Source: Maribacter sp. PR1 (GTDB lineage: Bacteria; Bacteroidota; Bacteroidia; Flavobacteriales; Flavobacteriaceae). Taken from it: DNA of 64,000 nt. The notes under the pieces were generated by a model that saw only the letters and a program-made list of their open reading frames with translations, was not told where the DNA came from and did no database searches. A program made the position numbers and the translations under genes. How positions within the stretch are numbered: the first letter of the stretch is position 1; every line of letters begins with the position of its first letter. Shown piece by piece: positions 1 through 64,000 of the stretch. The stretch spans positions 124,001 to 188,000 of the forward strand of contig NZ_JAQPCG010000005.1 of NCBI RefSeq assembly GCF_028464145.1. Reading direction: 5' to 3'.

Positions 1-192
1 CCATACCTGATTAGCATCCCATAAAGGTCCTATAGCGTTAATGGAGATACGACGACTTAAGTCTTTTCTGAAAAATATATGCCATGCCCCAGCACCATAA
101 TCGAAGCCTTCTAAAATAGCGTAGCCTGAAAATAATAATCCGACCACGAAGTACCAAAGTGTTGGGTAATCTACCCCTAAAAAAGTTTCCAT
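1..192 (-). CDS. cydB: Cytochrome bd ubiquinol oxidase subunit II (partial, N-terminus)
   Basis: The first 64 codons of CydB are present and the rest lies beyond the window edge. The ATG sits 9 nt after the cydA stop, so the two genes form an operon. The visible part begins METFLGVDYPTLWYFVVG, continues with the first hydrophobic helix, then the family-typical GFDYGAG segment, and reaches an LWDANQVW motif. CydB is the second membrane subunit of the bd-type quinol oxidase, a copper-free, high-affinity terminal oxidase of the inner membrane. Co-transcription with cydA from the GTAAC-N4-GTTAC promoter is inferred. Confidence 0.95.
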   Translation of the reverse strand, partial: METFLGVDYPTLWYFVVGLLFSGYAILEGFDYGAGAWHIFFRKDLSRRISINAIGPLWDANQVW

Positions 193-201
193 AATTTGGT
201 T

Positions 202-1557
202 TTAAACGTATTTCAAAAATTCATCCGGATTTTTAGCTTCGTCATATGGACCATGTTTTATCTTTTTGTTTACCGAATAGACAAATAACAGAAAGAGTAC
301 TGCATAGACCACTAAAAACAATATCAGAGAAAATAATATTTGATTGGATGATACCTCTTGCGAAAATCCTTCGTTTGTTCGTAAATGGCCATATACGATC
401 CAAGGTTGTCTACCCATTTCTGCCGCAAACCAACCTACTTGATTGGCTATTTGAGGTAAGAGTACGGAGAATGCAAAAATTCGCAGCAACCATTTTTTAT
501 CGAACAGTTTTCCTTTCCACCATAAATAACTGGCATATAAAGTAAGACCTATCAAAAACATGCCGATTGAGACCATTATATGGTAAAATTGAAATACGGC
601 ATTTACCTGACTTGGCCGATCTTCTTTTGGAAATGCGTTCAAGCCCGTAACTGGCTCTTGAAAGTCTTGATGTACCAAAAAAGATAATCCCCCTGGTACG
701 CCTACTCCCGTTATTTCTTGGTTCTCATTATCCACCCATCCGAAGAGGTACATATTCGCTGGGCTATTTGACTCGTAATGCCCTTCCATAGCGGCCAATT
801 TTGCTGGTTGATTTTCGGCAACACCGTCTGCCGAGCTATGCCCTGATATCAATTGCGTTAAAGCGATGACGGTTGCCACCCCTAAGGCTATTTTAAATGC
901 CTTTTTCGAGATTTCCACATATCTCCCTTTCAGAAGGTAATAGGCATGTACACTTAATACTAAAAAGGCGCCCGATAGGAAAGCCCCTTGCCAAACATGT
1001 ATAATTCTATCGACACTTGACGGGTTAAATACCATTGCCCAAAAATCCGTGACCTCTGCTCTTGCGTTAAACCCTTCGCCAACGATATGATAACCAGCTG
1101 GCGTTTGTTGCCAACTATTGGCGACCACGATCCAAACGGCGGAAAACATGGAACCCAAAAACACCCCTATTGCCGAAATAAAATGCACCTTGGGCGATAC
1201 ACGGTTCCAACCAAATATTAATACCCCTAAAAAAGCACTTTCCAATCCAAATGCAAATAGGCCTTCAGCAGCTAAAGCGCTGCCGAAAATATCACCGACA
1301 TACCTTGAGTATACAGCCCAGTTGGTTCCAAACTCGAATTCCATTATAATCCCGGTGGCAACACCAATACCAAAGGTTATCGCAAAGATCTTTAACCAAA
1401 AACGCGTTAAAACCTCATAATGTTTATTTCCCGTTTTCAGGTACAACCCTTCCATGATGACCATGATTAGCCCAATTCCAATACTTAAGGGCGGATAGAT
1501 GTAATGAAAGGCTATTGTGAAGGCAAATTGTATTCGAGCGAGAATTTCTGTATCCAT
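202..1557 (-). CDS. cydA: Cytochrome bd ubiquinol oxidase subunit I
   Basis: This 451-residue membrane protein is the haem-bearing subunit of cytochrome bd, which oxidises quinol and reduces O2 to water without pumping protons. Visible family residues are H18 (high-spin haem ligand), E98 and E106 (proton/haem region), and H187 and M381 (haem b558 ligands, the latter before GRQPW). K253 and E258 lie in a short Q-loop and correspond to the quinol-oxidation residues of E. coli CydA. The ATG lies about 16 nt after the predicted transcription start of a Crp/Fnr-type promoter. bd oxidases tolerate sulfide, unlike haem-copper oxidases (established knowledge), which fits the surrounding sulfide-oxidation genes. 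cydB follows in the same operon. Confidence 0.97.
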
Positions 1558-1576
1558 AGCGTAAAAAAATTATATT

Positions 1577-1620
1577 CGAAGGTATTCCGTAAGGTATTAA
1601 AGCCAAGTAACCCCTGTTAC
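1577..1620 (-). promoter_or_regulatory. Crp/Fnr-type operator and -7 box of cydAB
   Basis: A perfect inverted repeat GTAAC-CCCT-GTTAC lies at 1607-1620. After 22 nt comes a -7 box TACCTTCG (1577-1584, minus strand), putting the start about 16 nt before the cydA ATG. The spacing is identical to that of the other operators in this region. Confidence 0.85.
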
Positions 1621-1642
1621 ACAAAATTGAAAAAATGAATTT

Positions 1643-2971
1643 TTAAGTGAATTTTTTGACATCTTCACTTAGGTCAAAAATGATTGTATTGTTAAGTCCA
1701 CTTTCTAGAATACTACTTCCTGCCGCACTCCTGTAGCCACCTGCGCAATGCACTACAATAGGCTTTCCTGTAGGTATTTCATGCATGGTATTCCTTAATT
1801 CATTAAGAGGGTGTGTTATAGCTTGCTCAAAGAACTTTCCATCATTTATCTCACTTTGATTTCTAATATCAACAATGGTGTAATTTGATGGGTTATTCTT
1901 AAAATCACCTAGATTCAAATTGGCACTTTTAATTAAGCGTTCCTTACTCAAGGTAATAATGGATATTAATTGTGTTTCGTAACCAATCTTTGACACTCTT
2001 TCTAATAAATTATTCAAGTCATTTGGTTTATCAATAACCAAATGAAACCGCTCATTAGGTTCTACAATTGAGCCTAGCCAGGTTTCGAATTTATCGTTTT
2101 TGGAAGTTGCCTGGATATTGATACTTCCCGGCAGGTGGCCGTTTTTAAAATCGCCCTCATTTCTTGTATCAATAATTAAACCTTCAACGGTAGTATTCAA
2201 CTTAAACACAATATTTGACGTAGCCTTTCTTACATTTTCGGCACCTGATTTATTGATATCCACATTGTAACCAAAATAGGAAGGAATGAAGGGTTGACTG
2301 TCCAATAAAGTATTTACGAATTCTTCTTTTGTTTGATTTTTAAAGGCCCAGTTTCCTATTCTTTCGTTGCCAAGAGTACTACTTTTGTCAGAACTCATGT
2401 TTTTTCCGCACAAAGAACCAGCGCCATGTGCTGGGTAAACTAAGGCATCATCTGGTAAATGATTAAATTTATGCAGAATCGTATTGTACATCATTTCGGC
2501 AAGTTCCTGACGTTTTGCGGTCATTTTGCCAGCCTTTTCCCTAAGGTCCGGTCTACCAACATCACCTATGAATAAAGTGTCTCCTGTAAAAAGTACGGTC
2601 TGCTCATCTTCCTTGGCGACCACCGTAATGCTATCAGGTGAATGTCCAGGTGTATTTATTGCTGATACATCTATATTGCCTATAGAAAAACTATCACCCT
2701 CATCAAAAGTTTTATGTGGGTAGTCGGCACCAAGATTTTCACTGTTATAAATAGCGGCACCTGTTTCTTCGTGAATTTGGAGATGTGAACTAACAAAATC
2801 AGCATGTGGATGTGTTTCTATAACCGCAATTATTTTTGCGTTGTTTTCTATGGCAAACTCATAATATTCCAAAGGGCTACGTTCTGGGTCAATGATGGCC
2901 ATTTCTCCATCGCTTACTATAGCATATGAATAATGTGCTAAAGGTTTATATTCAAATTGTTTTATAATCAT
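1643..2971 (-). CDS. CstB-like persulfide dioxygenase-rhodanese fusion, paralogue 1
   Basis: The 442-residue protein has three parts. An N-terminal metallo-beta-lactamase domain (about 1-210) has a metal site H54-x-H56-x-D58, H110, D131 and H182. A central rhodanese-like domain (about 250-345) has no active-site cysteine, and a C-terminal rhodanese (about 355-440) has catalytic C409 in CAGGYRS. This order, plus C188 in a CGKNM motif beside the metal site, matches CstB, a non-haem iron enzyme that oxidises persulfides and makes thiosulfate. Unlike its two paralogues here it lacks an N-terminal Cys at position 10 and the C-terminal YVCPS segment. It lies downstream of the peroxiredoxin gene and has no promoter of its own that I can see. 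Substrate specificity is inferred from family membership. Confidence 0.85.
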   Translation of the reverse strand: MIIKQFEYKPLAHYSYAIVSDGEMAIIDPERSPLEYYEFAIENNAKIIAVIETHPHADFVSSHLQIHEETGAAIYNSENLGADYPHKTFDEGDSFSIGNIDVSAINTPGHSPDSITVVAKEDEQTVLFTGDTLFIGDVGRPDLREKAGKMTAKRQELAEMMYNTILHKFNHLPDDALVYPAHGAGSLCGKNMSSDKSSTLGNERIGNWAFKNQTKEEFVNTLLDSQPFIPSYFGYNVDINKSGAENVRKATSNIVFKLNTTVEGLIIDTRNEGDFKNGHLPGSINIQATSKNDKFETWLGSIVEPNERFHLVIDKPNDLNNLLERVSKIGYETQLISIITLSKERLIKSANLNLGDFKNNPSNYTIVDIRNQSEINDGKFFEQAITHPLNELRNTMHEIPTGKPIVVHCAGGYRSAAGSSILESGLNNTIIFDLSEDVKKFT

Positions 2972-2990
2972 AAAAGAATCGTTTTAAATG

Positions 2991-3018
2991 AATGGCATCT
3001 TTTTGTGAAGATGCCATT
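2991..3018 (-). terminator. Intercistronic stem-loop between prx and cstB-like 1
   Basis: A perfect 11-bp stem (2991-3001 paired with 3008-3018) with a 6-nt loop lies between the two genes. On the minus strand it is followed by CATTTAAAACG rather than a U-run. It may therefore be an mRNA-processing or stability hairpin, or a leaky terminator that sets the ratio of the two products. Confidence 0.55.
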
Positions 3019-3037
3019 CTTATTTCTAATTGTTAAT

Positions 3038-3703
3038 TTAAATATTCTTTTTGGCCAGATACCAAGTAATTTTTTCAATAGAATCGTCTTCCAACCTTTG
3101 GTTCAATTCATCCAAGGTTTTTGGCGGTGGCACTATAGCTTTATCCCCTTTTTTCCAATCCAAGGGCATAGCCACTTTGAATTTATCTGAAGTTTGTAAA
3201 GCTTCCAATGCCCTGAGAATTTCGTTCAAATTACGTCCTACGTTTAAAGGGTAGTACATGATTAGGCGAATCTTCTTTTCTGGGTCGATAAAGAATACGG
3301 CACGTACTGCTGCTGTCTCACTTTCATTAGGTTGAAGCATGCCATAAAGTTTGGATACTTTCATGTCCAAGTCCGCAATGATTGGGAAATCGAAGTATAC
3401 TCCAGTGTTCTCACGTACGTTTTGTACCCAACCTAAATGTGCATGTATACTATCAATACTAAGTCCCAACAATTCTGTATTCAAGGCATCAAACTCTTTT
3501 TTCCTTGTGGCGAACCCACTCATTTCAGTGGTACAAACCGGTGTAAAATCTGCCGGGTGCGAAAACATGACAATCCATTTGTCTTTTGCGAAATTAGAAA
3601 GTTTAATTTTACCTTTTGTAGTTACTGCTTCAAAATCTGGAGCATTATCGCCAATTCTTGGCATTGTAATCAATTTTTCAGATATGATATTTTCATGATT
3701 CAT
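3038..3703 (-). CDS. 1-Cys peroxiredoxin (Prx6/AhpE-like)
   Basis: This 221-residue thiol peroxidase reduces H2O2, organic peroxides and possibly persulfides. The peroxidatic Cys is C57 in the active-site motif ADFTPVCTTE, with T54 upstream. It is the only cysteine in the protein, and the long C-terminal half of Prx6-type enzymes is present (RAVFFIDPEKKIR, then a dimerisation region). The chosen ATG is about 31 nt downstream of a Crp/Fnr-type promoter, and a second possible start (MPRIG, residue 14) fits the core domain equally well. It heads a likely two-gene operon with a CstB-like persulfide dioxygenase, suggesting a role in thiol or persulfide homeostasis during sulfide oxidation (inference). 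Confidence 0.92.
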   Translation of the reverse strand: MNHENIISEKLITMPRIGDNAPDFEAVTTKGKIKLSNFAKDKWIVMFSHPADFTPVCTTEMSGFATRKKEFDALNTELLGLSIDSIHAHLGWVQNVRENTGVYFDFPIIADLDMKVSKLYGMLQPNESETAAVRAVFFIDPEKKIRLIMYYPLNVGRNLNEILRALEALQTSDKFKVAMPLDWKKGDKAIVPPPKTLDELNQRLEDDSIEKITWYLAKKNI

Positions 3704-3737
3704 AATAGATATTATTTATTTATTTATTAATATTTAA

Positions 3738-3781
3738 TAAAATTAATCTATCTAATATCTGGAAAATGTAACTTGGGTTAC
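3738..3781 (-). promoter_or_regulatory. Crp/Fnr-type operator and -7 box of prx-cstB1
   Basis: The operator GTAAC-TTGG-GTTAC (3768-3781) is followed after 22 nt on the minus strand by the -7 box TAATTTTA (3738-3745). The predicted start lies about 31 nt upstream of the peroxiredoxin ATG. Confidence 0.8.
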
Positions 3782-3906
3782 ACTGATATCATTTTTAACA
3801 GTTGTTAACAAGGACTATGGTTGTTTGCTATTGGGTAAGCTATAAAAACTCTCTTTAAAATAATGGACTGGTATTGTAATAGAAAGTAGTCTATTTATTT
3901 CATTAT

Positions 3907-3950
3907 GTGACCAAAGTCACAATTTTCGTCATTTATTGGATTTATTTTTG
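3907..3950 (+). promoter_or_regulatory. Crp/Fnr-type operator and -7 box of the copper-receptor operon
   Basis: The operator variant GTGAC-CAAA-GTCAC (3907-3920, perfect dyad) is followed after 22 nt by a perfect Bacteroidota -7 box TATTTTTG (3943-3950). The predicted transcription start falls on or next to the ATG at 3955, implying a leaderless mRNA. Confidence 0.82.
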
Positions 3951-3954
3951 CAAA

Positions 3955-4332
3955 ATGAAGTCGTTTAACGCTATCATATCCATACTATACATAACCATTA
4001 CCTTAGCCAGTAGTTTAAAAATTGCCGGCACAATGGGTTATTATGCCTTGTTTACGGAAGATTTTGTAGAACGATTTTGTGAGAATAAAACGAGACCGGA
4101 GTTGCAATGTAACGGTAAGTGTGTACTGTCCAAAATGTTGGCAAAAAAGGAACAGGAAGAACGTAAGCCTTTAAATTTGGATTGGCTAAGGACGGAGACC
4201 ATTCTTTTTTTGGATACCATGGATTCCGTAAGTTTTGAAACATTCCCCATTTATAAAATAAAACGTTTTCTTCATTCAGATTTTTACAGATTCCACTTAA
4301 TCAAAAAAATAATTATACCGCCTAAGCATTAG
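3955..4332 (+). CDS. Small membrane-anchored protein with CNGKC motif, upstream of copper receptor
   Basis: The 125-residue protein begins with one hydrophobic N-terminal segment (residues 1-28), an anchor or signal. It continues with a short extracytoplasmic part carrying FCEN and then CNGKC, three closely spaced cysteines that could bind metal or form a disulfide. A basic C-terminal tail follows. I do not recognise a named family. Similar small proteins occur next to TonB receptors in flavobacteria (recollection, not checked). The in-frame GTG further upstream is part of the operator and cannot be the start, so the ATG is used; it coincides with the predicted transcription start. An accessory role for the copper receptor 80 nt downstream is inferred. 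Confidence 0.7.
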   Translation: MKSFNAIISILYITITLASSLKIAGTMGYYALFTEDFVERFCENKTRPELQCNGKCVLSKMLAKKEQEERKPLNLDWLRTETILFLDTMDSVSFETFPIYKIKRFLHSDFYRFHLIKKIIIPPKH

Positions 4333-4412
4333 GATTTTTACTCCATCTCAACTTACTGGGGTGCTTCTAGTACCTACAGTAATCATTCTATGTATAATTA
4401 TAAAGATTAAAA

Positions 4413-6710
4413 ATGAATCTAAAGTATTTTGGGTTACTAGGGGCGTTGCTTCTGGTCAACCTTGCTTATGCACAAAATTTTAAAGGAAAAATAGTATCCG
4501 AAATAAAGAACGAAGGCTTGTCCGGTGCCCATATTCAGGTTAAGGGTGGTTCACCTACCTACACGGATTCTCAAGGCAACTTTGAACTTCAAATCAATGA
4601 AAGCGGGCAGTTGTTGAAGGTATCCTTCATGGGGTTCGAGACCAAGGAACTGCTGGTATATCCTTCCTCGGAAACTACGATTATCTCCTTGAAGGAGTCA
4701 CCTATTCCTATTCAGGGAGTTCTAGTTACGGGTCAGTTCAAGGACGATCCTGTTCTTACTATGGAAACCTATGATTATGTGAAGAAAATCGTTCAACCTA
4801 GGAATGTGGCCGATCTATTTCAAGATATCAATGGATTTTCATTAATAAAAAGAGGCAACTATGCCATTGACCCTAGTTTTAGGGCTTCGCAGTACGAGCA
4901 ATTAAATGTTCAGTTTGATGGCGGCACCAAGGTAATGCATGCCTGTCCCAATAGAATGGACCCTATTACCACGCACGTCAATCCGGAAGAGATAGAAAAG
5001 ATTGAAATTATTAAAGGTCCATATACGGTGCGATATGGGGCTACTTTTGGAGGCATTGTGAATATGGTGACCCAAAAACCTTTGGACGGCGAATATGGCC
5101 TTAGCGGGCATGTAAATGCAGGGTATGAAAGTAATGGCAACTCAATGGTCTCCTCTGCCCAAGTCCAACAGGCTAATTCCAAATATGATATCAGGGGAAC
5201 TTTCGGGTTTAGGGATTTTGGGAATTATAAAGATGGTGACGGAACGGAAATACCCTCCTCTTTTAGAAGTCTGGAATACGGTGCAAGAGCTGGTTATAAT
5301 TTTAGTGGGAACCAAAGGTTACAGGCCAATTGGCGGCAATCCTATGGAAGGGATGTTTTGCATGCCGGTCTTCCCATGGATACCGATGAGGATAATAGCA
5401 GTATGTTGTCCCTGGATTATAGGTTGGCAGGACTTCAAGGTCTGGTAAAAAATATCACGGCCAAGGCGTATTATAGCTACGTGGACCATGTGATGTCCAA
5501 TACCAAAAGACCTACATTTATGATGACGGAAGCCATTTCTGAAATTGATGCAACCACTGCAGGAGGAAAGCTGGAGCTCAAGTTAGCGCCAAATGATAAA
5601 CTTTCTATTTATTCAGGGTTGGACTTTTTGAACATTGCTAGGGACGGGTTCCGTACACGATTGGTAAAAAGAAATATGATGGGACCTTTACCTAGTCCAA
5701 TGGAATTCGTGGATAAAGTATGGCAAGACTCCTATATCAACGACCTCGGTATTTTTGTAGAAACAAAATATCCCTTAAGCCCAAAGACGCTTTGGACATC
5801 TGGTATACGTTTCGATAATGTGACTTCGGAAATTAAAGATCCGGCGGATGATTTTCTGGCCTTATATCCAGATCTGGAAAAGCGAACCGAGCATAATATC
5901 AGTGCAACAACTTCCATAAAATATGCAACTTCAACAGAATTTATAATGGAAGTGGCCTATGGTAGGGGAGTTAGGTCCGCAAATATGATAGAACGGGTAA
6001 TCAATCATTTTACAGTAGGGCAGGATCCTTATGAATATATAGGAAACCCTAATTTAAAGGCAGAGGTTAACAATCAGTTTGAAATTGGGTTTAAGGGAAG
6101 AATAGCTTTATCGGATGTCAATAGCACCCGTTTCAACTATAGCACTTCATTCTATTACTCTTTATATGAGAACTATATCGTTCCGGTCATTGATAAATCC
6201 TTGACCCGAAAGTACATGCCAGCGAATGAACCGGTAAACCCCAAGGTCTTCCAAAATTTGGATGAATCCTATAAAACCGGGTTTGAAGTGATGGCGGGAT
6301 TTGATTTTTGGAATGGTTTCACTTTTAATACGGAAATGGCCTATGTGTATGCCAAGAACAAGGACTTGAACGAATCCTTGCCTTTGGTACCCCCATTGAT
6401 GAGCAGGTTTAAACTGGGTTACGAAGCGGAGAAATTTTGGGCAAATGCCAATTATACCATTACCTCCAGGCAAGAAAATATTGCACCCTCCTTTGGAGAG
6501 CAAGTAACGCCGGGTTATGAAGTAATGGATGTTCGTCTAGGCGTAAACCTGATCAAAAATGTCTCATTAGGAGTGGCAGTTTTGAATTTGTTTGATGTTA
6601 CCTATAACAATCACTTAAACTTTGCTTTTAACAATCAGGCTAATTTTAGTAGAACCCCTATTAACGACCCGGGAAGAAATTTTTCCGCTTTTATGCAGTA
6701 TAAATTTTAG
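4413..6710 (+). CDS. TonB-dependent copper receptor, OprC/NosA-like
   Basis: The 765-residue outer-membrane receptor has a signal peptide (1-20), a carboxypeptidase-regulatory-like domain (about 24-95), a plug (about 100-225) and a 22-strand-type barrel ending in a C-terminal Phe. The plug carries HACPNRMDP, that is C178-xxx-M182, and the barrel carries H359-x-M361. Together these reproduce the CxxxM plus HxM copper-binding site described for Pseudomonas OprC, so copper is the likely substrate. It is co-oriented with the CNGKC protein and probably transcribed from the same Crp/Fnr-type promoter. Placement in a sulfide regulon makes sense if copper is precipitated as sulfide and must be scavenged (inference). 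Confidence 0.88.
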   Translation: MNLKYFGLLGALLLVNLAYAQNFKGKIVSEIKNEGLSGAHIQVKGGSPTYTDSQGNFELQINESGQLLKVSFMGFETKELLVYPSSETTIISLKESPIPIQGVLVTGQFKDDPVLTMETYDYVKKIVQPRNVADLFQDINGFSLIKRGNYAIDPSFRASQYEQLNVQFDGGTKVMHACPNRMDPITTHVNPEEIEKIEIIKGPYTVRYGATFGGIVNMVTQKPLDGEYGLSGHVNAGYESNGNSMVSSAQVQQANSKYDIRGTFGFRDFGNYKDGDGTEIPSSFRSLEYGARAGYNFSGNQRLQANWRQSYGRDVLHAGLPMDTDEDNSSMLSLDYRLAGLQGLVKNITAKAYYSYVDHVMSNTKRPTFMMTEAISEIDATTAGGKLELKLAPNDKLSIYSGLDFLNIARDGFRTRLVKRNMMGPLPSPMEFVDKVWQDSYINDLGIFVETKYPLSPKTLWTSGIRFDNVTSEIKDPADDFLALYPDLEKRTEHNISATTSIKYATSTEFIMEVAYGRGVRSANMIERVINHFTVGQDPYEYIGNPNLKAEVNNQFEIGFKGRIALSDVNSTRFNYSTSFYYSLYENYIVPVIDKSLTRKYMPANEPVNPKVFQNLDESYKTGFEVMAGFDFWNGFTFNTEMAYVYAKNKDLNESLPLVPPLMSRFKLGYEAEKFWANANYTITSRQENIAPSFGEQVTPGYEVMDVRLGVNLIKNVSLGVAVLNLFDVTYNNHLNFAFNNQANFSRTPINDPGRNFSAFMQYKF

Positions 6711-6750
6711 GTATTAACTTTTGTGTGGCCTTTTATTGAAAGCTATTGTA

Positions 6751-6782
6751 AAAAGGGGACGATTTGATCAGTCCCCTTTTTT
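6751..6782. terminator. Bidirectional intrinsic terminator
   Basis: An A-rich GGGGAC/GTCCCC hairpin with flanking A- and T-runs lies between the convergent receptor and methyltransferase genes. It overlaps the 3' end of the methyltransferase gene and can serve both strands. Confidence 0.8.
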
Positions 6783-7364
6783 ACCTATAAACCGGATTAC
6801 TGAAGCTTCACCTACATGGTAGTGTCCTTCTGTCAATACGATATTTAACTCTTCTAAATAGGTAAATTGAATGCCTTTAAATTCCGTTTTGATTTCCTCT
6901 ATGGAAAAAAGCATATCCGTGTTTTTAGGTCCCCCCGAGGGTTTACCCATTTGTGATTTGGAAAAGGCCTCAAAAATGATGGTTCCCCCTGGCTTTAGAA
7001 ATGAAATAAGATGCTTATGTGCCCTTGCCCTAATTTCCTTGGGAAAGTGGACGTAGCTAAACCCTAGAACATCAAAACATGTTTCCGTGGTATATTCCAA
7101 AACGTCGGTTACCTGATAGTCAAGATTAAAACCATAGGGTTTAATAAGCAACTCCGCTTTCTTTTGAGCAGATGCACTATAATCGAAACAACTTACTTCC
7201 CAACCTTTTTGTAATGCGTAAAGCGCATTTCTACCTTCACCTTCTGCAGGCAGTAAAAGGGTACCTGGTTCCAAAAGGTCCAATTGCTTCTTAAGGAATT
7301 CGTTCGGTTGTTTTCCATAAGCGAATTCTTCTTCGGCATATCTTTGGTTCCAAAAATCCTTCAT
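6768..7364 (-). CDS. Class I SAM-dependent methyltransferase (TehB/thiopurine-like)
   Basis: The 198-residue Rossmann methyltransferase begins with FWNQRYAEEEFAYGKQPN, typical of the TehB/thiopurine S-methyltransferase-like group. Motif I is LLLPAEGEGRN (residues 37-47), and a second acidic residue lies in CFDYSASA. The acceptor is unknown; related enzymes methylate thiols, selenium or tellurium compounds. It starts 10 nt after the DsrE-like gene and is probably its operon partner, so thiol methylation under sulfide stress is a reasonable guess (inference). Confidence 0.82.
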   Translation of the reverse strand: MKDFWNQRYAEEEFAYGKQPNEFLKKQLDLLEPGTLLLPAEGEGRNALYALQKGWEVSCFDYSASAQKKAELLIKPYGFNLDYQVTDVLEYTTETCFDVLGFSYVHFPKEIRARAHKHLISFLKPGGTIIFEAFSKSQMGKPSGGPKNTDMLFSIEEIKTEFKGIQFTYLEELNIVLTEGHYHVGEASVIRFIGKKGD

Positions 7365-7374
7365 TAAGAAAAAC

Positions 7375-7902
7375 CTATGGCATCAAGGCATACCCTTTCA
7401 ACTGATAGTTGGATAAGACGGTCATGGCAGACAACGCTAATTCCGTATTGGGATTTAGGTCCTCAGCAGTAATATTTCGGGCAGCTGTGGCCTGGGAGCA
7501 GACATAGAGCTCCACACCATAGTCTTTTAAGAGACCCAACAACTCCGTATTGGGATTGGCCTTATCGTACTTTTTTTTATGTTTGGTGTCGTTCAATGTG
7601 GCAAAGGTAGCACCGCCATGAATGGCGGCTACAATATGTACGTTATCAGAAGGAATACCGGATGAGCCTAGCATATTTATAAGTCGGGCAATTTTCCACA
7701 AACCTTTGTTTACTCCGTCCATTTCTGACTCGCTGGTGATATCAAAAACCAATTTGTACTCCAAGGAAGCGTCGGGTTGAACCGCTACATCCTTAAAACT
7801 TTTAATTTTACCATACCCTTCTATAACCGGTGTTGTCCATTTTTGTGCCATGGAAAAACCCATACATAATAAAGATACTAATACGCTGATTCCAAATTTC
7901 AT
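7375..7902 (-). CDS. Exported DsrE/DsrF-family protein
   Basis: The 175-residue protein has a signal peptide (about 1-19, ending MAQ) followed by a DsrE-like alpha/beta domain. That domain carries the family motif HGGATFATL and a conserved Cys in ELYVCSQA. DsrE-type proteins carry or sense sulfane sulfur on this cysteine. I chose the ATG that yields a signal peptide; an upstream TTG gives a 10-residue extension but no better signal. The mRNA would have a leader of about 92 nt containing a 7-bp stem-loop (7946-7952 with 7972-7978). It is transcribed divergently from the TsdA-like gene from a shared operator. Confidence 0.85.
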   Translation of the reverse strand: MKFGISVLVSLLCMGFSMAQKWTTPVIEGYGKIKSFKDVAVQPDASLEYKLVFDITSESEMDGVNKGLWKIARLINMLGSSGIPSDNVHIVAAIHGGATFATLNDTKHKKKYDKANPNTELLGLLKDYGVELYVCSQATAARNITAEDLNPNTELALSAMTVLSNYQLKGYALMP

Positions 7903-7997
7903 GTGTCTTAAAACTTTTAAAGAATTTATCAATTAATCCAATCTGATTGGGAAAGTATCTATGATCTTCCGTCCCAATAATTTTTCAAGTAAGTTTA

Positions 7998-8071
7998 CGA
8001 AAATATACTTTCATTTTAGGTTTATTTGTAACAATTGTTACTGTATGGCATAGGCCCGAATATTATTTTCG
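7998..8071. promoter_or_regulatory. Symmetric bidirectional Crp/Fnr-type promoter, dsrE-like / tsdA-like
   Basis: One operator GTAAC-AATT-GTTAC (8028-8041, fully palindromic including the spacer) is flanked on both sides, after exactly 22 nt, by the same -7 box TATTTTCG. The boxes lie at 7998-8005 on minus and 8064-8071 on plus. A single bound dimer could activate both directions. Confidence 0.88.
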
Positions 8072-8100
8072 TTGGTCTTTTAAGTTTTGGGAACTGGGTT

Positions 8101-9141
8101 ATGAAGCATTTTGGATATTTGGTAAGACGTCTTTTTTGGTTGTTTCTAACCGTCCTTATCTTGGTTACGGTGCTTTTTATTACACTGTTGACGTATCGGC
8201 CCGCTCCATCCCCTAAAGAAGATACCCTTTTGGTTGAAGAAAAAATTGACGACTGGCAACCTAAAAACGTGCTGAAAGCTTGGGACGATGGAAGTATGTC
8301 TCCTAGCGTAAAGAAGGGATTTTTATTGGTTTCCGAAACTTCGGGTCAGATGGGGCCAAATGCTGAAGATCCAAACAATAGATTTGCGGGCAATAATCTA
8401 TCCTGTACCAATTGCCATTTGCAATATGGAATACAGGCGGGTTCTGGGTCATGGGTGGGGGTCGTGAAGCGATTTCCTCAATTTCGTGGTCGTGAAAATA
8501 GAATGGGCGATTTACAGGACCGTATCAATGGTTGTATGGAGCGAAGCATGAACGGAAAGAAATTACCTAAGGATTCTGAGGAGATAAAAGCAATCATAGC
8601 CTATATGGATTGGTTGGGGGAGGGGTTACCGAAAGAAAAGGAAAAGGAATACAAAGGCTATCCTAAAATTAAAATACCTGAAGTAAAGGTTGATTTGACC
8701 GTGGGTAAAGCGGTCTATGATAAGGAATGTGTGGTCTGTCATGGTGCGGACGGACAGGGCATAAAAAAACCTGATGCAACCAAAGGGTATTTGTATCCAC
8801 CTTTGTGGGGACCTGATAGTTTTAACAATGGGGCGGGGATGCATCGGGTCATAACTTCCGCAGAATTTATAAAAAGTAATATGCCTTTTGGATTGGCCAC
8901 CTACAAAAATCCAAAACTTACCGATGCCGAGGCGTATCATGTAGCGGGATACATCAATAGTTTTGATCGTCCCGTAAAGAGCAATACAAAGGAGGATTTT
9001 CCAGATAAGAAATTAAAGCCCGTTTCAACTTCTTATGGTCCTTGGCTGGACACTTTTTCCCAAGAACAGCACAAATACGGACCCTTTCCTCCAATAATAG
9101 CATATTACAAGGAGAAATATAATATTGAAAAGTCCAAATAA
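8101..9141 (+). CDS. tsdA: Dihaem cytochrome c, TsdA-like thiosulfate dehydrogenase
   Basis: The 346-residue protein has an N-terminal membrane anchor (11-31) and two c-type haem domains with CTNCH (C102-H106) and CVVCH (C210-H214). It shows the TsdA hallmarks: RFPQFRGREN, the INGCMERSMNG block with C145 as likely Cys ligand of haem 1, YLYPPLWGPDSF, and K258/M261 as likely distal ligand candidates of haem 2. TsdA interconverts thiosulfate and tetrathionate in the periplasm. A longer reading frame from a TTG at 8035 overlaps the operator, so the ATG after the predicted transcription start was used. The porin gene follows 6 nt later. The direction of catalysis cannot be read from sequence. Confidence 0.88.
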   Translation: MKHFGYLVRRLFWLFLTVLILVTVLFITLLTYRPAPSPKEDTLLVEEKIDDWQPKNVLKAWDDGSMSPSVKKGFLLVSETSGQMGPNAEDPNNRFAGNNLSCTNCHLQYGIQAGSGSWVGVVKRFPQFRGRENRMGDLQDRINGCMERSMNGKKLPKDSEEIKAIIAYMDWLGEGLPKEKEKEYKGYPKIKIPEVKVDLTVGKAVYDKECVVCHGADGQGIKKPDATKGYLYPPLWGPDSFNNGAGMHRVITSAEFIKSNMPFGLATYKNPKLTDAEAYHVAGYINSFDRPVKSNTKEDFPDKKLKPVSTSYGPWLDTFSQEQHKYGPFPPIIAYYKEKYNIEKSK

Positions 9142-9147
9142 CTATTC

Positions 9148-10485
9148 ATGAGAAATTTATTTTGGTTTTTGATTTTTCCGTTCTTGATATATTCTCAGGA
9201 GAGGGAGGGTTCCAAGGTTCAAGGGCTACTTTCCGGACAATGGAGGACTTATTTCATGCATACAGTCAATAAGGATAAACTAAAGGATTTTAGGGCACTG
9301 TCCACTGGTGGATACTTAAAATATCAATTGAAGTTCTCAAATACCTTTACGTTCGGGACAGCACTGTACAATTCCACGAATTTAGGTTTACAGGATTTGA
9401 CTGATCCGGATGGGGTAACCGGGAAATTAAGTAGATATGAAGAAGGGCAATTTAATCGCTTAAATCTGGAGAACGATGCAGTTTTCTTACTGGGCGAACT
9501 CTATTTGGATTATCGGTTGAAAAAGCATCAGTTTACTTTGGGTAGGATGAAAATCAATACGCCCTTGATTAATCCACAGGATGGTAGAATGATACCGACG
9601 TTGGTCGAAGGGTTTTGGTACAAATACAAAACCAATACAGAAAACACGGTTCAATTTGGAATTCTTAATAAAATAGCACCCCGTTCAACTGGAGGGTTTT
9701 TCGGTATAGGGGAAAGTATTGGAACGTACCCGGTGGGTAGATCTATTTTTGGTGAAGAAAGTCTTTACGCGGGAAACACGAAATCTGATTTTATCCTGAT
9801 GTTCAATGCTGATTTGGAACTTACCGAAGGGATAAAGATGGATTTTTGGAATTATTATGTGGACAATATCTATAATGCCATCTACATGAAGCCCAGTATT
9901 CAACTGAACGAAAAATGGATATTGCAGGGAGAATGGTTACATCAGAATAGAATAGGGGACGGGGGTAATTCGATTGATCGATTAAGGTATTTTGCCCAAT
10001 CCTCCTCGAATATTTTGGGTTTACAATGGAAATATGCATTTGGGAAATCCCGATTTTCCCTAGGATACGACTACATTCTACCGGGAGGTCAGTTCATTTC
10101 ACCCCGTGAATGGGGTAGGGAAGACCTTTTCAGTTTTCAAAAAAGGGAACGTAGCGAGGGTTCAGCGAACAATCATGCGGTAGTATTTACCTATGGGAAT
10201 TCTTTTCCTATTGTTAACAACAAGATGGATACAAATACCATTTTAAGTATAGGAAGGCACTGGAAATCATCGGTCACAGATCCCGAAAATAATAAATATG
10301 CGATGCCAGACTATACCCATATTAATTTAGACTTGTTTTTGAACATAAAGGGTCTAAAAAACTTAAAACCAGAGCTTTTGGTTACCGGTAAAATTGGTGA
10401 CGGAGATATTCCTGACAATCCCAACTTTTACTTCAACAAGGTGGATATGCTGCATGTAGATTTTATTCTTAATTATAACTTTTAA
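9148..10485 (+). CDS. Outer-membrane porin (OprD-like beta-barrel)
   Basis: The 445-residue protein has a signal peptide (about 1-16, ending IYS) and alternating hydrophobic beta strands throughout. It carries the OprD-like motif QFTLGRMKINTPL and ends in a C-terminal Phe (ILNYNF), as outer-membrane barrels do. There is no TonB box or plug, so it is a passive or specific channel. It follows the thiosulfate dehydrogenase gene by 6 nt, so thiosulfate or tetrathionate passage is a plausible job (inference). Its stop codon shares a TTAA with the stop of the convergent gene. Confidence 0.8.
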   Translation: MRNLFWFLIFPFLIYSQEREGSKVQGLLSGQWRTYFMHTVNKDKLKDFRALSTGGYLKYQLKFSNTFTFGTALYNSTNLGLQDLTDPDGVTGKLSRYEEGQFNRLNLENDAVFLLGELYLDYRLKKHQFTLGRMKINTPLINPQDGRMIPTLVEGFWYKYKTNTENTVQFGILNKIAPRSTGGFFGIGESIGTYPVGRSIFGEESLYAGNTKSDFILMFNADLELTEGIKMDFWNYYVDNIYNAIYMKPSIQLNEKWILQGEWLHQNRIGDGGNSIDRLRYFAQSSSNILGLQWKYAFGKSRFSLGYDYILPGGQFISPREWGREDLFSFQKRERSEGSANNHAVVFTYGNSFPIVNNKMDTNTILSIGRHWKSSVTDPENNKYAMPDYTHINLDLFLNIKGLKNLKPELLVTGKIGDGDIPDNPNFYFNKVDMLHVDFILNYNF

Positions 10486-11099
10486 TTACAGCGTTCATTA
10501 CTACTTTCTATAATTATGATGTATTCTTCCATGGATAAATATTGAGGAGTATAGTTGTCTCTCATTTGATTTATGGCACTCACAAAAGCTCTTAGATGAT
10601 TTCTTGAACCACACTGTAAACTTTCGAAAACATTTAAAATATCACCGTTGGAAATTGATTGCATTAGGTCTTCAAGATCTACAATATCTAAATCTTCAAT
10701 AGTAGCGCCAATAAGTAGCGCATTCAATTGTGATTTGCTTCCGTCTACAACGAATTGATTGTATAATCCTTGCAGTTCCTCATTCATAAATTCCCCTTCG
10801 GGCAACATAGTATATGTTAGGTCATATTGTTCTATTAGATTAGATACCTCATTTACATGGGATTGTTCACTTTTTTGAATATTCAAAAATTGATTAATAC
10901 CCCACAATTCACCTAAATAGGTGTAGGTATCCAAGGCCAACTTTTCCTCTTCTATCATAAAAATTAAGGCATTCTCTTCTGTTTTTGATAGGGAATTAAT
11001 AATAACGGAATTGTTTTCATCTTTCTCGCAAGATGTGGTCCCAAACAACAGTACAACACTCAGTAAACCTGATAAGCAATTCATTTTAAAGCCTTTCAT
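10482..11099 (-). CDS. DUF2202 ferritin-like lipoprotein
   Basis: The 205-residue protein has a lipoprotein signal (TTSC, Cys 24) and a four-helix ferritin-like DUF2202 domain. Probable di-iron ligands are in EEEKLALDTY, SEQSHV and the late CGSRNHLRAF helix. The family's function is unknown. It is convergent with the porin gene, with stops overlapping by 4 nt. Only a degraded operator-like sequence lies upstream, so membership of the Crp/Fnr regulon is doubtful. Confidence 0.82.
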   Translation of the reverse strand: MKGFKMNCLSGLLSVVLLFGTTSCEKDENNSVIINSLSKTEENALIFMIEEEKLALDTYTYLGELWGINQFLNIQKSEQSHVNEVSNLIEQYDLTYTMLPEGEFMNEELQGLYNQFVVDGSKSQLNALLIGATIEDLDIVDLEDLMQSISNGDILNVFESLQCGSRNHLRAFVSAINQMRDNYTPQYLSMEEYIIIIESSNERCN

Positions 11100-11216
11100 G
11101 ACAATTTTTTAAAGTTATTTCATGAAGTTCTTCAATTAGGGGGAGGAATACTGTGACTCGAGTTGCATAACGGCTTATTTATGAATTTTTTAGCAAAATT
11201 TTTGTTGTTCAACAAA

Positions 11217-11252
11217 AAGCAAAAATCCCCTAGACTTTTGGCCTAAAGGATT
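11217..11252 (-). terminator. Intrinsic terminator downstream of sqr
   Basis: A 10-bp stem (11224-11233 with 11243-11252, two G-U pairs) is followed on the minus strand by TTTTTGCTTTTTG. It lies 30 nt beyond the quinone oxidoreductase stop. Confidence 0.65.
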
Positions 11253-11281
11253 AATTTGAGTTAGTAGCAATTCGGTTTTGA

Positions 11282-12589
11282 TTAAACGTCTTGGCCTTTC
11301 ATCATCTTGTTCCAATACAAATAAGGGAGTCCGTATTTTTTTAGCATCCATAATCTCCAATGTTCTTTGGAGGAATCAAATACCAACATCTGCTTCAGCT
11401 TTGGATCTGGTGTAAAATTGTTATTATAATCGAACTCGGCCAAAACCATTTTACCATAGTCGGTCACTAAGGGACAGGAAGAATATCCGTTGTAGGCTTT
11501 GGAACCCAAAGTTTGGGTTTTGATTAATTTATCTATGTTGTCCACCACAATAGGAACTTGTTTGCGAATGGCTGCTCCGGTCTTTGCTGTTGGCAGGGCC
11601 GCTACGTCTCCCAGACCAAAAATATTGGGATACTTATTGTGTTGCATCGTCTGGTGGTTAACGTCCAACCAACCGGCATCATTGACAAGTTTGGAATTTT
11701 TAATAAATTTTGGAGCAACCGATGGGGGAGCCGTATGTAACATATCATAATGGATTCCATAACGTTCACCTTCTACGGTTACCTTAACATCCTTATAATT
11801 GTACTGGAAGGATTCGTCCAAATTCTCATCGTCATCTTCACCTGCCATTACCACACAGCCTCCTGCGGTAATATCTTTACCAAGCTCATACCATGCTATT
11901 TTCTTATCTGCATCCACTGCAACTAATTTGTGAAAAAATCGGAGGTTAATATCTTTTCTATCCACCACTTTCATTAAAGTGCGTGCAATTTCCTTAACAC
12001 CAAAAATAACTGTGCCTCCTGTGGCAAAAACAACATCCGTTTTTTTCCTAACACCACTTTTTCTAAAATAACTTTCGGCTAAATACATTATTTTTTGTGG
12101 TGCTCCACCACATTTGATTGGGGTGGTGGGTTGCGTAAACAAAGCTGTTCCTCCCTTAAAATTCTTTATGACCTCCCATGTGTGCCTTGGATCGGTATAA
12201 TTACTACAGACCACACCTTTATCCATCGCCTCTCCTAACCCTGGAACGAGACTAAAATCATAGGCCAAACCAGGTACGACGACCAAATAATCATAAGAAA
12301 TATCACCACTTGAAGCCGTGTGCACAATACTATTTTCGGGGTCAAAACCTGTAGCTCTATCCTTGATCCACTTGGCTTCTTTTGGCATTACGGATGACAT
12401 GGGCCTTGCCGTTTTATCATAATCGTAGGTTCCGGCCCCTACCAAGGTCCATGCTGGTTGATAATAATGTGTTTCAGAGGGTTCAATAACTGCTACGTCC
12501 TTCGCATGTTTCTGCTTGATTAGCTGTGAAGCGACCATAATCCCTGCCGTTCCCCCTCCAATAACCAATATTTGATGATGTGAGCTCAT
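11282..12589 (-). CDS. sqr: Type II sulfide:quinone oxidoreductase
   Basis: This 435-residue FAD enzyme oxidises sulfide to a persulfide or polysulfide and passes electrons to quinone. It shows GGGTAG (11-16) for FAD, C160 in the motif IKCGGAPQKIMYL and C372 in YSSCPLVTDYGK. These blocks closely match eukaryotic-type SQOR and contain its two catalytic cysteines. The NIFGLGDVAALPTAKT block and the C-terminal LPYLYWNKMMKG segment (membrane/quinone side) are also typical. An acidic insertion (about 235-275, with C245) is longer than in the human enzyme. The gene has its own Crp/Fnr-type promoter and a short leader of about 22 nt. It supplies persulfide to the CstB-like enzymes encoded nearby. 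Confidence 0.95.
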   Translation of the reverse strand: MSSHHQILVIGGGTAGIMVASQLIKQKHAKDVAVIEPSETHYYQPAWTLVGAGTYDYDKTARPMSSVMPKEAKWIKDRATGFDPENSIVHTASSGDISYDYLVVVPGLAYDFSLVPGLGEAMDKGVVCSNYTDPRHTWEVIKNFKGGTALFTQPTTPIKCGGAPQKIMYLAESYFRKSGVRKKTDVVFATGGTVIFGVKEIARTLMKVVDRKDINLRFFHKLVAVDADKKIAWYELGKDITAGGCVVMAGEDDDENLDESFQYNYKDVKVTVEGERYGIHYDMLHTAPPSVAPKFIKNSKLVNDAGWLDVNHQTMQHNKYPNIFGLGDVAALPTAKTGAAIRKQVPIVVDNIDKLIKTQTLGSKAYNGYSSCPLVTDYGKMVLAEFDYNNNFTPDPKLKQMLVFDSSKEHWRLWMLKKYGLPYLYWNKMMKGQDV

Positions 12590-12614
12590 TTATCCTAATT
12601 TTTATTAAACTTTA

Positions 12615-12658
12615 TAAATATAGAATGTAATTTTTGCGAATAATGTAACATTGGTTAC
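12615..12658 (-). promoter_or_regulatory. Crp/Fnr-type operator and -7 box of sqr
   Basis: GTAAC-ATTG-GTTAC (12645-12658) is followed after 22 nt on the minus strand by TATATTTA (12615-12622). Confidence 0.83.
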
Positions 12659-12688
12659 ACATCCTTAAAATAAAATGAGATGTATCAT

Positions 12689-12725
12689 AAAAGGCCCTTC
12701 TCCATGAGCGGAAACGGGCCTTTAA
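12689..12725. terminator. Intrinsic terminator after DUF2892 gene
   Basis: A stem AAAGGCCC/GGGCCTTT with a loop of about 18 nt lies just beyond the stop of the small membrane protein and just upstream of the sqr operator, insulating the two units. Confidence 0.65.
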
Positions 12726-12742
12726 AAATCAAAAAATCATGA

Positions 12743-12949
12743 CTATTGTTTTGTTTTGCAGGTATTCATTCCAAATAAGGTATATAAAGGACAAAAGCTT
12801 ATGAAGCTCGTTAATAAAAAGATTGCGGACAAGGCAAGTAATACATATGCCAAGGTTCCTTCTATGAAATTGAAGTAATACAAGGCTAAAACGGCTAAAG
12901 CAATAATAATTCGTACCGTTTTATCGGTACTTCCCATATTTTTTTTCAT
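12743..12949 (-). CDS. DUF2892 (YgaP-like) small membrane protein
   Basis: The 68-residue protein has two transmembrane helices after an MKKNMGSTDKTVR cytoplasmic start, the classic DUF2892 layout. FCPLYTLFGMNTC contributes two cysteines near the C-terminus. In other bacteria this domain is the membrane part of YgaP, fused to a rhodanese. Here it stands alone among rhodanese and persulfide genes. It may be driven by the minus-strand side of the operator at 13096-13109, where a poor -7 box TACCTTGT lies at the usual 22 nt. Confidence 0.85.
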   Translation of the reverse strand: MKKNMGSTDKTVRIIIALAVLALYYFNFIEGTLAYVLLALSAIFLLTSFISFCPLYTLFGMNTCKTKQ

Positions 12950-13095
12950 GATAATAAGTTTTATTGGTTAATACAATTTTTAGAAATTATTAGTGACATA
13001 ATTATCTTTCGGTCCATTTGACATAACTTTTTAGTGGCAATTCTAATTACTATAAAGTATCCTTTACAAGGTAAGCATATTGTCGCTTTTTTTAT

Positions 13096-13139
13096 GTAAC
13101 AAATGTTACGCTCTAATTTATCTCTAGAAACTATCTTTG
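13096..13139 (+). promoter_or_regulatory. Crp/Fnr-type operator and -7 box of desaturase-like gene
   Basis: GTAAC-AAAT-GTTAC (13096-13109) is followed after 22 nt by a perfect -7 box TATCTTTG (13132-13139). On the other side a weaker TACCTTGT (13066-13073, minus) has the same spacing and could serve the DUF2892 gene. Confidence 0.85.
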
Positions 13140-13160
13140 AACCAATTATAGGGTTGCATT

Positions 13161-14042
13161 ATGGAATATTTAGAAGCTTTTTACAACTCCTTTGTTGGTA
13201 CCTTAAATTGGACTTGGAAGTCCATTATTTTTGAGGTGCCATGGTATACCAATTACTTTTGGGGACTCATTTTGATTTCCTTAGTGGTCTGGGGACTGGA
13301 AGTTCTTTTTCCTTGGCGTAAAAATCAAAAGGTTTTTAGAAAGGATTTTTGGCTGGATGCTTTTTATATGTTTTTCAATTTTTTCCTTTTTGCCATTGTT
13401 ATAAGCGGTGTATACAGGATACTTCAACTTTTTTTTGGCGACATAGGAATTACGGCCAAAAGCTTGGCTCTTATAGATTTTACTAAATGGCCTTCTTGGT
13501 CCCAATTATTGATTTTTTTCCTGATTTTGGATTTTGTCCAATGGTTCACCCATATTCTCCTGCATCGATATGAAATCTTATGGAACTTTCATAAGGTGCA
13601 TCATAGTGTAAAGGAAATGGGCTTCGCCGCTCATTTGCGATACCATTGGATGGAAAATATCCTATACAAACCCCTAAAGACTTTTGGCGTAATGATCTTG
13701 GGCGGTTTTGAGCCTGAACAAGCCTATATTGTTCACTTCTTGGCTATTGCCATCGGTCATTTCAACCATTCCAATATAAAGATTACCTGGGGCCCCTTGA
13801 AATATGTGTTGAATAACCCCGTCATGCACTTATACCACCATGCCTATGATTTACCCCAAGGTAAACGATATGGTGTAAATTTTGGAATAAGTTTAAGTCT
13901 TTGGGATTATATCTTTAGAACCAATTACGTTCCCGAGGAGAGTGGTACCATTACCTTAGGCTATCCTGGAGACGAAAACATGCCAACGGATTTTATAGGA
14001 CAGAATATTTCGGGATTTGGTCTTGGAAAGAAAAAATCCTAA
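13161..14042 (+). CDS. Sterol desaturase / fatty acid hydroxylase superfamily protein
   Basis: The 293-residue integral membrane di-iron enzyme has hydrophobic helices at about 32-50, 65-92 and 115-130. Histidine motifs are H131-xxx-H135, H144-xx-H147-H148, H200-xx-H203 and H223-xx-H226-H227, the set that binds the two irons. Family members hydroxylate or desaturate lipids using O2, but the lipid substrate here is unknown. The gene begins 18 nt after the predicted start of a Crp/Fnr-type promoter, so it belongs to the same regulon as the sulfur genes, which is unexpected for a lipid enzyme. Its stop overlaps the convergent gene by 4 nt. Confidence 0.88.
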   Translation: MEYLEAFYNSFVGTLNWTWKSIIFEVPWYTNYFWGLILISLVVWGLEVLFPWRKNQKVFRKDFWLDAFYMFFNFFLFAIVISGVYRILQLFFGDIGITAKSLALIDFTKWPSWSQLLIFFLILDFVQWFTHILLHRYEILWNFHKVHHSVKEMGFAAHLRYHWMENILYKPLKTFGVMILGGFEPEQAYIVHFLAIAIGHFNHSNIKITWGPLKYVLNNPVMHLYHHAYDLPQGKRYGVNFGISLSLWDYIFRTNYVPEESGTITLGYPGDENMPTDFIGQNISGFGLGKKKS

Positions 14043-15038
14043 CGGTCATTTTCACCTTCTAAAACAATGCTCCAAATACCCCTGACCTCATTGGCCGAAT
14101 AACCAATGGCTTCGTCTTCTGGATACCTTTCTTGGAGTATGGAGACGACCTCGGCACTAATATCATTTCCTTTTTTACCATGACATTTTAGGCACATATC
14201 ATTGGTTATTATAGGGTAATAGAAATTGGTCTTGTCACCTATTTCAATACTGATGGGTTCATAATCTTCCTTGGCTTTGTTTCTTTCCTTAAAATATGCG
14301 ATGTATTTCAACTCTTGGGTATTGGCGCGGTTCTTTGGATTTCTTGCCTTATCCGATACTCTCTTAATAGTAGCTCCATGTACGATGGCCATACTATCCG
14401 TTAATGGATATGCTTTTTCGTTACAGAACTTAAGTGCAGCGACCGGGCCTTCTTTTTGTATTTTCCCTCAATACCTTTTGGGTGCTCGAGGCCATTTCCA
14501 AACCTATTTCCTTGACCGATTTTGGAGAGGATTTGGACTTTGTATCAAAATCCTTTCCTTGTTGTTGATAATTACCTTTTCCGTGGCCTTTCTCCCAATG
14601 TTCTTTGAACCACTCCGGCTCTTCTACTTTAAATTCATAAATGTAATCCGATATGAGTCGTATCTCTTCTTCTGAGTAGGGTTGATAAGGCATTACACCA
14701 AATCGTTTAAGGGCTCCCTTCATTTTTCCTTTTTTAAGTGTTGGTTCTTTCACAAAATTCCAAACAGCGTCACCAAATTCCTGCTTGGTTGGATTTCCCA
14801 TGAAATACCTAGCTTTTATGGCCACCATAGGTGGTGCTATACGGGCATCCTCCTTGGCATCAGGACCGTGACAAACAAAGCACTTGGTTTCCATCAACTC
14901 TTTTCCTTTGGCAAGATTGTTATCTAAGGCTACCGGTGTTTCTTTGACATCTTCAATTTGTGCCTTTTCTGAGCTCGAGGAATTCTTACAGCTTACAGAT
15001 GCAAGCAGTAGTCCAAAAAGTAAAAAATGTTTTTTCAT
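14039..15038 (-). pseudogene. Dihaem cytochrome c-DUF3365 (Tll0287-like) fusion split by a +1 frameshift
   Basis: Two adjacent reading frames together make one protein. The first (to 14430) is a lipoprotein (LASVSC) with a cytochrome c domain, CFVCHG, a long charged linker and then the start of a DUF3365 domain (IGLEMASSTQKVL, ending at residue 190), after which it runs into an unrelated tail. The second frame continues the domain with GKIQKEGPVAALKFCNEKAYPLTDSMA and includes its haem site CLKCHG, but has no start codon at its true beginning. Deleting one base near 14468 (TTG-A-GGG) joins them into about 332 residues, and the total span of 1000 nt is 3n+1. Either a sequencing error, a real lesion or recoding is possible. 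It overlaps the HMA gene by 4 nt in the rhodanese operon. Confidence 0.8.
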
Positions 15039-15307
15039 GATTTTCCCATTTTCCCACTAGCGCAGCTAACAAAAGATTTTATCTTGGACATTGTTGTATT
15101 CTCCATATCCATTGATGGGTAACCAATATGCTTAAGCTTATCTTTGACTAAAATAGCATCATCAAAATCTTTGTATTCAAAGGACACCGAAGATGCTTCA
15201 ATATCTACTTGAATATTGGAAACATGCTCAATATCGGAAATTTTACTGATAATGGTTTTTACACACCCACCACATTTAAGGTTTTGAACAATTAGCGTTG
15301 CTTTCAT
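15035..15307 (-). CDS. Heavy-metal-associated (HMA) domain protein
   Basis: The 90-residue single HMA fold carries the metal-binding motif KCGGCVKTI early in the chain and alternating beta-alpha-beta segments after it. It ends in a short tail with SCASGK. HMA domains bind Cu(I) or other soft metals. I chose the ATG giving MKATLIVQNLKCGGC; earlier in-frame ATGs lie inside the end of the rhodanese gene. It overlaps the cytochrome gene by 4 nt (ATGA type), indicating translational coupling. Confidence 0.82.
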   Translation of the reverse strand: MKATLIVQNLKCGGCVKTIISKISDIEHVSNIQVDIEASSVSFEYKDFDDAILVKDKLKHIGYPSMDMENTTMSKIKSFVSCASGKMGKS

Positions 15308-15330
15308 ATCAAACATTTTATGTATAAGAT

Positions 15331-15675
15331 TCAATTCCAACTAACATATCCTCCCTGTAAGTCATAAATTTCAGAAAAACCCATTCCCGCAAGTTTACGT
15401 GCTGCTTTTTGGCTTCGGGCTCCGGACCGACAATACAAATAAATGGGTTGACTTTTATCCAATTTCTCAAAGGAAATTTGGAAATTGGATGCATTAAAAA
15501 AGTCGATATTGATGGCCTTTTTTATGTGTCCGCTATTATATTCGGATGGGGTCCTAACATCTACAAGTTGTACTTTTTTGGAAGCGATTGCTTCGGCATA
15601 TTCTTGTTTGTTCAAAATGACAATAGTATCAGTCGTTGAAATTTTAGAACCAAAGAGTGAGCTTAGAAATGACAT
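15331..15675 (-). CDS. Single-domain rhodanese sulfurtransferase
   Basis: The 114-residue rhodanese has the CH2A-like motif VDVRTPSEY, then SGHIKKAINIDF, and an active-site loop with Cys in YCRSGARS. Single-domain rhodaneses accept sulfane sulfur as a cysteine persulfide. It is the first gene of an operon rhodanese-HMA-cytochrome. Unlike most genes in the regulon it has a long leader (about 149 nt) containing a strong hairpin. Confidence 0.9.
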   Translation of the reverse strand: MSFLSSLFGSKISTTDTIVILNKQEYAEAIASKKVQLVDVRTPSEYNSGHIKKAINIDFFNASNFQISFEKLDKSQPIYLYCRSGARSQKAARKLAGMGFSEIYDLQGGYVSWN

Positions 15676-15705
15676 ATGAAATAATTTTTTATGTGAATAC
15701 TAATA

Positions 15706-15737
15706 AAAGGAGACAGATTTTTTGGTCTGCCTCCTTT
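15706..15737 (-). promoter_or_regulatory. Strong stem-loop in the rhodanese leader
   Basis: AAAGGAG pairs with CTCCTTT and CAGA with TCTG across one mismatch, around an 8-nt loop. It sits about 30 nt upstream of the rhodanese ATG and about 85 nt downstream of the predicted transcription start. On the minus strand it is followed by a short TTTTA, so it could act as an attenuator, processing site or weak terminator. Confidence 0.6.
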
Positions 15738-15827
15738 AAACAACCAACCAATTAAAAACAATCAGATTAATATCTATCCCTATATATCAATCGAGTTTTT
15801 GTACTACAGCTTTTTACTATAGTAATG

Positions 15828-15871
15828 TAAAGGTATGCCTATCAAAAGATAAGTTCAGTAACCCGAGTTAC
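15828..15871 (-). promoter_or_regulatory. Crp/Fnr-type operator and -7 box of the rhodanese operon
   Basis: GTAAC-CCGA-GTTAC (15858-15871) is followed after 22 nt on the minus strand by TACCTTTA (15828-15835). Confidence 0.82.
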
Positions 15872-15919
15872 ACAAGGTGGAATAATTGTAAGAATTGGAA
15901 AATTAATTTATGATAGGAT

Positions 15920-15970
15920 AAAATTAAAAAGACCCACAAAAGGTTTTAAAAAATCTTCTCGTGGGTCTTT
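15920..15970 (-). terminator. Intrinsic terminator of CstB-like paralogue 2
   Basis: A 10-bp stem AAAGACCCAC/GTGGGTCTTT (15928-15937 with 15961-15970) is followed on the minus strand by TTTTTAATTTT. Confidence 0.75.
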
Positions 15971-16024
15971 AACTAACTAAGAAAGTATTACTAATCTATA
16001 AGAATTACTTAACAAATCAAAATG

Positions 16025-17434
16025 TTACAAAGTTGAAGGACAAACATATTCCGACACTGGAACACCAGCATCGTTCATAGCCTTAAAACCACCTTTCACG
16101 TCAATTAAATTGTGGATTCCACGGCTCTTTAAAATCGAAGCAGCAATCATGCTTCTATATCCGCCAGCACAATGCACGTAGAATGTTTCTTTTACGGGAA
16201 ACTCCGTTAAATGGTCGTTCAAATAATCCAAGGGTGTATTTTGTCCGGCCAAAGCATGTTCCGATAAAAATTCACTCTTTTTACGCACATCAAATACCGG
16301 AACTTCTTCTTTGTCCAATTCGACCTTTAACTCTTGTGCCTCGACCTGACTTACCGTATCGTATTCCATGGAAGCTTTTTTCCAGGCCTCAAAACCACCT
16401 TCTAAATATCCTAATGTATTATCAAAACCAACTCTGGAGAGGCGAGTAACCGCTTCTTCCTCCAAACCTTTTGGAGTTACCAATAAAATAGGTTGTTTAA
16501 CGTCTGCAATTAATGCGCCCACCCAAGGGGCGAAACTTCCATCCAAACCAATAAAAATTGACCGTGGAATATGTCCCTTGGCAAAATCTCCCTGATTTCT
16601 GACATCTAAGACTATGGCACCCGTTTCATTTGCTGCAGCTTCAAATGCCTTTGGTGATAAGGGGCTTGTCCCACGTTTAAGAACCTGTTCTATATCCTCA
16701 TATCCTTCTTTGTTCAATTTTACGTTTAAAGGAAAGTATTGAGGAGGTGGGAGTAACCCTTCAGTGACTTCCTCAATAAACTCATCTTTGGTCATATCGG
16801 CTCTTAGCGCATAATTCATTTTTTTCTGGTTGCCTAAACTATCCACCGTTTCTTTCATCATATTTTTACCACAGGCCGAACCCGCTCCATGTGCAGGATA
16901 TACAATAACATCATCGGCAAGAGGCATAATCTTTTCTCTTAAACTGTCGTACAGATAACCCGCTAAATCCTTCTCGGTCAATTCACCCATTTTTTGGGCA
17001 AGATCGGGCCTGCCCACATCACCCAAAAACAAGGTATCGCCACTGAAAATAGCATAGTCTTTGCCGTCCTTGTCCTTTAAAAGGTAGGTGGTACTTTCCA
17101 TGGTATGACCAGGAGTGTGCAATACCTTTATGGTCACTTCGCCAAGTTGGAACTCTTGATTATCCTCAGCAATGATGGCGTCAAAATTTGGATTAGCATT
17201 TGGGCCGTATATAATCGGAGCTCCTGTCTCCTTTGCTAAAGTAATATGGCCACTGACAAAATCCGCATGAAAATGGGTTTCAAAAACGTACTTGATTTTT
17301 GCATCGTCCAACTTTGCCCTGTTAATATAAGGCTTAACCTCTCTTAGAGGGTCAATTATGGCCACTTCCCCTTTACTCTCTATATAGTAGGCTCCCTGTG
17401 CCAGACAGCCGGTATAAATTTGTTCAACTTTCAT
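16025..17434 (-). CDS. CstB-like persulfide dioxygenase-rhodanese fusion, paralogue 2
   Basis: The 469-residue protein has the same three-part layout as its paralogues. The metallo-beta-lactamase domain has H54-x-H56-x-D58, H110, D133, H182 and C188. A degenerate rhodanese (about 260-355) has LLVTPKG where the catalytic Cys would be, and an active rhodanese has C422 in CAGGYRS. C10 and a C-terminal YVCPS cysteine are extra thiols not found in paralogue 1. The expected reaction is O2-dependent oxidation of low-molecular-weight persulfides to sulfite, combined with sulfur transfer to give thiosulfate. The gene has its own promoter with a leader of about 21 nt. It is a tandem duplicate of the next gene. 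Confidence 0.88.
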   Translation of the reverse strand: MKVEQIYTGCLAQGAYYIESKGEVAIIDPLREVKPYINRAKLDDAKIKYVFETHFHADFVSGHITLAKETGAPIIYGPNANPNFDAIIAEDNQEFQLGEVTIKVLHTPGHTMESTTYLLKDKDGKDYAIFSGDTLFLGDVGRPDLAQKMGELTEKDLAGYLYDSLREKIMPLADDVIVYPAHGAGSACGKNMMKETVDSLGNQKKMNYALRADMTKDEFIEEVTEGLLPPPQYFPLNVKLNKEGYEDIEQVLKRGTSPLSPKAFEAAANETGAIVLDVRNQGDFAKGHIPRSIFIGLDGSFAPWVGALIADVKQPILLVTPKGLEEEAVTRLSRVGFDNTLGYLEGGFEAWKKASMEYDTVSQVEAQELKVELDKEEVPVFDVRKKSEFLSEHALAGQNTPLDYLNDHLTEFPVKETFYVHCAGGYRSMIAASILKSRGIHNLIDVKGGFKAMNDAGVPVSEYVCPSTL

Positions 17435-17458
17435 TGGTACACCTATTTAAATGGAATA

Positions 17459-17502
17459 CAAAACTACTAATAGTAATTTACTAAATTGGTAACAAAGGTT
17501 AC
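17459..17502 (-). promoter_or_regulatory. Crp/Fnr-type operator and -7 box of CstB-like 2
   Basis: GTAAC-AAAG-GTTAC (17489-17502) is followed after 22 nt on the minus strand by a perfect -7 box TAGTTTTG (17459-17466). Confidence 0.86.
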
Positions 17503-17516
17503 ATTGATTTATAAAC

Positions 17517-17545
17517 AAAAAGCCCGCTTATTAGCGGGGCTTTTA
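17517..17545 (-). terminator. Intrinsic terminator of CstB-like paralogue 3
   Basis: A GC-rich stem (17518-17528 with 17533-17544, one bulged G) is flanked by A and T runs. It separates the two tandem paralogues, so each depends on its own promoter. Confidence 0.8.
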
Positions 17546-17563
17546 TGCTAAGTCATCTTCTGC

Positions 17564-18979
17564 CTATAACATAGTTGAAGGACAGACATATTCCGATTTA
17601 GGTAATTCTGTCTTAGAAAGATCTTCAAAACCACCTTTTACGTCGGCAAAATCTTGCCAACCACGTTGCTTTAAAATTGAAGAAGCAATCATGCTTCTAT
17701 ACCCACCTGCACAGTGTAAAACAAAAGTGCTGTCTTTGGGAAACTTTGCCAGGTGCTGATTAATTTCATTCAGAGGAATATTTATTGCACCTAAAAGATG
17801 CTCCGAATCAAATTCACTTTTTTTGCGAACATCGATTATCAGGGGTTTTTCATCTTTCATGGCTTCTTCTAACTCATTGGCTGAAACACGATTTGCTGTT
17901 TCAAATTCCTTTCCGGAGTTTTTCCAAGCATCAAAACCTCCATTTAGAAAACCAACCGTTTTGTCGTAACCTACTCGGGATAATCTAGTTATGGCCTCTT
18001 CTTCCTTGTCCTTATAGGTTACCAATAGGATTTCCTGTTTTATGTCCGGTATCATTTCTCCCACCCATTGTGCAAAACTACCTTCTAGCCCTATATTGAT
18101 ACTGTTCGGAATAAATCCTTTTGCAAAATCTTCGGCATTTCTGGTATCCAATACCAAAGCTCCTGTTTCGTTTGCTACCGCTTCAAATGCTTCGGGTGAG
18201 TAGGGGGTAGTTGCCTTAGCCATGATATCGTCCAAACTTTCATATCCTTTAATGTTCATTAAAACATTTTTAGGAAAATATCCAGGAGGCGTGGTTAAAC
18301 CAGTTAGTAATTCTTTTATAAACTCTTCTTTGGTCATATCCGGTCTTAAGGCATAATTCACTTCTTTTTGATGTCCTAAAGTATCTGTGGTTTCTTTGCT
18401 CATCATTTTACCACAGGCAGATCCTGCACCGTGATTTGGATAAACGATTAAGTCATCGCTTAAGGGCATAATTTTATTTCTAAGCGAATCGAATAAGTGG
18501 CCCGCTAATTTTTCCTCGGTTAATTCCGATATCACATGTTGAGCCAAATCTGGTCTACCAACATCGCCTATAAATAAGGTGTCACCGGTAATGATACCGT
18601 GCTCCTTGCCCTGTTCATCAATTAGAAGATAAGTGGTGCTTTCCATCGTGTGCCCAGGTGTGTGTATCACTTTAACCTTATAATCGCCTACCTCAAAGAT
18701 TTGTCCATCCTCAGCGGTAGTCGCTTCATAGGCGGGTTTAGCTCCCGGACCGAAAACAATTTCAGCTCCTGCTTTTTTTTGTAAATCTAGATGGCCACTC
18801 ACAAAATCTGCATGAAAATGCGTTTCAAAGACATACTTAATCTTGGCATTATCTTTTTTTGCTCGATCTATATAGGGTTGTACTTCCCGGAGCGGGTCAA
18901 AAACCGCTGCAATTCCTTTACTCTCAATGTAATATGCGGCGTGCGCCAAGCAGCCTGTATAAATTTGTTCAACTTTCAT
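17564..18979 (-). CDS. CstB-like persulfide dioxygenase-rhodanese fusion, paralogue 3
   Basis: The 471-residue protein begins, like paralogue 2, with MKVEQIYTGC. Metal ligands are H54-x-H56-x-D58, H110, D133 and H183, with C189 in the ACGKMM motif next to the metal site. The second domain is a rhodanese without cysteine, and the third has catalytic C423 in CAGGYRS. C466 lies in the terminal YVCPS segment. High similarity along the whole length and head-to-tail placement indicate tandem duplication with paralogue 2. It has its own operator and a leader of about 25 nt. Persulfide dioxygenase activity is inferred from the CstB family. Confidence 0.88.
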   Translation of the reverse strand: MKVEQIYTGCLAHAAYYIESKGIAAVFDPLREVQPYIDRAKKDNAKIKYVFETHFHADFVSGHLDLQKKAGAEIVFGPGAKPAYEATTAEDGQIFEVGDYKVKVIHTPGHTMESTTYLLIDEQGKEHGIITGDTLFIGDVGRPDLAQHVISELTEEKLAGHLFDSLRNKIMPLSDDLIVYPNHGAGSACGKMMSKETTDTLGHQKEVNYALRPDMTKEEFIKELLTGLTTPPGYFPKNVLMNIKGYESLDDIMAKATTPYSPEAFEAVANETGALVLDTRNAEDFAKGFIPNSINIGLEGSFAQWVGEMIPDIKQEILLVTYKDKEEEAITRLSRVGYDKTVGFLNGGFDAWKNSGKEFETANRVSANELEEAMKDEKPLIIDVRKKSEFDSEHLLGAINIPLNEINQHLAKFPKDSTFVLHCAGGYRSMIASSILKQRGWQDFADVKGGFEDLSKTELPKSEYVCPSTML

Positions 18980-19007
18980 GGTGTATACTTTTTATTGGTT
19001 CACTCCT

Positions 19008-19051
19008 TAAAAATAAGAACCAAATTATGGTCCTACAGTGACTAAGGTTAC
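19008..19051 (-). promoter_or_regulatory. Crp/Fnr-type operator and -7 box of CstB-like 3
   Basis: GTGAC-TAAG-GTTAC (19038-19051, one half-site variant) is followed after 22 nt on the minus strand by TATTTTTA (19008-19015). Confidence 0.82.
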
Positions 19052-19117
19052 ACAAAACAGCAAAAAATAAAAATGAGCTTTTAAAGATTGGTTTTTTCCC
19101 AGATGCGAAAATCGTAA

Positions 19118-19930
19118 TTAATGGGATATAAAAAACTCCATGTAAAATATAAAGACGGCCATGACCAATATGAAATACCCAAAGCCTTTTTTTAGCTTTT
19201 CACCATTAATATAATTACTGGCATAGCTTCCAATAAATATGCCCAAGAAAGAAAGTGAAGTAAATATTAATAAAAATTGCCAGTCGATATCCATGGTAAA
19301 TGCATCGCCCAAGAAAAAACCCATTAAAGACTTTATGGCAATAATAATAAGCGAAGTTCCTACGGCTACTTTCATTTCCACATTTGCCAGAATAACCAGC
19401 GCTGGAATAATTAAAAATCCTCCACCAGCACCAATTAAGCCTGTAATACCACCAACAAGTAAACCTTCAACAAGAATAAGTGGGTAATTGTACCTGACTT
19501 CTCCACCTGATTTTCCTAAGGCTTCCGTTTTATTTTTAAGCATGGAGAATGCAGCAGGAATCATTAAAAACGCAAAGAGGCCAAACATGCCCATGCGGCG
19601 GGTAAATTCGAAATCTCCAATTTGAAACAGGACATCTGGTAATATGGGTACCAAATAATGTCTAACCAATGTCACCCCTATGATTGCAGGTACTCCAAAA
19701 ACAATGGCAGTGCGCCAATCCACATAGCCTTTTAAGTGTTGTTTCCAACCCCCGACCAAAGCGCTTGCACCTACTATGAACAATGAATAAGCTGTAGCTA
19801 CTTTTTCATTAACCGAAAATAAATAAGCTAGGACCGGTACGGCCAGGATAGATCCACCTCCACCAATAAGGCCTAGGGATATTCCTATAATCAATGCACT
19901 TATAAAGCCAAAAATGTGGAGAACTTCCAT
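19118..19930 (-). CDS. TauE/SafE-family sulfite/organosulfur exporter
   Basis: The 270-residue inner-membrane protein has about eight hydrophobic helices. It carries the duplicated TauE/SafE signature: GLIGGGGSILAVPVL near residue 20 and GLIGAGGGFLIIPAL near residue 165. Family members export sulfite, sulfoacetate and related anions. TauE homologues accompany cstB and sqr in staphylococcal cst operons, so export of sulfite or thiosulfate produced by the CstB-like enzymes is the likely role (inference). The gene starts 18 nt after the predicted start of its own Crp/Fnr-type promoter. Confidence 0.9.
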   Translation of the reverse strand: MEVLHIFGFISALIIGISLGLIGGGGSILAVPVLAYLFSVNEKVATAYSLFIVGASALVGGWKQHLKGYVDWRTAIVFGVPAIIGVTLVRHYLVPILPDVLFQIGDFEFTRRMGMFGLFAFLMIPAAFSMLKNKTEALGKSGGEVRYNYPLILVEGLLVGGITGLIGAGGGFLIIPALVILANVEMKVAVGTSLIIIAIKSLMGFFLGDAFTMDIDWQFLLIFTSLSFLGIFIGSYASNYINGEKLKKGFGYFILVMAVFIFYMEFFISH

Positions 19931-19951
19931 GTAATGTTACATTTAATGGTG

Positions 19952-19995
19952 CGAAGCTATAGCACCATTTGAAGCTAGGCAGTAACATTAGTTAC
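19952..19995 (-). promoter_or_regulatory. Crp/Fnr-type operator and -7 box of the tauE-like gene
   Basis: GTAAC-ATTA-GTTAC (19982-19995) is followed after 22 nt on the minus strand by TAGCTTCG (19952-19959). The operator lies only 6 nt beyond the stop of the regulator gene. Confidence 0.82.
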
Positions 19996-20001
19996 AAAGG
20001 A

Positions 20002-20634
20002 TTACAAATCCAATATTTTTATATAATTACGATGTAATTCTATAGCCCCCATTTGCTCTAATTTTTTAAGAAGCCTAGATATCACTACCCTAGAACTATG
20101 AAGTTCATATGCGATTTCTTGATGCGTATTATGAATTACATTCCCTTTATTTATTCTGGCTTTTTCTTTTAGGTAGCTAATAAGCCGGGCGTCCATTTTA
20201 TCAAAAGCAATACTGTCCAAAGTGCTCAAAAGCTCGTTCAATCGTTCATGGTAGCTGTTAAAGACAAAATTTCGCCAGGATTTATATTTTACGGTCCATT
20301 CTTCCATTTTTTGCATGGGGACCATAATCAATTTACTGTCAGTTTCAGTAATAGCCCGGATTTCGCTTTTGGAATCCCCCATACAGCAAGCTAAAGTCAT
20401 GGAGCAGGTATCACCCTTTTCCAAATAATAGAGTAGAAGTTCGTCCCCGTCATTATCATCCCGTAATATTTTTATTGCTCCCGATATTAGAAGGGGCATA
20501 CCTTTTATATAATCTCCGATTTCAATTAATTTATAACCTTCAGGAACTTCTTTATATGTTCCAACCTGGGCAATTTCAGTAATAAGATCCTTCTCAAAAA
20601 TATTACCATAACTCTCTGTAAGTTCCTGTATCAT
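20002..20634 (-). CDS. Crp/Fnr-family transcription regulator
   Basis: The 210-residue protein has an N-terminal cyclic-nucleotide-binding-type beta roll (about 15-110), a dimerisation helix (about 112-145) and a winged helix-turn-helix (about 148-208). The recognition helix reads SSRVVISRLLKKLE. It keeps the two arginines of Crp/Fnr recognition helices, but the usual Glu is Val, which predicts a non-canonical half-site. There is no N-terminal FNR-type Fe-S cysteine cluster. The only cysteines are C77, C83 and C84 in CSMTLACCM, inside the sensor domain. It is transcribed with the DUF983 gene from a promoter carrying GTAAC-N4-GTTAC, so autoregulation is likely. It is the obvious candidate for binding all such operators in this region (inference). 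Confidence 0.9.
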   Translation of the reverse strand: MIQELTESYGNIFEKDLITEIAQVGTYKEVPEGYKLIEIGDYIKGMPLLISGAIKILRDDNDGDELLLYYLEKGDTCSMTLACCMGDSKSEIRAITETDSKLIMVPMQKMEEWTVKYKSWRNFVFNSYHERLNELLSTLDSIAFDKMDARLISYLKEKARINKGNVIHNTHQEIAYELHSSRVVISRLLKKLEQMGAIELHRNYIKILDL

Positions 20635-20643
20635 AGTATATTA

Positions 20644-21033
20644 TTATTTGACCTTTTCCGCTATTTCCTTGTCATATTGAAAGAAAAAATTGGCCCAAAT
20701 AGATTTTGATATTGCGGCGATCCAAGGCATGGCCAAAACCAATACCCCTACAATCAATCCAAATAGACCTAAAATACTAAGGTCTACACCGAAAATTAAA
20801 GTAAGCATGTAAACCGCAACCGCAACCGCAACCCCTACACCATAAGAGACATACATGCTACCATAATAAAAACTGGGCTCAATGCTATATTTTAAGTTAC
20901 ATTTCGGACAACGTTCCTTTACCTTATTGAAGTTACTTAATTTATAGGGATTTGCCTCCAGGAATTCACCTTCATGACATCTTGGGCATTTTAAAAACAG
21001 AATACTATATAACTTGGAACCTTTGCCGAACAT
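20644..21033 (-). CDS. DUF983 zinc-ribbon membrane protein
   Basis: The 129-residue protein starts with a zinc-ribbon-like part, CPRCHEGEF and CPKCNLKY (four cysteines). Two transmembrane helices (about 58-80 and 85-108) and a short basic tail follow. This is the DUF983 architecture, whose function is unknown; homologues are sometimes found near cytochrome oxidase genes. It is the first gene of the operon with the Crp/Fnr regulator, 9 nt upstream of it, and its ATG lies about 15 nt after the predicted transcription start. Confidence 0.85.
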   Translation of the reverse strand: MFGKGSKLYSILFLKCPRCHEGEFLEANPYKLSNFNKVKERCPKCNLKYSIEPSFYYGSMYVSYGVGVAVAVAVYMLTLIFGVDLSILGLFGLIVGVLVLAMPWIAAISKSIWANFFFQYDKEIAEKVK

Positions 21034-21051
21034 ACCTTAAAAAATTTGCAA

Positions 21052-21095
21052 CAAAAATATAATAACTTAATGGTTAAATCGGTAACAATGGTTAC
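21052..21095 (-). promoter_or_regulatory. Crp/Fnr-type operator and -7 box of DUF983-crp/fnr operon
   Basis: GTAAC-AATG-GTTAC (21082-21095) is followed after 22 nt on the minus strand by a perfect -7 box TATTTTTG (21052-21059). This is the autoregulatory site if the local regulator is the binder. Confidence 0.87.
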
Positions 21096-21320
21096 AATGA
21101 TTTCAAGTAAACTGCTTAGCATTGTAAAACAACTTTGGATCGTGACTAGTCACCAATTCACTACATGGTTTTATTCAATAAATATGTAGTATTTAAAGAA
21201 AGTTGACATTTATAAGACCATATATAATTTGGTTTTGCAAGAATAGCATAGAGATACAGAAATCAGTATGATGATTTCAATTCCGGTAAGAATGATATCT
21301 TGCGCAATCTTTTCACAATG

Positions 21321-22121
21321 TCACAGTTCCCTTAACCAGATATTCTTAAAGCTTATGGGTTCACTGGGGTCTCCGTGTGCTTGTAGACGAATTGGTGAAG
21401 GACCATGTTTTTCATAGGTAGGCTCTCCAATCCATGGGGTAATCCCTTTTAATTCATAGTTGTTTTGAACTAAAACTCCGTTGTGTAAGGCGGTTACAGT
21501 TGCAGGTGAGCGTAAACTACCGTCCTCTTTAAATCGAGGCGCTCTCCAGATGATGTCGTAGGTCTGCCACGCACCAGGTTCTTTAGTTGCATTGGCCAAG
21601 GGAATGGATTGTTTGTACATAGAACCCACTTGACCGTTCACATAGGTTTCATTTTGGTAATTATCCAATATTTGTATTTCATATCCTTCCTCGAACAGAC
21701 CACGCTCATCCATACCCAAATAGGCTAGGAAAATACCGCTATTACCCCTACTTTGGCCTTCACCGGTAATTTCTTCTGGAATCCGATACTCAAGATGGAG
21801 TTGATAATCTTGAAAGTTGTCTTTTGTCGTAATACTTCCCGCTTTCTTGTTAACTGTCAAAATACTGTTTTCAACTTTCCAAGTTTCTGTATTATCCGGA
21901 TTATCGTATGTCCATTGTTCAAGGTTTTTTCCGTCAAACAGAATAATAGCGTCAGATGGGGCATCTTTTGAAGAATCTCCTGGCGTTACTCTAGGTGGAA
22001 CGGGTTCATATACTTCTGTCTTTTGGGATTCCTTATATAATTTTTCCCAATCCGGTTCTTGTGAAAAGCCTAAAATAGATATAAAAAGGGCAGCGAATGT
22101 TAGTGTTGATTTAATTTTCAA
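21321..22121 (-). CDS. Secreted DUF1080 (3-keto-disaccharide hydrolase-like) protein
   Basis: The protein is a jelly-roll (concanavalin-like) domain of the DUF1080 family after a signal peptide. Recognisable blocks are AIILFDGKNLEQW, GNSGIFLAYLG, GYEIQILDNYQ and PIRLQAHGDP near the C-terminus. Family members act on glycans, some on 3-keto-disaccharides. The frame stays open upstream, but no ATG gives a signal peptide. A TTG start gives MKIKSTLTFAALFISILGFSQ, a good signal, and is preferred (266 residues). No Crp/Fnr-type site lies upstream, so the sulfur regulon ends before this gene. Confidence 0.8.
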   Translation of the reverse strand: MKIKSTLTFAALFISILGFSQEPDWEKLYKESQKTEVYEPVPPRVTPGDSSKDAPSDAIILFDGKNLEQWTYDNPDNTETWKVENSILTVNKKAGSITTKDNFQDYQLHLEYRIPEEITGEGQSRGNSGIFLAYLGMDERGLFEEGYEIQILDNYQNETYVNGQVGSMYKQSIPLANATKEPGAWQTYDIIWRAPRFKEDGSLRSPATVTALHNGVLVQNNYELKGITPWIGEPTYEKHGPSPIRLQAHGDPSEPISFKNIWLREL

Positions 22122-22376
22122 GGTTTTAATTTTTATTACTTTATGTTTAATTAAAGACTTCGGTTTAATCCTGAAATCGACATTTAAGGAACAATATAGC
22201 AATTCATACGATATCTGGAATACACCTTGCACAAAGAAGCGCCCTGGTATTATCATTTATGCAAAAAAAATACAAAGAACTGGTGTTTGGATAAAAATAA
22301 GAAGTTAAACGGACCTTATACTGGTTATTGATAATTTAGTGGTTATCTTAGGTACAATAGTTAACAGAAAATTTAT

Positions 22377-25300
22377 ATGGCTTTAAAAGTAGCGATCAGA
22401 CATAAAACAAAGTACAAATACGATAGAAGGGTAAATCTCTCGCCGCATATTTTTAGATTAAGGCCGGCTCCGCACAGCAGAACACCTATAGAGGCATATT
22501 CTATTAAAATAAAACCTGAAAATCATTTTTTTAACTGGCAACAGGATCCATTTGGAAATTACCTTGCCCGTATTGTGTTTCCGGATAAGACGGATGAACT
22601 TTCTGTGGATGTTGAAATCATTGCGGATATGAAAACGATTAATCCGTTCGATTTTTTTGTGGAAGAATCTGTAGAGGAATTCCCTTTTACCTACAAACCT
22701 GAACTTAAAAAGGAACTTTTGCCGTATTTGGAGATTACGGAAGAAGGACCTTTGCTCAAAGAATGGTTGACTACTATAGACAGAACTCCGAGACGTAGCA
22801 TCGATTTTTTAACGGGTCTAAATCAAGATCTCTATAATTACTTGAACTACACCATCCGTATGGAACCTGGCGTTCAGAACTGCGAGGAAACTTTGGACAA
22901 AAAGTTGGGCTCATGTAGGGATTTTGCATGGTTGTTAGTTCAGACGCTTCGGCACTTAGGTTTGGCAGCTCGTTTTGTTTCTGGGTACTTGGTGCAATTA
23001 AAAGCAGATGAAAAGTCATTGGATGGACCTTCCGGACCAGAAGAGGATTTTACCGATCTTCATGCATGGGCAGAAGTCTATTTACCGGGAGCTGGTTGGA
23101 TTGGTTTGGATGCTACCTCCGGTTTACTTGCAGGTGAAGGGCATATTCCATTGGCGTGTACTCCCTCATTCGAAAGTGCCGCACCTGTCTATGGTTTAAC
23201 AGACCCTTGTGAGACCGAGTTTGAATTTGATAATTCGGTAACGAGAATATTGGAATCGCCCAGGGTAACCAAACCATATACGGAAGAGCAATGGAAGGCG
23301 ATATATGATTTAGGTTTTAAGGTAGAGGACGAACTACAGCAAAATGATGTTCGCCTAACCATGGGAGGTGAGCCCACTTTTGTTTCTGTTGATGACATGG
23401 AGTCGGAAGAATGGAATACCGCTGCGGATGGCGACCACAAAAGGCAATTGGCCAGTTCTCTTTCTTTACGATTATTGGAGACCTTTGGAAAAGGTGGTAT
23501 GCTGCATCATGCCCAGGGAAAATGGTATCCGGGAGAACCTTTGCCTCGTTGGTTGATAGGTATACACTGGCGAAAGGATGGGGAGGCCATATGGAAGGAA
23601 TCAAAATGGCTGGCTTCTTTTACGAAGAAGTATGAAATGCCAAAAAATATTACATCCATTTTTTTAGAAAAGCTAAGCCATTATCTAAAGTGTTCCGACG
23701 AGTCGATAACTCCTGCTTACGAGGATGCTTTTTATTTCCTGTGGGAGGAAGGAAAATTACCTACGGATATAGATCCTCAAAATTATTCGGATAAGGATAC
23801 CGCCCTGCGAAAAAAGTTAGGCGAAGTATTGGAGCAAGGGGTCGGTAAAACAGTTGGGCACGTGCTGCCCTTGGCAAAAAAATCCTCGCAATGGATAACA
23901 AATACGTGGGAATTTAGGGGAAAACATCTTTTCTTGACTCCGGGAAACTCTCCTATAGGATTACGATTACCCTTGGAATCCCTACCAAAGGACCCGGAAG
24001 TACCATCTGAACCTACAGCAGAACCCGAGCTTTTTGAGACCAAACCGGAACTAAAGCCTTACGCCTCCGATTTGCAAGAGCGTATGGAAGGTGTGCATAC
24101 CAATAAAGAAATTGAGAAACAACCTTTTGTGAGGACCGCAATTTGTGCAGAAGTTAGGGAAGAAAAGTTATTTTTATTCCTACCGCCATTAGATAGCGCT
24201 GAAGATTTTTTGGACTTGGTCTCTAGTATTGAGGCTACCGCAAAAGATTTAGAAGTGCCTGTAATCTTAGAAGGTTATGAACCCCCTAGAGACAATAGGT
24301 TGGAAGTACTTAAGGTAACTCCGGATCCGGGTGTTATTGAAGTTAATGTGCATCCCGCGAAAAATTGGAAAGAATTAACGGATAATACCTTGACACTTTA
24401 TGAAGAAGCCAAAAAATCACGTTTGGGAACAGAAAAGTTCATGCTCGATGGAAAGCATACTGGGACAGGCGGTGGGAACCATGTAACATTGGGAGGTACA
24501 ACACCTGCGGATAGCCCGTTGTTGCGTAATCCACAGCTATTAAGAAGCTTGTTGACCTTTTGGCAACATCATCCAGGTCTATCTTATTTGTTTTCGGGAG
24601 CTTTCATAGGTCCTACGAGTCAGGCACCTCGAGTGGACGAAGCTAGGTTAGAGAATTTGTACGAATTGGAAATCGCTTTTTCCCAAATTCCAGAAGATAA
24701 AGAAGTACCCTTTTGGTTAACGGACCGACTTTTTCGTCACTTGTTAACGGATATTACAGGAAATACGCACAGAGCTGAATTTTGTATCGATAAGTTATAT
24801 TCTCCTGATTCCTCCTCTGGACGACTAGGTATTCTTGAACTTCGAGCTTTCGATATGCCACCACATGCCCAAATGAGTTTGATGCAAATGTTATTGGTAC
24901 GTACGTTAGTTTCTTGGTTCTGGAAAAAACCTTATAAGCACGAGTTGGTGCGTTGGGGTACGGAATTACATGATAAATTTTTATTGGAGCATTACGTTAA
25001 GGAAGACATTAAGGATATAGTAGAGCAATTGAACGATGCCGGTTATCCTTTTAAACTGGATTGGTTCGACCCTTTCTTTGAATTTCGATTTCCACTTTAT
25101 GGAATGGTTGAAATCAACAGCATTCAAATGGAATTAAGAATGGCGATTGAGCCCTGGAACGTGTTGGGAGAGGAAATGTCCGGTAGGGGAACTGCTAGGT
25201 ATGTGGATTCTTCTTTGGAAAGGGTTCAAGTAAAATTAAAGAACTTTACGGAGGAAAGATATACGCTCACATGTAATGGAGTAAAGGTGGAATTAAGCCC

Positions 25301-25703
25301 TACGGGAACCAAAGGTGAATATGTTGCCGGTGTTCGTTTCAAGGCTTGGGAACCTTGGTCGGCACTTCACCCGACTATTGGTGTGGACACTCCGCTGGTT
25401 TTTGACATCGTGGACGATTGGAATAAAAAATCTATAGGGGGCTGTACTTATTTCGTGTCACATCCTGGAGGTCGTTCTTATGATACGTATCCCGTAAATA
25501 GTTATGAGGCCGAATCGAGGAGAATTAATCGATTCTGGGATTTTGGTCATACACAAGGAGAAGTAACACCGATGGAAGTGACACCTTCAACAAATTTTAC
25601 CGGTAGAATGGTACAACCTAAGGTTGCTTCGAATACATTTGCGTACAAAGAAATACCTATAAATCCGGAATATCCTCATATAACGGATTTACGAAAGAAG
25701 TAA
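22377..25703 (+). CDS. Transglutaminase-DUF2126 fusion protein
   Basis: The 1108-residue protein begins with a bacterial transglutaminase N-terminal domain (about 1-90). A papain-like transglutaminase core follows, with catalytic C180 (GSCRDF), H229 (LHAWAEVY) and D245 (GLDATSG). From about residue 320 the DUF2126 region begins with LTMGGEPTFVS and includes the GGGNHVTLGG block near residue 700. The protein is cytoplasmic, as there is no signal. The fusion is known from many bacteria but its substrate is not. It is the first gene of a tight operon with an ATP-grasp-Alpha-E protein and a second transglutaminase, a set predicted to make and cleave a peptide or isopeptide bond. Confidence 0.9.
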   Translation: MALKVAIRHKTKYKYDRRVNLSPHIFRLRPAPHSRTPIEAYSIKIKPENHFFNWQQDPFGNYLARIVFPDKTDELSVDVEIIADMKTINPFDFFVEESVEEFPFTYKPELKKELLPYLEITEEGPLLKEWLTTIDRTPRRSIDFLTGLNQDLYNYLNYTIRMEPGVQNCEETLDKKLGSCRDFAWLLVQTLRHLGLAARFVSGYLVQLKADEKSLDGPSGPEEDFTDLHAWAEVYLPGAGWIGLDATSGLLAGEGHIPLACTPSFESAAPVYGLTDPCETEFEFDNSVTRILESPRVTKPYTEEQWKAIYDLGFKVEDELQQNDVRLTMGGEPTFVSVDDMESEEWNTAADGDHKRQLASSLSLRLLETFGKGGMLHHAQGKWYPGEPLPRWLIGIHWRKDGEAIWKESKWLASFTKKYEMPKNITSIFLEKLSHYLKCSDESITPAYEDAFYFLWEEGKLPTDIDPQNYSDKDTALRKKLGEVLEQGVGKTVGHVLPLAKKSSQWITNTWEFRGKHLFLTPGNSPIGLRLPLESLPKDPEVPSEPTAEPELFETKPELKPYASDLQERMEGVHTNKEIEKQPFVRTAICAEVREEKLFLFLPPLDSAEDFLDLVSSIEATAKDLEVPVILEGYEPPRDNRLEVLKVTPDPGVIEVNVHPAKNWKELTDNTLTLYEEAKKSRLGTEKFMLDGKHTGTGGGNHVTLGGTTPADSPLLRNPQLLRSLLTFWQHHPGLSYLFSGAFIGPTSQAPRVDEARLENLYELEIAFSQIPEDKEVPFWLTDRLFRHLLTDITGNTHRAEFCIDKLYSPDSSSGRLGILELRAFDMPPHAQMSLMQMLLVRTLVSWFWKKPYKHELVRWGTELHDKFLLEHYVKEDIKDIVEQLNDAGYPFKLDWFDPFFEFRFPLYGMVEINSIQMELRMAIEPWNVLGEEMSGRGTARYVDSSLERVQVKLKNFTEERYTLTCNGVKVELSPTGTKGEYVAGVRFKAWEPWSALHPTIGVDTPLVFDIVDDWNKKSIGGCTYFVSHPGGRSYDTYPVNSYEAESRRINRFWDFGHTQGEVTPMEVTPSTNFTGRMVQPKVASNTFAYKEIPINPEYPHITDLRKK

Positions 25704-25716
25704 TTAGCAGAATTTA

Positions 25717-28281
25717 ATGCCAACAACAACGAAGACTAGCTGGTTAAATAGCTATACTACCAAATTTGGTAATGACGAATTGTTCAACTCCAATAACGAT
25801 GTTAAGGGGTATTGGAAAAAACTCTTCACCAGTTTCGATAAATTAGGCGAAAGTGGTCTAAAAGGACGTCAAAAGGATATAGACTGGTTGCTTCTGGAAA
25901 ATGGGGTTACCTACAATGTGTACAACGACCCAAAAGGAATGCATCGCCCCTGGAACCTTAATGTGGTTCCTTTGGTAATGCACCGAAGCGAGTGGGAGAA
26001 TGTAGAAGAAGGACTTAAGCAAAGGGCCGAGTTGCTCAATCTCGTCCTGAAAGATGCCTATGGGGAACGAAGGTTGATAAAAGATGGAGTAATTCCTCAC
26101 GAAGTAATTTATGGCCATCGTGGTTTTCTAAGACAATGTTCGGGTATTGAATATACTACGGATAAGCTACTTTCTATATATTCTGCCGATTTGGCAAGAG
26201 GAAACGATGGTAGGTTATGGGTCGTGAATGATAGAACCGAGGCTCCATCAGGAATGGGCTATGCCTTAGAGAATAGGTCAACAACAAGCAGGATACTTCC
26301 AGAAATGTATACAAGGATGAATGTAAAACGTTTATCCAATTTTTTCAAGGAGTTTCATCAAATGTTGATAGATGCCTCACCTAGTAAAAAAGATAATCCA
26401 AATATTGTAATTCTTACTCCTGGATCTCATAACGAGACCTATTTTGAGCATGCCTATATGGCTTCTTTCCTTGGTTATCCATTGGTACAGGGCAACGATC
26501 TGGTCGTTCGGGATGGTTTTCTTTGGATGAAATCATTGCAAGGACTTAAAAGAATTGATGTTGTGCTGCGAAGGGTGGACGATGCATTTTCAGATCCCCT
26601 GGAACTTCGCGAAGATTCCCATTTGGGTGTCGCGGGTTTGTTGGATGTGGTTCGTAGGAAAAATATATCGGTTATTAATCCTGTGGGAAGCGGAGTTATA
26701 GAGAACCCTGGGCTCATTCCATTTATGCCCGCGATTGCGAAATATTTTTTGAATGAAGATCTTATTCTGCCGCAAATTGCCTCATGGTGGTGCGGGCAGG
26801 AGAAAGAAAAGAGCTATGTACTTCAAAATCTTTCCAACCTCGTAGTCAAAAGAATTGATCGCACCAATAGAGAAAGTATTTACTTCGGTAAATTTTTAAC
26901 TCCCAATGAATTGGAGTCCCTTAAGCAACAAATAATTGAAAGGCCCTATCGGTTTGTAGCACAAGAGCAAATCAATTTTTCCACGGCGCCTAATCTAACT
27001 CAGGATGCTTTGGAGCCAAGAAATGTGGTAACAAGAGCTTTTGTTATTGCCAATGGAGATCACTATGGTGTAATGCCTGGTGGACTCGTAAGGGTGGCAC
27101 CTGATAGTAAGACAGTAAGGGTTTCCAATCAAAGAGGTGGTACAAGTAAGGACTTTTGGGTCGTGGAAGATCATCCTATTAAGGAGGATAAAAATAAAAA
27201 TTGGGAACAGAAGTCTTCTATTGCAATATCTGGCTTGGATGATTTACCGAGTTTAACGGCAGAAAATCTCTATTGGGCAGGTCGTTATGTGGGAAGAACG
27301 TTGGTCAATGCTCGTTTTATTCGAACGGTAATGCGACAAATGGCCATGGTGCAAAATAGGGACGAAAAACCGGAAGCCGTTAAACTTCAGGTGCTTCTTA
27401 AAGCCGTTACGCATTTAACGGGTACCTATCCCGGTTTTGCAGAAAAGCCAAAAGAAGGACCACAAGCGATGGAAAATCCATATGATGAAATGTTATCTGT
27501 GATAAGGGATCAGGATAGGGTCGGTAGCTTGGCACATACGATTGGAATGTTTAGTAATTCCTACTATTCTATTAGAAATCTTTGGTCATCTGATATGTGG
27601 CGGGTTTTTGAGGATATTCAAAAATTATGGCAGGCCTTTCAAGCGGATGAAAACCCATCCATTTTAAAAATTCTCAAAGTTTTAAATCAGCTTATAACCC
27701 GACTCATTGCCTTTATGGGGCTTATTGAAGAAAGCATCATGGTGCAACAAGGTCTCCTACTTTACTTCATTGGTCTACAATTGGAACAAAGTATGTTGAC
27801 GATAACCAAATGTCGTTCGCTATTAGCGGTAAAGCAGGAAACACAAGTGGAGTATGATATTTTGGAATATTTGTTGACCAGTCATGAGAGCTTAAATATT
27901 TATAGATACAGTTATCGTTCATACATTCAATTAGAGCATGTTGTAGATTTGGTCATTTTAGATGTGGAATATGCTAGATCACTCACCTTCTTGATCAATC
28001 GACTACAAAAGGATATATCCAGATTGCCCCATTCCCGTAAAGACCAACAATTGACCAGCTACCAGAAATATGTTTTTAGTGCCTATTCAAAATTAAGATT
28101 GGCGGAATCCTCTAAATTATGCTCATTAAAGTCGAAGGACGATGTAGTTAGGGAGGAATTGGATAAGCTGCTTGGAGAATTATCGGAACTATTATATAAG
28201 ACATCCCAATCTATTACAGGAACCTATTTTAATCATACAGACAGACAAACACAAATGTTTACCCAGTCTTTTCCTTTTTAA
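25717..28281 (+). CDS. Circularly permuted ATP-grasp ligase fused to Alpha-E domain
   Basis: In this 854-residue protein residues about 1-490 form a circularly permuted ATP-grasp domain. Markers include YGHRGFLRQC, VIHPxG-like stretches around residues 310-345 and RFVAQEQINFS. Residues about 515-854 form the all-helical Alpha-E (DUF403) domain starting LTAENLYWAGRYVGRT and including IRNLWSSDMWR. In many bacteria these are two adjacent genes; here they are one polypeptide. ATP-grasp enzymes activate a carboxylate and join it to an amine, but substrates are unknown. The gene is 13 nt after the preceding one and 2 nt before the next, so the three are co-expressed. Confidence 0.9.
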   Translation: MPTTTKTSWLNSYTTKFGNDELFNSNNDVKGYWKKLFTSFDKLGESGLKGRQKDIDWLLLENGVTYNVYNDPKGMHRPWNLNVVPLVMHRSEWENVEEGLKQRAELLNLVLKDAYGERRLIKDGVIPHEVIYGHRGFLRQCSGIEYTTDKLLSIYSADLARGNDGRLWVVNDRTEAPSGMGYALENRSTTSRILPEMYTRMNVKRLSNFFKEFHQMLIDASPSKKDNPNIVILTPGSHNETYFEHAYMASFLGYPLVQGNDLVVRDGFLWMKSLQGLKRIDVVLRRVDDAFSDPLELREDSHLGVAGLLDVVRRKNISVINPVGSGVIENPGLIPFMPAIAKYFLNEDLILPQIASWWCGQEKEKSYVLQNLSNLVVKRIDRTNRESIYFGKFLTPNELESLKQQIIERPYRFVAQEQINFSTAPNLTQDALEPRNVVTRAFVIANGDHYGVMPGGLVRVAPDSKTVRVSNQRGGTSKDFWVVEDHPIKEDKNKNWEQKSSIAISGLDDLPSLTAENLYWAGRYVGRTLVNARFIRTVMRQMAMVQNRDEKPEAVKLQVLLKAVTHLTGTYPGFAEKPKEGPQAMENPYDEMLSVIRDQDRVGSLAHTIGMFSNSYYSIRNLWSSDMWRVFEDIQKLWQAFQADENPSILKILKVLNQLITRLIAFMGLIEESIMVQQGLLLYFIGLQLEQSMLTITKCRSLLAVKQETQVEYDILEYLLTSHESLNIYRYSYRSYIQLEHVVDLVILDVEYARSLTFLINRLQKDISRLPHSRKDQQLTSYQKYVFSAYSKLRLAESSKLCSLKSKDDVVREELDKLLGELSELLYKTSQSITGTYFNHTDRQTQMFTQSFPF

Positions 28282-28283
28282 GC

Positions 28284-29174
28284 ATGGTTTTCAACGTAAC
28301 GCATATCACTACCTATAAATATAATGCACCGGTTAATTACTGTCATAATATTGCAACCTTACGACCAAGGAACTCAGACGGACAAGAATTATTGGATTAT
28401 AAAATTCAGATTAATCCAAAACCGGCAGAGATTACGGAACGGGTGGATTTTTTCGGAAATTATATTACAAGGTTTTCCATTCAGACCCAACACGACACCT
28501 TAAAGGTGACCACAAAGAGTAAAATAGTTCGGGATTATGGAGCCAAGTATGATTCTTTTTTTTCCGATGCCTGCAAAAGAGTGACCATGAACGACGCCCT
28601 TTATGTTTTAAAAGGAAATGACCCAGCGGTCATCGAGGCTAAACAGTTCATTTTAGAATCGATTTTTATTCGAAAAATTGACAAGAGTATTAAGGAATAT
28701 GCGGAACGCTCCTTTAGAGGTGATCGTTCTGTTTTTGATGCCGCCTATGAATTGATGCAGCGCATTTATACCGATTTTGATTTTGTTTCTGGTTTTACGA
28801 GTATTTCCACCCCTATTGAAGAAGTAATGAAAGAAAAAAAAGGGGTATGTCAGGACTTCGCTCAAATAGCGATTGCATGTATTCGTTCCGTAGGATTGCC
28901 TGCCAGATATGTTAGTGGCTATATTGAGACATTGCCACCACCTGGAAAGGAAAAACTAGTGGGAGCTGATGCCTCCCATGCCTGGTTTTCTATTTTTATA
29001 CCTGGATTTGGATGGGTCGATTTTGATCCAACAAATAACCAGATTCCCAAAAATCAACATATTGTTGTAGGCTGGGGAAGGGACTACTATGACGTACCTC
29101 CATTAAAAGGCGTGGTTTATGGTAGTGGTAAAAGTAAATTAAAAGTCTCTGTCGATATTGCAAGAATTGATTAA
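28284..29174 (+). CDS. Transglutaminase-family cysteine protease
   Basis: The 296-residue protein has an N-terminal beta-rich transglutaminase N-domain (about 1-85). The catalytic core has C189 (GVCQDF), H232 (SHAWFSIF) and D248 (VDFDPTNNQ). It resembles the N-terminal part of the first protein of the operon but lacks DUF2126. In this gene set the small transglutaminase is thought to act as a peptidase or amide-transfer enzyme on the product of the ATP-grasp ligase (inference). Its stop shares a TTAA with the stop of the convergent hydrolase gene. Confidence 0.9.
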   Translation: MVFNVTHITTYKYNAPVNYCHNIATLRPRNSDGQELLDYKIQINPKPAEITERVDFFGNYITRFSIQTQHDTLKVTTKSKIVRDYGAKYDSFFSDACKRVTMNDALYVLKGNDPAVIEAKQFILESIFIRKIDKSIKEYAERSFRGDRSVFDAAYELMQRIYTDFDFVSGFTSISTPIEEVMKEKKGVCQDFAQIAIACIRSVGLPARYVSGYIETLPPPGKEKLVGADASHAWFSIFIPGFGWVDFDPTNNQIPKNQHIVVGWGRDYYDVPPLKGVVYGSGKSKLKVSVDIARID

Positions 29175-30055
29175 GAAAGATGCTTCTTGAAGAATTCGAT
29201 GGTACGGTTCCAGGCCAATTCGGCTGCTTCACGATCATATCTTGGTGTAGTGTCGTTATGAAATCCATGATTGGCATTTTCATAAATAAACGCTGAATAT
29301 TCTTTATCGTTCTCCTTAAGGGCTTTTTCATAGTCGGGCCATCCCGCATTCACCCTTTTGTCCAATTCCCCAAAGTGTAACATTAAGGGAGCATTAATTT
29401 CATCAATATTTTCTGAGGGTTGACCGCCATAAAAGGGCACCGCGGCACCCAAATCTGGCACCTTTACAGCCATCATATTGGAAATCCATCCACCAAAACA
29501 GAATCCGACGACACCAACTTTTCCGGTACATTCGGGGTGATTCTTTAGATATTCAAAAGCTGCTATAAAATCTTCCAGCATTTCGTCCCTATCCCGTTTT
29601 CTTTGAAGTTCCCTGCCATCATCGTCATTACCGGGATAACCACCCACTGGGGTCAGGGCATCGGGAGCAATGGAAATAAAGCCAGCTAGTGCAGCACGTC
29701 TTCCAACATCCTCTATGTGCGGGTTTAGTCCCCTATTTTCATGAACGACCACTATACCTGGCAATTGGCCATCAGCATCTGCCGGTCTGGAAAGCAGGGC
29801 CTTAATGGACCCTCCACCTTTTGGGGAATCATAATTGATATATTCCGATTTCAATTGAGGGTCATCCGCTTTAATTTGTATTTTTTTTACATAATCTGGT
29901 GAGATAAAGCCAAGTAACGAAGAAACCGTAATACCCCCAACGGCATAGGTAGATAGCTTATCCAAGAAGAGTCTTCTGTTTACCCTATTGTGGGCATAAT
30001 CATCATACAGATCGAACACCTCTTGTTTAATATCTTCTTTTTTCAACTTTTTCAT
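29171..30055 (-). CDS. Dienelactone hydrolase-family protein
   Basis: The 294-residue alpha/beta hydrolase has nucleophile C186 in GFCFGGW, D232 (GELDKRV), H263 (ENANHGFH) and the family Glu in VHENRG (E106). These are the features of dienelactone hydrolases. A segment NRRLFLDKLSTYAVGGITVSS near residues 27-46 resembles a twin-arginine signal placed behind a short N-terminal extension, suggesting export. It follows the metallo-beta-lactamase-fold gene by 12 nt in a three-gene operon. The substrate is unknown. Confidence 0.85.
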   Translation of the reverse strand: MKKLKKEDIKQEVFDLYDDYAHNRVNRRLFLDKLSTYAVGGITVSSLLGFISPDYVKKIQIKADDPQLKSEYINYDSPKGGGSIKALLSRPADADGQLPGIVVVHENRGLNPHIEDVGRRAALAGFISIAPDALTPVGGYPGNDDDGRELQRKRDRDEMLEDFIAAFEYLKNHPECTGKVGVVGFCFGGWISNMMAVKVPDLGAAVPFYGGQPSENIDEINAPLMLHFGELDKRVNAGWPDYEKALKENDKEYSAFIYENANHGFHNDTTPRYDREAAELAWNRTIEFFKKHLS

Positions 30056-30067
30056 AATCCTGAAATT

Positions 30068-30934
30068 TTAATCGGCCGATTTATAAATGAATTCTACAAT
30101 TCTATCAGCATTAATAAAACCTTGGCCATGGGTATCGTCCCATTCCTTGGACAATCCCATTTTTTGTGTTTCCTCTAAAGATTTCCCTGAACTTCTGGCG
30201 TTTTTTATACGTTCTCTCAAGGTAATTAAAATTTCGGTAAAATCCTTTAAATCGGACTTGTAAGATATAGCTCCGTGTCCTGGGATGATTTTGGTTTCGT
30301 CGTCGATTAGCTCTAAGGCCATGGAAGTGTTGGAAATCAACCCATCAATATCCCCACCGGAACCTAGGTCTAAATATGGATAGCGACCGCTAAAAAAATT
30401 ATCTCCCATGTGGATGACATTATCTTCTGGAAAATAATAGTACGTGTCACCATCCGTATGGGCTGGGTTTACGTGCATGGCATGCACACTCTTTCCATTT
30501 TTAAGATATAGGGTCATTTTGTCGTTAAAGGTAACCACGGGCCAAGCTTCCTTGGGCCGTGGTTCTTCGGCTCCTACCATACGTTTTCTTACATTCTCAT
30601 GGGCAATGACCAAGGCACCTGCATTGGCCAAATTTCCATTGCCGCCCGTGTGGTCGCCATGCATATGGGTGTTGAGAACAAAATTGATGGGCTTGTCCGT
30701 TATCGTTTGTACATGGGCAACGATTTTTTCCGTGAGGGGACCAAATTGGTCATCGATAAGATAGGCTGCGTCATCACCGATGGCTAATCCGATATTTCCT
30801 CCTGCACCAAAAAGTGCGTAAACATTTTCGGTTAGTTTTTCTGAGGTGATTTCAACGGTGCTAAAATCCCGTTGGGCCAAGAGTACTGAGGAACTGATCA
30901 AAAAAATAATGAAAGGTAATTTTAGTTTTAGCAT
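30068..30934 (-). CDS. Secreted metallo-beta-lactamase-fold hydrolase
   Basis: The 288-residue protein has a signal peptide (about 1-20, ending LLA). Its metal site is NTHMHGDHTGGN (H90, H92, D94, H95), PAHTDGD, HMGDNFF and IPGHGA. This is the periplasmic MBL-fold hydrolase subgroup, not the persulfide dioxygenase type. The substrate is unknown. It lies between DUF3500 and dienelactone hydrolase genes in one operon. Confidence 0.85.
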   Translation of the reverse strand: MLKLKLPFIIFLISSSVLLAQRDFSTVEITSEKLTENVYALFGAGGNIGLAIGDDAAYLIDDQFGPLTEKIVAHVQTITDKPINFVLNTHMHGDHTGGNGNLANAGALVIAHENVRKRMVGAEEPRPKEAWPVVTFNDKMTLYLKNGKSVHAMHVNPAHTDGDTYYYFPEDNVIHMGDNFFSGRYPYLDLGSGGDIDGLISNTSMALELIDDETKIIPGHGAISYKSDLKDFTEILITLRERIKNARSSGKSLEETQKMGLSKEWDDTHGQGFINADRIVEFIYKSAD

Positions 30935-30975
30935 TGTATTAATTTTAAAGTTTTGCTGAAATAGTGTTTTAGGGT

Positions 30976-32148
30976 TTAATGGGAGGTTTCTAAATGTTGT
31001 TTGAGTAAATCCTTTCCATAGTCATTACCGTTTGGCGTTCTTACCACAGTATGGATATGGTTTCGGGTAGGTCCTCTATCCTTTACATTGGGTACGCCCA
31101 CCACACCTTGGTGGTCAAATTCTATAAGGATAACCGGACTATGAATTCTATAGTAAAATACCGCATCCTCCGTAGTATTCCCAATCCATGCAAACCAAGT
31201 TTCATCCCAATACGACTTTATTTCTTCCATTTTTATTTCATGATGCCCTTCTCGCATATTACTAATATATTGTTCTATAAGAAATAACAATGCTGTTTTT
31301 ACATTAGTAGAAAGATTTTTTACGTTAAGGCCTTCCAAATCCAATACTATATTATCCTTGGAAGCCTCACCTTTATTGCTATTATGTTTTTTTTCCTTGC
31401 TTAAAGTTGCTTCTTTTTGCTGTTCTGGGGATAGTGATTGCATAAGGGAAAGACCTAAATTTTGTTCATCCTGAAAAAGTGTGTTACCGGCATATTTTCC
31501 CGTTGTAGTGATAATGGGCTCTCCACCCATGAACACTGGTGACATCACAATTTGGTCGCCTAGAACAAAATAGTTGATTACTAAATGATGACCGTCCAAT
31601 TGCCATCCCCAGGGCTCAGTTTGTGATGGGGACCCCATAACCGTAAAAAAGTATAGCTCCTCATCGAACATATCGGTCCTATTGTTCAATTCTGCCAAGG
31701 TTTGGTCCGTTTTCATGATGTCCCTGCTCAACTGCAAACCCTTTGCACTTAAGGATTCTTGCATAAGGTCGAATGCCAGATTTTTTTGTTTTTGGTCCAT
31801 TTCCTTTAACGAAACTCCTTGTCTCGTATAAATACCATTATCTACATTAGACCATTTACGCCATTCAAGGTCTTCAATGGGATACGTTGTCCGGCCTAAT
31901 TGCTCTTGGTCCAGGCTGCTTAAAAACTGTTTGGCAGCACCCGTTATAAATTTTGTGGATATACCTGTAGCGCTTATGGGAAAAAGATTTTCAATTTTGC
32001 CATCGGAGGTGGTGATACCTTGAAATTTTTCCGCTAGTGCCTTATCTTCCATTTGTTTAAAATAGGTCCTAGCATCCCTGGTTTGTGCTTTGGTTTGGCA
32101 GTACGTTATACATAATACCATAGCCATTAAGATTCTTAATTTTTTCAT
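30976..32148 (-). CDS. Secreted DUF3500 protein
   Basis: The 390-residue protein has a signal peptide (about 1-21). The DUF3500 signature is the block EPWGWQLDGHHLVINY, followed by VFMGGEP and, near the C-terminus, WIGNTTEDAVFYYRIHSP and a GPTRNHIHTV segment rich in histidines. The function of the family is unknown; the conserved histidines suggest a metal site. It is first in the operon with the two secreted hydrolases. Confidence 0.82.
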   Translation of the reverse strand: MKKLRILMAMVLCITYCQTKAQTRDARTYFKQMEDKALAEKFQGITTSDGKIENLFPISATGISTKFITGAAKQFLSSLDQEQLGRTTYPIEDLEWRKWSNVDNGIYTRQGVSLKEMDQKQKNLAFDLMQESLSAKGLQLSRDIMKTDQTLAELNNRTDMFDEELYFFTVMGSPSQTEPWGWQLDGHHLVINYFVLGDQIVMSPVFMGGEPIITTTGKYAGNTLFQDEQNLGLSLMQSLSPEQQKEATLSKEKKHNSNKGEASKDNIVLDLEGLNVKNLSTNVKTALLFLIEQYISNMREGHHEIKMEEIKSYWDETWFAWIGNTTEDAVFYYRIHSPVILIEFDHQGVVGVPNVKDRGPTRNHIHTVVRTPNGNDYGKDLLKQHLETSH

Positions 32149-32421
32149 TCGGGTGTTTTTTGTTCCGCTATTATTTAATGTGGTAAAGCATTATCGCTGT
32201 ACCACTTAAATAATTAAACATGAACGTATTAAAGGTATGATATAATTGTCAAATATGGGTTTTGAATGGTGTTTTAGTATTTTTTGTTTTTTAGTTTTAT
32301 TTCATATTGAAATATTCATAAAATGATTAATTGTACTTTTTTAACAAGCTTAGATTAAACCTTTTATCTATTTTTAGGTCATACTAAAAATTTTCACTTA
32401 ATGACTAAATTTTAAAACACT

Positions 32422-32982
32422 ATGAAAAAAAATCTATCCCTATTGGCACTGGTATTCTGTTCCGTACTTACTGCACAATCTACATGGACAGCTGACAAGG
32501 CCCACTCAAAAATTGGTTTTGCAGTAACTCATCTATTGATATCTGAAGTAGATGGCAATTTTGACGAATTTGAAATTTCCGCAACTGCAGGTGATACTTT
32601 TATGGACCCTACTTTTGATGTTTCTATCACTACCTCTAGTGTAGATACCGATAATGAAAGAAGAGACGGTCATCTAAAGAGCAGTGATTTTTTTGATGTG
32701 GAAGCCCACCCAACAATGACGTTTAAAACTACTTCCGTTGAAAAAACGGGTGATAACACCTTTAAAATGACCGGAGACCTTACCATGCATGGGGTTACTA
32801 AGCCTGTAACTTTAGAAGGAAAAGTAAATGGAGTTATTACTGATCAGCGTAGTCAAAAACTAAAAGCCGGATTAAAATTGACTGGTACAATTGACAGAAC
32901 TGAATTCGGGGTAGGTGAAGAGAGCGCCACCATTGGAAGTGAAATCGATATGACCATCAATTTAGAGATGGCACAACAATAG
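32422..32982 (+). CDS. YceI-family lipid-binding-like periplasmic protein
   Basis: The 186-residue protein has a signal peptide (about 1-18) followed by the YceI beta-barrel. It shows WTADKAHSKIGFAVTHL at the N-terminus, DGHLKSSDFFDVEAHPTMTF in the middle and DRTEFGVG near the end. YceI proteins bind polyisoprenoids in the periplasm. It is a single-gene unit followed by a strong terminator. Confidence 0.92.
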   Translation: MKKNLSLLALVFCSVLTAQSTWTADKAHSKIGFAVTHLLISEVDGNFDEFEISATAGDTFMDPTFDVSITTSSVDTDNERRDGHLKSSDFFDVEAHPTMTFKTTSVEKTGDNTFKMTGDLTMHGVTKPVTLEGKVNGVITDQRSQKLKAGLKLTGTIDRTEFGVGEESATIGSEIDMTINLEMAQQ

Positions 32983-33003
32983 TATCTTGTTGGTTCCAAC
33001 GTC

Positions 33004-33030
33004 AAAACCCACTTTTAAGTGGGTTTTTCT
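33004..33030 (+). terminator. Intrinsic terminator of yceI-like gene
   Basis: The hairpin AAAACCCACTT/AAGTGGGTTTTT is followed by TCTTT, 20 nt after the stop codon. Confidence 0.85.
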
Positions 33031-33111
33031 TTATCCGGAAATACGAGTGTTAAATCTACTGTTTTTATTTAGAATTAATAAAAATAAGTTGGAAATTATT
33101 TTTATAGAAGT

Positions 33112-33119
33112 TAGTTTTG
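33112..33119 (+). promoter_or_regulatory. -7 box of PepSY gene
   Basis: A perfect TAGTTTTG lies 18 nt before the ATG, with a TTG at 33089-33091 as a possible -33 element. It argues against translation from the overlapping TTG at 33117. Confidence 0.55.
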
Positions 33120-33137
33120 CCCAAATTGAAATTTAGG

Positions 33138-34268
33138 ATGAAAGGCTATACGTTTAGGAAATTATTGAATGATCTTCACCTATGGTTAGGTCTGGGGAGT
33201 GGTATTATTCTTTTTTTGGTTTGTTTGAGCGGAACACTGCTCACTTTTGAAGATGAAATAAAGGAATTGTTTTTAGAGGAGATAGTTGTACAGCCCGTTG
33301 AGGGAAAAAAACAGTCTATTGCCGAATTAAAGTCGAGTTTGGAAAAGGAAGGCATCGTAAGCAGCGTAACTATCCGTGCCGATATCCATGAACCCTATCA
33401 ATTTTCCGTAAAGACAGATCCGAAACAAAGAAGAGGAACTACCTTTTTTGTAGACCCGTATTCAGGAGAGTACCGCCAAAAACAAAAGTCCTCTTTAGAT
33501 GGGTTTTTTATGTCTATGTTCAGAATGCATCGTTGGTTATTGTTGGATAGCAAAATAGGTAGGCCAATTGTTGGCGTGGCCACTTTGATATTTTTGTTCT
33601 TGGCCATTAGCGGTCTTTACCTGTGGTTCCCTAAGAAGCTAAAGTGGAAAAAAATTAAACCGGGTTTTAAAATTAAATTTTCCGCCAATTGGAAACGTAT
33701 TAATCATGATTTACATAATACCCTTGGTTTTTACGCCTGTATTTTTTTGGTAATCATGACCTTAACAGGGTTATGTTGGTCATTTGAATGGTACAGAGAT
33801 GTTAGTAGTTCTGTATTGGGTACAAAAGTTTTTGGCGGTAGGGGTGGTGGTCCAAAATTTGAATCTCAAGTAATCGAATCAAATAAGGAACTTACAGCGG
33901 AACAGGTCCTACAAATAACCCAAAATGAATTCAATTATGAGGGCGATGTTAGTTTATTTTTTCTGACATCTGACAGCGATATATATCATATAACTAAAAG
34001 AAAATCAAAAGCAATATCTCCAGTTATTTCTAACAAATTGGTTCTGGATAGGGATGGTAGTGTTTTGAATAAAGAAATATTTACGGATAAACCCCTCAAC
34101 GTTCAAATAGCATCGCTGATAAAACCAATACACACTGGTCAAATATTCGGTACGTTCTCCAAAATTATCTATTTCGTGGCCTGTCTAATTGCTACGAGTC
34201 TTCCTATTACGGGAACGCTGATATGGTGGAATAAACTGAATAAGAAAAAGAAAAAGGTTAAGAAATGA
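33138..34268 (+). CDS. PepSY-associated membrane protein
   Basis: The 376-residue inner-membrane protein of the PepSY-TM family has four transmembrane helices. The first follows LLNDLHLWLGLGSG, others follow HRWLL and NHDLHNTLGFYACIF, and the last is before the basic C-terminus. The conserved His in WLG/HRW/HNTLG positions could bind haem. Family members are linked to iron uptake or ferric reduction, but the role here is not shown by neighbours. I used the ATG after the -7 box instead of the TTG at 33117, which overlaps the promoter. Confidence 0.82.
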   Translation: MKGYTFRKLLNDLHLWLGLGSGIILFLVCLSGTLLTFEDEIKELFLEEIVVQPVEGKKQSIAELKSSLEKEGIVSSVTIRADIHEPYQFSVKTDPKQRRGTTFFVDPYSGEYRQKQKSSLDGFFMSMFRMHRWLLLDSKIGRPIVGVATLIFLFLAISGLYLWFPKKLKWKKIKPGFKIKFSANWKRINHDLHNTLGFYACIFLVIMTLTGLCWSFEWYRDVSSSVLGTKVFGGRGGGPKFESQVIESNKELTAEQVLQITQNEFNYEGDVSLFFLTSDSDIYHITKRKSKAISPVISNKLVLDRDGSVLNKEIFTDKPLNVQIASLIKPIHTGQIFGTFSKIIYFVACLIATSLPITGTLIWWNKLNKKKKKVKK

Positions 34269-34288
34269 TTTTATAAAGCTCTTATTTG

Positions 34289-34322
34289 AAAAGGCCTCTA
34301 ATTAATTTTAAAGGTCTTTTTT
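34289..34322 (+). terminator. Intrinsic terminator of PepSY gene
   Basis: A stem AAAAGGCCT/AGGTCTTTT (one G-U pair) is followed by TTTTG, about 20 nt after the stop codon. Confidence 0.65.
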
Positions 34323-34510
34323 GTTGGGGGTGGAAAAATGATTTAACCTTTTAACGTGTTCACTTGATTAATCAATACAGATTCAAAAGTATTTTTGAAA
34401 CTTAATGGGATTGGTGTTTAAAAGAATTCACATGAAATATAATAACAATTTCTTTGCTGCTGGAATAGGGGATTTTAAAGAATTTGACATCTTCAAGTTA
34501 TTAAATGTAT

Positions 34511-34579
34511 ATTGTACACATAATATATGTTATATGTGTTACAATTATTTTAAATAGCGCTGTAAATACGGTATATTTG
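34511..34579 (+). promoter_or_regulatory. Dyad and -7 box upstream of tkt
   Basis: ATTGTACACATA (34511-34522) is mirrored by TATGTG-T-TACAAT (34533-34545) with a single extra T. This is a likely operator centred about 55 nt before the start predicted from the -7 box TATATTTG (34572-34579). Confidence 0.55.
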
Positions 34580-34628
34580 AGGCGCAAAGTCTAAAAGTAA
34601 AAGCTAATTTTAAACAACCTTTTAATAA

Positions 34629-36659
34629 ATGAATCGAGAAATAGATCAATTAGCCGCGGATAATATTAGAGCATTAGCCGTAGCTATGGTAGAAAAGGCA
34701 AACTCTGGACATCCGGGAGGACCTATGGGAGGCGCTGATTATATGCATATTTTATATTCCGAATTTTTTAATTATGATCCAGCGGATATGCACTGGCCTT
34801 TCCGTGACCGCTTTTTTATGGATGCAGGTCACCTTTCTACATTGATGTACGCCCAGTACTACATGTTGGGAAATTACAAAAAGGAAGATGTAGCAAACTT
34901 TAGACAATGGGAGTCCGTTACGCCAGGACATCCGGAAGTTGATGTCGCCAGAGGTATCGAAAATACCTCCGGACCATTGGGCCAAGGGCATACCATGGGT
35001 GTTGGAGCTGCAATTGCTGCTAAATTTCTACAGGCAAGATTTGGAGACTGGATGAACCATAAGGTTTATGGATTTATCTCCGATGGTGGGGTTCAAGAAG
35101 AAATTTCTCAAGGAGCCGGCCGAATTGCAGGACATTTAGGTTTGAACAACTTTATCATGTTTTATGATGCAAATGATGTTCAACTTTCTTCGAAGACGGA
35201 CGAGGTAACCTCTGAAGATACCGCTAAGAAATACGAAGCATGGGGATGGAAAGTAGTAACCATAGATGGTCACGACCATGACCAAATTAGAAAAGCACTT
35301 GCTGATGCCAATGCAGAAACTGAAAGGCCAACCTTGATAATAGGAGAAACGATCATGGGTAAGGGCTGTGTTACTGCAGATGGTGAAATGTACGAAGGGT
35401 ACACGGAACTACATGGTAAGCCTATTGGTGATACCGGTGCGGACTATGAAAAGACCTTACAGAATCTTGGGGCCGATGTTGAGAACCCATTTGATATTTT
35501 CAAGACGGTGGCCGAGTACTACGAAGATATTATAGGAAAGAAAAAAGCGGCTGCCCATGCTAAGAAATTGGAAATTGATTCATGGAGAGCGGATAACATT
35601 GAACTTTCCAACAAAATAGATAATTTCTTCGATGGGAAGCTACCAGAACTTGATTTTGGCACTATCGCCCAGAAAGAGGGACAGGCGACTAGAGCAGCCT
35701 CTTCCAATGTATTGGCGTATTTGGCTGATAATGTTGAAAACATGATTGTTTCTTCAGCGGATTTATCCAATAGTGATAAAACGGATGGGTTCTTAAAAAA
35801 GACATCTATTCTCAAAAAAGGAGATTTTTCAGGTGCGTTCTTACAAGCAGGTGTAGCAGAACTGACAATGGCGGCGCTCGCAAACGGTATCGCATTGCAC
35901 GGAGGGGTTATTCCGGTCGTAGCAACATTTTTCGTATTCTCGGACTATATGAAACCGGCCATTCGTTTAAGTGCCATTCAGGAGTTACCTATTAAATTTG
36001 TATGGACTCACGATGCCTTTAGGGTAGGGGAAGATGGTCCAACTCACCAACCTATAGAACAGGAGGCCCAGATAAGACTGCTGGAAAAATTAAAGAACCA
36101 CAGCCATGAACAAAGTTTTGTAGCCTTACGTCCTGCGGATTCCCAAGAAACCAATGTAGGATGGAAGATGGCCATGGAAAATAAAAAGACCCCTACAGGC
36201 CTAATACTTTCAAGACAAGGTATAAAGGATGTTCCAGCGCAATCCGGTAGTCGTTATGAGGAAGCCCTCGGAGCACAGAAAGGAGGTTATTTGGTCCAAG
36301 AAACATCAGACCCGGATATAATATTGATAGCCAATGGTTCAGAGGTTTCTACCTTGATAGAGGCCTCCAAATTACTCGTGGAGAAAGAAAATCTTAAGGT
36401 AAACATAGCATCAATACCTTCCGAAGGAATATTTAGACAACAGTCCAAGGAATATCAAGAAAAAGTGATACCCAGCAATAAACCTATATTTGGTTTAACA
36501 GCTGGTCTCCCGGTTAATTTAGAGGGACTTGCCGGACCAAACGGTAAGGTTTTTGGACTGGAGCATTTTGGGTATTCGGCACCTGCTACCGTACTGGATG
36601 AAAAATTTGGATTTACAGGTGATCAGGTATATCAACAGGTTATGGATTTTTTAAAATAA
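34629..36659 (+). CDS. tkt: Transketolase
   Basis: This 676-residue thiamine-diphosphate enzyme of the non-oxidative pentose phosphate pathway is full length. It begins AADNIRALAVAMVEKANSGHPGG, with TSGPLGQGHTMGVGAAIAAK for the cofactor. The Bacteroidota form of the TPP motif is FISDGGVQEE...NN, where Gly-Asp-Gly of other transketolases is Ser-Asp-Gly. WTHDAFRVGEDGPTHQPIEQ carries the cofactor-activating Glu. The transaldolase-like gene follows after 23 nt. A dyad and a good -7 box lie upstream. Confidence 0.95.
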   Translation: MNREIDQLAADNIRALAVAMVEKANSGHPGGPMGGADYMHILYSEFFNYDPADMHWPFRDRFFMDAGHLSTLMYAQYYMLGNYKKEDVANFRQWESVTPGHPEVDVARGIENTSGPLGQGHTMGVGAAIAAKFLQARFGDWMNHKVYGFISDGGVQEEISQGAGRIAGHLGLNNFIMFYDANDVQLSSKTDEVTSEDTAKKYEAWGWKVVTIDGHDHDQIRKALADANAETERPTLIIGETIMGKGCVTADGEMYEGYTELHGKPIGDTGADYEKTLQNLGADVENPFDIFKTVAEYYEDIIGKKKAAAHAKKLEIDSWRADNIELSNKIDNFFDGKLPELDFGTIAQKEGQATRAASSNVLAYLADNVENMIVSSADLSNSDKTDGFLKKTSILKKGDFSGAFLQAGVAELTMAALANGIALHGGVIPVVATFFVFSDYMKPAIRLSAIQELPIKFVWTHDAFRVGEDGPTHQPIEQEAQIRLLEKLKNHSHEQSFVALRPADSQETNVGWKMAMENKKTPTGLILSRQGIKDVPAQSGSRYEEALGAQKGGYLVQETSDPDIILIANGSEVSTLIEASKLLVEKENLKVNIASIPSEGIFRQQSKEYQEKVIPSNKPIFGLTAGLPVNLEGLAGPNGKVFGLEHFGYSAPATVLDEKFGFTGDQVYQQVMDFLK

Positions 36660-36682
36660 TTGAACATTTAAAATAAGAAAAA

Positions 36683-37336
36683 ATGAAATTTTTTATAGAT
36701 ACAGCAAATTTAGACGAGATTAAAGAAGCCCAGGATATGGGAGTGTTGGATGGTGTCACCACCAATCCTTCCCTTATGGCCAAAGAAGGTATTACTGGTT
36801 CGGAAAATATCCTGAACCACTACAAAAAAATATGTGACTTGGTTGACGGACACGTAAGTGCAGAGGTTATTTCCACGGATTTTGACGGAATGGTAGAAGA
36901 AGGAGAGAAATTGGCAGCCTTGAATCCACAGATTGTGGTAAAGCTTCCAATGATTGCCGATGGTGTTAAAGCCTGTAAATATTTTTCCGATAAAGGCATT
37001 AAAACCAATGTAACTTTGGTTTTTTCTGCAGGTCAGGCCTTGTTGGCGGCAAAAGCTGGAGCTACTTACGTTTCACCTTTCATTGGTCGTTTGGATGATA
37101 TTTCTACGGACGGGTTAGGATTGATAAATGATATCCGTTTAATTTATGATAACTACGGTTTTGAAACCGAAATATTGGCAGCATCCATAAGACACGTAAT
37201 GCACGTATTGGATTGTGCCAAAATTGGTGCAGATGTTATGACAGGCCCTCTATCAGCGATTAAAGGACTACTTAAACATCCATTGACAGATAGTGGACTA
37301 GCCAAGTTTTTAGAGGACTATAAAAAAGGAAACTAA
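36683..37336 (+). CDS. Transaldolase / fructose-6-phosphate aldolase family
   Basis: The 217-residue TIM-barrel enzyme has the small-transaldolase signatures [25 protein letters not shown] and the Schiff-base lysine K87 in [15 protein letters not shown] follows, matching the phosphate-binding end. This size class includes transaldolase and fructose-6-phosphate aldolase (FSA), which sequence alone does not separate safely here. Its position 23 nt after transketolase favours transaldolase in the pentose phosphate pathway. Confidence 0.93.
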
Positions 37337-37363
37337 TCATTGGTTTTACCTTAATGAAGTACT

Positions 37364-37397
37364 AAAAAACATCTGATTTTTGAATCAGGTGTTTTTT
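37364..37397 (+). terminator. Intrinsic terminator of tkt-tal operon
   Basis: A long stem AAAAAACATCTGATT/AATCAGGTGTTTTTT (one G-U pair) ends in a T-run, shortly after the transaldolase stop. Confidence 0.85.
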
Positions 37398-37511
37398 GTT
37401 TGTAGCCTTGAGCGTAAGTTTTATTGAAACTTCAAAAAACCTAGAATAAACACAGTTATTACCTTTTGGTTTTAATATGTAATTTTACTCCATTGAATTT
37501 TAAAATTGTAT

Positions 37512-38648
37512 ATGTATAAATATATAAACACGTTAGGAATTATTGCGCTACTAATTGTATTTCAATCATGTAAGGAGGAGAAGAAGGGAGTTCCATTAAA
37601 AGAGGGCGTGGCTAAAGAAAATAGTATACCAGCACAAAGGGATGAGGATGTAGCGTTATTGGTTAAAAAACCAGATAGTGTAGTCGTACCAAATGGAATG
37701 GTTTGGATATCGGGTGGCGAATTAAAACAAGGAGCAGTTCCCCAGGATAAGATGGCCATGGAGCATGAAAAGCCTGCAATAGATGTGCTAGTTGATGGTT
37801 TTTTTATGGATGTCACCGAGGTGACCAATGCCCAGTTCAAAGCATTTGTTGCGGAAACAGGATATGTTACTACTGCGGAAAGGGCTATTGACTGGGAGGA
37901 ACTTAAGAAGCAGGTTCCGGAAGGTACCGAAAAACCTCATGATTCCGTTTTGCAGCCAGGTTCCTTAACCTTTAAGAAGACTAAATCCTCGGTACCCAAT
38001 TTATACGATTTTTCTCAGTGGTGGAACTGGACCATTGGAGCCAATTGGAAACACCCGAATGGACCCGACAGCAGTATAGCGGGTAAAGACAATTATCCGG
38101 TAGTTCAAATATCCTATGAGGACGCCATGGAGTATTGTAAATGGGCTGGAAGAAGACTTCCCACGGAAGCAGAATGGGAGTTAGCTGCGAGAGGAGGCAA
38201 TGGCGGTACCACTTTTTTCTGGGGAGATGATATCACCCTATTAAAAAATAAAGCCAATACTTGGGAAGGAGAATTTCCTGTAGAAAATACTAAAACGGAC
38301 GGATATGAGTTCAGGGCACCGGTTAAGTCATATCCTCCAAATGAATACGGTCTTTATGATATGGCAGGAAATGTTTGGGAGTGGACCAGTGATTGGTACA
38401 ATACAAATTACTATAAAAACGTAAATTCTTCCGGAGCCGTTCAAAAAAATCCAAAAGGTGCAAGTGCGCCATTTACACCTAATAATCCTTATGCCAAGGA
38501 AAGGGTGATCAAAGGAGGATCATTCTTATGTAGTGCCTCTTATTGTGCCAGCTACAGAGTTTCTGCCAGAATGGGTTCCAGTATGGACTCTTCCTTGGAG
38601 CATACTGGGTTTAGAACAGTAGCAACCGTAGATATGTTGACTGAATAA
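37512..38648 (+). CDS. Formylglycine-generating enzyme-like lipoprotein (SUMF1 family)
   Basis: The roughly 378-residue protein has a lipoprotein signal (FQSC) and an FGE-sulfatase domain. The domain shows MVWISGGELKQG, DVTEVTNAQFKAFV, RRLPTEAEWELAARGG, GLYDMAGNVWEWTSDWY and GGSFLCSASYCASYRVSARM. The two cysteines in the last block (spacing C-x4-C) match the copper/O2-dependent catalytic pair of true FGEs; gliding lipoproteins such as GldJ and GldK, as I recall, lack them. FGE converts a sulfatase Cys to formylglycine. No sulfatase gene is in the window. The ATG two codons after an in-frame TTG was used. Confidence 0.85.
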   Translation: MYKYINTLGIIALLIVFQSCKEEKKGVPLKEGVAKENSIPAQRDEDVALLVKKPDSVVVPNGMVWISGGELKQGAVPQDKMAMEHEKPAIDVLVDGFFMDVTEVTNAQFKAFVAETGYVTTAERAIDWEELKKQVPEGTEKPHDSVLQPGSLTFKKTKSSVPNLYDFSQWWNWTIGANWKHPNGPDSSIAGKDNYPVVQISYEDAMEYCKWAGRRLPTEAEWELAARGGNGGTTFFWGDDITLLKNKANTWEGEFPVENTKTDGYEFRAPVKSYPPNEYGLYDMAGNVWEWTSDWYNTNYYKNVNSSGAVQKNPKGASAPFTPNNPYAKERVIKGGSFLCSASYCASYRVSARMGSSMDSSLEHTGFRTVATVDMLTE

Positions 38649-38663
38649 TAAAGTTTTACGCTA

Positions 38664-39362
38664 TTAATTAAGCAGGTTAAGAATTTCATCTAACCGTATA
38701 TTGCTATTCCTGCTCATTGGAAGTTTATTGCTATCTACCTGCACATGTCGGTGATTATACAATTCGATTTTTTCTATGTTTACGATATAGGATTTATGAA
38801 TTCGTAAAAACTTTTCTTGGGGTAATTTCTCTATAAATGCTTTCATAGTGGATAGGACAATCAGCTTTCTCTCTTTGGTAATAATCTTAACATAATCCCC
38901 TAAGGCTTCTATCCAAAGAATATCTTTGGAAAAAAGCCTTATTTCTTTTAGATTACTCTTCACCAATATAAAATCTTCATCTATTTTGGTGTTAATCGGA
39001 AGTTTTGACTTAACCAATACTTTTTCGATAGCCTTGTTAAAACGAGCCACTGTGTAGGGTTTTAACAGATAGTCTGTAACATTGAAGTCGAAAGCTTTCG
39101 TTGCATGAGTGGGGTTGGCGGAAGTTATAATCGTTTGTTGGGATTGATTCAATTTATTTAAAAGCTCAAAGCCGTTCATTTTGGGTAATTCAATATCCAG
39201 AAATAATAAATCGAACGCAGTCCTGTTCATGAAATTCAAGGCATTGATTCCGTTATCAAAGGAATGTAATATTTGAATATGGTTATTTTGATTTATAATT
39301 TTCTCAAGCAGAATTCTATGTAAAGGGGAATCCTCAACAATAACGCATTTTAATGTTGTCAT
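38664..39362 (-). CDS. LytTR-family response regulator
   Basis: The 232-residue protein has a receiver domain (1-120) with acidic pocket E10/D11, phosphoacceptor D56 (LLFLDIELP) and K in LLKPYT. A LytTR DNA-binding domain follows (about 135-232; DILWIEALGDYVKI, FLRIHKSYIVNI). It is convergent with the FGE-like gene and no histidine kinase is adjacent, so the partner is encoded elsewhere. Confidence 0.93.
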   Translation of the reverse strand: MTTLKCVIVEDSPLHRILLEKIINQNNHIQILHSFDNGINALNFMNRTAFDLLFLDIELPKMNGFELLNKLNQSQQTIITSANPTHATKAFDFNVTDYLLKPYTVARFNKAIEKVLVKSKLPINTKIDEDFILVKSNLKEIRLFSKDILWIEALGDYVKIITKERKLIVLSTMKAFIEKLPQEKFLRIHKSYIVNIEKIELYNHRHVQVDSNKLPMSRNSNIRLDEILNLLN

Positions 39363-39512
39363 AATTAATTTTAATAGTATTCTACCCTATTTACGGTGTT
39401 TTGCACAAAAGGTTCATTTAATCAATTTGAAGCATATTTCGTTAATGACTTATCATTCGTATTCCTGTGAAAACTTTTAATAACTTCGATGTAAGTTTTT
39501 TATCCAAAAAGC

Positions 39513-39520
39513 TACTTTTG
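39513..39520 (+). promoter_or_regulatory. -7 box of trxB
   Basis: TACTTTTG lies 29 nt upstream of the ATG and matches the Bacteroidota TAnnTTTG element perfectly. Confidence 0.55.
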
Positions 39521-39549
39521 TAAAACAAATCGAAAGAATTTTTAATATT

Positions 39550-40533
39550 ATGTCGGAAGCAATTGAGAGAGTAAAAACATTGATTATTGGGTCTGGACCG
39601 GCGGGTTATACGGCGGCCATTTATGCCGCAAGAGCGGATTTAAAACCTGTTCTATATACAGGTATGGAACCCGGAGGACAGTTAACAACAACAACCGAAG
39701 TGGATAACTTCCCTGGTTATCCAGAAGGTATCGATGGTCCTTCCATGATGGTACAATTACAACAGCAAGCTGAGCGTTTTGGTACGGATGTTCGCATAGG
39801 TATGGCAACGGCAGTTGAGTTCAGCAAAAAAGAAGGTGGAATCCATAGAGTTACCGTGGATAACGATAAAGAGATTGAAGCAGAAACAGTTATTATTTCT
39901 ACCGGTGCCTCCGCAAAATATCTGAACATTCCAAGTGAACAAAAATTACGAGGAGGAGGAGTTTCGGCGTGTGCGGTCTGTGATGGCTTCTTCTACAAAG
40001 GTCAGGATGTAGCCATAGTGGGCGCCGGAGATACTGCAGCTGAGGAGGCTTCTTATTTAGCCAACATATGCAATAAGGTAACCATGTTGGTTCGAAAGGA
40101 TTATATGAGGGCATCAAAAGCTATGCAGCATAGGGTTCAGAGTCTAAAAAATATAGAAATTAAGTACAACACCGAGGTGGATGAGGTATTGGGGGAACAA
40201 GTAGTTGAAGGACTTAGAATGGTAAACAATCAAACCGGTGAAAAGGAAGAGATTGCCATTACGGGACTTTTTATAGCAATAGGACATAAACCTAATACCG
40301 ATATTTTTAAAGGGCAATTAGATATGGACGATACAGGTTATATTATTACTAAGGGCAAATCGACCAAGACAAATCTTCCGGGTGTATTTGCTTCCGGAGA
40401 TGCTCAGGATAAAGAATATAGACAGGCGGTTACCGCTGCAGGGACAGGTTGTATGGCGGCATTGGACGCAGAGCGATATCTTGCAACGATTGGGTCCGTA
40501 GAAGAAACGATAGCAGATGATTACAATGTTTAA
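39550..40533 (+). CDS. trxB: Thioredoxin reductase
   Basis: The 327-residue FAD/NADPH enzyme has GSGPAGYTAAIYAARA (14-29) for FAD, GGQLTTTTEVDNFPG, the redox-active pair C141/C144 in CAVCDG, GAGDTAAEEA for NADPH and GVFASGDAQDKEYRQA at the C-terminus. It keeps thioredoxin reduced, and thioredoxin-type systems also clear protein persulfides. It is a monocistronic gene ending in a strong terminator. Confidence 0.96.
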   Translation: MSEAIERVKTLIIGSGPAGYTAAIYAARADLKPVLYTGMEPGGQLTTTTEVDNFPGYPEGIDGPSMMVQLQQQAERFGTDVRIGMATAVEFSKKEGGIHRVTVDNDKEIEAETVIISTGASAKYLNIPSEQKLRGGGVSACAVCDGFFYKGQDVAIVGAGDTAAEEASYLANICNKVTMLVRKDYMRASKAMQHRVQSLKNIEIKYNTEVDEVLGEQVVEGLRMVNNQTGEKEEIAITGLFIAIGHKPNTDIFKGQLDMDDTGYIITKGKSTKTNLPGVFASGDAQDKEYRQAVTAAGTGCMAALDAERYLATIGSVEETIADDYNV

Positions 40534-40554
40534 ATAAAGGAATTGTATAAATAG

Positions 40555-40580
40555 AAAAAGCGCCGATTAGGCGCTTTTTT
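40555..40580. terminator. Bidirectional intrinsic terminator trxB / lipocalin-like gene
   Basis: A stem AAAAAGCGCC/GGCGCTTTTTT with a 5-nt loop lies between two convergent genes. Confidence 0.88.
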
Positions 40581-40598
40581 GTTAAGTTCTACTAAAGT

Positions 40599-41045
40599 TT
40601 AATCAATTCTTTTATAGTTCTCCGAATAAACGCGATTACCATCATCATCTAGGGTAATTTGACTATAATTATTATCATCAAGAACGAGTTCAAATTTAAA
40701 GACTTGAACGGTATCCTGTATTTTCATCATTTCGGCAGAACCATATTCTAAGCGTTCTTCCAGTTCATTTTGTGTATTGGTATAGGAGCCATATCCAAAC
40801 CATTCTGATGGGTCATCTGGAGAATAACGTGTCCACATAACTTTACCCTTGCTATAAATCTTAACCTGCCGATAACCATTTACGTTCTGTAATGTGTCTG
40901 AAACACCGGTTTCATCATAATTGTATCGGTTGATAAGTTCCCAAGTTCCTTCCAAGGAATTTTTGTTCTGTAGTTTTGAAGAAGTAATACTGGTAAGGCT
41001 TACCAATAAAAGCATCAAAAAAACCGATCCAAATATTTTTTTCAT
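40599..41045 (-). CDS. Secreted lipocalin-like (DUF4488-type) protein
   Basis: The 148-residue protein has a signal peptide (about 1-22) followed by LEGTWELINRYNYDET and a run of beta strands. This resembles the lipocalin-like DUF4488 family, which is common in Bacteroidota and has no defined function. No operon partner is obvious. Confidence 0.65.
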   Translation of the reverse strand: MKKIFGSVFLMLLLVSLTSITSSKLQNKNSLEGTWELINRYNYDETGVSDTLQNVNGYRQVKIYSKGKVMWTRYSPDDPSEWFGYGSYTNTQNELEERLEYGSAEMMKIQDTVQVFKFELVLDDNNYSQITLDDDGNRVYSENYKRID

Positions 41046-41155
41046 GGCCTTATTATTTAATGGTTATTAATACCATAAAAGATACAAATAATATTAATAA
41101 TTTAACAATTTTAACATTGAATAATTAAGAATATTTCATTAATAAGGTTGTTGGG

Positions 41156-42208
41156 CTACTTACTTCTAAATGTATTTATGGCGCTGGCCAAGGTATCGAT
41201 ATCCTTTTTTATATGAGAGGCCGATAATACGATACGACTCATGGTTTCGGAATTCTCCTTGGGATAATTAAAGTGTGTCACTATAATTTTTTCTCTTTCC
41301 AAAAATGCAGCTAATTCCTGATTTAAAAATGTAAAAGTAGGATGCCCTTTCATATATCTGAATTTCTTAAGAGATTCGGTGCACCCCATAAAATAATCTA
41401 GATTAAAGTTTAGCATATCCCTTCTTTCCTCATAAATATCATTGGCCTCTAAAAGGGTGGCCATGGCTGCCGGACTTGCAGGACTGGCCCCACCATAAAA
41501 GGAAGTATTTTCCATAATTGATAAATCCTCTTTATTACCAAATATTGCTCCAGCTTGGATGCCAAAGCCTTTGCCTAAAGAACAGCAAATATACAGCTCC
41601 TTGGGGTTCAGTGCTCTTAGAGAACGAAATACTCCACCTCCATTTTTTCCTATGACACCTATTCCATGGGAATCGTCGGCAACCACAATCATTTGATTAA
41701 TGGGAAGTATTTTTAAGTTTTCAAAATCAGGAAAATTACCTCCTGAGAAATCAATGGCGTCCAAAAACAAAACGGGTGTCTTGGCATTGGGTTCGTTCAA
41801 ATAGTTTCTTAAGGCAATGTTCAAGCTTGCATAGGTAACATAATTCTTTACCCGATTTCGAAATAGGGCCGAGTGCGTGTTCGGTGCATAAAAAGCTTTA
41901 CAGGATTTTTTATGGATATACTCTGAGAGGAACTGTCCGGCCAAATACCCTGAGGATTGCGTTATACAGGCTTCGCTGCCAACCAATTCAGAAAGATATT
42001 GCTCTGCAGTCTCAAAAATAGAAAAACGTACATTGGATTTTCGGGAAGCACTATAGTTAGTACCGAATTTTCTAATGTTTTTTATAAATAGTTCCTGAAA
42101 TTCAGGATAATCCTGAAGGCCTAAATAAGCGGTGCCTCCGAAATATAAATACCGATCTTCGTCTACAACAAGTTCTCTACCGGGAAACGAATCTATATTA
42201 ATGGGCAT
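41156..42208 (-). CDS. PLP-dependent alpha-oxoamine synthase-like aminotransferase
   Basis: The 350-residue class I/II PLP enzyme is most like the 8-amino-7-oxononanoate synthase / 2-amino-3-ketobutyrate ligase group. D178/D179 and H181 lie in VVADDSHGIGVIG, and the PLP lysine K213 is in SLGKGFG. ITQSSGYLAGQ lies at the cofactor phosphate. It is shorter than usual at the N-terminus. It follows the dipeptide epimerase gene by 4 nt, which suggests a peptide or amino-acid catabolic role and not biotin synthesis (inference). Confidence 0.8.
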   Translation of the reverse strand: MPINIDSFPGRELVVDEDRYLYFGGTAYLGLQDYPEFQELFIKNIRKFGTNYSASRKSNVRFSIFETAEQYLSELVGSEACITQSSGYLAGQFLSEYIHKKSCKAFYAPNTHSALFRNRVKNYVTYASLNIALRNYLNEPNAKTPVLFLDAIDFSGGNFPDFENLKILPINQMIVVADDSHGIGVIGKNGGGVFRSLRALNPKELYICCSLGKGFGIQAGAIFGNKEDLSIMENTSFYGGASPASPAAMATLLEANDIYEERRDMLNFNLDYFMGCTESLKKFRYMKGHPTFTFLNQELAAFLEREKIIVTHFNYPKENSETMSRIVLSASHIKKDIDTLASAINTFRSK

Positions 42209-42212
42209 AAGA

Positions 42213-43223
42213 TTAAATCAAGGTTACGCCACTTCCGGCTAATTTTGGAAAGACAACTTCTCCATTATCTTTGATTGCAACTCCCTTGGCGATATCTTCC
42301 TTTAAAAGCAGTGCACCATCCATGTCTACATAATCCAATTGTGGCAATAATTGCGCAATTGCGGAGATACCTACCGTAGACTCCGTCATACATCCTACCA
42401 TAATTTTAAGGCCTAAATCCTTACCCTTTTTAATCATACGTAGGGCAGGGGTAAGCCCACCACATTTTGTGAGTTTAATATTGATACCGCTAAAATGCAA
42501 GGCACATTTTTCCACGTCGCTTTCAACAATACAGCTCTCATCAGCTATTATGGGAAGAACACTATGATGCATCACTTTTTCCATTCCCTCCCAATCATCC
42601 GCTTTCAAAGGTTGCTCCAAAAATTCAACGTCCAGTTCTTTTAGTAATGGCGCATTTTCAATGGTCTCCAAAGCAGTCCAGGCACAATTGGCATCAATTC
42701 TAAAAATGGCGTCTGTATGCTTCCTGAGCTCCCTTACAATGGCAACGTCATCTTCGGTGCCCAACTTGATCTTATAGATAGGCCAAGGCATTTCCATCAT
42801 TTTCGAGACCATTTCTTCAATTGGGGCGATGCCTATAGTATAGTTGGTAGTAGGGTAGTTGTCATTTTGAGTGCCCCAAAGCTCATACAACGGTTTACCT
42901 TTTATTTTACCGAAAAGGTCATGTGCGGCCAAGTCCAAGGCACATCGTGTAAAATTTGTCAACTTTTTACGTTCTAAAAAGGCATAAAAACCTTCAGGAT
43001 TTGAGAAATTAAAAGCTTCGATTTCTTTCCCTAGGGCTTCAATTTCGGACATCATACTTTCCACCGTAATACCATAGTAAGGATTGCTTGTGGCTTCCCC
43101 GTAACCTATGTAACCATTTAAACCCAAACAAACGATAAGCGTATTTTGAAAGTCATGGGACTCCCTAGAAATACTAAAGGTATGACGCAGTTTTAACTTG
43201 TGTTTTTGTAACTGTATTTGCAT
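42213..43223 (-). CDS. L-Ala-D/L-Glu-type dipeptide epimerase (enolase superfamily)
   Basis: The 336-residue protein has a capping domain (about 1-115) and a TIM barrel. Acid/base lysines are K151/K153 (KIKLG) and K250 (NIKLTKCGG), and the magnesium ligands are D177 (RIDANCAW), E203 (LEQP) and D228 (ADESC). This is the dipeptide epimerase arrangement, used for example to recycle murein peptides. It is the first gene in a pair with the PLP enzyme. Confidence 0.88.
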   Translation of the reverse strand: MQIQLQKHKLKLRHTFSISRESHDFQNTLIVCLGLNGYIGYGEATSNPYYGITVESMMSEIEALGKEIEAFNFSNPEGFYAFLERKKLTNFTRCALDLAAHDLFGKIKGKPLYELWGTQNDNYPTTNYTIGIAPIEEMVSKMMEMPWPIYKIKLGTEDDVAIVRELRKHTDAIFRIDANCAWTALETIENAPLLKELDVEFLEQPLKADDWEGMEKVMHHSVLPIIADESCIVESDVEKCALHFSGINIKLTKCGGLTPALRMIKKGKDLGLKIMVGCMTESTVGISAIAQLLPQLDYVDMDGALLLKEDIAKGVAIKDNGEVVFPKLAGSGVTLI

Positions 43224-43261
43224 AACACTAAGATAGGGATATGGTGTTTAAAGCAAAATCA

Positions 43262-43287
43262 AAACCCGCTGAATTTTCAGCGGGTTT
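43262..43287. terminator. Intrinsic terminator of DUF2807 gene
   Basis: The hairpin AAACCCGCTGAA/TTCAGCGGGTTT lies between the DUF2807 stop and the epimerase start. It also shows partial T-runs on both strands. Confidence 0.8.
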
Positions 43288-43315
43288 ATTTGATTGATTG
43301 GGTCGTTTTTTGATT

Positions 43316-44047
43316 TTAGTATTTATGCACGCTACCGGAAACGGATTTGTTCTTTTTCACCGTTGGGTCTCCGGCATAGGAAATATTTCCCCCGCTACTA
43401 GCATCTGCGGTTAAAAGATCAGATACGTTAACACTGATGTTAGAACCACTACTTGCCTCTGCGCGACATTCCTTGGAAACTAAATCTTTTGCCCTAATGT
43501 TGGCCCCGCTACTTCCGTCTACATAAACTTCCTTGGCGTTTCCAGATATTTCAATATTGGCTCCACTGCTCGCATCAATGTCTATTTGATTGGTGTTCAC
43601 TTCAATACTTAATATGGATCCACTACTGGATTCTACATTTAAATCATCTGCCTTAATAAGATTTTGGGTGGTTAAATGTGCCCCACTAGAGCTTTCTAAC
43701 GATAAAACGCTTGGTAAGGAAACAAATACCTTTTTCGTGGCGTTACCAATGTTTTCAATAGCATGTATCCTTAATTTTCCGTTGTTGATATCCGTACCGA
43801 TCAGATCAATAATGTTTTCGTCACCTTCTACGGAAATACTATAATCCGATGCTTGGGTAACATATACTTGAATTCCTTCTGATGCATGTACCGTGGTAAA
43901 ATCATCGGTTACCTCTCTGTTTTCCTCTACTACTATGCCATTTCCTTTTTTGCCGGTTCCAAAATCTCCGAAATTAACATCGAAGCCACAGGAGGATATG
44001 AATAGTGCAAGAAATAGTGCAATTGTTACTCTAACTAGTGTTGTCAT
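43316..44047 (-). CDS. DUF2807 (head GIN domain) lipoprotein
   Basis: The 243-residue protein has a lipoprotein signal (FISSC) and a beta-helical DUF2807 domain. It contains regularly spaced SSG motifs (ESSSGAH, ESSSGS, DASSGAN, DGSSGAN, EASSGSN, DASSGGN), one per coil. The function is unknown, but such proteins often accompany PspC/PadR envelope genes, as here. Confidence 0.88.
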   Translation of the reverse strand: MTTLVRVTIALFLALFISSCGFDVNFGDFGTGKKGNGIVVEENREVTDDFTTVHASEGIQVYVTQASDYSISVEGDENIIDLIGTDINNGKLRIHAIENIGNATKKVFVSLPSVLSLESSSGAHLTTQNLIKADDLNVESSSGSILSIEVNTNQIDIDASSGANIEISGNAKEVYVDGSSGANIRAKDLVSKECRAEASSGSNISVNVSDLLTADASSGGNISYAGDPTVKKNKSVSGSVHKY

Positions 44048-44165
44048 GATATTCGTTTTTTGATTGTTGTTTATTGAATGATGTAAAATTGTTTAAATAG
44101 TCTCTATTCCTTAAAGCTTATTTACTGAATTGTAGTATAAGCTTGCTGAATTGTAGGTGTTGACC

Positions 44166-45986
44166 TTAATTCTGTGAAATTGTTTTTCTCATAGTGGTAT
44201 CACCGTCCTGCGCTTTGATATCTATGGTGCTATCATTCGCATCAATATTAATATCGACCTTCTCCTCATCGTTTTCCTTGGCGTTTATTCTAACCCCATT
44301 TTCGTCAATTTTCATTTTAAAGGATTCCCCATCGTTATCGTTGATATTAATATCGATACCATTTTCATTTATACGTACTCTATTGTTGGAATCCTCATCA
44401 TAATCCATATCTGCTGGGCAATCCAAGCACCTTAATTCGTTGTCACTCTCCATTTCCCAAGTGTAGTCGTCCAAATTGGCTATATCTCTATCGGTATCCG
44501 CTCTCATGACCCAACTTCTACCTTCTCCATGATCATAAGTTAAAACGGTGCCAACGGGTACAAAAAGGTTTACTCTTATCTCTTGGTCGTTAAACTTGCT
44601 ATCTCCGGAAATTTGCAAGTAATTGTTTAGATTAAGGTTGTTGCCCTCCAAGGTATAATCGTAATTAATGGACTCTGCAGTTTCCTTGGCTTGGGCAAAG
44701 GAAGGACCATTGGCCTCTTTGCGAATCTCGATTCGGAATATACTATCGGTCGATTTGCGAATTCTAAATCGTACGTCCTCGGAAACTAATATTTTGTCCC
44801 CATTTTCGTCATGTGTAATGATCATATTGCCCATATGCATCTTACGATCTCTGTCATAATCAAAAGTTGCCAGGCTAATATTTAAAGTGTCCATGGGATT
44901 CTCAATATAGAGTTCCTTTTCAGACGTAGAACTACCCGAATAGGCATGTGCAGCAGCCTCTCTTATTCCAAAGACAATCAATAGGATAATGGATATCAAC
45001 CAAAGTCCTAATAAACTAAATTTGGCAATGTTTCCTATGGATTTTAGGTTGTTCACCAAAATCTTAAGTCCTAAATAAAGGAGAAAGAAGAATGGGATTC
45101 CAATGGCAAAAAAGGCTAGTAGGGAAACAACCCAAATAGGTAAATTACTAGAGTTTACTACGTTATAGAAGTCTATTCCCGGTACGTGAACCATGTCCAA
45201 AATACCAACGGAAAGTAATCCTACAAACAGTCCTATCAAAGTGGAGGCACCAATAATGATTAACAATATCCCTATGAATTTTCCAAATATCCCAAACAGG
45301 AACATGATAATGTCCCCAAGCGTATCAAAAAATGTTTTTCCTCCTTTTTTGACGGTATTGCCTACTTTTTCGTAGTCAACACTTTTTACACGATCCGCAA
45401 CGTCATCAAAACCCTCTTTGACTTTACGCTCAATATTACTAATGTTTACGGCTTCTCCGCGCATGTCCAGTTTTTGGGCCGTTGTAGTCGCTTCGGGAAT
45501 CAATATCCAAAGTAGACCATATAGAAGAATAAATCCACCACCTGATCCAATAGTCAGAAACACCCAAAGAATACGAATCCAAAGAGGATCAATTCCTAAA
45601 TAGTGAGCTAGACCCGATGAAACCCCGGCCACATACTTATGTTCGGTATCTCGGTATAACTTCTTTACTCGTTGTGTAGGACCTGTAGTTTTGGTCTTAG
45701 GCTCATCTTCGAAAATATCCTCGTCGACCATATAGTCTTCGGGCTGTCCCATAATGGCTATTACCTCGTCTACTTGTTTTTGGGTAATTACCTGTCTTTC
45801 GTTTTCTAATTTCTCGTAGAAAAGTTCGGCAATCCGGGCTTCGATATCCGCCAAAATTTCATCACTTCCGGGCGTATTGGCAAAGGAACGTTTAACGGAT
45901 TCCAAATACCTACGCATTTTGTTGTACGCGTCCTCATCGATATGGAAGAGCGTATTCGCTAAATTTATATTTACTGTCTTGTTCAT
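44166..45986 (-). CDS. PspC-domain membrane protein
   Basis: The 606-residue protein starts with a cytoplasmic region (1-95). A PspC domain follows (about 107-165; DTEHKYVAGVSSGLAHYLGIDPLW), then several transmembrane helices (to about 350), and a long C-terminal extracytoplasmic part. The tail is rich in D/E/N repeats of the type IDENGxxIN. PspC takes part in phage-shock-type envelope stress responses. The gene begins 2 nt after the PadR gene, which probably represses the unit. Confidence 0.9.
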   Translation of the reverse strand: MNKTVNINLANTLFHIDEDAYNKMRRYLESVKRSFANTPGSDEILADIEARIAELFYEKLENERQVITQKQVDEVIAIMGQPEDYMVDEDIFEDEPKTKTTGPTQRVKKLYRDTEHKYVAGVSSGLAHYLGIDPLWIRILWVFLTIGSGGGFILLYGLLWILIPEATTTAQKLDMRGEAVNISNIERKVKEGFDDVADRVKSVDYEKVGNTVKKGGKTFFDTLGDIIMFLFGIFGKFIGILLIIIGASTLIGLFVGLLSVGILDMVHVPGIDFYNVVNSSNLPIWVVSLLAFFAIGIPFFFLLYLGLKILVNNLKSIGNIAKFSLLGLWLISIILLIVFGIREAAAHAYSGSSTSEKELYIENPMDTLNISLATFDYDRDRKMHMGNMIITHDENGDKILVSEDVRFRIRKSTDSIFRIEIRKEANGPSFAQAKETAESINYDYTLEGNNLNLNNYLQISGDSKFNDQEIRVNLFVPVGTVLTYDHGEGRSWVMRADTDRDIANLDDYTWEMESDNELRCLDCPADMDYDEDSNNRVRINENGIDININDNDGESFKMKIDENGVRINAKENDEEKVDINIDANDSTIDIKAQDGDTTMRKTISQN

Positions 45987-45988
45987 TG

Positions 45989-46324
45989 TTAGCTGTTTTT
46001 TGTGTTGGTTACCAGATTAGTGGCTTTTCTCAATTCATCCCAGGTAGTATCCAATTCCTTTAGGAAAAGTTTACCGGTCTCGGTTAGGGTATAATACTTT
46101 CTTGGTGGTCCGGAAGTAGATTCCTCCCAACGATAGTTAAGTAATCCCGCGTTCTTTAATCGGGTTAGTAGCGGATAAATGGTTCCTTCTACCACCAGCA
46201 TTTTGGCATCTTTTAGCGTATTCAGGATTTCAGAGGCATATTTGTCCTCTCCGTTCAAGATGGACAGGATGCAGTACTCCAAAACTCCTTTACGCATCTG
46301 CGCTTTTGTATTTTCTACATTCAT
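45989..46324 (-). CDS. PadR-family transcription regulator
   Basis: The 111-residue winged-helix protein begins MNVENTKAQMRKGVLEYCILSIL. The helix-turn-helix contains GTIYPLLTRLKNAGLL, and the wing is SGPPRKYYTLTETG. A longer frame reaches back to 46396 but adds only a charged tail, and the family start fits the shorter version. It is first in the padR-pspC-DUF2807 unit and is likely autoregulatory. Confidence 0.9.
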   Translation of the reverse strand: MNVENTKAQMRKGVLEYCILSILNGEDKYASEILNTLKDAKMLVVEGTIYPLLTRLKNAGLLNYRWEESTSGPPRKYYTLTETGKLFLKELDTTWDELRKATNLVTNTKNS

Positions 46325-46496
46325 AATGTCTGTTTTCTTTTTATGCGGCCACTTTTCTTGTGGGGATTGCTCCTTCTGCTTCGTTGTGGTCTGCATGGGT
46401 TAACGGTTCGTTTTTTGATTGATGAATAAACATCCTTTTTGATTTTTTTTGATTGATTGGTAAACTCCTAAGGGTGTGATGAATACCCCGATTATA

Positions 46497-46949
46497 TTAA
46501 TGTAAACTTATAACTCTGTGCATTTGCCAATTGTTATCGGTATTTTTCCAAATGGCAATAAATTTTGATGGTTTTGATTCTGCGTTGGGTTCTTCCTTAT
46601 TAAAAAAACTGTGTAGTCCTATCTGAACCGCCCCGAAACCAGGTATGGCATGGACTTCTAAACTTTCTTCAACTAAGGAGCGAGTGACTTTTCCGCAAAT
46701 ATTTTTTTTGATACTTTCCAAAAGTGCAACCTTGTCCGTAGCTAAACCGCCTTTGTCATGATAAAACTCCAAGTCCTCATCGTAGAATGCTTCCTGGGTT
46801 TCCATGTCGCATTCGTTATATGCGGTAAAATAGGTCTTATCCAATTCCAGTATAGTTTTATATAGTTCCGAGTCTTTGGAAACTTGCCCAAACGTTAAAC
46901 TCGTAAAGAACGCTACGATAGCAAATACTATAATTTTTAACAGTGTCAT
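46497..46949 (-). CDS. Secreted SnoaL-like / DUF4440 protein
   Basis: The 150-residue protein has a signal peptide (about 1-22) and an NTF2-like fold. Residues TYFTAYNECDMETQEAFYDEDLEFYHD are typical of DUF4440. The ligand is unknown. It overlaps the stop of the DUF4870 gene by one base. Confidence 0.82.
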   Translation of the reverse strand: MTLLKIIVFAIVAFFTSLTFGQVSKDSELYKTILELDKTYFTAYNECDMETQEAFYDEDLEFYHDKGGLATDKVALLESIKKNICGKVTRSLVEESLEVHAIPGFGAVQIGLHSFFNKEEPNAESKPSKFIAIWKNTDNNWQMHRVISLH

Positions 46950-47431
46950 TACTTTATGAATTTAATAGTTATGGGGTATTCGAACGTTTGTCCCTCATTA
47001 GTTCTAATGGTTGCCAGAATAGTGTAGACAATATTCACTACAAATAGGGCACCTTGTATAAGTCCGGTAATACCAACCGGTACTAACCAAGTTCCAAATC
47101 TAAAGTCATCACTGTCTAGATGAAAGTTTAGGTTGTTCCAATTGTTCAAATGACCAAAACCCAAAAAATCGAAATCGAAAATATTTGGAAAAAAGCCAAT
47201 GAAAAAAGGTATACTAATAATTCCTAAAATAATAGAGTAGAGTAGAAGGCTTATTTGAAAATTTAAGGCCTGTTTTCCGTTGTGGTCCACAAACTCATAC
47301 TCCTTTTTATTGGCGGTCCATAAAATCAACGGCACAATAAAATTCCCAAAAGGAATAAAGAATTTAGAAAACGTACTCGCATGTATAAGTGCGGAGAGGT
47401 TTCTTTCGTGTTTTGATAATGATTCAGTCAT
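46949..47431 (-). CDS. DUF4870 membrane protein
   Basis: The 160-residue protein carries the DUF4870 signature, ERNLSALIHASTFSKFFIPFGNFIVPLILW then DHNGKQALNFQISLLLY. It has three to four transmembrane helices and a hydrophilic glycine/asparagine-rich loop in the middle. Its function is unknown. Confidence 0.85.
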   Translation of the reverse strand: MTESLSKHERNLSALIHASTFSKFFIPFGNFIVPLILWTANKKEYEFVDHNGKQALNFQISLLLYSIILGIISIPFFIGFFPNIFDFDFLGFGHLNNWNNLNFHLDSDDFRFGTWLVPVGITGLIQGALFVVNIVYTILATIRTNEGQTFEYPITIKFIK

Positions 47432-47626
47432 GGTTCGTTCTTTAATTGATGATGAAATTTAAGTTACTGTGTTTAAACTATATACATTGATAACATAATA
47501 ACTTACAATGCAAATATATGTCTAAAAAAAGGTACTATGCAACACATAGTACTATAATTTAACATTATATTAACATTTTATCAATCTGATTTTTATCAAT
47601 ACATTTAATGAATAAAGAAAATTGAA

Positions 47627-48082
47627 ATGGCTGTAAGTGTTAGTAAATTCAATACATTCACATTCTTTAAGTTACCCGCTGCATGGTGGTGTGGGGTACG
47701 TTTGCGGTATTTGGATAAGGAGAAGGCAATTGTAACGGTAAAACATAAGTGGTTTAATCAAAATCCGTTTAATTCCATGTTTTGGGCTGTTCAAGGAATG
47801 GCTGCCGAACTAACAACGGGAGCCATGATGATCGATCAAATTAATGCGACAGGAAAAAAAATATCCATGCTGGTGGCCAATAATAAGGCCAACTTTTCAA
47901 AAAAAGCGACAGGGAAAATCACGTTTACCTGTGAGGACGGACATTTGATAAAGGAGGCCTTGGAAAAAACTATTGCCACGGGGGAAGGGCAAACCGTCTG
48001 GATGAAATCCTTAGGTGTCAATACCGATGGGGTAGTGGTGAGTACTTTTGAGTTTGAGTGGACGGTTAGGTTGAAAAAGTGA
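47627..48082 (+). CDS. DUF4442 hotdog-fold protein
   Basis: The 151-residue protein resembles acyl-CoA thioesterase-like DUF4442 members: FNTFTFFKLPAAWWCGVRL at the start, the central helix MFWAVQGMAAELTTGAMM and a beta-rich C-terminus. No substrate can be inferred. A TIGR00266 gene follows after 77 nt. Confidence 0.8.
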   Translation: MAVSVSKFNTFTFFKLPAAWWCGVRLRYLDKEKAIVTVKHKWFNQNPFNSMFWAVQGMAAELTTGAMMIDQINATGKKISMLVANNKANFSKKATGKITFTCEDGHLIKEALEKTIATGEGQTVWMKSLGVNTDGVVVSTFEFEWTVRLKK

Positions 48083-48159
48083 TTAATAAAATTTTAAAGT
48101 TGTGTAACAATATCGACTTATTATCAACCAATAAATACATCAACAAAAAACAATAAAAA

Positions 48160-48957
48160 ATGAACGCACACGAAATAGACTACGAGATTTTTGGAGAAGA
48201 AATGCAATACGTAGAGATAGAGCTAGATCCTCAAGAGGCGGTTGTGGCCGAGGCAGGGAGCTTTATGATGATGGATACGGATATTAAAATGAACACTATT
48301 TTTGGTGATGGTAGCAATCAGGACAACAGTGTTTTGGGTAAAATTTTCTCCGCAGGAAAACGAATGTTAACGGGTGAAAGCCTTTTTATGACGGCTTTTC
48401 TCAATATTGGGCAAGGAAAGAAAAAAGTGAGTTTCGCTTCCCCTTACCCAGGAAAAATATTACCTATCGATTTATCTGAAAAGGAAGGTAAGTTTATTTG
48501 TCAGAAAGATGCCTTTCTGTGCGCAGCGAAAGGAGTATCTGTTGGAATCGAGTTCTCCAAAAGACTGGGGAGGGGACTCTTTGGAGGTGAAGGTTTTATT
48601 ATGCAAAAATTAGAGGGGGATGGTATGGCATTTGTCCACGCAGGTGGTACCATGGCAAAGAAGGTGTTGGCTCCCGGAGAATTACTTAAGGTAGATACCG
48701 GTTGTATCGTTGGATTTTCACATACCGTGGATTATGATATAGAATTCATTGGCGGAATACGGAACAGTATTTTTGGTGGAGAAGGCCTTTTCTTTGCTAA
48801 ATTGAGAGGACCTGGAACCGTTTATATTCAATCTTTACCATTTAGTCGCTTGGCCGGACGTGTATTGGCTTCCATTCCAAGAGGCGGAAAGGATAAAGGG
48901 GAAGGTAGTATTCTAGGTACGTTGGGAGATATTGTTGGAGGAGATAATCGGTTTTAA
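48160..48957 (+). CDS. TIGR00266/AIM24-family protein
   Basis: The 265-residue protein has the AIM24 beta-fold: DYEIFGEEMQYVEIELDPQE at the start, AEAGSFMMMD, GESLFMTAFLN and FIGGIRNSIFGGEGLFFAKL. It is widespread and its function is unknown. No signal peptide is present. Confidence 0.9.
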   Translation: MNAHEIDYEIFGEEMQYVEIELDPQEAVVAEAGSFMMMDTDIKMNTIFGDGSNQDNSVLGKIFSAGKRMLTGESLFMTAFLNIGQGKKKVSFASPYPGKILPIDLSEKEGKFICQKDAFLCAAKGVSVGIEFSKRLGRGLFGGEGFIMQKLEGDGMAFVHAGGTMAKKVLAPGELLKVDTGCIVGFSHTVDYDIEFIGGIRNSIFGGEGLFFAKLRGPGTVYIQSLPFSRLAGRVLASIPRGGKDKGEGSILGTLGDIVGGDNRF

Positions 48958-49112
48958 TATTCAAATAAAAACCCAAGCTCAAGAATCAAGTTCAATTGAT
49001 TCCTTCTTAAATAATTTATTTTTAGAGAACTGATCTATTTCAGAGGCATAAACTTTGTCTTTTTTAATTAACATTTCTAATTGATTTTAATTCTTGAACT
49101 TGTATTATTTCT

Positions 49113-49766
49113 ATGGATTTCAACAACCTAATCACGTTTCTAAAAGAACTCAACAAAAACAACAATAAAGAATGGATGGATGCCAACAGGAATTGGTATC
49201 GAGAAGTTAGAAGGGAATTCATAGTTTGGCTAGATGGTTTAAACGAGAACCTCCTAAATCAATATGATGAATATTACGATACTCCTGGAAAAAAGGGTGT
49301 CAATAGAATTAATAACAATTTAATGTTTCATCCAAACCGACCTGTTTACAAGGACCACTTTGGGGCCGGTTTGGATAAAAAACTCAATACCGGGGATTTT
49401 TACATTGAAATCGGAATCGAGGAATCCATGTTTGCCGGTGGACTTTGGAGGCCCGATTCCAAAAGACTCGGAAGTATTAGGGACGCGATTGACTACAATG
49501 GTGAAGAATTGGTTGCGATTTTGAAAAAGCCCTCATTTAAAAAAACATTCGGTGGATTGATCGAAGATGTAAAACTGACAAGACCTCCCAAAGGTTACAC
49601 AGAAAATCACCCACATATCGATTTACTAAAGCACAAAACCTTTGCTGTAATGACAAAATTTAACAATGAATTACTGTTCGGGGGCAATTTTAACGAAAAG
49701 GTTTTCGATGCTTATCGTGAAATGTTGCCATTTAGGACATATTTAAACAAGGCCATTACAGTTTAG
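49113..49766 (+). CDS. DUF2461 (TIGR02453) protein
   Basis: The 217-residue protein shows FLKELNKNNNKEWMDANRNWY, NLMFHPNRPVYKDHFGAGL and GGLWRPDSKRLGSIRDAID, typical of DUF2461. Its function is unknown. It overlaps the end of the convergent serine hydrolase gene by 11 bp. Confidence 0.9.
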   Translation: MDFNNLITFLKELNKNNNKEWMDANRNWYREVRREFIVWLDGLNENLLNQYDEYYDTPGKKGVNRINNNLMFHPNRPVYKDHFGAGLDKKLNTGDFYIEIGIEESMFAGGLWRPDSKRLGSIRDAIDYNGEELVAILKKPSFKKTFGGLIEDVKLTRPPKGYTENHPHIDLLKHKTFAVMTKFNNELLFGGNFNEKVFDAYREMLPFRTYLNKAITV

Positions 49767-50955
49767 TTTCAAAATCCTCCAAGGTCGTCCAGATTTCAAT
49801 CAACTCATTAATTCCGTCTTTGGAAAGTTCTGTATTGATTAAAAGTAATTTACCAATGTTGGTTCTAGTATCGAAAAACATCATGGTGGTAACCCCGGGG
49901 TCACCCCCCGAATGGCCTACTTGATCTTGAGCGGAAATACCCATAAAAATACCCATATCAAATTCATCGTTATACTTTCGATCGCTCCTGTTTTCATGAA
50001 TAACGGTTTCAAGATTAGGTTTGAACAGTTCCGAATATCCTTTATTTGATAACAGGTTACCTTCTCCCGAATATCCTGAAATCAATTCCGTTAGGTAAAT
50101 AGCTAAATCCCCAGAAGAAGTAATTAACCCTCCATCTGGATAATTTACCAATTGATAAGGAGCTAGTGCTTTACCCTTATTTAAGTACAACGAACTGTGA
50201 TGGGAAGCATTTGCCTCATCCAGTAACCATCCCGTATGTAACATACCTAATGGTTCAAATACATGGGTTTCCGTAAAAGTTGAAAAAGATTGGCCCGCTG
50301 CATACTGTAAAACCAGTGCCGCAAGACCTGCGCCTATATTCGAGTATTCGAAAATTGCCCCTGGCTTTTTTTTAATAAAATTTTTCTTTGAATACCATTG
50401 GCCATAAGTACTTAGTATTTTTTCCAGAAAACGGGCATAGTCCATCAGTTCATTCGGGGGCCGGAAGTTTTTTTTCTTTTTGGCACCTTCATTTTTTTGA
50501 CTTCTTAATACATATCCCTTCTTTTCATATTCTGGAGCATCCCTTATTGTCGAGGTATGTGTAGCCAACTGTCTTATGGTAATGGTTTCCTTAGGGAAAT
50601 ACGGATTCGAAACTGAAAATGGAAGGTATTTATTGATAGGGTCGTCAAGATTAAGTTTTCCAAGTTCCTGGGCTTTTATGAGGGCGACACCAATAACAGT
50701 TTTGGAAATAGAAGCAATGTTCTGGATAGTTCGAGAAGTAAACGCCGTTTTGGTACTGACGTCCGCATAACCAAATCCGTTTGTATATCGTGTTGATTCT
50801 GCATCCACAACGGCTACAGAAAACCCCACGATTGGGCCTTTAGCATAAATGGATTGTAATTTCTGGTTTAGAATTTCTACTATGGAATCTTTTTCTTGTC
50901 CGTAAGAACTAATAAAAAGAAGGGCGCAAATCAGTACACTAATACTTTGCTTCAT
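49756..50955 (-). CDS. Secreted class C beta-lactamase-type serine hydrolase
   Basis: The 399-residue protein has a signal peptide (about 1-20), S82-xx-K85 (ASISKT), Y204-S-N206 (EYSNIG) and a GHSGGDPG box replacing KTG. These belong to the esterase/peptidase branch of the beta-lactamase superfamily. A lysine-rich insertion lies around 150-165. The physiological substrate is unknown. Confidence 0.9.
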   Translation of the reverse strand: MKQSISVLICALLFISSYGQEKDSIVEILNQKLQSIYAKGPIVGFSVAVVDAESTRYTNGFGYADVSTKTAFTSRTIQNIASISKTVIGVALIKAQELGKLNLDDPINKYLPFSVSNPYFPKETITIRQLATHTSTIRDAPEYEKKGYVLRSQKNEGAKKKKNFRPPNELMDYARFLEKILSTYGQWYSKKNFIKKKPGAIFEYSNIGAGLAALVLQYAAGQSFSTFTETHVFEPLGMLHTGWLLDEANASHHSSLYLNKGKALAPYQLVNYPDGGLITSSGDLAIYLTELISGYSGEGNLLSNKGYSELFKPNLETVIHENRSDRKYNDEFDMGIFMGISAQDQVGHSGGDPGVTTMMFFDTRTNIGKLLLINTELSKDGINELIEIWTTLEDFETKL

Positions 50956-50988
50956 TACATATATGCTTTAGTGCGTTAAAAATCATTT

Positions 50989-52557
50989 CTATTGATTGGA
51001 TGCCTGTATCAATCGAGCACTCAAATCAGGTTTTTCCATATCCTTATCCAAGGGAAACATAGGTCGCTTAATATTTCTATAACCCAATCGTTCTAAATCT
51101 TGATCGACTCCTCCGGGGGTTAAAGCCATAATCCAACCGCCTCTCATTTCATATAGTTCGGGTACCAAATAGCCAATCTTAACTACTATAATATCCGATT
51201 CGGAAGGCTTTAGTCCTAGCTCTGTAAAGTCACTCTTATGATGATATGGCTTTCTTTTTTTGGTAACGATGATATGGACACTTCCGACTTTTACGACGAC
51301 CTCGACTTCCGCATCCCGATCCCCTTCCTTAATTGCTTCAACGGTTCCGGTGAGCTCTAGGGGTGGGGCAAATCGGTCGTCTACAGCGGCACCGACTTTT
51401 GCGGTTATTCTATTGCCAATACCCACTTCCAAGGCTTTTTCTGTCAACTCCGGACCTGGAATAGAAGCATAGATAAGTGTAGGTCCATTGTCAGTCTTAA
51501 ACTCGGGTCGTTCCAAAATTTTCTCCAAGGTCCAAGTAACATCCCCTGCACCTCCAGCTGTGGGATTATCTCCCATATCACTTATAATGTATGGTTTTTT
51601 ATCACTTTCCAAGGCTAGTATAAGGCTTTCTTCCAGTGTACCAACCGGGGCAACAAACTCAAACTCATCACGTACATCCCAAAAGGCATTAGCCAATTTT
51701 TCGGCCCCCGAGGTAACTTTTTCCTTATCATCCCCGGTTACCATAACAACAGCATGATTTCGAGGCTCGTCTGCCCAAGCATAGCCTATCCAGATTGCCG
51801 CGTCTATAACACCGTCCTGATCCGCAACTTCGGGAACTTTAGCATATAGACTTTTTCCGGGCTCTATACGGGTGCTGGTCTTTTCGCCGGGCAGTAATAT
51901 GGGCACTGGCACCCAAGCTTTGTATTCAGGTTTGCCCTTACCGTTTTCCAAACGTTCCAAGAGTAGTCTTACGGAGCGTTCTTTAGATTCGAGAGCGTCT
52001 TCGTGCGGCGCCATTCTATAACAAGTAATCAGATCGCTGTGTTTCGCCAAGGTTTCCGAAACATTACCATGTAAGTCCATGGATGTGGAAATCAGTACCT
52101 CGGGACCAACAACCTCCCGGATTCGTTTAATTAAATCACCTTCCGCATCTTCCAATCCTACCACACTCATTGCACCATGTATATCAAAGAAAAGTCCATC
52201 ATAAGGCATATTTTCTTTAAGCATTTTTAAGGTCTTATCGACCATGGATTCATAGGCTTCGCGAGTAACAATGCCACCAGGAATTGACTTACCAAGAAGT
52301 GTTGGCACCCATTCGGCACGCTGTCGAATATCGCTTTCTGCATCAAAAAAGGAATAGCGCCCAAATATGGAATCTCCAATTCTCGCATGAAAAGCGGCTT
52401 CCTCGGTTTGGGCTGGGGAAAAAGTACTGGATTCTATACCGATTCCGGCAATGGCTATTTTCGGTAGTTTTTCCTCTTCTGTTCTATTTTCGGACTGGTT
52501 TTTGCAGCCCAAAAAACTTAAAAAGGAAAGGGCAAATAAGAAGATGATTTTTTTCAT
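50989..52557 (-). CDS. M81-family metallopeptidase lipoprotein (MlrC-like)
   Basis: The 522-residue protein has a lipoprotein signal (FLGC) and the M81/MlrC domain. Recognisable features are GIGIESSTFSPAQT, GLFFDIHGAMSVVG, STSMDLHGNVSETL, CYRMAPHEDALE and SDMGDNPTAGGAGDVT. The Asp/His pairs likely form the zinc site. MlrC degrades linear microcystin; most homologues act on unknown peptides or amides. Confidence 0.88.
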   Translation of the reverse strand: MKKIIFLFALSFLSFLGCKNQSENRTEEEKLPKIAIAGIGIESSTFSPAQTEEAAFHARIGDSIFGRYSFFDAESDIRQRAEWVPTLLGKSIPGGIVTREAYESMVDKTLKMLKENMPYDGLFFDIHGAMSVVGLEDAEGDLIKRIREVVGPEVLISTSMDLHGNVSETLAKHSDLITCYRMAPHEDALESKERSVRLLLERLENGKGKPEYKAWVPVPILLPGEKTSTRIEPGKSLYAKVPEVADQDGVIDAAIWIGYAWADEPRNHAVVMVTGDDKEKVTSGAEKLANAFWDVRDEFEFVAPVGTLEESLILALESDKKPYIISDMGDNPTAGGAGDVTWTLEKILERPEFKTDNGPTLIYASIPGPELTEKALEVGIGNRITAKVGAAVDDRFAPPLELTGTVEAIKEGDRDAEVEVVVKVGSVHIIVTKKRKPYHHKSDFTELGLKPSESDIIVVKIGYLVPELYEMRGGWIMALTPGGVDQDLERLGYRNIKRPMFPLDKDMEKPDLSARLIQASNQ

Positions 52558-52669
52558 AAGGGTATCTTAATTTCGTTAAAAATAGCATTAATTTTTGTTC
52601 GATGAATGGGTATTTTCTTGTCATATCCTTGATTAGCCCTATCTTTATTGAGTTAATTTTATAATTTTT

Positions 52670-54370
52670 ATGGCCAATTTTAATATAGACGCAAAAAAAG
52701 ACATGACCTATGACGCCATTGTCATCGGGTCTGGAATCAGTGGAGGATGGGCAGCAAAGGAGCTTTGTGAGAAAGGACTAAAGACGTTAGTGCTGGAAAG
52801 AGGACCTATCGTGGAACATGTAGTGGATTATCCAACGATGAATTGGGATCCTTGGGACATGGAATACCGCGGAGGTCTTACCCCTGAGGAGAAAAAGAAA
52901 CATTACAAGAATATCCGTTCCGGATGGGTGGGAAAGGATACCGAACATTTCTGGGCAGATGATGCCGCAAACCCGTATACGGAAGAAAAACCTTTCTTAT
53001 GGTTAAGGGGGCACCAAATGGGGGGCAAATCGCTTCTTTGGGGTAAACAGACCTATCGTTGGAGCGATTTGGACTTTGAGGCCAATGCAAAAGATGGTCA
53101 CGGTGTGGACTGGCCTATACGATATAAGGATATTGAACCTTGGTACACTTATGTGGAGAAATTTGCGGGAATCAGTGGTGAGGCTTTAGGATTACCCCAA
53201 TTGCCCGATAGCCATTTTCTTCCTCCCATGGAACTCAACTGTGTTGAAAAACACGTTAAGGAACGAATCGAGAAAAATTTTGAAGGTAGAAACCTGACTA
53301 TTGGTAGGGTTGCCCACTTGACCCAGCCTCATAATGGAAGGGGACAGTGCCAAAACCGTAACCGATGTAGCCGAGGGTGTCCTTATGGTGCCTACTTCAG
53401 TAGTAATGCAGTAACCTTACCGGCTGCCAATGCAACGGGTAACTTAACCATAAGACCATATTCCATAGCTCAGGAAGTAATTTATGACGATACTAAAGGA
53501 AAAGCGACAGGTGTGCGTATTATCGATGCGGAAACCAATGAAGTAATCGAGTATTCTTCCAAAATTGTTTTTGTAAATGCATCCGCATTAAGTACAGCGC
53601 ATATTTTAATGAATTCAACCTCCAACCGTTTCGAAAACGGTTTGGGTAACGATAGTGGGGAACTGGGACACAATCTCATGGATCACACGTACAGAGTCGG
53701 TGCCATAGGTAAGATTGATGGATTTGAGGATAAGTATTACAAGGGTAGAAGGCCAAATGGCATTTACATCCCGAGGTATGTCAATATTGATGAAAAAACA
53801 AAGTCGGACAAGTTTGTCCGTGGCTTTGGTTATCAAGGAGGTGGTTACCGAGGCGGAAACCCTGCTAACGTGGACACATTCGGTGCCGATTTTAAGGACA
53901 ATATCCTTAAACCGGGTCAGTGGGAGTTCTTTATCACAGGTTTTGCCGAATGTTTACCGTATCACGATAATAAAATTAGCCTGAACAAGGAGGTATTGGA
54001 TAAATGGGGTCAACCAACCTTAACCATTGATGCCGAGTTTAAGGAGAATGAAAAGGCACTGAACAAGCAAATTCAAGAAGATGCCGTTGAGATGTTGGAA
54101 AAATCTGGTCTTAAAGAGGTTATGGGCTTTGATAAGGAACATCCGCCAGGGTATGGAGTACATGAAATGGGAACTGCTAGAATGGGGCGAGATCCAAAAA
54201 CTTCGGTATTAAATGAGTTCAATCAGGTACATGCCGCTAAAAACGTCTTTGTTACGGATGGGGCTTGTATGACCTCTTCATCCTGTGTTAATCCATCTTT
54301 AACCTATATGGCGCTTACAGCAAGGGCTGCAGATCATGCGGTAAATGAATCAAAAAAATTAAATATATAA
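52670..54370 (+). CDS. GMC-family oxidoreductase (large subunit of a gluconate-DH-type enzyme)
   Basis: The 566-residue FAD enzyme has IGSGISGGWAAKEL (FAD) at the N-terminus, LWGKQTYRWSDLDF and QNRNRCSRGCPYGAYFSS (cysteine-rich loop). The C-terminal GMC active-site region is YGVHEMGTARMG followed by DGACMTSSSCVNPSLT. No signal peptide is present; export could be as a complex with its Tat-type partner. The small-subunit gene starts 4 nt later. The sugar or polyol substrate is unknown. Confidence 0.92.
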   Translation: MANFNIDAKKDMTYDAIVIGSGISGGWAAKELCEKGLKTLVLERGPIVEHVVDYPTMNWDPWDMEYRGGLTPEEKKKHYKNIRSGWVGKDTEHFWADDAANPYTEEKPFLWLRGHQMGGKSLLWGKQTYRWSDLDFEANAKDGHGVDWPIRYKDIEPWYTYVEKFAGISGEALGLPQLPDSHFLPPMELNCVEKHVKERIEKNFEGRNLTIGRVAHLTQPHNGRGQCQNRNRCSRGCPYGAYFSSNAVTLPAANATGNLTIRPYSIAQEVIYDDTKGKATGVRIIDAETNEVIEYSSKIVFVNASALSTAHILMNSTSNRFENGLGNDSGELGHNLMDHTYRVGAIGKIDGFEDKYYKGRRPNGIYIPRYVNIDEKTKSDKFVRGFGYQGGGYRGGNPANVDTFGADFKDNILKPGQWEFFITGFAECLPYHDNKISLNKEVLDKWGQPTLTIDAEFKENEKALNKQIQEDAVEMLEKSGLKEVMGFDKEHPPGYGVHEMGTARMGRDPKTSVLNEFNQVHAAKNVFVTDGACMTSSSCVNPSLTYMALTARAADHAVNESKKLNI

Positions 54371-54374
54371 AGCT

Positions 54375-54968
54375 ATGGACAGAAGAAAAGCACTTAAGAA
54401 AGCCGGTTTATTGGCTGGAGCCACAATAGCTATGCCTTCCATGTTCTCCCTATTACAATCCTGCAAAAGCGAGACACGATTGGACTGGCAACCTGAGTTT
54501 TTTACGGAGGAAGAGGCCAAGACCATTTCCGCCTTGATAGATACTATTTTACCGGCAACGGATACACCAGGAGGTTTAGATGTAAAGGCAGATATGTTTA
54601 TCGATAAAGTAGTAGCACATACCTACGATGCCGAAGGACAAAAATATATGCGTGATGCTATAGCCGAATTTAATCAGGCGTGCAAGGAAAAATACGGTGC
54701 TATTTTTCCAGAATTAAGCAATTCAGAAAAAATTGAAGTTTTAAAGGATGCCGAAGCAAATTCTCCAAAGTTCAACCCTGGGATATGGGGTACAAGTGTT
54801 GGAGAACAAGAGCCTGTTGGGTTTTACAGGTCTATGAAATCCATGGCCATTTGGGCCTATTTTACTTCTGAGGAAATAGGAGAAAATGTATTGAGCTATG
54901 ACCCCATTCCTGGAACTTACGAACCTTGTAAGCCACTATCGGAGGTAGGTAATCGTTGGAGTTTGTAA
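54375..54968 (+). CDS. Gluconate 2-dehydrogenase subunit 3-family protein
   Basis: The 197-residue protein begins MDRRKALKKAGLLAGATIAMP, a twin-arginine-like signal, with a lipobox LLQSC. The mature part starts FFTEEEAKTISALIDTILPATDTPGG, the family signature. It is the small partner of the GMC oxidoreductase encoded just upstream, and may carry it across the membrane. No cytochrome subunit is adjacent. Confidence 0.92.
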   Translation: MDRRKALKKAGLLAGATIAMPSMFSLLQSCKSETRLDWQPEFFTEEEAKTISALIDTILPATDTPGGLDVKADMFIDKVVAHTYDAEGQKYMRDAIAEFNQACKEKYGAIFPELSNSEKIEVLKDAEANSPKFNPGIWGTSVGEQEPVGFYRSMKSMAIWAYFTSEEIGENVLSYDPIPGTYEPCKPLSEVGNRWSL

Positions 54969-55055
54969 TAGGAAACTGGTACCGATTTTTTTAGTAATTT
55001 GGAGTACAGCCTGTTCAACAATTACAGGTATTTATACTCGTTTCCTCTAAAAAAA

Positions 55056-55103
55056 TCCACCCCATTTATTAGGGTTTTGCCCTAAAAGTGGGGTGTTGTT
55101 TTT
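55056..55103 (+). terminator. Intrinsic terminator of GMC operon
   Basis: A long hairpin CACCCC..AGGG/CCCT..GGGGTG is followed by TTGTTTTT, about 90 nt after the stop codon. Confidence 0.7.
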
Positions 55104-55250
55104 CGGCCTTAATTAAGTACTTGGAATTTACCAAAAATGAACCACTTTACAAGCTTTCATTTTGGTTTTTAGACCTTGATGCTTGGGATTTCTGAATATT
55201 GAAATCTCGCAGTGCTTTTATCTTTTTCCTTAAACTACCTGTTTACATTT

Positions 55251-55604
55251 TTATTTTTTCCACTTAACAGGGCTCACGTCATCGTGGTTTAGAACCCTTA
55301 AGCTTTCACGGTCTATTCGCATTATAAGTTTGCATTCAGGATCTGGGCAGACGACGCGGGCGTCGGTTTCCATCCAGTCCGCCGGATGATTTTTCCTTTG
55401 TTTGGCGGGTAACAGGGGTAGGGTAGATTGTAGTGCATACAAACAAAAATCGGCCTTATCCGGCATGGACAGTTTTCCACCTTTTAGGTGAAATTTATCA
55501 CCAACGTTCATATTACAGGTACAGTTGCCGCCAATTTTTTCAACGACTATGGTCAAATCATAGAGTTCAAATTGATCATCCCTCAACGTATTCTCTTTTT
55601 CCAT
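55251..55604 (-). CDS. TIGR04076-family protein
   Basis: The 117-residue cysteine-containing protein shows YDLTIVVEKIGGNCTCNMNVGDKFHLKGGKL, then FCLYALQSTLPLLPAKQR and a DARVVCPDPECKLIMRI block. These are the TIGR04076 features, with no known function. The start at MEKENTL overlaps the end of the antiporter gene by 29 nt; a more upstream ATG would overlap even further. Confidence 0.78.
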   Translation of the reverse strand: MEKENTLRDDQFELYDLTIVVEKIGGNCTCNMNVGDKFHLKGGKLSMPDKADFCLYALQSTLPLLPAKQRKNHPADWMETDARVVCPDPECKLIMRIDRESLRVLNHDDVSPVKWKK

Positions 55605-57003
55605 TTTTATTTTTTCTTTCGTTAAACTTTCCCCAGCCAAAAGTTAAGGTTATTACAGCCATTATGAGTAGGCCCCATGACATAAAATTAAATAGCCCTA
55701 CCTCTAACGGACTCACTTGTGGAATATCATATTCTTTGCCGGTTTTGGTCATATTGGCCATTAATAGGACAGGAATAAAATAGGGTATCAAAAACGGAAA
55801 TATACAGGCGATTAAGCTTAAGAGATTGGCACGTCTTATTTTCGATACCCCTAATCGTTCACCTGTTTTTTTTGTAAAGTCGGCCACCATTAAAATAGCG
55901 ACGATGCTATGGGTGGTCAATAACACGGCCATACCCATTACCGTAACGATCCAATGTTCGGCATGCTTTTCGGTTTTTGCTTTGGCAGCGGCAAAATCCA
56001 CCAAGCGGTTCATAAGTCCGCTGGCCTTTAGTGTTGCTACCAAGCCCATTAAAAGAATTGTAAAAAAACTGAGTCCTACAGCCCTGTTGATACCATCGAT
56101 AACAAAACTTTTGGTGGTAAAATTTTCGATATCCAGATCAATGACCTTATCGAATGGTAAAAGTCCAAAAACTAGACTCAAAACTGTTCCGAAAAGTAAT
56201 CCAAATAAGAGTCCGTGCAAAAGATGTTTTCCTTTCAGGAAAAGATAGATGATGAATGCAGGCACCAATAACATAGGGAGCCCTTTCGGATTGCCCAACC
56301 CACCTATATCAGCAATGCTTGAACCTACGTTGTTGTAGGCCATAGCACTATATAAGACCAAAGCAAACAACGCCGCAGGAAAAACATATTTCAATCGGCT
56401 TTTTATGGTAGGGCCGATTTTGGCTTCTTGACTTAGGGCGCTGGCAATGGTCGTGTCTGAAATAGGAGCGATAAAATCCCCAAAGGTGGCTCCGCCAATA
56501 ATAGCTCCTGCCAAGGTAGGTAGATGTGCCCCTAAAACACCGCCAGTAGGGTAGAGTAGTGGACTACAAATCAATATGGTGGCGAAACTTGAACCCGTAG
56601 ACAAGGAAACGATACAACAAATGATAAACGTAGCGATAATAAACCCTGGGCCCGAAAGTTTTACCTGATCGGTAAGCCAAATCAAGGCTTCCACAAAACC
56701 TGTAAGTGTCATAAGGACTCCTATGATAGATGCCAAAATCCAGGCGGTGATCATGATCATCACTATTTTTTGGGACATTCCAGCAATGACGACTTCGGAA
56801 AATGCGGTTCGGTCCTTACAAAGCAAAAGACCCATCCCTAAGGCCAATATCAAAATGGGCCAAAATCCACGCTCGTCTGGAGCACCAGAGAGGGCAATGC
56901 CAATCACTCCGGAAACGAAAACAAAAAAGGGCAACAAGGTCCCTAAGGTGCCACCATAGAATTCAATTTTTGGAAGGGCTTCCTGTGTTTCGTCAAGTTT
57001 CAA
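55576..57003 (-). CDS. nhaC: Na+/H+ antiporter, NhaC family
   Basis: The 475-residue membrane protein has about 11 hydrophobic helices. Family motifs are SLSTGSSFATILICSPLLYPTG, GATFGDFIAPISDTTIASAL and a later VLLTTHSIVAILMV. It exchanges sodium for protons or similar ions. It lies 2 nt after the aldo/keto reductase gene in one operon. Confidence 0.88.
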   Translation of the reverse strand: MKLDETQEALPKIEFYGGTLGTLLPFFVFVSGVIGIALSGAPDERGFWPILILALGMGLLLCKDRTAFSEVVIAGMSQKIVMIMITAWILASIIGVLMTLTGFVEALIWLTDQVKLSGPGFIIATFIICCIVSLSTGSSFATILICSPLLYPTGGVLGAHLPTLAGAIIGGATFGDFIAPISDTTIASALSQEAKIGPTIKSRLKYVFPAALFALVLYSAMAYNNVGSSIADIGGLGNPKGLPMLLVPAFIIYLFLKGKHLLHGLLFGLLFGTVLSLVFGLLPFDKVIDLDIENFTTKSFVIDGINRAVGLSFFTILLMGLVATLKASGLMNRLVDFAAAKAKTEKHAEHWIVTVMGMAVLLTTHSIVAILMVADFTKKTGERLGVSKIRRANLLSLIACIFPFLIPYFIPVLLMANMTKTGKEYDIPQVSPLEVGLFNFMSWGLLIMAVITLTFGWGKFNERKNKNGKREYVEG

Positions 57004-57005
57004 AC

Positions 57006-58049
57006 TTAGTCTTCGTTAAGGTTATATTTCATGATGGAACCATGTTTGCCGGTCTTATCGCGCTCCAATTCATAAAAGGGCCCGTTGGGGCCTTTGCTTC
57101 GGGAAACAACTGATTCTATTTTGGCAAGGTCATTCTGGTTTAAGGTAAAACTGTCCAATTTCTGTAGACTCTCTAGATGATTACAGTTTCTTGAACCAAC
57201 GATAATACCACCCACCATTTGTTTTTGTAAAATATAGTTACAAGCAACTTCGGTGATACCTACCTGATATTGGTCGGCAATCATTCTAAGCACCTGAAGT
57301 GCCTCTTGAAAAAGTTCATAACCTCCAAATTCATCAATAATCAATCTGTATTTGGTCAGGGAACGGTTTTCATAAGGGGGTATAGGGTCCGGAGCGTTCA
57401 GATAACGGTCACTAAGGAAACCACCTGCCACGGTGCCGTAGCAGAGATAGGGAATGTTGTGTTCTTTGGCCAGCGCGGTCATATTCTTTTCAACCCGATG
57501 ATCCAGTAGGGAATATTGCACTTGATTGGATGCGATGGTTACACCGGCATCCAGCATTTCTCGAATACGCTTCGTATCAAAATTGGTAACCCCTAGAAAT
57601 CGTATTTTTCCGCTTTTTTGCAATTCCGAAAGGTGAACTGCAGTTTCTAAATATTTCGGGAATTGATAATCCCACCAAGCGAATTGCACCAAATCCAATT
57701 GTTCTACACCTAGGCGTTTGAGCGAGCGGTCAATTATCCGGATCGTATCCTCTTTTCTAAGTGTTGCCAAGGCATTGTAGTCGGGAACGTATTTGGTGTG
57801 CACTTGAATCGGGGACAATTCTCCCGAACGAAATTCATCTTCATATTTTTTTCTGAACTTGCCGATGAGTTCTTCTACCCCTGTGTAAATATCGGCACAA
57901 TCGAAAGTGGTTATACCGGCTTTTACGAAATGATGCATATCTACCAAGGCTTGTTCTTCAGAGATATTCCCATGACCTCCCGCCAAGTGCCATCCCCCTT
58001 TGATTACTCTCGAAATGGTATATCCGGGTTGTAGTTCTATTCGTTTCAT
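57006..58049 (-). CDS. Aldo/keto reductase
   Basis: The 347-residue TIM-barrel NADPH enzyme has catalytic D50 and Y55 (TTFDCADIYTG) and K86 (VHTKYVPD). The usual active-site His is replaced by the VQFAWWDY stretch. The C-terminal cofactor segment is IIVGSRNCNHLESL. The substrate is unknown. It is three nt downstream of the DUF885 gene. Confidence 0.9.
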   Translation of the reverse strand: MKRIELQPGYTISRVIKGGWHLAGGHGNISEEQALVDMHHFVKAGITTFDCADIYTGVEELIGKFRKKYEDEFRSGELSPIQVHTKYVPDYNALATLRKEDTIRIIDRSLKRLGVEQLDLVQFAWWDYQFPKYLETAVHLSELQKSGKIRFLGVTNFDTKRIREMLDAGVTIASNQVQYSLLDHRVEKNMTALAKEHNIPYLCYGTVAGGFLSDRYLNAPDPIPPYENRSLTKYRLIIDEFGGYELFQEALQVLRMIADQYQVGITEVACNYILQKQMVGGIIVGSRNCNHLESLQKLDSFTLNQNDLAKIESVVSRSKGPNGPFYELERDKTGKHGSIMKYNLNED

Positions 58050-58052
58050 GAA

Positions 58053-59759
58053 TTAATTGGAGCTTGTATTTTTAAATATGTCGTAGAATTCTTCAATGGG
58101 TATAGGCCCTGCCTTCATAATGGTATCCATAAAATATTTTAAATCGAAATTGTCGCCCAGGCGTTCCTTTTCGGTTTTTAGTAATTGCGTGAATTGGGCT
58201 CCTCCCAAATAGTAGGAGGTAAGTTGTAAGGGACTGTTCATAATCCGCCCCCAAAGACTTTTGGCGAACTGTGGTGCCAATAAGGAAGTTTCGGTCGAGA
58301 ATTTTAAAACCTGCTCCTGGTTCCAATCGTTACAATGCACTTGTACCGATGTGTAAGCCCTATTTGCATTTTCCAAGCGTTTGCGCAAGTGTGCCAAAAA
58401 GGTCAGTTTGTTTTCAGCTTCCCACCCGGCATCCAACAGCACTTTTTCGGTAAAAGTAGCCCAACCTTCAATGAAAATACCATAAGGGAAAAGCAACCTT
58501 AGGCTATGGGGCGTTTCCCGACTGATTTTCAATTGCATATAATGCCCTGGGAAAAGTTCATGGATAACGATCATGCGGTTAAAGGGCTTGTTGAAAGAAG
58601 CCCAGAAATCAACTTGTTCTTGTTTGGGCAGCGTATCTGGAATAGAAGGCAAGTTGAGCGTGGTCATGGGATTGGGGTCGAATGGCGGCGCGCTCGCTAC
58701 CCAGCCGATGCGTGCTGCGGGACCAGCGCTCTCAGGAGCCGTTTGAATACGAAGGGTCTGATTTTTGGGTAAGGTGGCAATATTGTTTTTTTGAATGAAA
58801 CCGACGGCACTATCGGCCAGCTGTTGCCAAAATTGAAGGTAATCGGCACTGTTCAAGGGAGCGTCCTTTTCCATATCGGCCAAGGCCAAATCAATTATTT
58901 CCAGGTCGTTTTTTGGAAGGTTTTTATCGGGGTAGGTTTCAACGAGGTACTGCTTGGATACCTCCCATAGTAAAGCACGAACCGTCCTAATTTCGTTCAA
59001 GGCCATTTCGGCCAATTCAGTTGAGGTTAGATCGCTGTCCGTGTACAATTTTAACCTTCGGTCATATTCCTGTCTTCCTAGAATGGATGTATCAGGTAAC
59101 GTGTTGTCCTGAAATTTTTCCAGGGCAAATACCTTTAAGGATTCGATGCTCCTAATAGTGGAATCCATCGCAGGACATTCCCTTGAAATTGAATTCGCAC
59201 CTCTACTTTTGAAGTCACCCTGAGTCAGATATTTCAGGGATTTTGATAAATTTTCCAGGCCTTCTTCCAAATCACCTTTAGAAACGTTCCTTAGATTTTT
59301 TTGCGCGGCAAGCGCCAATTTTTCAATGGATATAAGACGATTGCATATAACGTTCACTTTCTCATTATCTAGTAGATAATCGGCTTTTATAAATGTAGGG
59401 ATTGCGTCCGAAATAAGTTCTGCGTACAAATTGAAAGAATTGGTATGCATATTTAGGTTCTTCCACGTATCAACTTCAGATTGGGCTTGAACCCGTAGCA
59501 ATCTCTTGTCGCTAGGGTCAATTTGGGCATCGGGTTGGGAGAGTAAGGTCAGGATTCGTTCGTTGAAGTCCAACCACTGGTTTATAGAGGCTTCGGAAAG
59601 ATCCTCATAATAAAATACGGATGATCGCATACCCGATTCCAGTGCTTGGGAAGGGTAAAAGGCCTTCCAAGCTGAAATATATCGTTCGTCCAAGTCTTGG
59701 GCTGAGGTAGAGAAGGTTAACAAAAAAAATAACAGCCAATGGCTAAAGTAGGTCTTCAT
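58053..59759 (-). CDS. DUF885-family secreted metallopeptidase
   Basis: The roughly 568-residue protein has a signal peptide (MKTYFSHWLLFFLLTFSTSA) and the DUF885 zinc motif HELFPGH (near residue 400), with the downstream Glu in FIEGWATFTEKV. DUF885 proteins are thought to be peptidases. An earlier ATG adds four residues (MSKA). It is first in the operon DUF885-AKR-nhaC-TIGR04076, where all intergenic gaps are 3 nt or less. Confidence 0.85.
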   Translation of the reverse strand: MKTYFSHWLLFFLLTFSTSAQDLDERYISAWKAFYPSQALESGMRSSVFYYEDLSEASINQWLDFNERILTLLSQPDAQIDPSDKRLLRVQAQSEVDTWKNLNMHTNSFNLYAELISDAIPTFIKADYLLDNEKVNVICNRLISIEKLALAAQKNLRNVSKGDLEEGLENLSKSLKYLTQGDFKSRGANSISRECPAMDSTIRSIESLKVFALEKFQDNTLPDTSILGRQEYDRRLKLYTDSDLTSTELAEMALNEIRTVRALLWEVSKQYLVETYPDKNLPKNDLEIIDLALADMEKDAPLNSADYLQFWQQLADSAVGFIQKNNIATLPKNQTLRIQTAPESAGPAARIGWVASAPPFDPNPMTTLNLPSIPDTLPKQEQVDFWASFNKPFNRMIVIHELFPGHYMQLKISRETPHSLRLLFPYGIFIEGWATFTEKVLLDAGWEAENKLTFLAHLRKRLENANRAYTSVQVHCNDWNQEQVLKFSTETSLLAPQFAKSLWGRIMNSPLQLTSYYLGGAQFTQLLKTEKERLGDNFDLKYFMDTIMKAGPIPIEEFYDIFKNTSSN

Positions 59760-59832
59760 TGCCTTGCTCATAGGTTTGGTCTTGGTGAGAAAGATAGCAA
59801 TTTATGGGGATAATGTTCGTTAAATTTAAAGC

Positions 59833-60417
59833 ATGGAAAACGGTAGAATTAAAAATATAAAACGACAGATTCTTTCTGATAATTGGTATACCCTCAACAA
59901 ATATACTTTTGAATATCAAAAGTTTGATGGTAGCTGGGAAGTTCAAAAACGGGAATCCTATGACTGTGGTGATGGTGCGGCAATTCTATTATACAATAGG
60001 GAAACGGGTAATGTAGTGTTGACCAAACAATTTAGAATGCCTACTTATGTCAATGAAAATGGAGACGGCATGATGGTAGAGGTTTGTGCTGGACTTTTAG
60101 AGGGATTGAGCCCAACAGAGTGCATTCTAAAAGAAACGTTAGAGGAAACCGGTTATCGGCTTCAGGAAGTAGAACAGGTATTGGTCACATATATGTGTCC
60201 GGGTTCCGTAACGCAGAAGCTCTATTTGTACATTGGGGAATATCACGACGAAATGAAGGTTGAAGAAGGAGGCGGTGCGGACGATGAAACCGAAAACATT
60301 GAAGTTTTGGAAATGTCCTTTGAAAAGGCTTTAGAAATGATGGCTTCTGGAGAAATTTGTGATGCCAAGACGGTTATGCTGCTGCAATATATGCAGATTC
60401 ATAAATTGTTAGGATAA
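59833..60417 (+). CDS. NudK-type Nudix hydrolase
   Basis: The 194-residue protein has a Nudix box GLLEGLSPTECILKETLEETGY (about 90-111), in which the conserved Arg before the first Glu pair is Lys. The N-terminal strand pair and GDGAAILLYNRETGNVVLTKQFR match the GDP-mannose pyrophosphatase / ADP-ribose group. It hydrolyses nucleoside diphosphate sugars, but the exact substrate cannot be assigned. It is divergent from DUF885. Confidence 0.9.
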   Translation: MENGRIKNIKRQILSDNWYTLNKYTFEYQKFDGSWEVQKRESYDCGDGAAILLYNRETGNVVLTKQFRMPTYVNENGDGMMVEVCAGLLEGLSPTECILKETLEETGYRLQEVEQVLVTYMCPGSVTQKLYLYIGEYHDEMKVEEGGGADDETENIEVLEMSFEKALEMMASGEICDAKTVMLLQYMQIHKLLG

Positions 60418-60487
60418 TAGAAAGATGCCCGTGTTTAAAGTGTCGAGCAGCAAAAATTTGGGTTATCTATAAACTATTGGCCAACAA

Positions 60488-61756
60488 CTAGTAACTATCC
60501 CTAATGGTTTCGAAAACGGATTCCATTTTTTGCTTTATTTCTGAAGATGAGTGTTTAAAATGATTGTTCATAAAGCTAAAGATCAATAGTCTTCCAGACT
60601 TAGTTCTTAAATATCCACTCAAACAATAATTGTTGCTTAAACTTCCAGATTTCGCAAATATATAGGGTTCATCATTCCCAGAATACCACGATTTCAAAGT
60701 TCCAGAGACCCCTCCTGTCGGAAAAATAGTCAATAGTCGCTCTTCTGGGATTTCTCTGTAAAGTCGGTTCAATACATATACCATGGATTGCGGCGTAAAG
60801 AGATTATATCTGGATAATCCCGAGCCGTCTACCCATCTAGGTTCTTGTGGAAGGTCTTTAAGGTCATTTTCCAATATATAGTTTCTTGCGTTTTGCGTAT
60901 TTAGGGTATCGGTCAATACTCCGGACGATAAGACCAATAACTGTTCTGCAATGAAGTTGTCACTTTCGTGCATCAATCTAACATAAAGTGAGTCCGCAGG
61001 AATGCCGTAGAGCGTCTTTTTAGTTCCTTTAGGCATTTTATTTGCAATATGGATTGACTTTTCCAAGGAATGTTCCAACACTGCCTTAACCGTTTTTTTA
61101 GACGTTATAAATGGAATTTCAAGACTGTCCTTTGTTTCACCATCGAAATAGAAAATATTACTGTCCTTTTCCCTATTCCAAGTGTTTTTAATTGTAATCA
61201 CACTATCCTTAAAATAATCTGGACTTGCTGACCATTCTGGGTTGTCGTAAATTAGAATTGTGTTTCCGTACATCGGGAATGCATTGCGCTCGGGTGAATA
61301 ATACCATTCAAAATCGTCCCATGACCATCCAGGACCCCACTTGGTATCCACAAAATTCCCATCGTAAAAGGCGAGGTTATCTCTGTTTCTTAAAAATTTG
61401 AATCCCGTACTATCCTTAAGATAATGATGCAAAAAAGAAGGGTCTCCGCTTCCCTCAAAATATAGTGTGTCATTTTGTTCTAGGTATCTAAGGGTGGGAA
61501 TACGGTTTGGAAGGGTTTTTAATGCAGTATATAAAGTGAAGATTTTAGTGTTGCTTGCCGGGGTAAAATACTTATCACTATTGTGATTGTATATCGTATC
61601 TCCGGATATTGGGTCTATTACCAAAAAACCAGTAAACTGATTTTTAAAAAAAGTTGATTCCAAAGTGACATCAATGTTTTTTATGGCTTTTCTTTTTAGA
61701 CCCGCACAGCTAAACAATAGAAATATCAATAGGACGGAGAACATTGTTTTTTTCAT
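60488..61756 (-). CDS. dacB: D-Ala-D-Ala carboxypeptidase/endopeptidase, PBP4 (S13) family lipoprotein
   Basis: The 422-residue protein has a lipobox (FSC17), S68-xx-K71 (PASNTKIF), the S-x-N motif in HESDNFIAEQ and KSGSLSNN as the third motif. These are the three penicillin-binding motifs of S13 peptidases. It trims peptidoglycan cross-links in the periplasm. It is a single gene between the Nudix gene and a small conserved gene. Confidence 0.9.
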   Translation of the reverse strand: MKKTMFSVLLIFLLFSCAGLKRKAIKNIDVTLESTFFKNQFTGFLVIDPISGDTIYNHNSDKYFTPASNTKIFTLYTALKTLPNRIPTLRYLEQNDTLYFEGSGDPSFLHHYLKDSTGFKFLRNRDNLAFYDGNFVDTKWGPGWSWDDFEWYYSPERNAFPMYGNTILIYDNPEWSASPDYFKDSVITIKNTWNREKDSNIFYFDGETKDSLEIPFITSKKTVKAVLEHSLEKSIHIANKMPKGTKKTLYGIPADSLYVRLMHESDNFIAEQLLVLSSGVLTDTLNTQNARNYILENDLKDLPQEPRWVDGSGLSRYNLFTPQSMVYVLNRLYREIPEERLLTIFPTGGVSGTLKSWYSGNDEPYIFAKSGSLSNNYCLSGYLRTKSGRLLIFSFMNNHFKHSSSEIKQKMESVFETIRDSY

Positions 61757-61940
61757 GATATGACTTTGTAGCTATTTATAAACCAATATGTTATGATTTT
61801 AGAATTCATTTCGTTATATTAAGACCCGTAGTTTAAAAAGTGGTTTAACAATTTTTAATTGATTTTAACTTTTTGGCTACAATATTATATCCTTTTAAGG
61901 GTTTAAATTTACACAACAACTAATTTAAAAACGTGTTTAC

Positions 61941-62138
61941 ATGAAAAGAACAATGTTGGAGTACAGTAAAACTGTGCTACAGAAGGTTAGTTTTGATGCC
62001 AAATTATTCTACAAGGAACTTAAAAAGGCACTTGTAAGGTTACTACCCGAAGAGGTAGAGGAATTAAAAGCTTGGTTAGAAACTTTTATAGTTGATAAAC
62101 CAGAACTTCAACAAAGTTTAATGTATTTAAAATCATAA
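61941..62138 (+). CDS. Small helical protein of unknown function
   Basis: The 65-residue, highly charged and probably all-helical protein begins MKRTMLEYSKTVLQKVSFDAKLF and ends with MYLKS. There is no signal and no cysteine. I do not recognise a family with certainty; the strong terminator directly downstream and an upstream -7-like TAAATTTA (61904-61911) support a real gene. Confidence 0.7.
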   Translation: MKRTMLEYSKTVLQKVSFDAKLFYKELKKALVRLLPEEVEELKAWLETFIVDKPELQQSLMYLKS

Positions 62139-62141
62139 GTT

Positions 62142-62168
62142 GAAAGCCACTGAAAAGTGGCTTTAAAA
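62142..62168 (+). terminator. Intrinsic terminator of the 65-residue protein gene
   Basis: The hairpin AAAGCCACT/AGTGGCTTT lies directly after the stop codon. It is followed by an A-rich stretch, not a clear T-run, on the plus strand. Confidence 0.6.
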
Positions 62169-62234
62169 GAGGTTGTACTCGGGCTGAAGTAGTTTTGGAC
62201 AATTTTGAATAAAATTGAAGAGTAAATTCGTCTT

Positions 62235-63173
62235 TTATTTATTCAAGGGGCTTATAATTTTTACATCCTGAAAGGCAATAGCCCCTCTTACGACTCCGGA
62301 AATAACATCCCTTAGCGCTTCTGTAATTTGTATTTTCAATTCACTTTTGTGATAAATAAGGCTGACCTCTCTGGCCGGGGATGGATCCTTGAAATACTTT
62401 AGATTTCCCTTTTTATCATCTTCCAGTTCCAAGGTATTCAAAAAAGGGAGAAGGGTCATTCCAAGTCCTTCGTTAGATAGATTGACCAAGGTTTCGAAAC
62501 TACCGCTTTGTAATTGAAAATGATCTCCACCCAATTTTTTCGGTGCCTTACAAAGGTTTAAAACTCCTTCCCTAAAACAGTGCCCATCCTGTAATAATAG
62601 AATATCGGTAACATCTAGGTCTTCCACTTCCAAAGTGTCATAAGTTCCCAATCTATGATTTTTGGGTACGTAACCTACAAAGGGTTCGTAATAAAGAGGT
62701 CGCTCAATAATATTATCTTCCTCCAAAGGTGTGGCGGCGATAGCTGCGTCCAAATGTCCGTCCTGTAAATTTTCAATAAGGTTCTCTGTATTCTGTTCTT
62801 TTATGATGAGGTTAACCTTAGGATATTTGGTAATGAAAGTTTTTAGAAACATAGGTAATAGGGTAGGCATAATGGTAGGTATTATTCCCAAAGTAAAATC
62901 TCCGCCTATGAATCCTTTTTCTTGATCAACAATATCCTTAATCCGATTGGCTTCGTTGACGATATTTTTGGCTTGGGCCACAATTTTTTTACCTACTTCG
63001 GTAACCGAAATCGGCTTTTTTCCACGGTCGAATATTTGAACATCCAATTCATCCTCAAGCTTTTGAACCTGCATGCTTAAAGTTGGTTGTGTAACAAAAC
63101 TTTTCTCTGCTGCAAGCGTGAAATTCTTATACTCCGCTACGGCAAGAACATAGCGCAACTGTGTAATGGTCAT
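62235..63173 (-). CDS. oxyR: OxyR-type LysR peroxide sensor
   Basis: The 312-residue LysR regulator starts with MTITQLRYVLAVAEYKNFTLAA and a helix-turn-helix (TQPTLSMQVQKLE). The effector domain has C199 and C208 in DGHCFREGVLNLC, at the same numbers and spacing as the redox pair of E. coli OxyR, so a disulfide switch is expected. The frame is open 20 codons upstream but those precede the family start. It is divergent from dps, whose promoter region contains a 14-bp dyad. Confidence 0.93.
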   Translation of the reverse strand: MTITQLRYVLAVAEYKNFTLAAEKSFVTQPTLSMQVQKLEDELDVQIFDRGKKPISVTEVGKKIVAQAKNIVNEANRIKDIVDQEKGFIGGDFTLGIIPTIMPTLLPMFLKTFITKYPKVNLIIKEQNTENLIENLQDGHLDAAIAATPLEEDNIIERPLYYEPFVGYVPKNHRLGTYDTLEVEDLDVTDILLLQDGHCFREGVLNLCKAPKKLGGDHFQLQSGSFETLVNLSNEGLGMTLLPFLNTLELEDDKKGNLKYFKDPSPAREVSLIYHKSELKIQITEALRDVISGVVRGAIAFQDVKIISPLNK

Positions 63174-63190
63174 GTCAACGATTTTAGTAA

Positions 63191-63263
63191 TAAAGATATT
63201 AAAACTATCAATAAATCTTATGACAAAGGTCATGTTTATTCGATATCTTTATACTTAATTTTA
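63191..63263. promoter_or_regulatory. oxyR/dps intergenic dyad with divergent -7 boxes
   Basis: The dyad ATGAC-AAAG-GTCAT (63220-63233) is flanked by a wider imperfect repeat TATC-AATAAA...TTTATT-CGATA. A dps -7 box TAATTTTA (63256-63263) lies exactly 22 nt away, and a candidate oxyR box TATCTTTA (63191-63198, minus) 21 nt away. Confidence 0.5.
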
Positions 63264-63285
63264 TAAGTGACTTAAATACAATACA

Positions 63286-63765
63286 ATGAAATTAAATAGT
63301 ATAGGATTAGAAACAAATAAATCGCAGGTTATTGGTAAAGATTTAAATGTGCTTTTGGCCAATTTTCAGCGGTATTATCAAAATTTAAGAGGAATACACT
63401 GGAATATTAAGGGGAAACGATTTTTCGATTTACACGTAAAATTCGAGGAGTTGTATACGGATGCAAATTTAAAAGTGGACATGGTGGCTGAGCGCATTTT
63501 AACGCTTGGAAGTGTACCTATGCATACCTTTGAGGATTATATTGATAACTCCTCGGTACCTTTGGGTAAGAATATCACAAAGGACGATGATGCCATACGA
63601 CTTATCGTTGATTCTTTGAAAGAATTATTAACTATCGAAAGAGGTATTTTAAAAGCTTCTGATGAAGCTGATGACGAAGGAACTAATTCCATGATGAGCG
63701 ATTTTATCACGGAACAGGAGAAAACGGTCTGGATGATGAAAGCATGGTTGGCCGAGGACATATAA
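63286..63765 (+). CDS. dps: Dps-family DNA-binding ferritin
   Basis: The 159-residue protein has the Dps ferroxidase residues in YYQNLRGIHWNIKGKRFFDLHVKFEELYTDANLKVDMVAERI (His in IHW, and D/E of the FDLH-EELY helix), and VWMMKAWL at the end. It oxidises ferrous iron with H2O2 and stores it in a 12-mer, protecting DNA. It is a classic OxyR target, and its divergence from oxyR supports this. Confidence 0.94.
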   Translation: MKLNSIGLETNKSQVIGKDLNVLLANFQRYYQNLRGIHWNIKGKRFFDLHVKFEELYTDANLKVDMVAERILTLGSVPMHTFEDYIDNSSVPLGKNITKDDDAIRLIVDSLKELLTIERGILKASDEADDEGTNSMMSDFITEQEKTVWMMKAWLAEDI

Positions 63766-63789
63766 AAACTAGTCTTTAGGATTAAATGG

Positions 63790-64000
63790 TCAGTTTTTGA
63801 GTTCCCTAACTTTGAAACGGACCATTTTTTTTATCGTTTCAATAGGAAGTTCATCATTATAAGGAAATTGAACAGAACCTTTTCCTTTTTTATACCTGCA
63901 CAATTCTTTTTTAAATGCCTCATGGACACTGGGAGTCGCGTACAATCCAAAATGGTGCTTCTGGGCCGCAAAATAGACCAAGGGCTTTCCGTCTAATTTA
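63790..64000 (-). CDS. DUF1801-family protein (partial)
   Basis: The C-terminal 69 codons of a DUF1801 (YdhG-like) protein are present; the start lies beyond the window edge. KPLVYFAAQKHHFGLY and KGKGSVQFPYNDELPIETIKKMVRFKVREL are the family landmarks. The frame is open to the last base of the window, so an apparent TTG start inside it should be ignored. Confidence 0.82.
   Translation of the reverse strand, partial: KLDGKPLVYFAAQKHHFGLYATPSVHEAFKKELCRYKKGKGSVQFPYNDELPIETIKKMVRFKVRELKN

Follow-up and report, generated by a model that had tools for sequence, protein, structure and literature searches.

The window, the whole stretch of 64,000 nucleotides analysed from one contig of Maribacter sp. 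PR1, contains a gene for a CRP/FNR-family regulator and eleven palindromic operators, each with a TAnnTT box at exactly 22 nt. All eleven lie at the left ends given in an earlier note made from the sequence; nine are exact GTAAC-N4-GTTAC, and those at 3907 (GTGAC/GTCAC) and 19038 (GTGAC/GTTAC) are variants, as that note had described. The 12 promoters for which it had claimed the 22-nt spacing are all correct, and the total comes to 13 with the addition of the minus side of operator 13096, which reads divergently into an unlisted 68-aa ORF. Among the 12 claimed promoters, whose box that note had described as TAnnTTTG-like, 4 have the full TAnnTTTG, 4 have TAnnTTCG and 4 have TAnnTTTA. A joint scan of the rest of the window (operator with ≤2 mismatches, box TAnnTT[TC][GA]) gave no further site; that note had not noticed the element there either.

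Table. Operators, boxes and predicted downstream units in the window, and the putative regulator
Feature	Strand	Operator sequence	Box (strand)	Box sequence	Downstream unit or remark
operator 1607..1620	.	GTAACCCCTGTTAC	1577-1584 (-)	TACCTTCG	cydA 202-1557 (PF01654), then cydB (PF02322) upstream of window; operon by position
operator 3768..3781	.		3738-3745 (-)	TAATTTTA	peroxiredoxin 3038-3703, MBL-rhodanese 1643-2971; operon by position
variant operator 3907..3920	.	GTGACCAAAGTCAC	3943-3950 (+)	TATTTTTG	small ORF 3955-4332, TonB receptor 4413-6710
divergent operator 8028..8041, plus side	.		8064-8071 (+), at 22 nt	TATTTTCG	TsdA-like 8101-9141, porin 9148-10485
divergent operator 8028..8041, minus side	.		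7998-8005 (-), at 22 nt	TATTTTCG	DsrE 7375-7932, methyltransferase 6768-7364
operator 12645..12658	.		12615-12622 (-)	TATATTTA	SQR 11282-12589
divergent operator 13096..13109, plus side	.		13132-13139 (+)	TATCTTTG	fatty acid hydroxylase 13161-14042
divergent operator 13096..13109, minus side	.		13066-13073 (-)	TACCTTGT	YgaP-like ORF
YgaP-like transmembrane protein, 12743..12949	-				68 aa; unlisted ORF; the PF11127 match is that of its relative in L035
operator 15858..15871	.		15828-15835 (-)	TACCTTTA	rhodanese 15331-15675, HMA 15035-15340, cytochrome c 14430-15038
operator 17489..17502	.		17459-17466 (-)	TAGTTTTG	MBL-rhodanese-rhodanese 16025-17434
variant operator 19038..19051	.		19008-19015 (-)	TATTTTTA	MBL-rhodanese-rhodanese 17564-18979
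operator 19982..19995	.		19952-19959 (-)	TAGCTTCG	TauE/SafE 19118-19930
operator 21082..21095	.		21052-21059 (-)	TATTTTTG	DUF983 20644-21033 and regulator (predicted autoregulation)
CRP/FNR-family regulator, 20002..20634	-				210 aa

Several of the downstream products could be assigned from structural or family matches. The SQR matches 6mp5 (E 6.8e-107), the TsdA-like protein matches 4wqc (E 1.5e-47), and the MBL-rhodanese-rhodanese protein encoded at 16025-17434 matches 3tp9 and 3r2u, the latter of which we take to be CstB. By their Pfam matches, the products previously named a copper receptor and a di-iron enzyme are a TonB receptor and a fatty acid hydroxylase. The small ORF at 3955-4332 has no Pfam match; its in-frame ATG at 3955 follows the box by 4 nt.

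Of the 22 operator directions in the window, 13 have TAnnTT at a distance of exactly 22 nt, compared to a background of 0.015 per direction and offset. The probability of at least 12 of 22, multiplied by 61 offsets, is 5e-15, consistent with the earlier view that chance hardly explains a constant spacing. Across the genome, the joint pattern was found at 14 of 22 GTRACN4GTYAC sites, all on a single contig and 13 of them within 28 kb. The regulon appears to extend upstream of the window, with boxes at 22 for the sites at C19:117052 and C19:122978; a further joint site 200 kb off on the same contig (C19:346112) precedes a cobalamin riboswitch and a TonB receptor. The spacing of exactly 22 held throughout the window and was looser elsewhere: it is 23 at C19:110660, also upstream of the window, and TAnnTTTG lies at 21 beside two distantly related regulators with Val at position 183 (L210 and L219; 47-50% identity). 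The raw palindrome is not enriched in the genome (15 sites versus 14 for the reversed control pattern), and its enrichment was therefore dropped as evidence; what stands out is clustering and geometry rather than the palindrome count. Eleven of the 15 palindromes fall within 34.4 kb (P 4e-21 for a stretch chosen after the fact). By eye, the palindromes at C20:122895 and C1:253506 lie within terminator-like hairpins.

The reading of these sites as a regulon with fixed spacing was borne out in relatives, in which the joint pattern recurred in 73 of 77 loci (22 genus names, counted by eye) and no joint promoter was found in the other 4. The 77 loci (1.41 Mb) contain 267 exact copies of the palindrome, compared to at most 16 copies, with a median of about 1, for the other 59 orders of its five letters. 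A box was located at 22 on at least one side of 252 of these operators, on both sides in 21, and was lacking at 22 for 15. In the nonredundant set, the box was at 22 in 149 of 161 sites, versus a mean of 4.65 and a best value of 13 for other offsets. The joint pattern also co-occurred with the regulator gene. It was present at 44 of 72 operators in six genomes that encode the regulator, compared to 0 of 25 sites in 11 genomes that gave no match to it at E≤1e-30 and 0 of 28 sites in five genomes with only a distant paralogue (41-42%), that is, 0 of 53 sites in the 16 others (Fisher 9e-15). The box was lacking at 28 of the 72 operators in regulator genomes, two of them within a regulator locus (L046, 9545 and 13240). 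In the two families compared, out of 15, with an orthologue defined as ≥200 bits, a cut set after the data were seen, palindromes per Mb were higher with the orthologue than without it (family f1, 1.82 versus 0.82, 16 + 12 genomes, p 0.0002; family f10, 2.64 versus 0.63, 5 + 13 genomes, p 0.002), and the reversed control pattern had no orthologue-linked density difference in either family. The equal genome-wide counts of palindrome and control are what would be expected if the palindromes cluster by chance in AT-rich intergenic DNA, but the window statistics, the recurrence of the spacing in the nonredundant set and the regulator dependence refute that explanation, to which we assign a negligible probability.

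The same comparisons bear on which protein binds the operator. A first look at the genome gave 10 Crp/Fnr candidates, any other of which might bind with the local protein a mere passenger; however, only one match to the regulator was found at E≤1e-30, none of the 53 sites in the 16 genomes without a found orthologue carried the joint pattern, and the orthologue's own unit carries the joint promoter in 44 cases (32 + 12). Binding by another paralogue is thus very improbable. Autoregulation, co-occurrence and comparison of recognition helices support the local Crp/Fnr protein as the probable regulator.

As judged from their sequences, the genes that share this DNA switch serve mostly in sulfide handling and include SQR, CstB-like enzymes, TauE, rhodanese, TsdA and cytochrome bd, which is sulfide tolerant. 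Among relatives, best matches to the window proteins gave SQR as a target in 34 loci and TauE in 33, and there were 70 MBL-rhodanese promoters (43 + 25 + 2). The same regulon and class II activation might instead respond to hypoxia, to NO or to the redox state in general, as in FNR-, DNR- or HcpR-like proteins, with the sulfur genes following since sulfide appears where oxygen falls. The operator is common to cydAB and, in L030, to a HemN-type gene, and the CRP-like matches listed by the fold search include FNR, DNR and Porphyromonas gingivalis HcpR. Yet the named targets are mainly SQR, CstB-like, TauE and rhodanese genes, the regulator lacks an FNR-type four-Cys cluster, and E. coli cydAB is described as rising with sulfide too (PMC9774250), so that we regard an oxygen or redox signal as unlikely, though a serious candidate. 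At the place of the HemN-type gene of L030, two further loci (L036 and L041) carry a gene of 453 aa, matched by place only; both cydA and HemN also count among the classical targets of oxygen-type regulation.

The regulator matches PF00027 (34.4 bits) and PF13545 (40.3 bits), both over the cut-offs, which places it in the CRP/FNR superfamily. Its Foldseek matches include 4ev0 (E 2.7e-14); many of the Foldseek matches have high rmsd and indicate the superfamily only. Membership in narrower families was rejected, with NCBIfam scores of 49.6 bits for cAMP-activated CRP (cut-off, 266) and 38.5 for NtcA (cut-off, 244.95). The segment of the regulator that corresponds to the CRP cAMP cassette (76-86, TCSMTLACCMG) is without the Gly-Glu found in Vfr. 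In the oxygen sensor FNR, the [4Fe-4S] cluster is held by four Cys, of which three are N-terminal. Because the regulator has only three Cys, at 77, 83 and 84 and none N-terminal, it has no such cluster, and assignment to FNR was also rejected.

C77 was present in 40 of 40 homologues from a profile search, C83 in 35 and C84 in 30. The possibility that all three Cys are essential was dropped because C83 and C84 vary; G024 and G014 have W/E at these positions, yet the joint promoter is present. The loop at 78-86 has a pLDDT of <50 in the AlphaFold model and is unresolved. We infer that sensing may proceed via Cys77, in the segment equivalent to the cAMP cassette of CRP.

The recognition helix of the regulator, S181-R-V-V-I-S-R187, aligns to 'STRVTVTR' of NtcA. 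R182, V183 and R187 are invariant in 33 aligned sequences and occupy the positions of the base contacts described for CRP, Arg180/Glu181/Arg185 (PMC12531629). The 22-nt joint promoter was found within a stretch of about 2 kb around 9 of 28 V183 regulators versus 0 of 12 E183 regulators, a weak difference (p 0.037); in six further V183 loci TTTG is in the same register with TA changed, a post hoc observation. Beside the 12 E183 homologues, a search for any other perfect palindrome of the 5-N4-5 form with a box at 22 nt gave 1 match. The V/E contrast is perhaps not absolute, because in L218, an E183 homologue, TACCTTTG lies at 23 from a GTGAC/GTTAC operator. In CRP, substitutions of Glu181 shift the half-site preference.

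Bacteroidota promoters have a -7/-33 consensus. The operator is of the NtcA type, GTAN8TAC, and its predicted centre near -41.5 suggests a class II site. G at offset +15, which is -33 if the T of the box is -12, has a frequency of 0.58 in the 77 loci. A site at -41 could also repress until a signal relieves it, and CstR, BigR and YgaV (at ygaVP) are described as repressors (PMC9774590, PMC7315123, PMC9774250), but -41.5 is the position in canonical NtcA-activated class II promoters as described (PMC3898017), and the fixed operator letters exclude a full -33 box of the usual consensus. Repression therefore appears improbable.

We consider it likely, with a probability of roughly 0.65, that the 13 promoters form one regulon and that the protein encoded at 20002-20634 is a class II activator of sulfide detoxification that senses reactive sulfur. 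In this mechanism, persulfide or polysulfide would modify Cys77, frequently accompanied by Cys83/84, within the region that in CRP binds the phosphate of cAMP. The dimer would bind TGTAAC-N4-GTTACA, centred near -41.5 over the place of the -33 box, and contact RNA polymerase, with V183 (Glu181 in CRP) determining the fourth base, A, of the half-site TGTAA. It would switch on SQR, CstB-like enzymes, sulfur exporters and cytochrome bd and feed back on its own unit. Such a fixed promoter code could be scanned for to predict anti-sulfide genes in Flavobacteriales and Sphingobacterium relatives and points to the protein to purify. For Bacteroidota promoters it would provide numerous natural examples of a sharply defined class II geometry, and position 183 (V or E) would be a specificity position addressable by single substitutions.

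E. coli class II geometry and numbering are the basis for comparison with CRP, with which the system shares the fold, the 16-bp frame TGTNA-N6-TNACA and the centre-to-box distance; it differs in having TGTAA rather than TGTGA half-sites, Val for Glu181 and no cassette Gly-Glu. NtcA class II promoters, described as GTAN8TAC centred at about -41.5 with a -10 box of TAN3T (PMC3898017), are alike in operator, predicted centre and box type, and both proteins have an R-V-x-x-x-R recognition helix. However, identity is ≤23% among the fold-search matches listed, the targets here are sulfur rather than nitrogen genes, and the regulator has Cys at the place expected for the ligand cassette. The best PDB sequence match (E 1e-14), the Eubacterium rectale Crp/Fnr protein 3dv8, known as a structure only, has Cys equivalents of C77 and C83 but carries Glu instead of Val at the residue aligned with Glu181 of CRP. 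HcpR (9day, among the fold matches) and PgRsp belong to the same superfamily and phylum, but their descriptions, haem, NO and hcp for HcpR (PMC12750200) and haem binding and redox for PgRsp (PMC6955866), set them apart and connect neither with this operator. FisR, which is described as having three Cys, CstR and SqrR/BigR/YgaV regulate genes for sulfide or persulfide oxidation and for sulfur transfer and use Cys (PMC9774590, PMC7315123), but they are a sigma-54 activator, CsoR-type and ArsR-type regulators, respectively, not CRP proteins. Dedicated sulfide or persulfide sensing is described for regulators of these three types in Proteobacteria and Firmicutes (PMC7315123, PMC9774590, PMC9774250), and no Crp/Fnr sulfide regulator of Bacteroidota was among the matches listed from titles and abstract openings of open-licence PMC articles. 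Tentatively, the regulator may represent a fourth architecture among dedicated reactive-sulfur sensors, in which a Cys trap replaces the cyclic-nucleotide cassette of the CRP fold, sulfide detoxification is activated directly through class II contact at Bacteroidota -7 promoters and a one-residue V/E183 operator code distinguishes it from sister proteins with the same trap.

Each of the 11 operators that the earlier note had listed in the window is present, 9 as exact GTAAC-N4-GTTAC palindromes and 2 as GTGAC variants, and the constant spacing it described held, with a TAnnTT promoter box beginning exactly 22 nt beyond each operator on the gene side. TAnnTT was found at offset 22 in 13 of the 22 operator directions in the window; the remaining offsets between 0 and 60 gave 0 to 2 each. 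All 12 of the promoter boxes that had been claimed were found (full TAnnTTTG in 4, TAnnTTCG in 4, and TAnnTTTA in 4), but the total was short by one. Because operator 13096 also has a minus-side promoter, there are boxes on both sides of operators 8028 and 13096. The original observation is thus right and even stronger than stated. At window positions 3907 to 3955, the promoter box ends 4 nt ahead of an in-frame ATG at 3955, and therefore the predicted transcript is nearly leaderless.

In the complete assembly of this strain (4.73 Mb, 23 contigs), the exact palindrome occurred 15 times versus 14 times for the reversed control pattern, so the palindrome alone means little. Eleven of the 15 lie within 34.4 kb (P = 4e-21, for a stretch chosen after the fact). 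A genome scan for the joint pattern (operator with box at 22 nt) upheld the earlier proposal of a regulon: among the 22 GTRAC/GTYAC sites, 14 had the box at 22, all on the contig that holds the window (C19). Eleven of these are in the window, and the others are at C19:117052, C19:122978, and C19:346112. None of the seven sites on other contigs of this genome had the box. At C19:110660 the box (TATATTTG) is at 23, the sole exception to 22 among the 15 C19 sites.

Promoters and units located outside the original count of 12 (L098 and L099 are stretches of C19; operon limits of the C19:110660, C19:117052, and C19:122978 units are by position)
Operator	Unit	Coordinates of feature
13096, minus side (13th promoter)	68-aa ORF	window 12743-12949
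C19:110660	two Sulf_transp (YeeE/YedE-like) genes	YeeE-like gene, L098:5552-6112
C19:117052	outer-membrane efflux and HlyD pair, with an unscanned 1077-aa ORF	
C19:122978	YgaV-like ArsR regulator, then OsmC, ArsP-type permease, FmdE-domain, and flavoprotein genes	YgaV-like ArsR regulator, L098:18131-18436
C19:346112	joint promoter, then cobalamin riboswitch (RF00174, 103 bits), then TonB receptor	L099:1513-1907

The YgaV-like ArsR regulator, which has a Cys-Cys pair and heads a gene run upstream of the window, lies behind a GTGAC/GTCAC operator whose box is 22 nt away. It is possible that this protein is a second sulfide sensor, placed under the regulator of the CRP/FNR family encoded in the window.

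The spacing was also evaluated in 77 loci of relatives (1.41 Mb) obtained by a genome scan with the regulator. These loci have 267 exact operators; none of the 59 alternative arrangements of its five letters exceeded 16 (median, ∼1). TAnnTT was at offset 22 in 273 of the 534 directions and in 0 to 28 at other offsets; 231 operators had the box on one side, 21 on both sides, and 15 on neither. When operators with 114-nt contexts ≥65% identical were removed, 149 of the 161 remaining operators had the box at 22 (other offsets: mean, 4.65; maximum, 13), and the full TAnnTTTG was at 22 in 70, with no other offset having more than 1. With GTRAC/GTYAC counted, at least one joint promoter was present in 73 of the 77 loci and absent from L080, L086, L088, and L093. 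In 156 nonredundant promoters, the 22 spacer letters carry <0.1 bit, the first three excepted; thus, distance rather than spacer letters is what is kept. Outside the selection letters, a T was conserved at −1 (0.89) and at −3 (0.76) and a G at +15 (0.58); this G falls at −33 if the box is numbered with its first T at −12. A similar island was seen in Empedobacter tilapiae (L168, G150:C12:50000-68000), where a single contig carries 10 of the 19 palindromes, between 50 and 83 kb.

The joint pattern accompanied the regulator. In six genomes with the regulator, 44 of 72 exact palindromes (72 of 73 examined) had the box at 22, versus 0 of 53 in 16 other genomes (Fisher, 9e-15). The latter consisted of 0 of 25 in 11 same-order genomes without a regulator match at E ≤ 1e-30, some of them incomplete assemblies (90 to 99%), and 0 of 28 in five genomes where a paralogue of 41 to 42% identity was the only match. 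In each of the two families compared, f1 and f10, genomes with an orthologue of ≥200 bits had more palindromes per megabase, and the reversed control pattern had no such rise; this comparison drew on 46 of the 146 genomes, with the cutoff set after the table was seen. On these sequence comparisons, a regulon with class II geometry appears close to established. The prediction that the regulator is the protein acting on these operators is well supported, and it is likely that it activates them.

Genes behind the 305 joint promoters in the 77 loci were sorted by best match to window proteins: metallo-beta-lactamase (MBL)-rhodanese types (43, 25, and 2), SQR (34), TauE (33), DUF983 with the regulator (32), the regulator (12), fatty acid hydroxylase (16), peroxiredoxin (10), rhodanese (8), TsdA (6), cydA (6), DsrE (4), a small ORF (2), HMA (1), other (46), and no called ORF (25). 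Seven of the 46 other targets were scanned and encode a SulP permease, a sulfite-oxidase-type molybdoenzyme, HemN, an outer-membrane efflux protein, TetR, DinB, and a YgaP-like protein. The ORF behind the 13th promoter resembles the YgaP-like membrane protein (PF11127) of locus L035; the YgaP-like peptide pattern has matches in 17 loci, with a joint promoter ≤700 nt upstream in 10. In locus L030 a HemN-type gene, an oxygen-type target, is divergent behind the regulator's own operator (L036 and L041 are similar, unscanned).

Matches for the CstB-like protein were 3tp9 and 3r2u; for SQR, entries of mitochondrial sulfide:quinone oxidoreductase; and for TsdA, thiosulfate dehydrogenase 4wqc. From general knowledge of these families, the target enzymes together would convert sulfide to persulfide, thiosulfate, and sulfite, with the products exported or tapped. 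Cytochrome bd among the targets fits sulfide; E. coli cydAB is also raised by sulfide, as described in a portion of PMC9774250.

The sensor step that we infer for the regulator would use cysteines to detect reactive sulfur; the protein has three (77, 83, and 84), in a stretch that aligns with the cyclic-nucleotide cassette of Vfr. In the 77 loci, C77, C83, and C84 were present in 77, 76, and 77, the C77 count being partly ascertained because the search seeds included EKGDTCSM. Among 40 homologues found by profile search, the counts were 40, 35, and 30, and two homologues without C83/C84 still have the joint promoter. In the structural model (mean pLDDT, 84.3; pTM, 0.63), pLDDT was <50 at residues 78 to 86. 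Three cysteines serve the same kind of signal in FisR, according to a section of PMC9774590.

Val and Glu occupied position 183 in 28 and 12 of the 40 homologues, and a 22-nt joint promoter was found in the ∼2-kb stretches of 9 of 28 V183 versus 0 of 12 E183 homologues (P = 0.037). Ten further V183 stretches have the operator without TAnnTT at 22. Six of these (L203, L212, L213, L214, L215, and L216) have TTTG in the 22-nt register with TA changed, which in L212, L213, L215, and L216 (47 to 50% identity) is TTnnTTTG; L210 and L219 (47 to 50% identity) have TAnnTTTG at 21, and L204 and L217 have neither a shifted TAnnTTTG nor an in-register TTTG. The E183 stretch L218 has a GTGAC/GTTAC operator with TACCTTTG at 23. 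Given the 21- and 23-nt cases, the spacing is 22 nt in close relatives and relaxes by one further out. The E183 stretches L226, L227, L228, and L230 (∼2 kb each) have no GTRACN4GTYAC site; their proteins keep the C-x5-C-C motif and may read the same signal through another operator.

The regulator has cNMP-binding and HTH_Crp domains; membership in the CRP and NtcA equivalogs was rejected, as it fits neither. Across 33 aligned relatives, drawn from 78 sequences, R182, V183, and R187 do not vary; they correspond to Arg180, Glu181, and Arg185, the base contacts of CRP in a portion of PMC12531629. NtcA binds GTAN8TAC at about −41.5, as given in part of PMC3898017. GTAAC-N4-GTTAC is GTA-N8-TAC, the same site frame, and S-T-R-V-T-V-T-R of NtcA aligns with R182/V183/R187. 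CRP variants at Glu181 shift the corresponding half-site base, and with its conserved flanking T the operator is TGTAA-N6-TTACA, in the same frame as the CRP site, with A replacing CRP's G.
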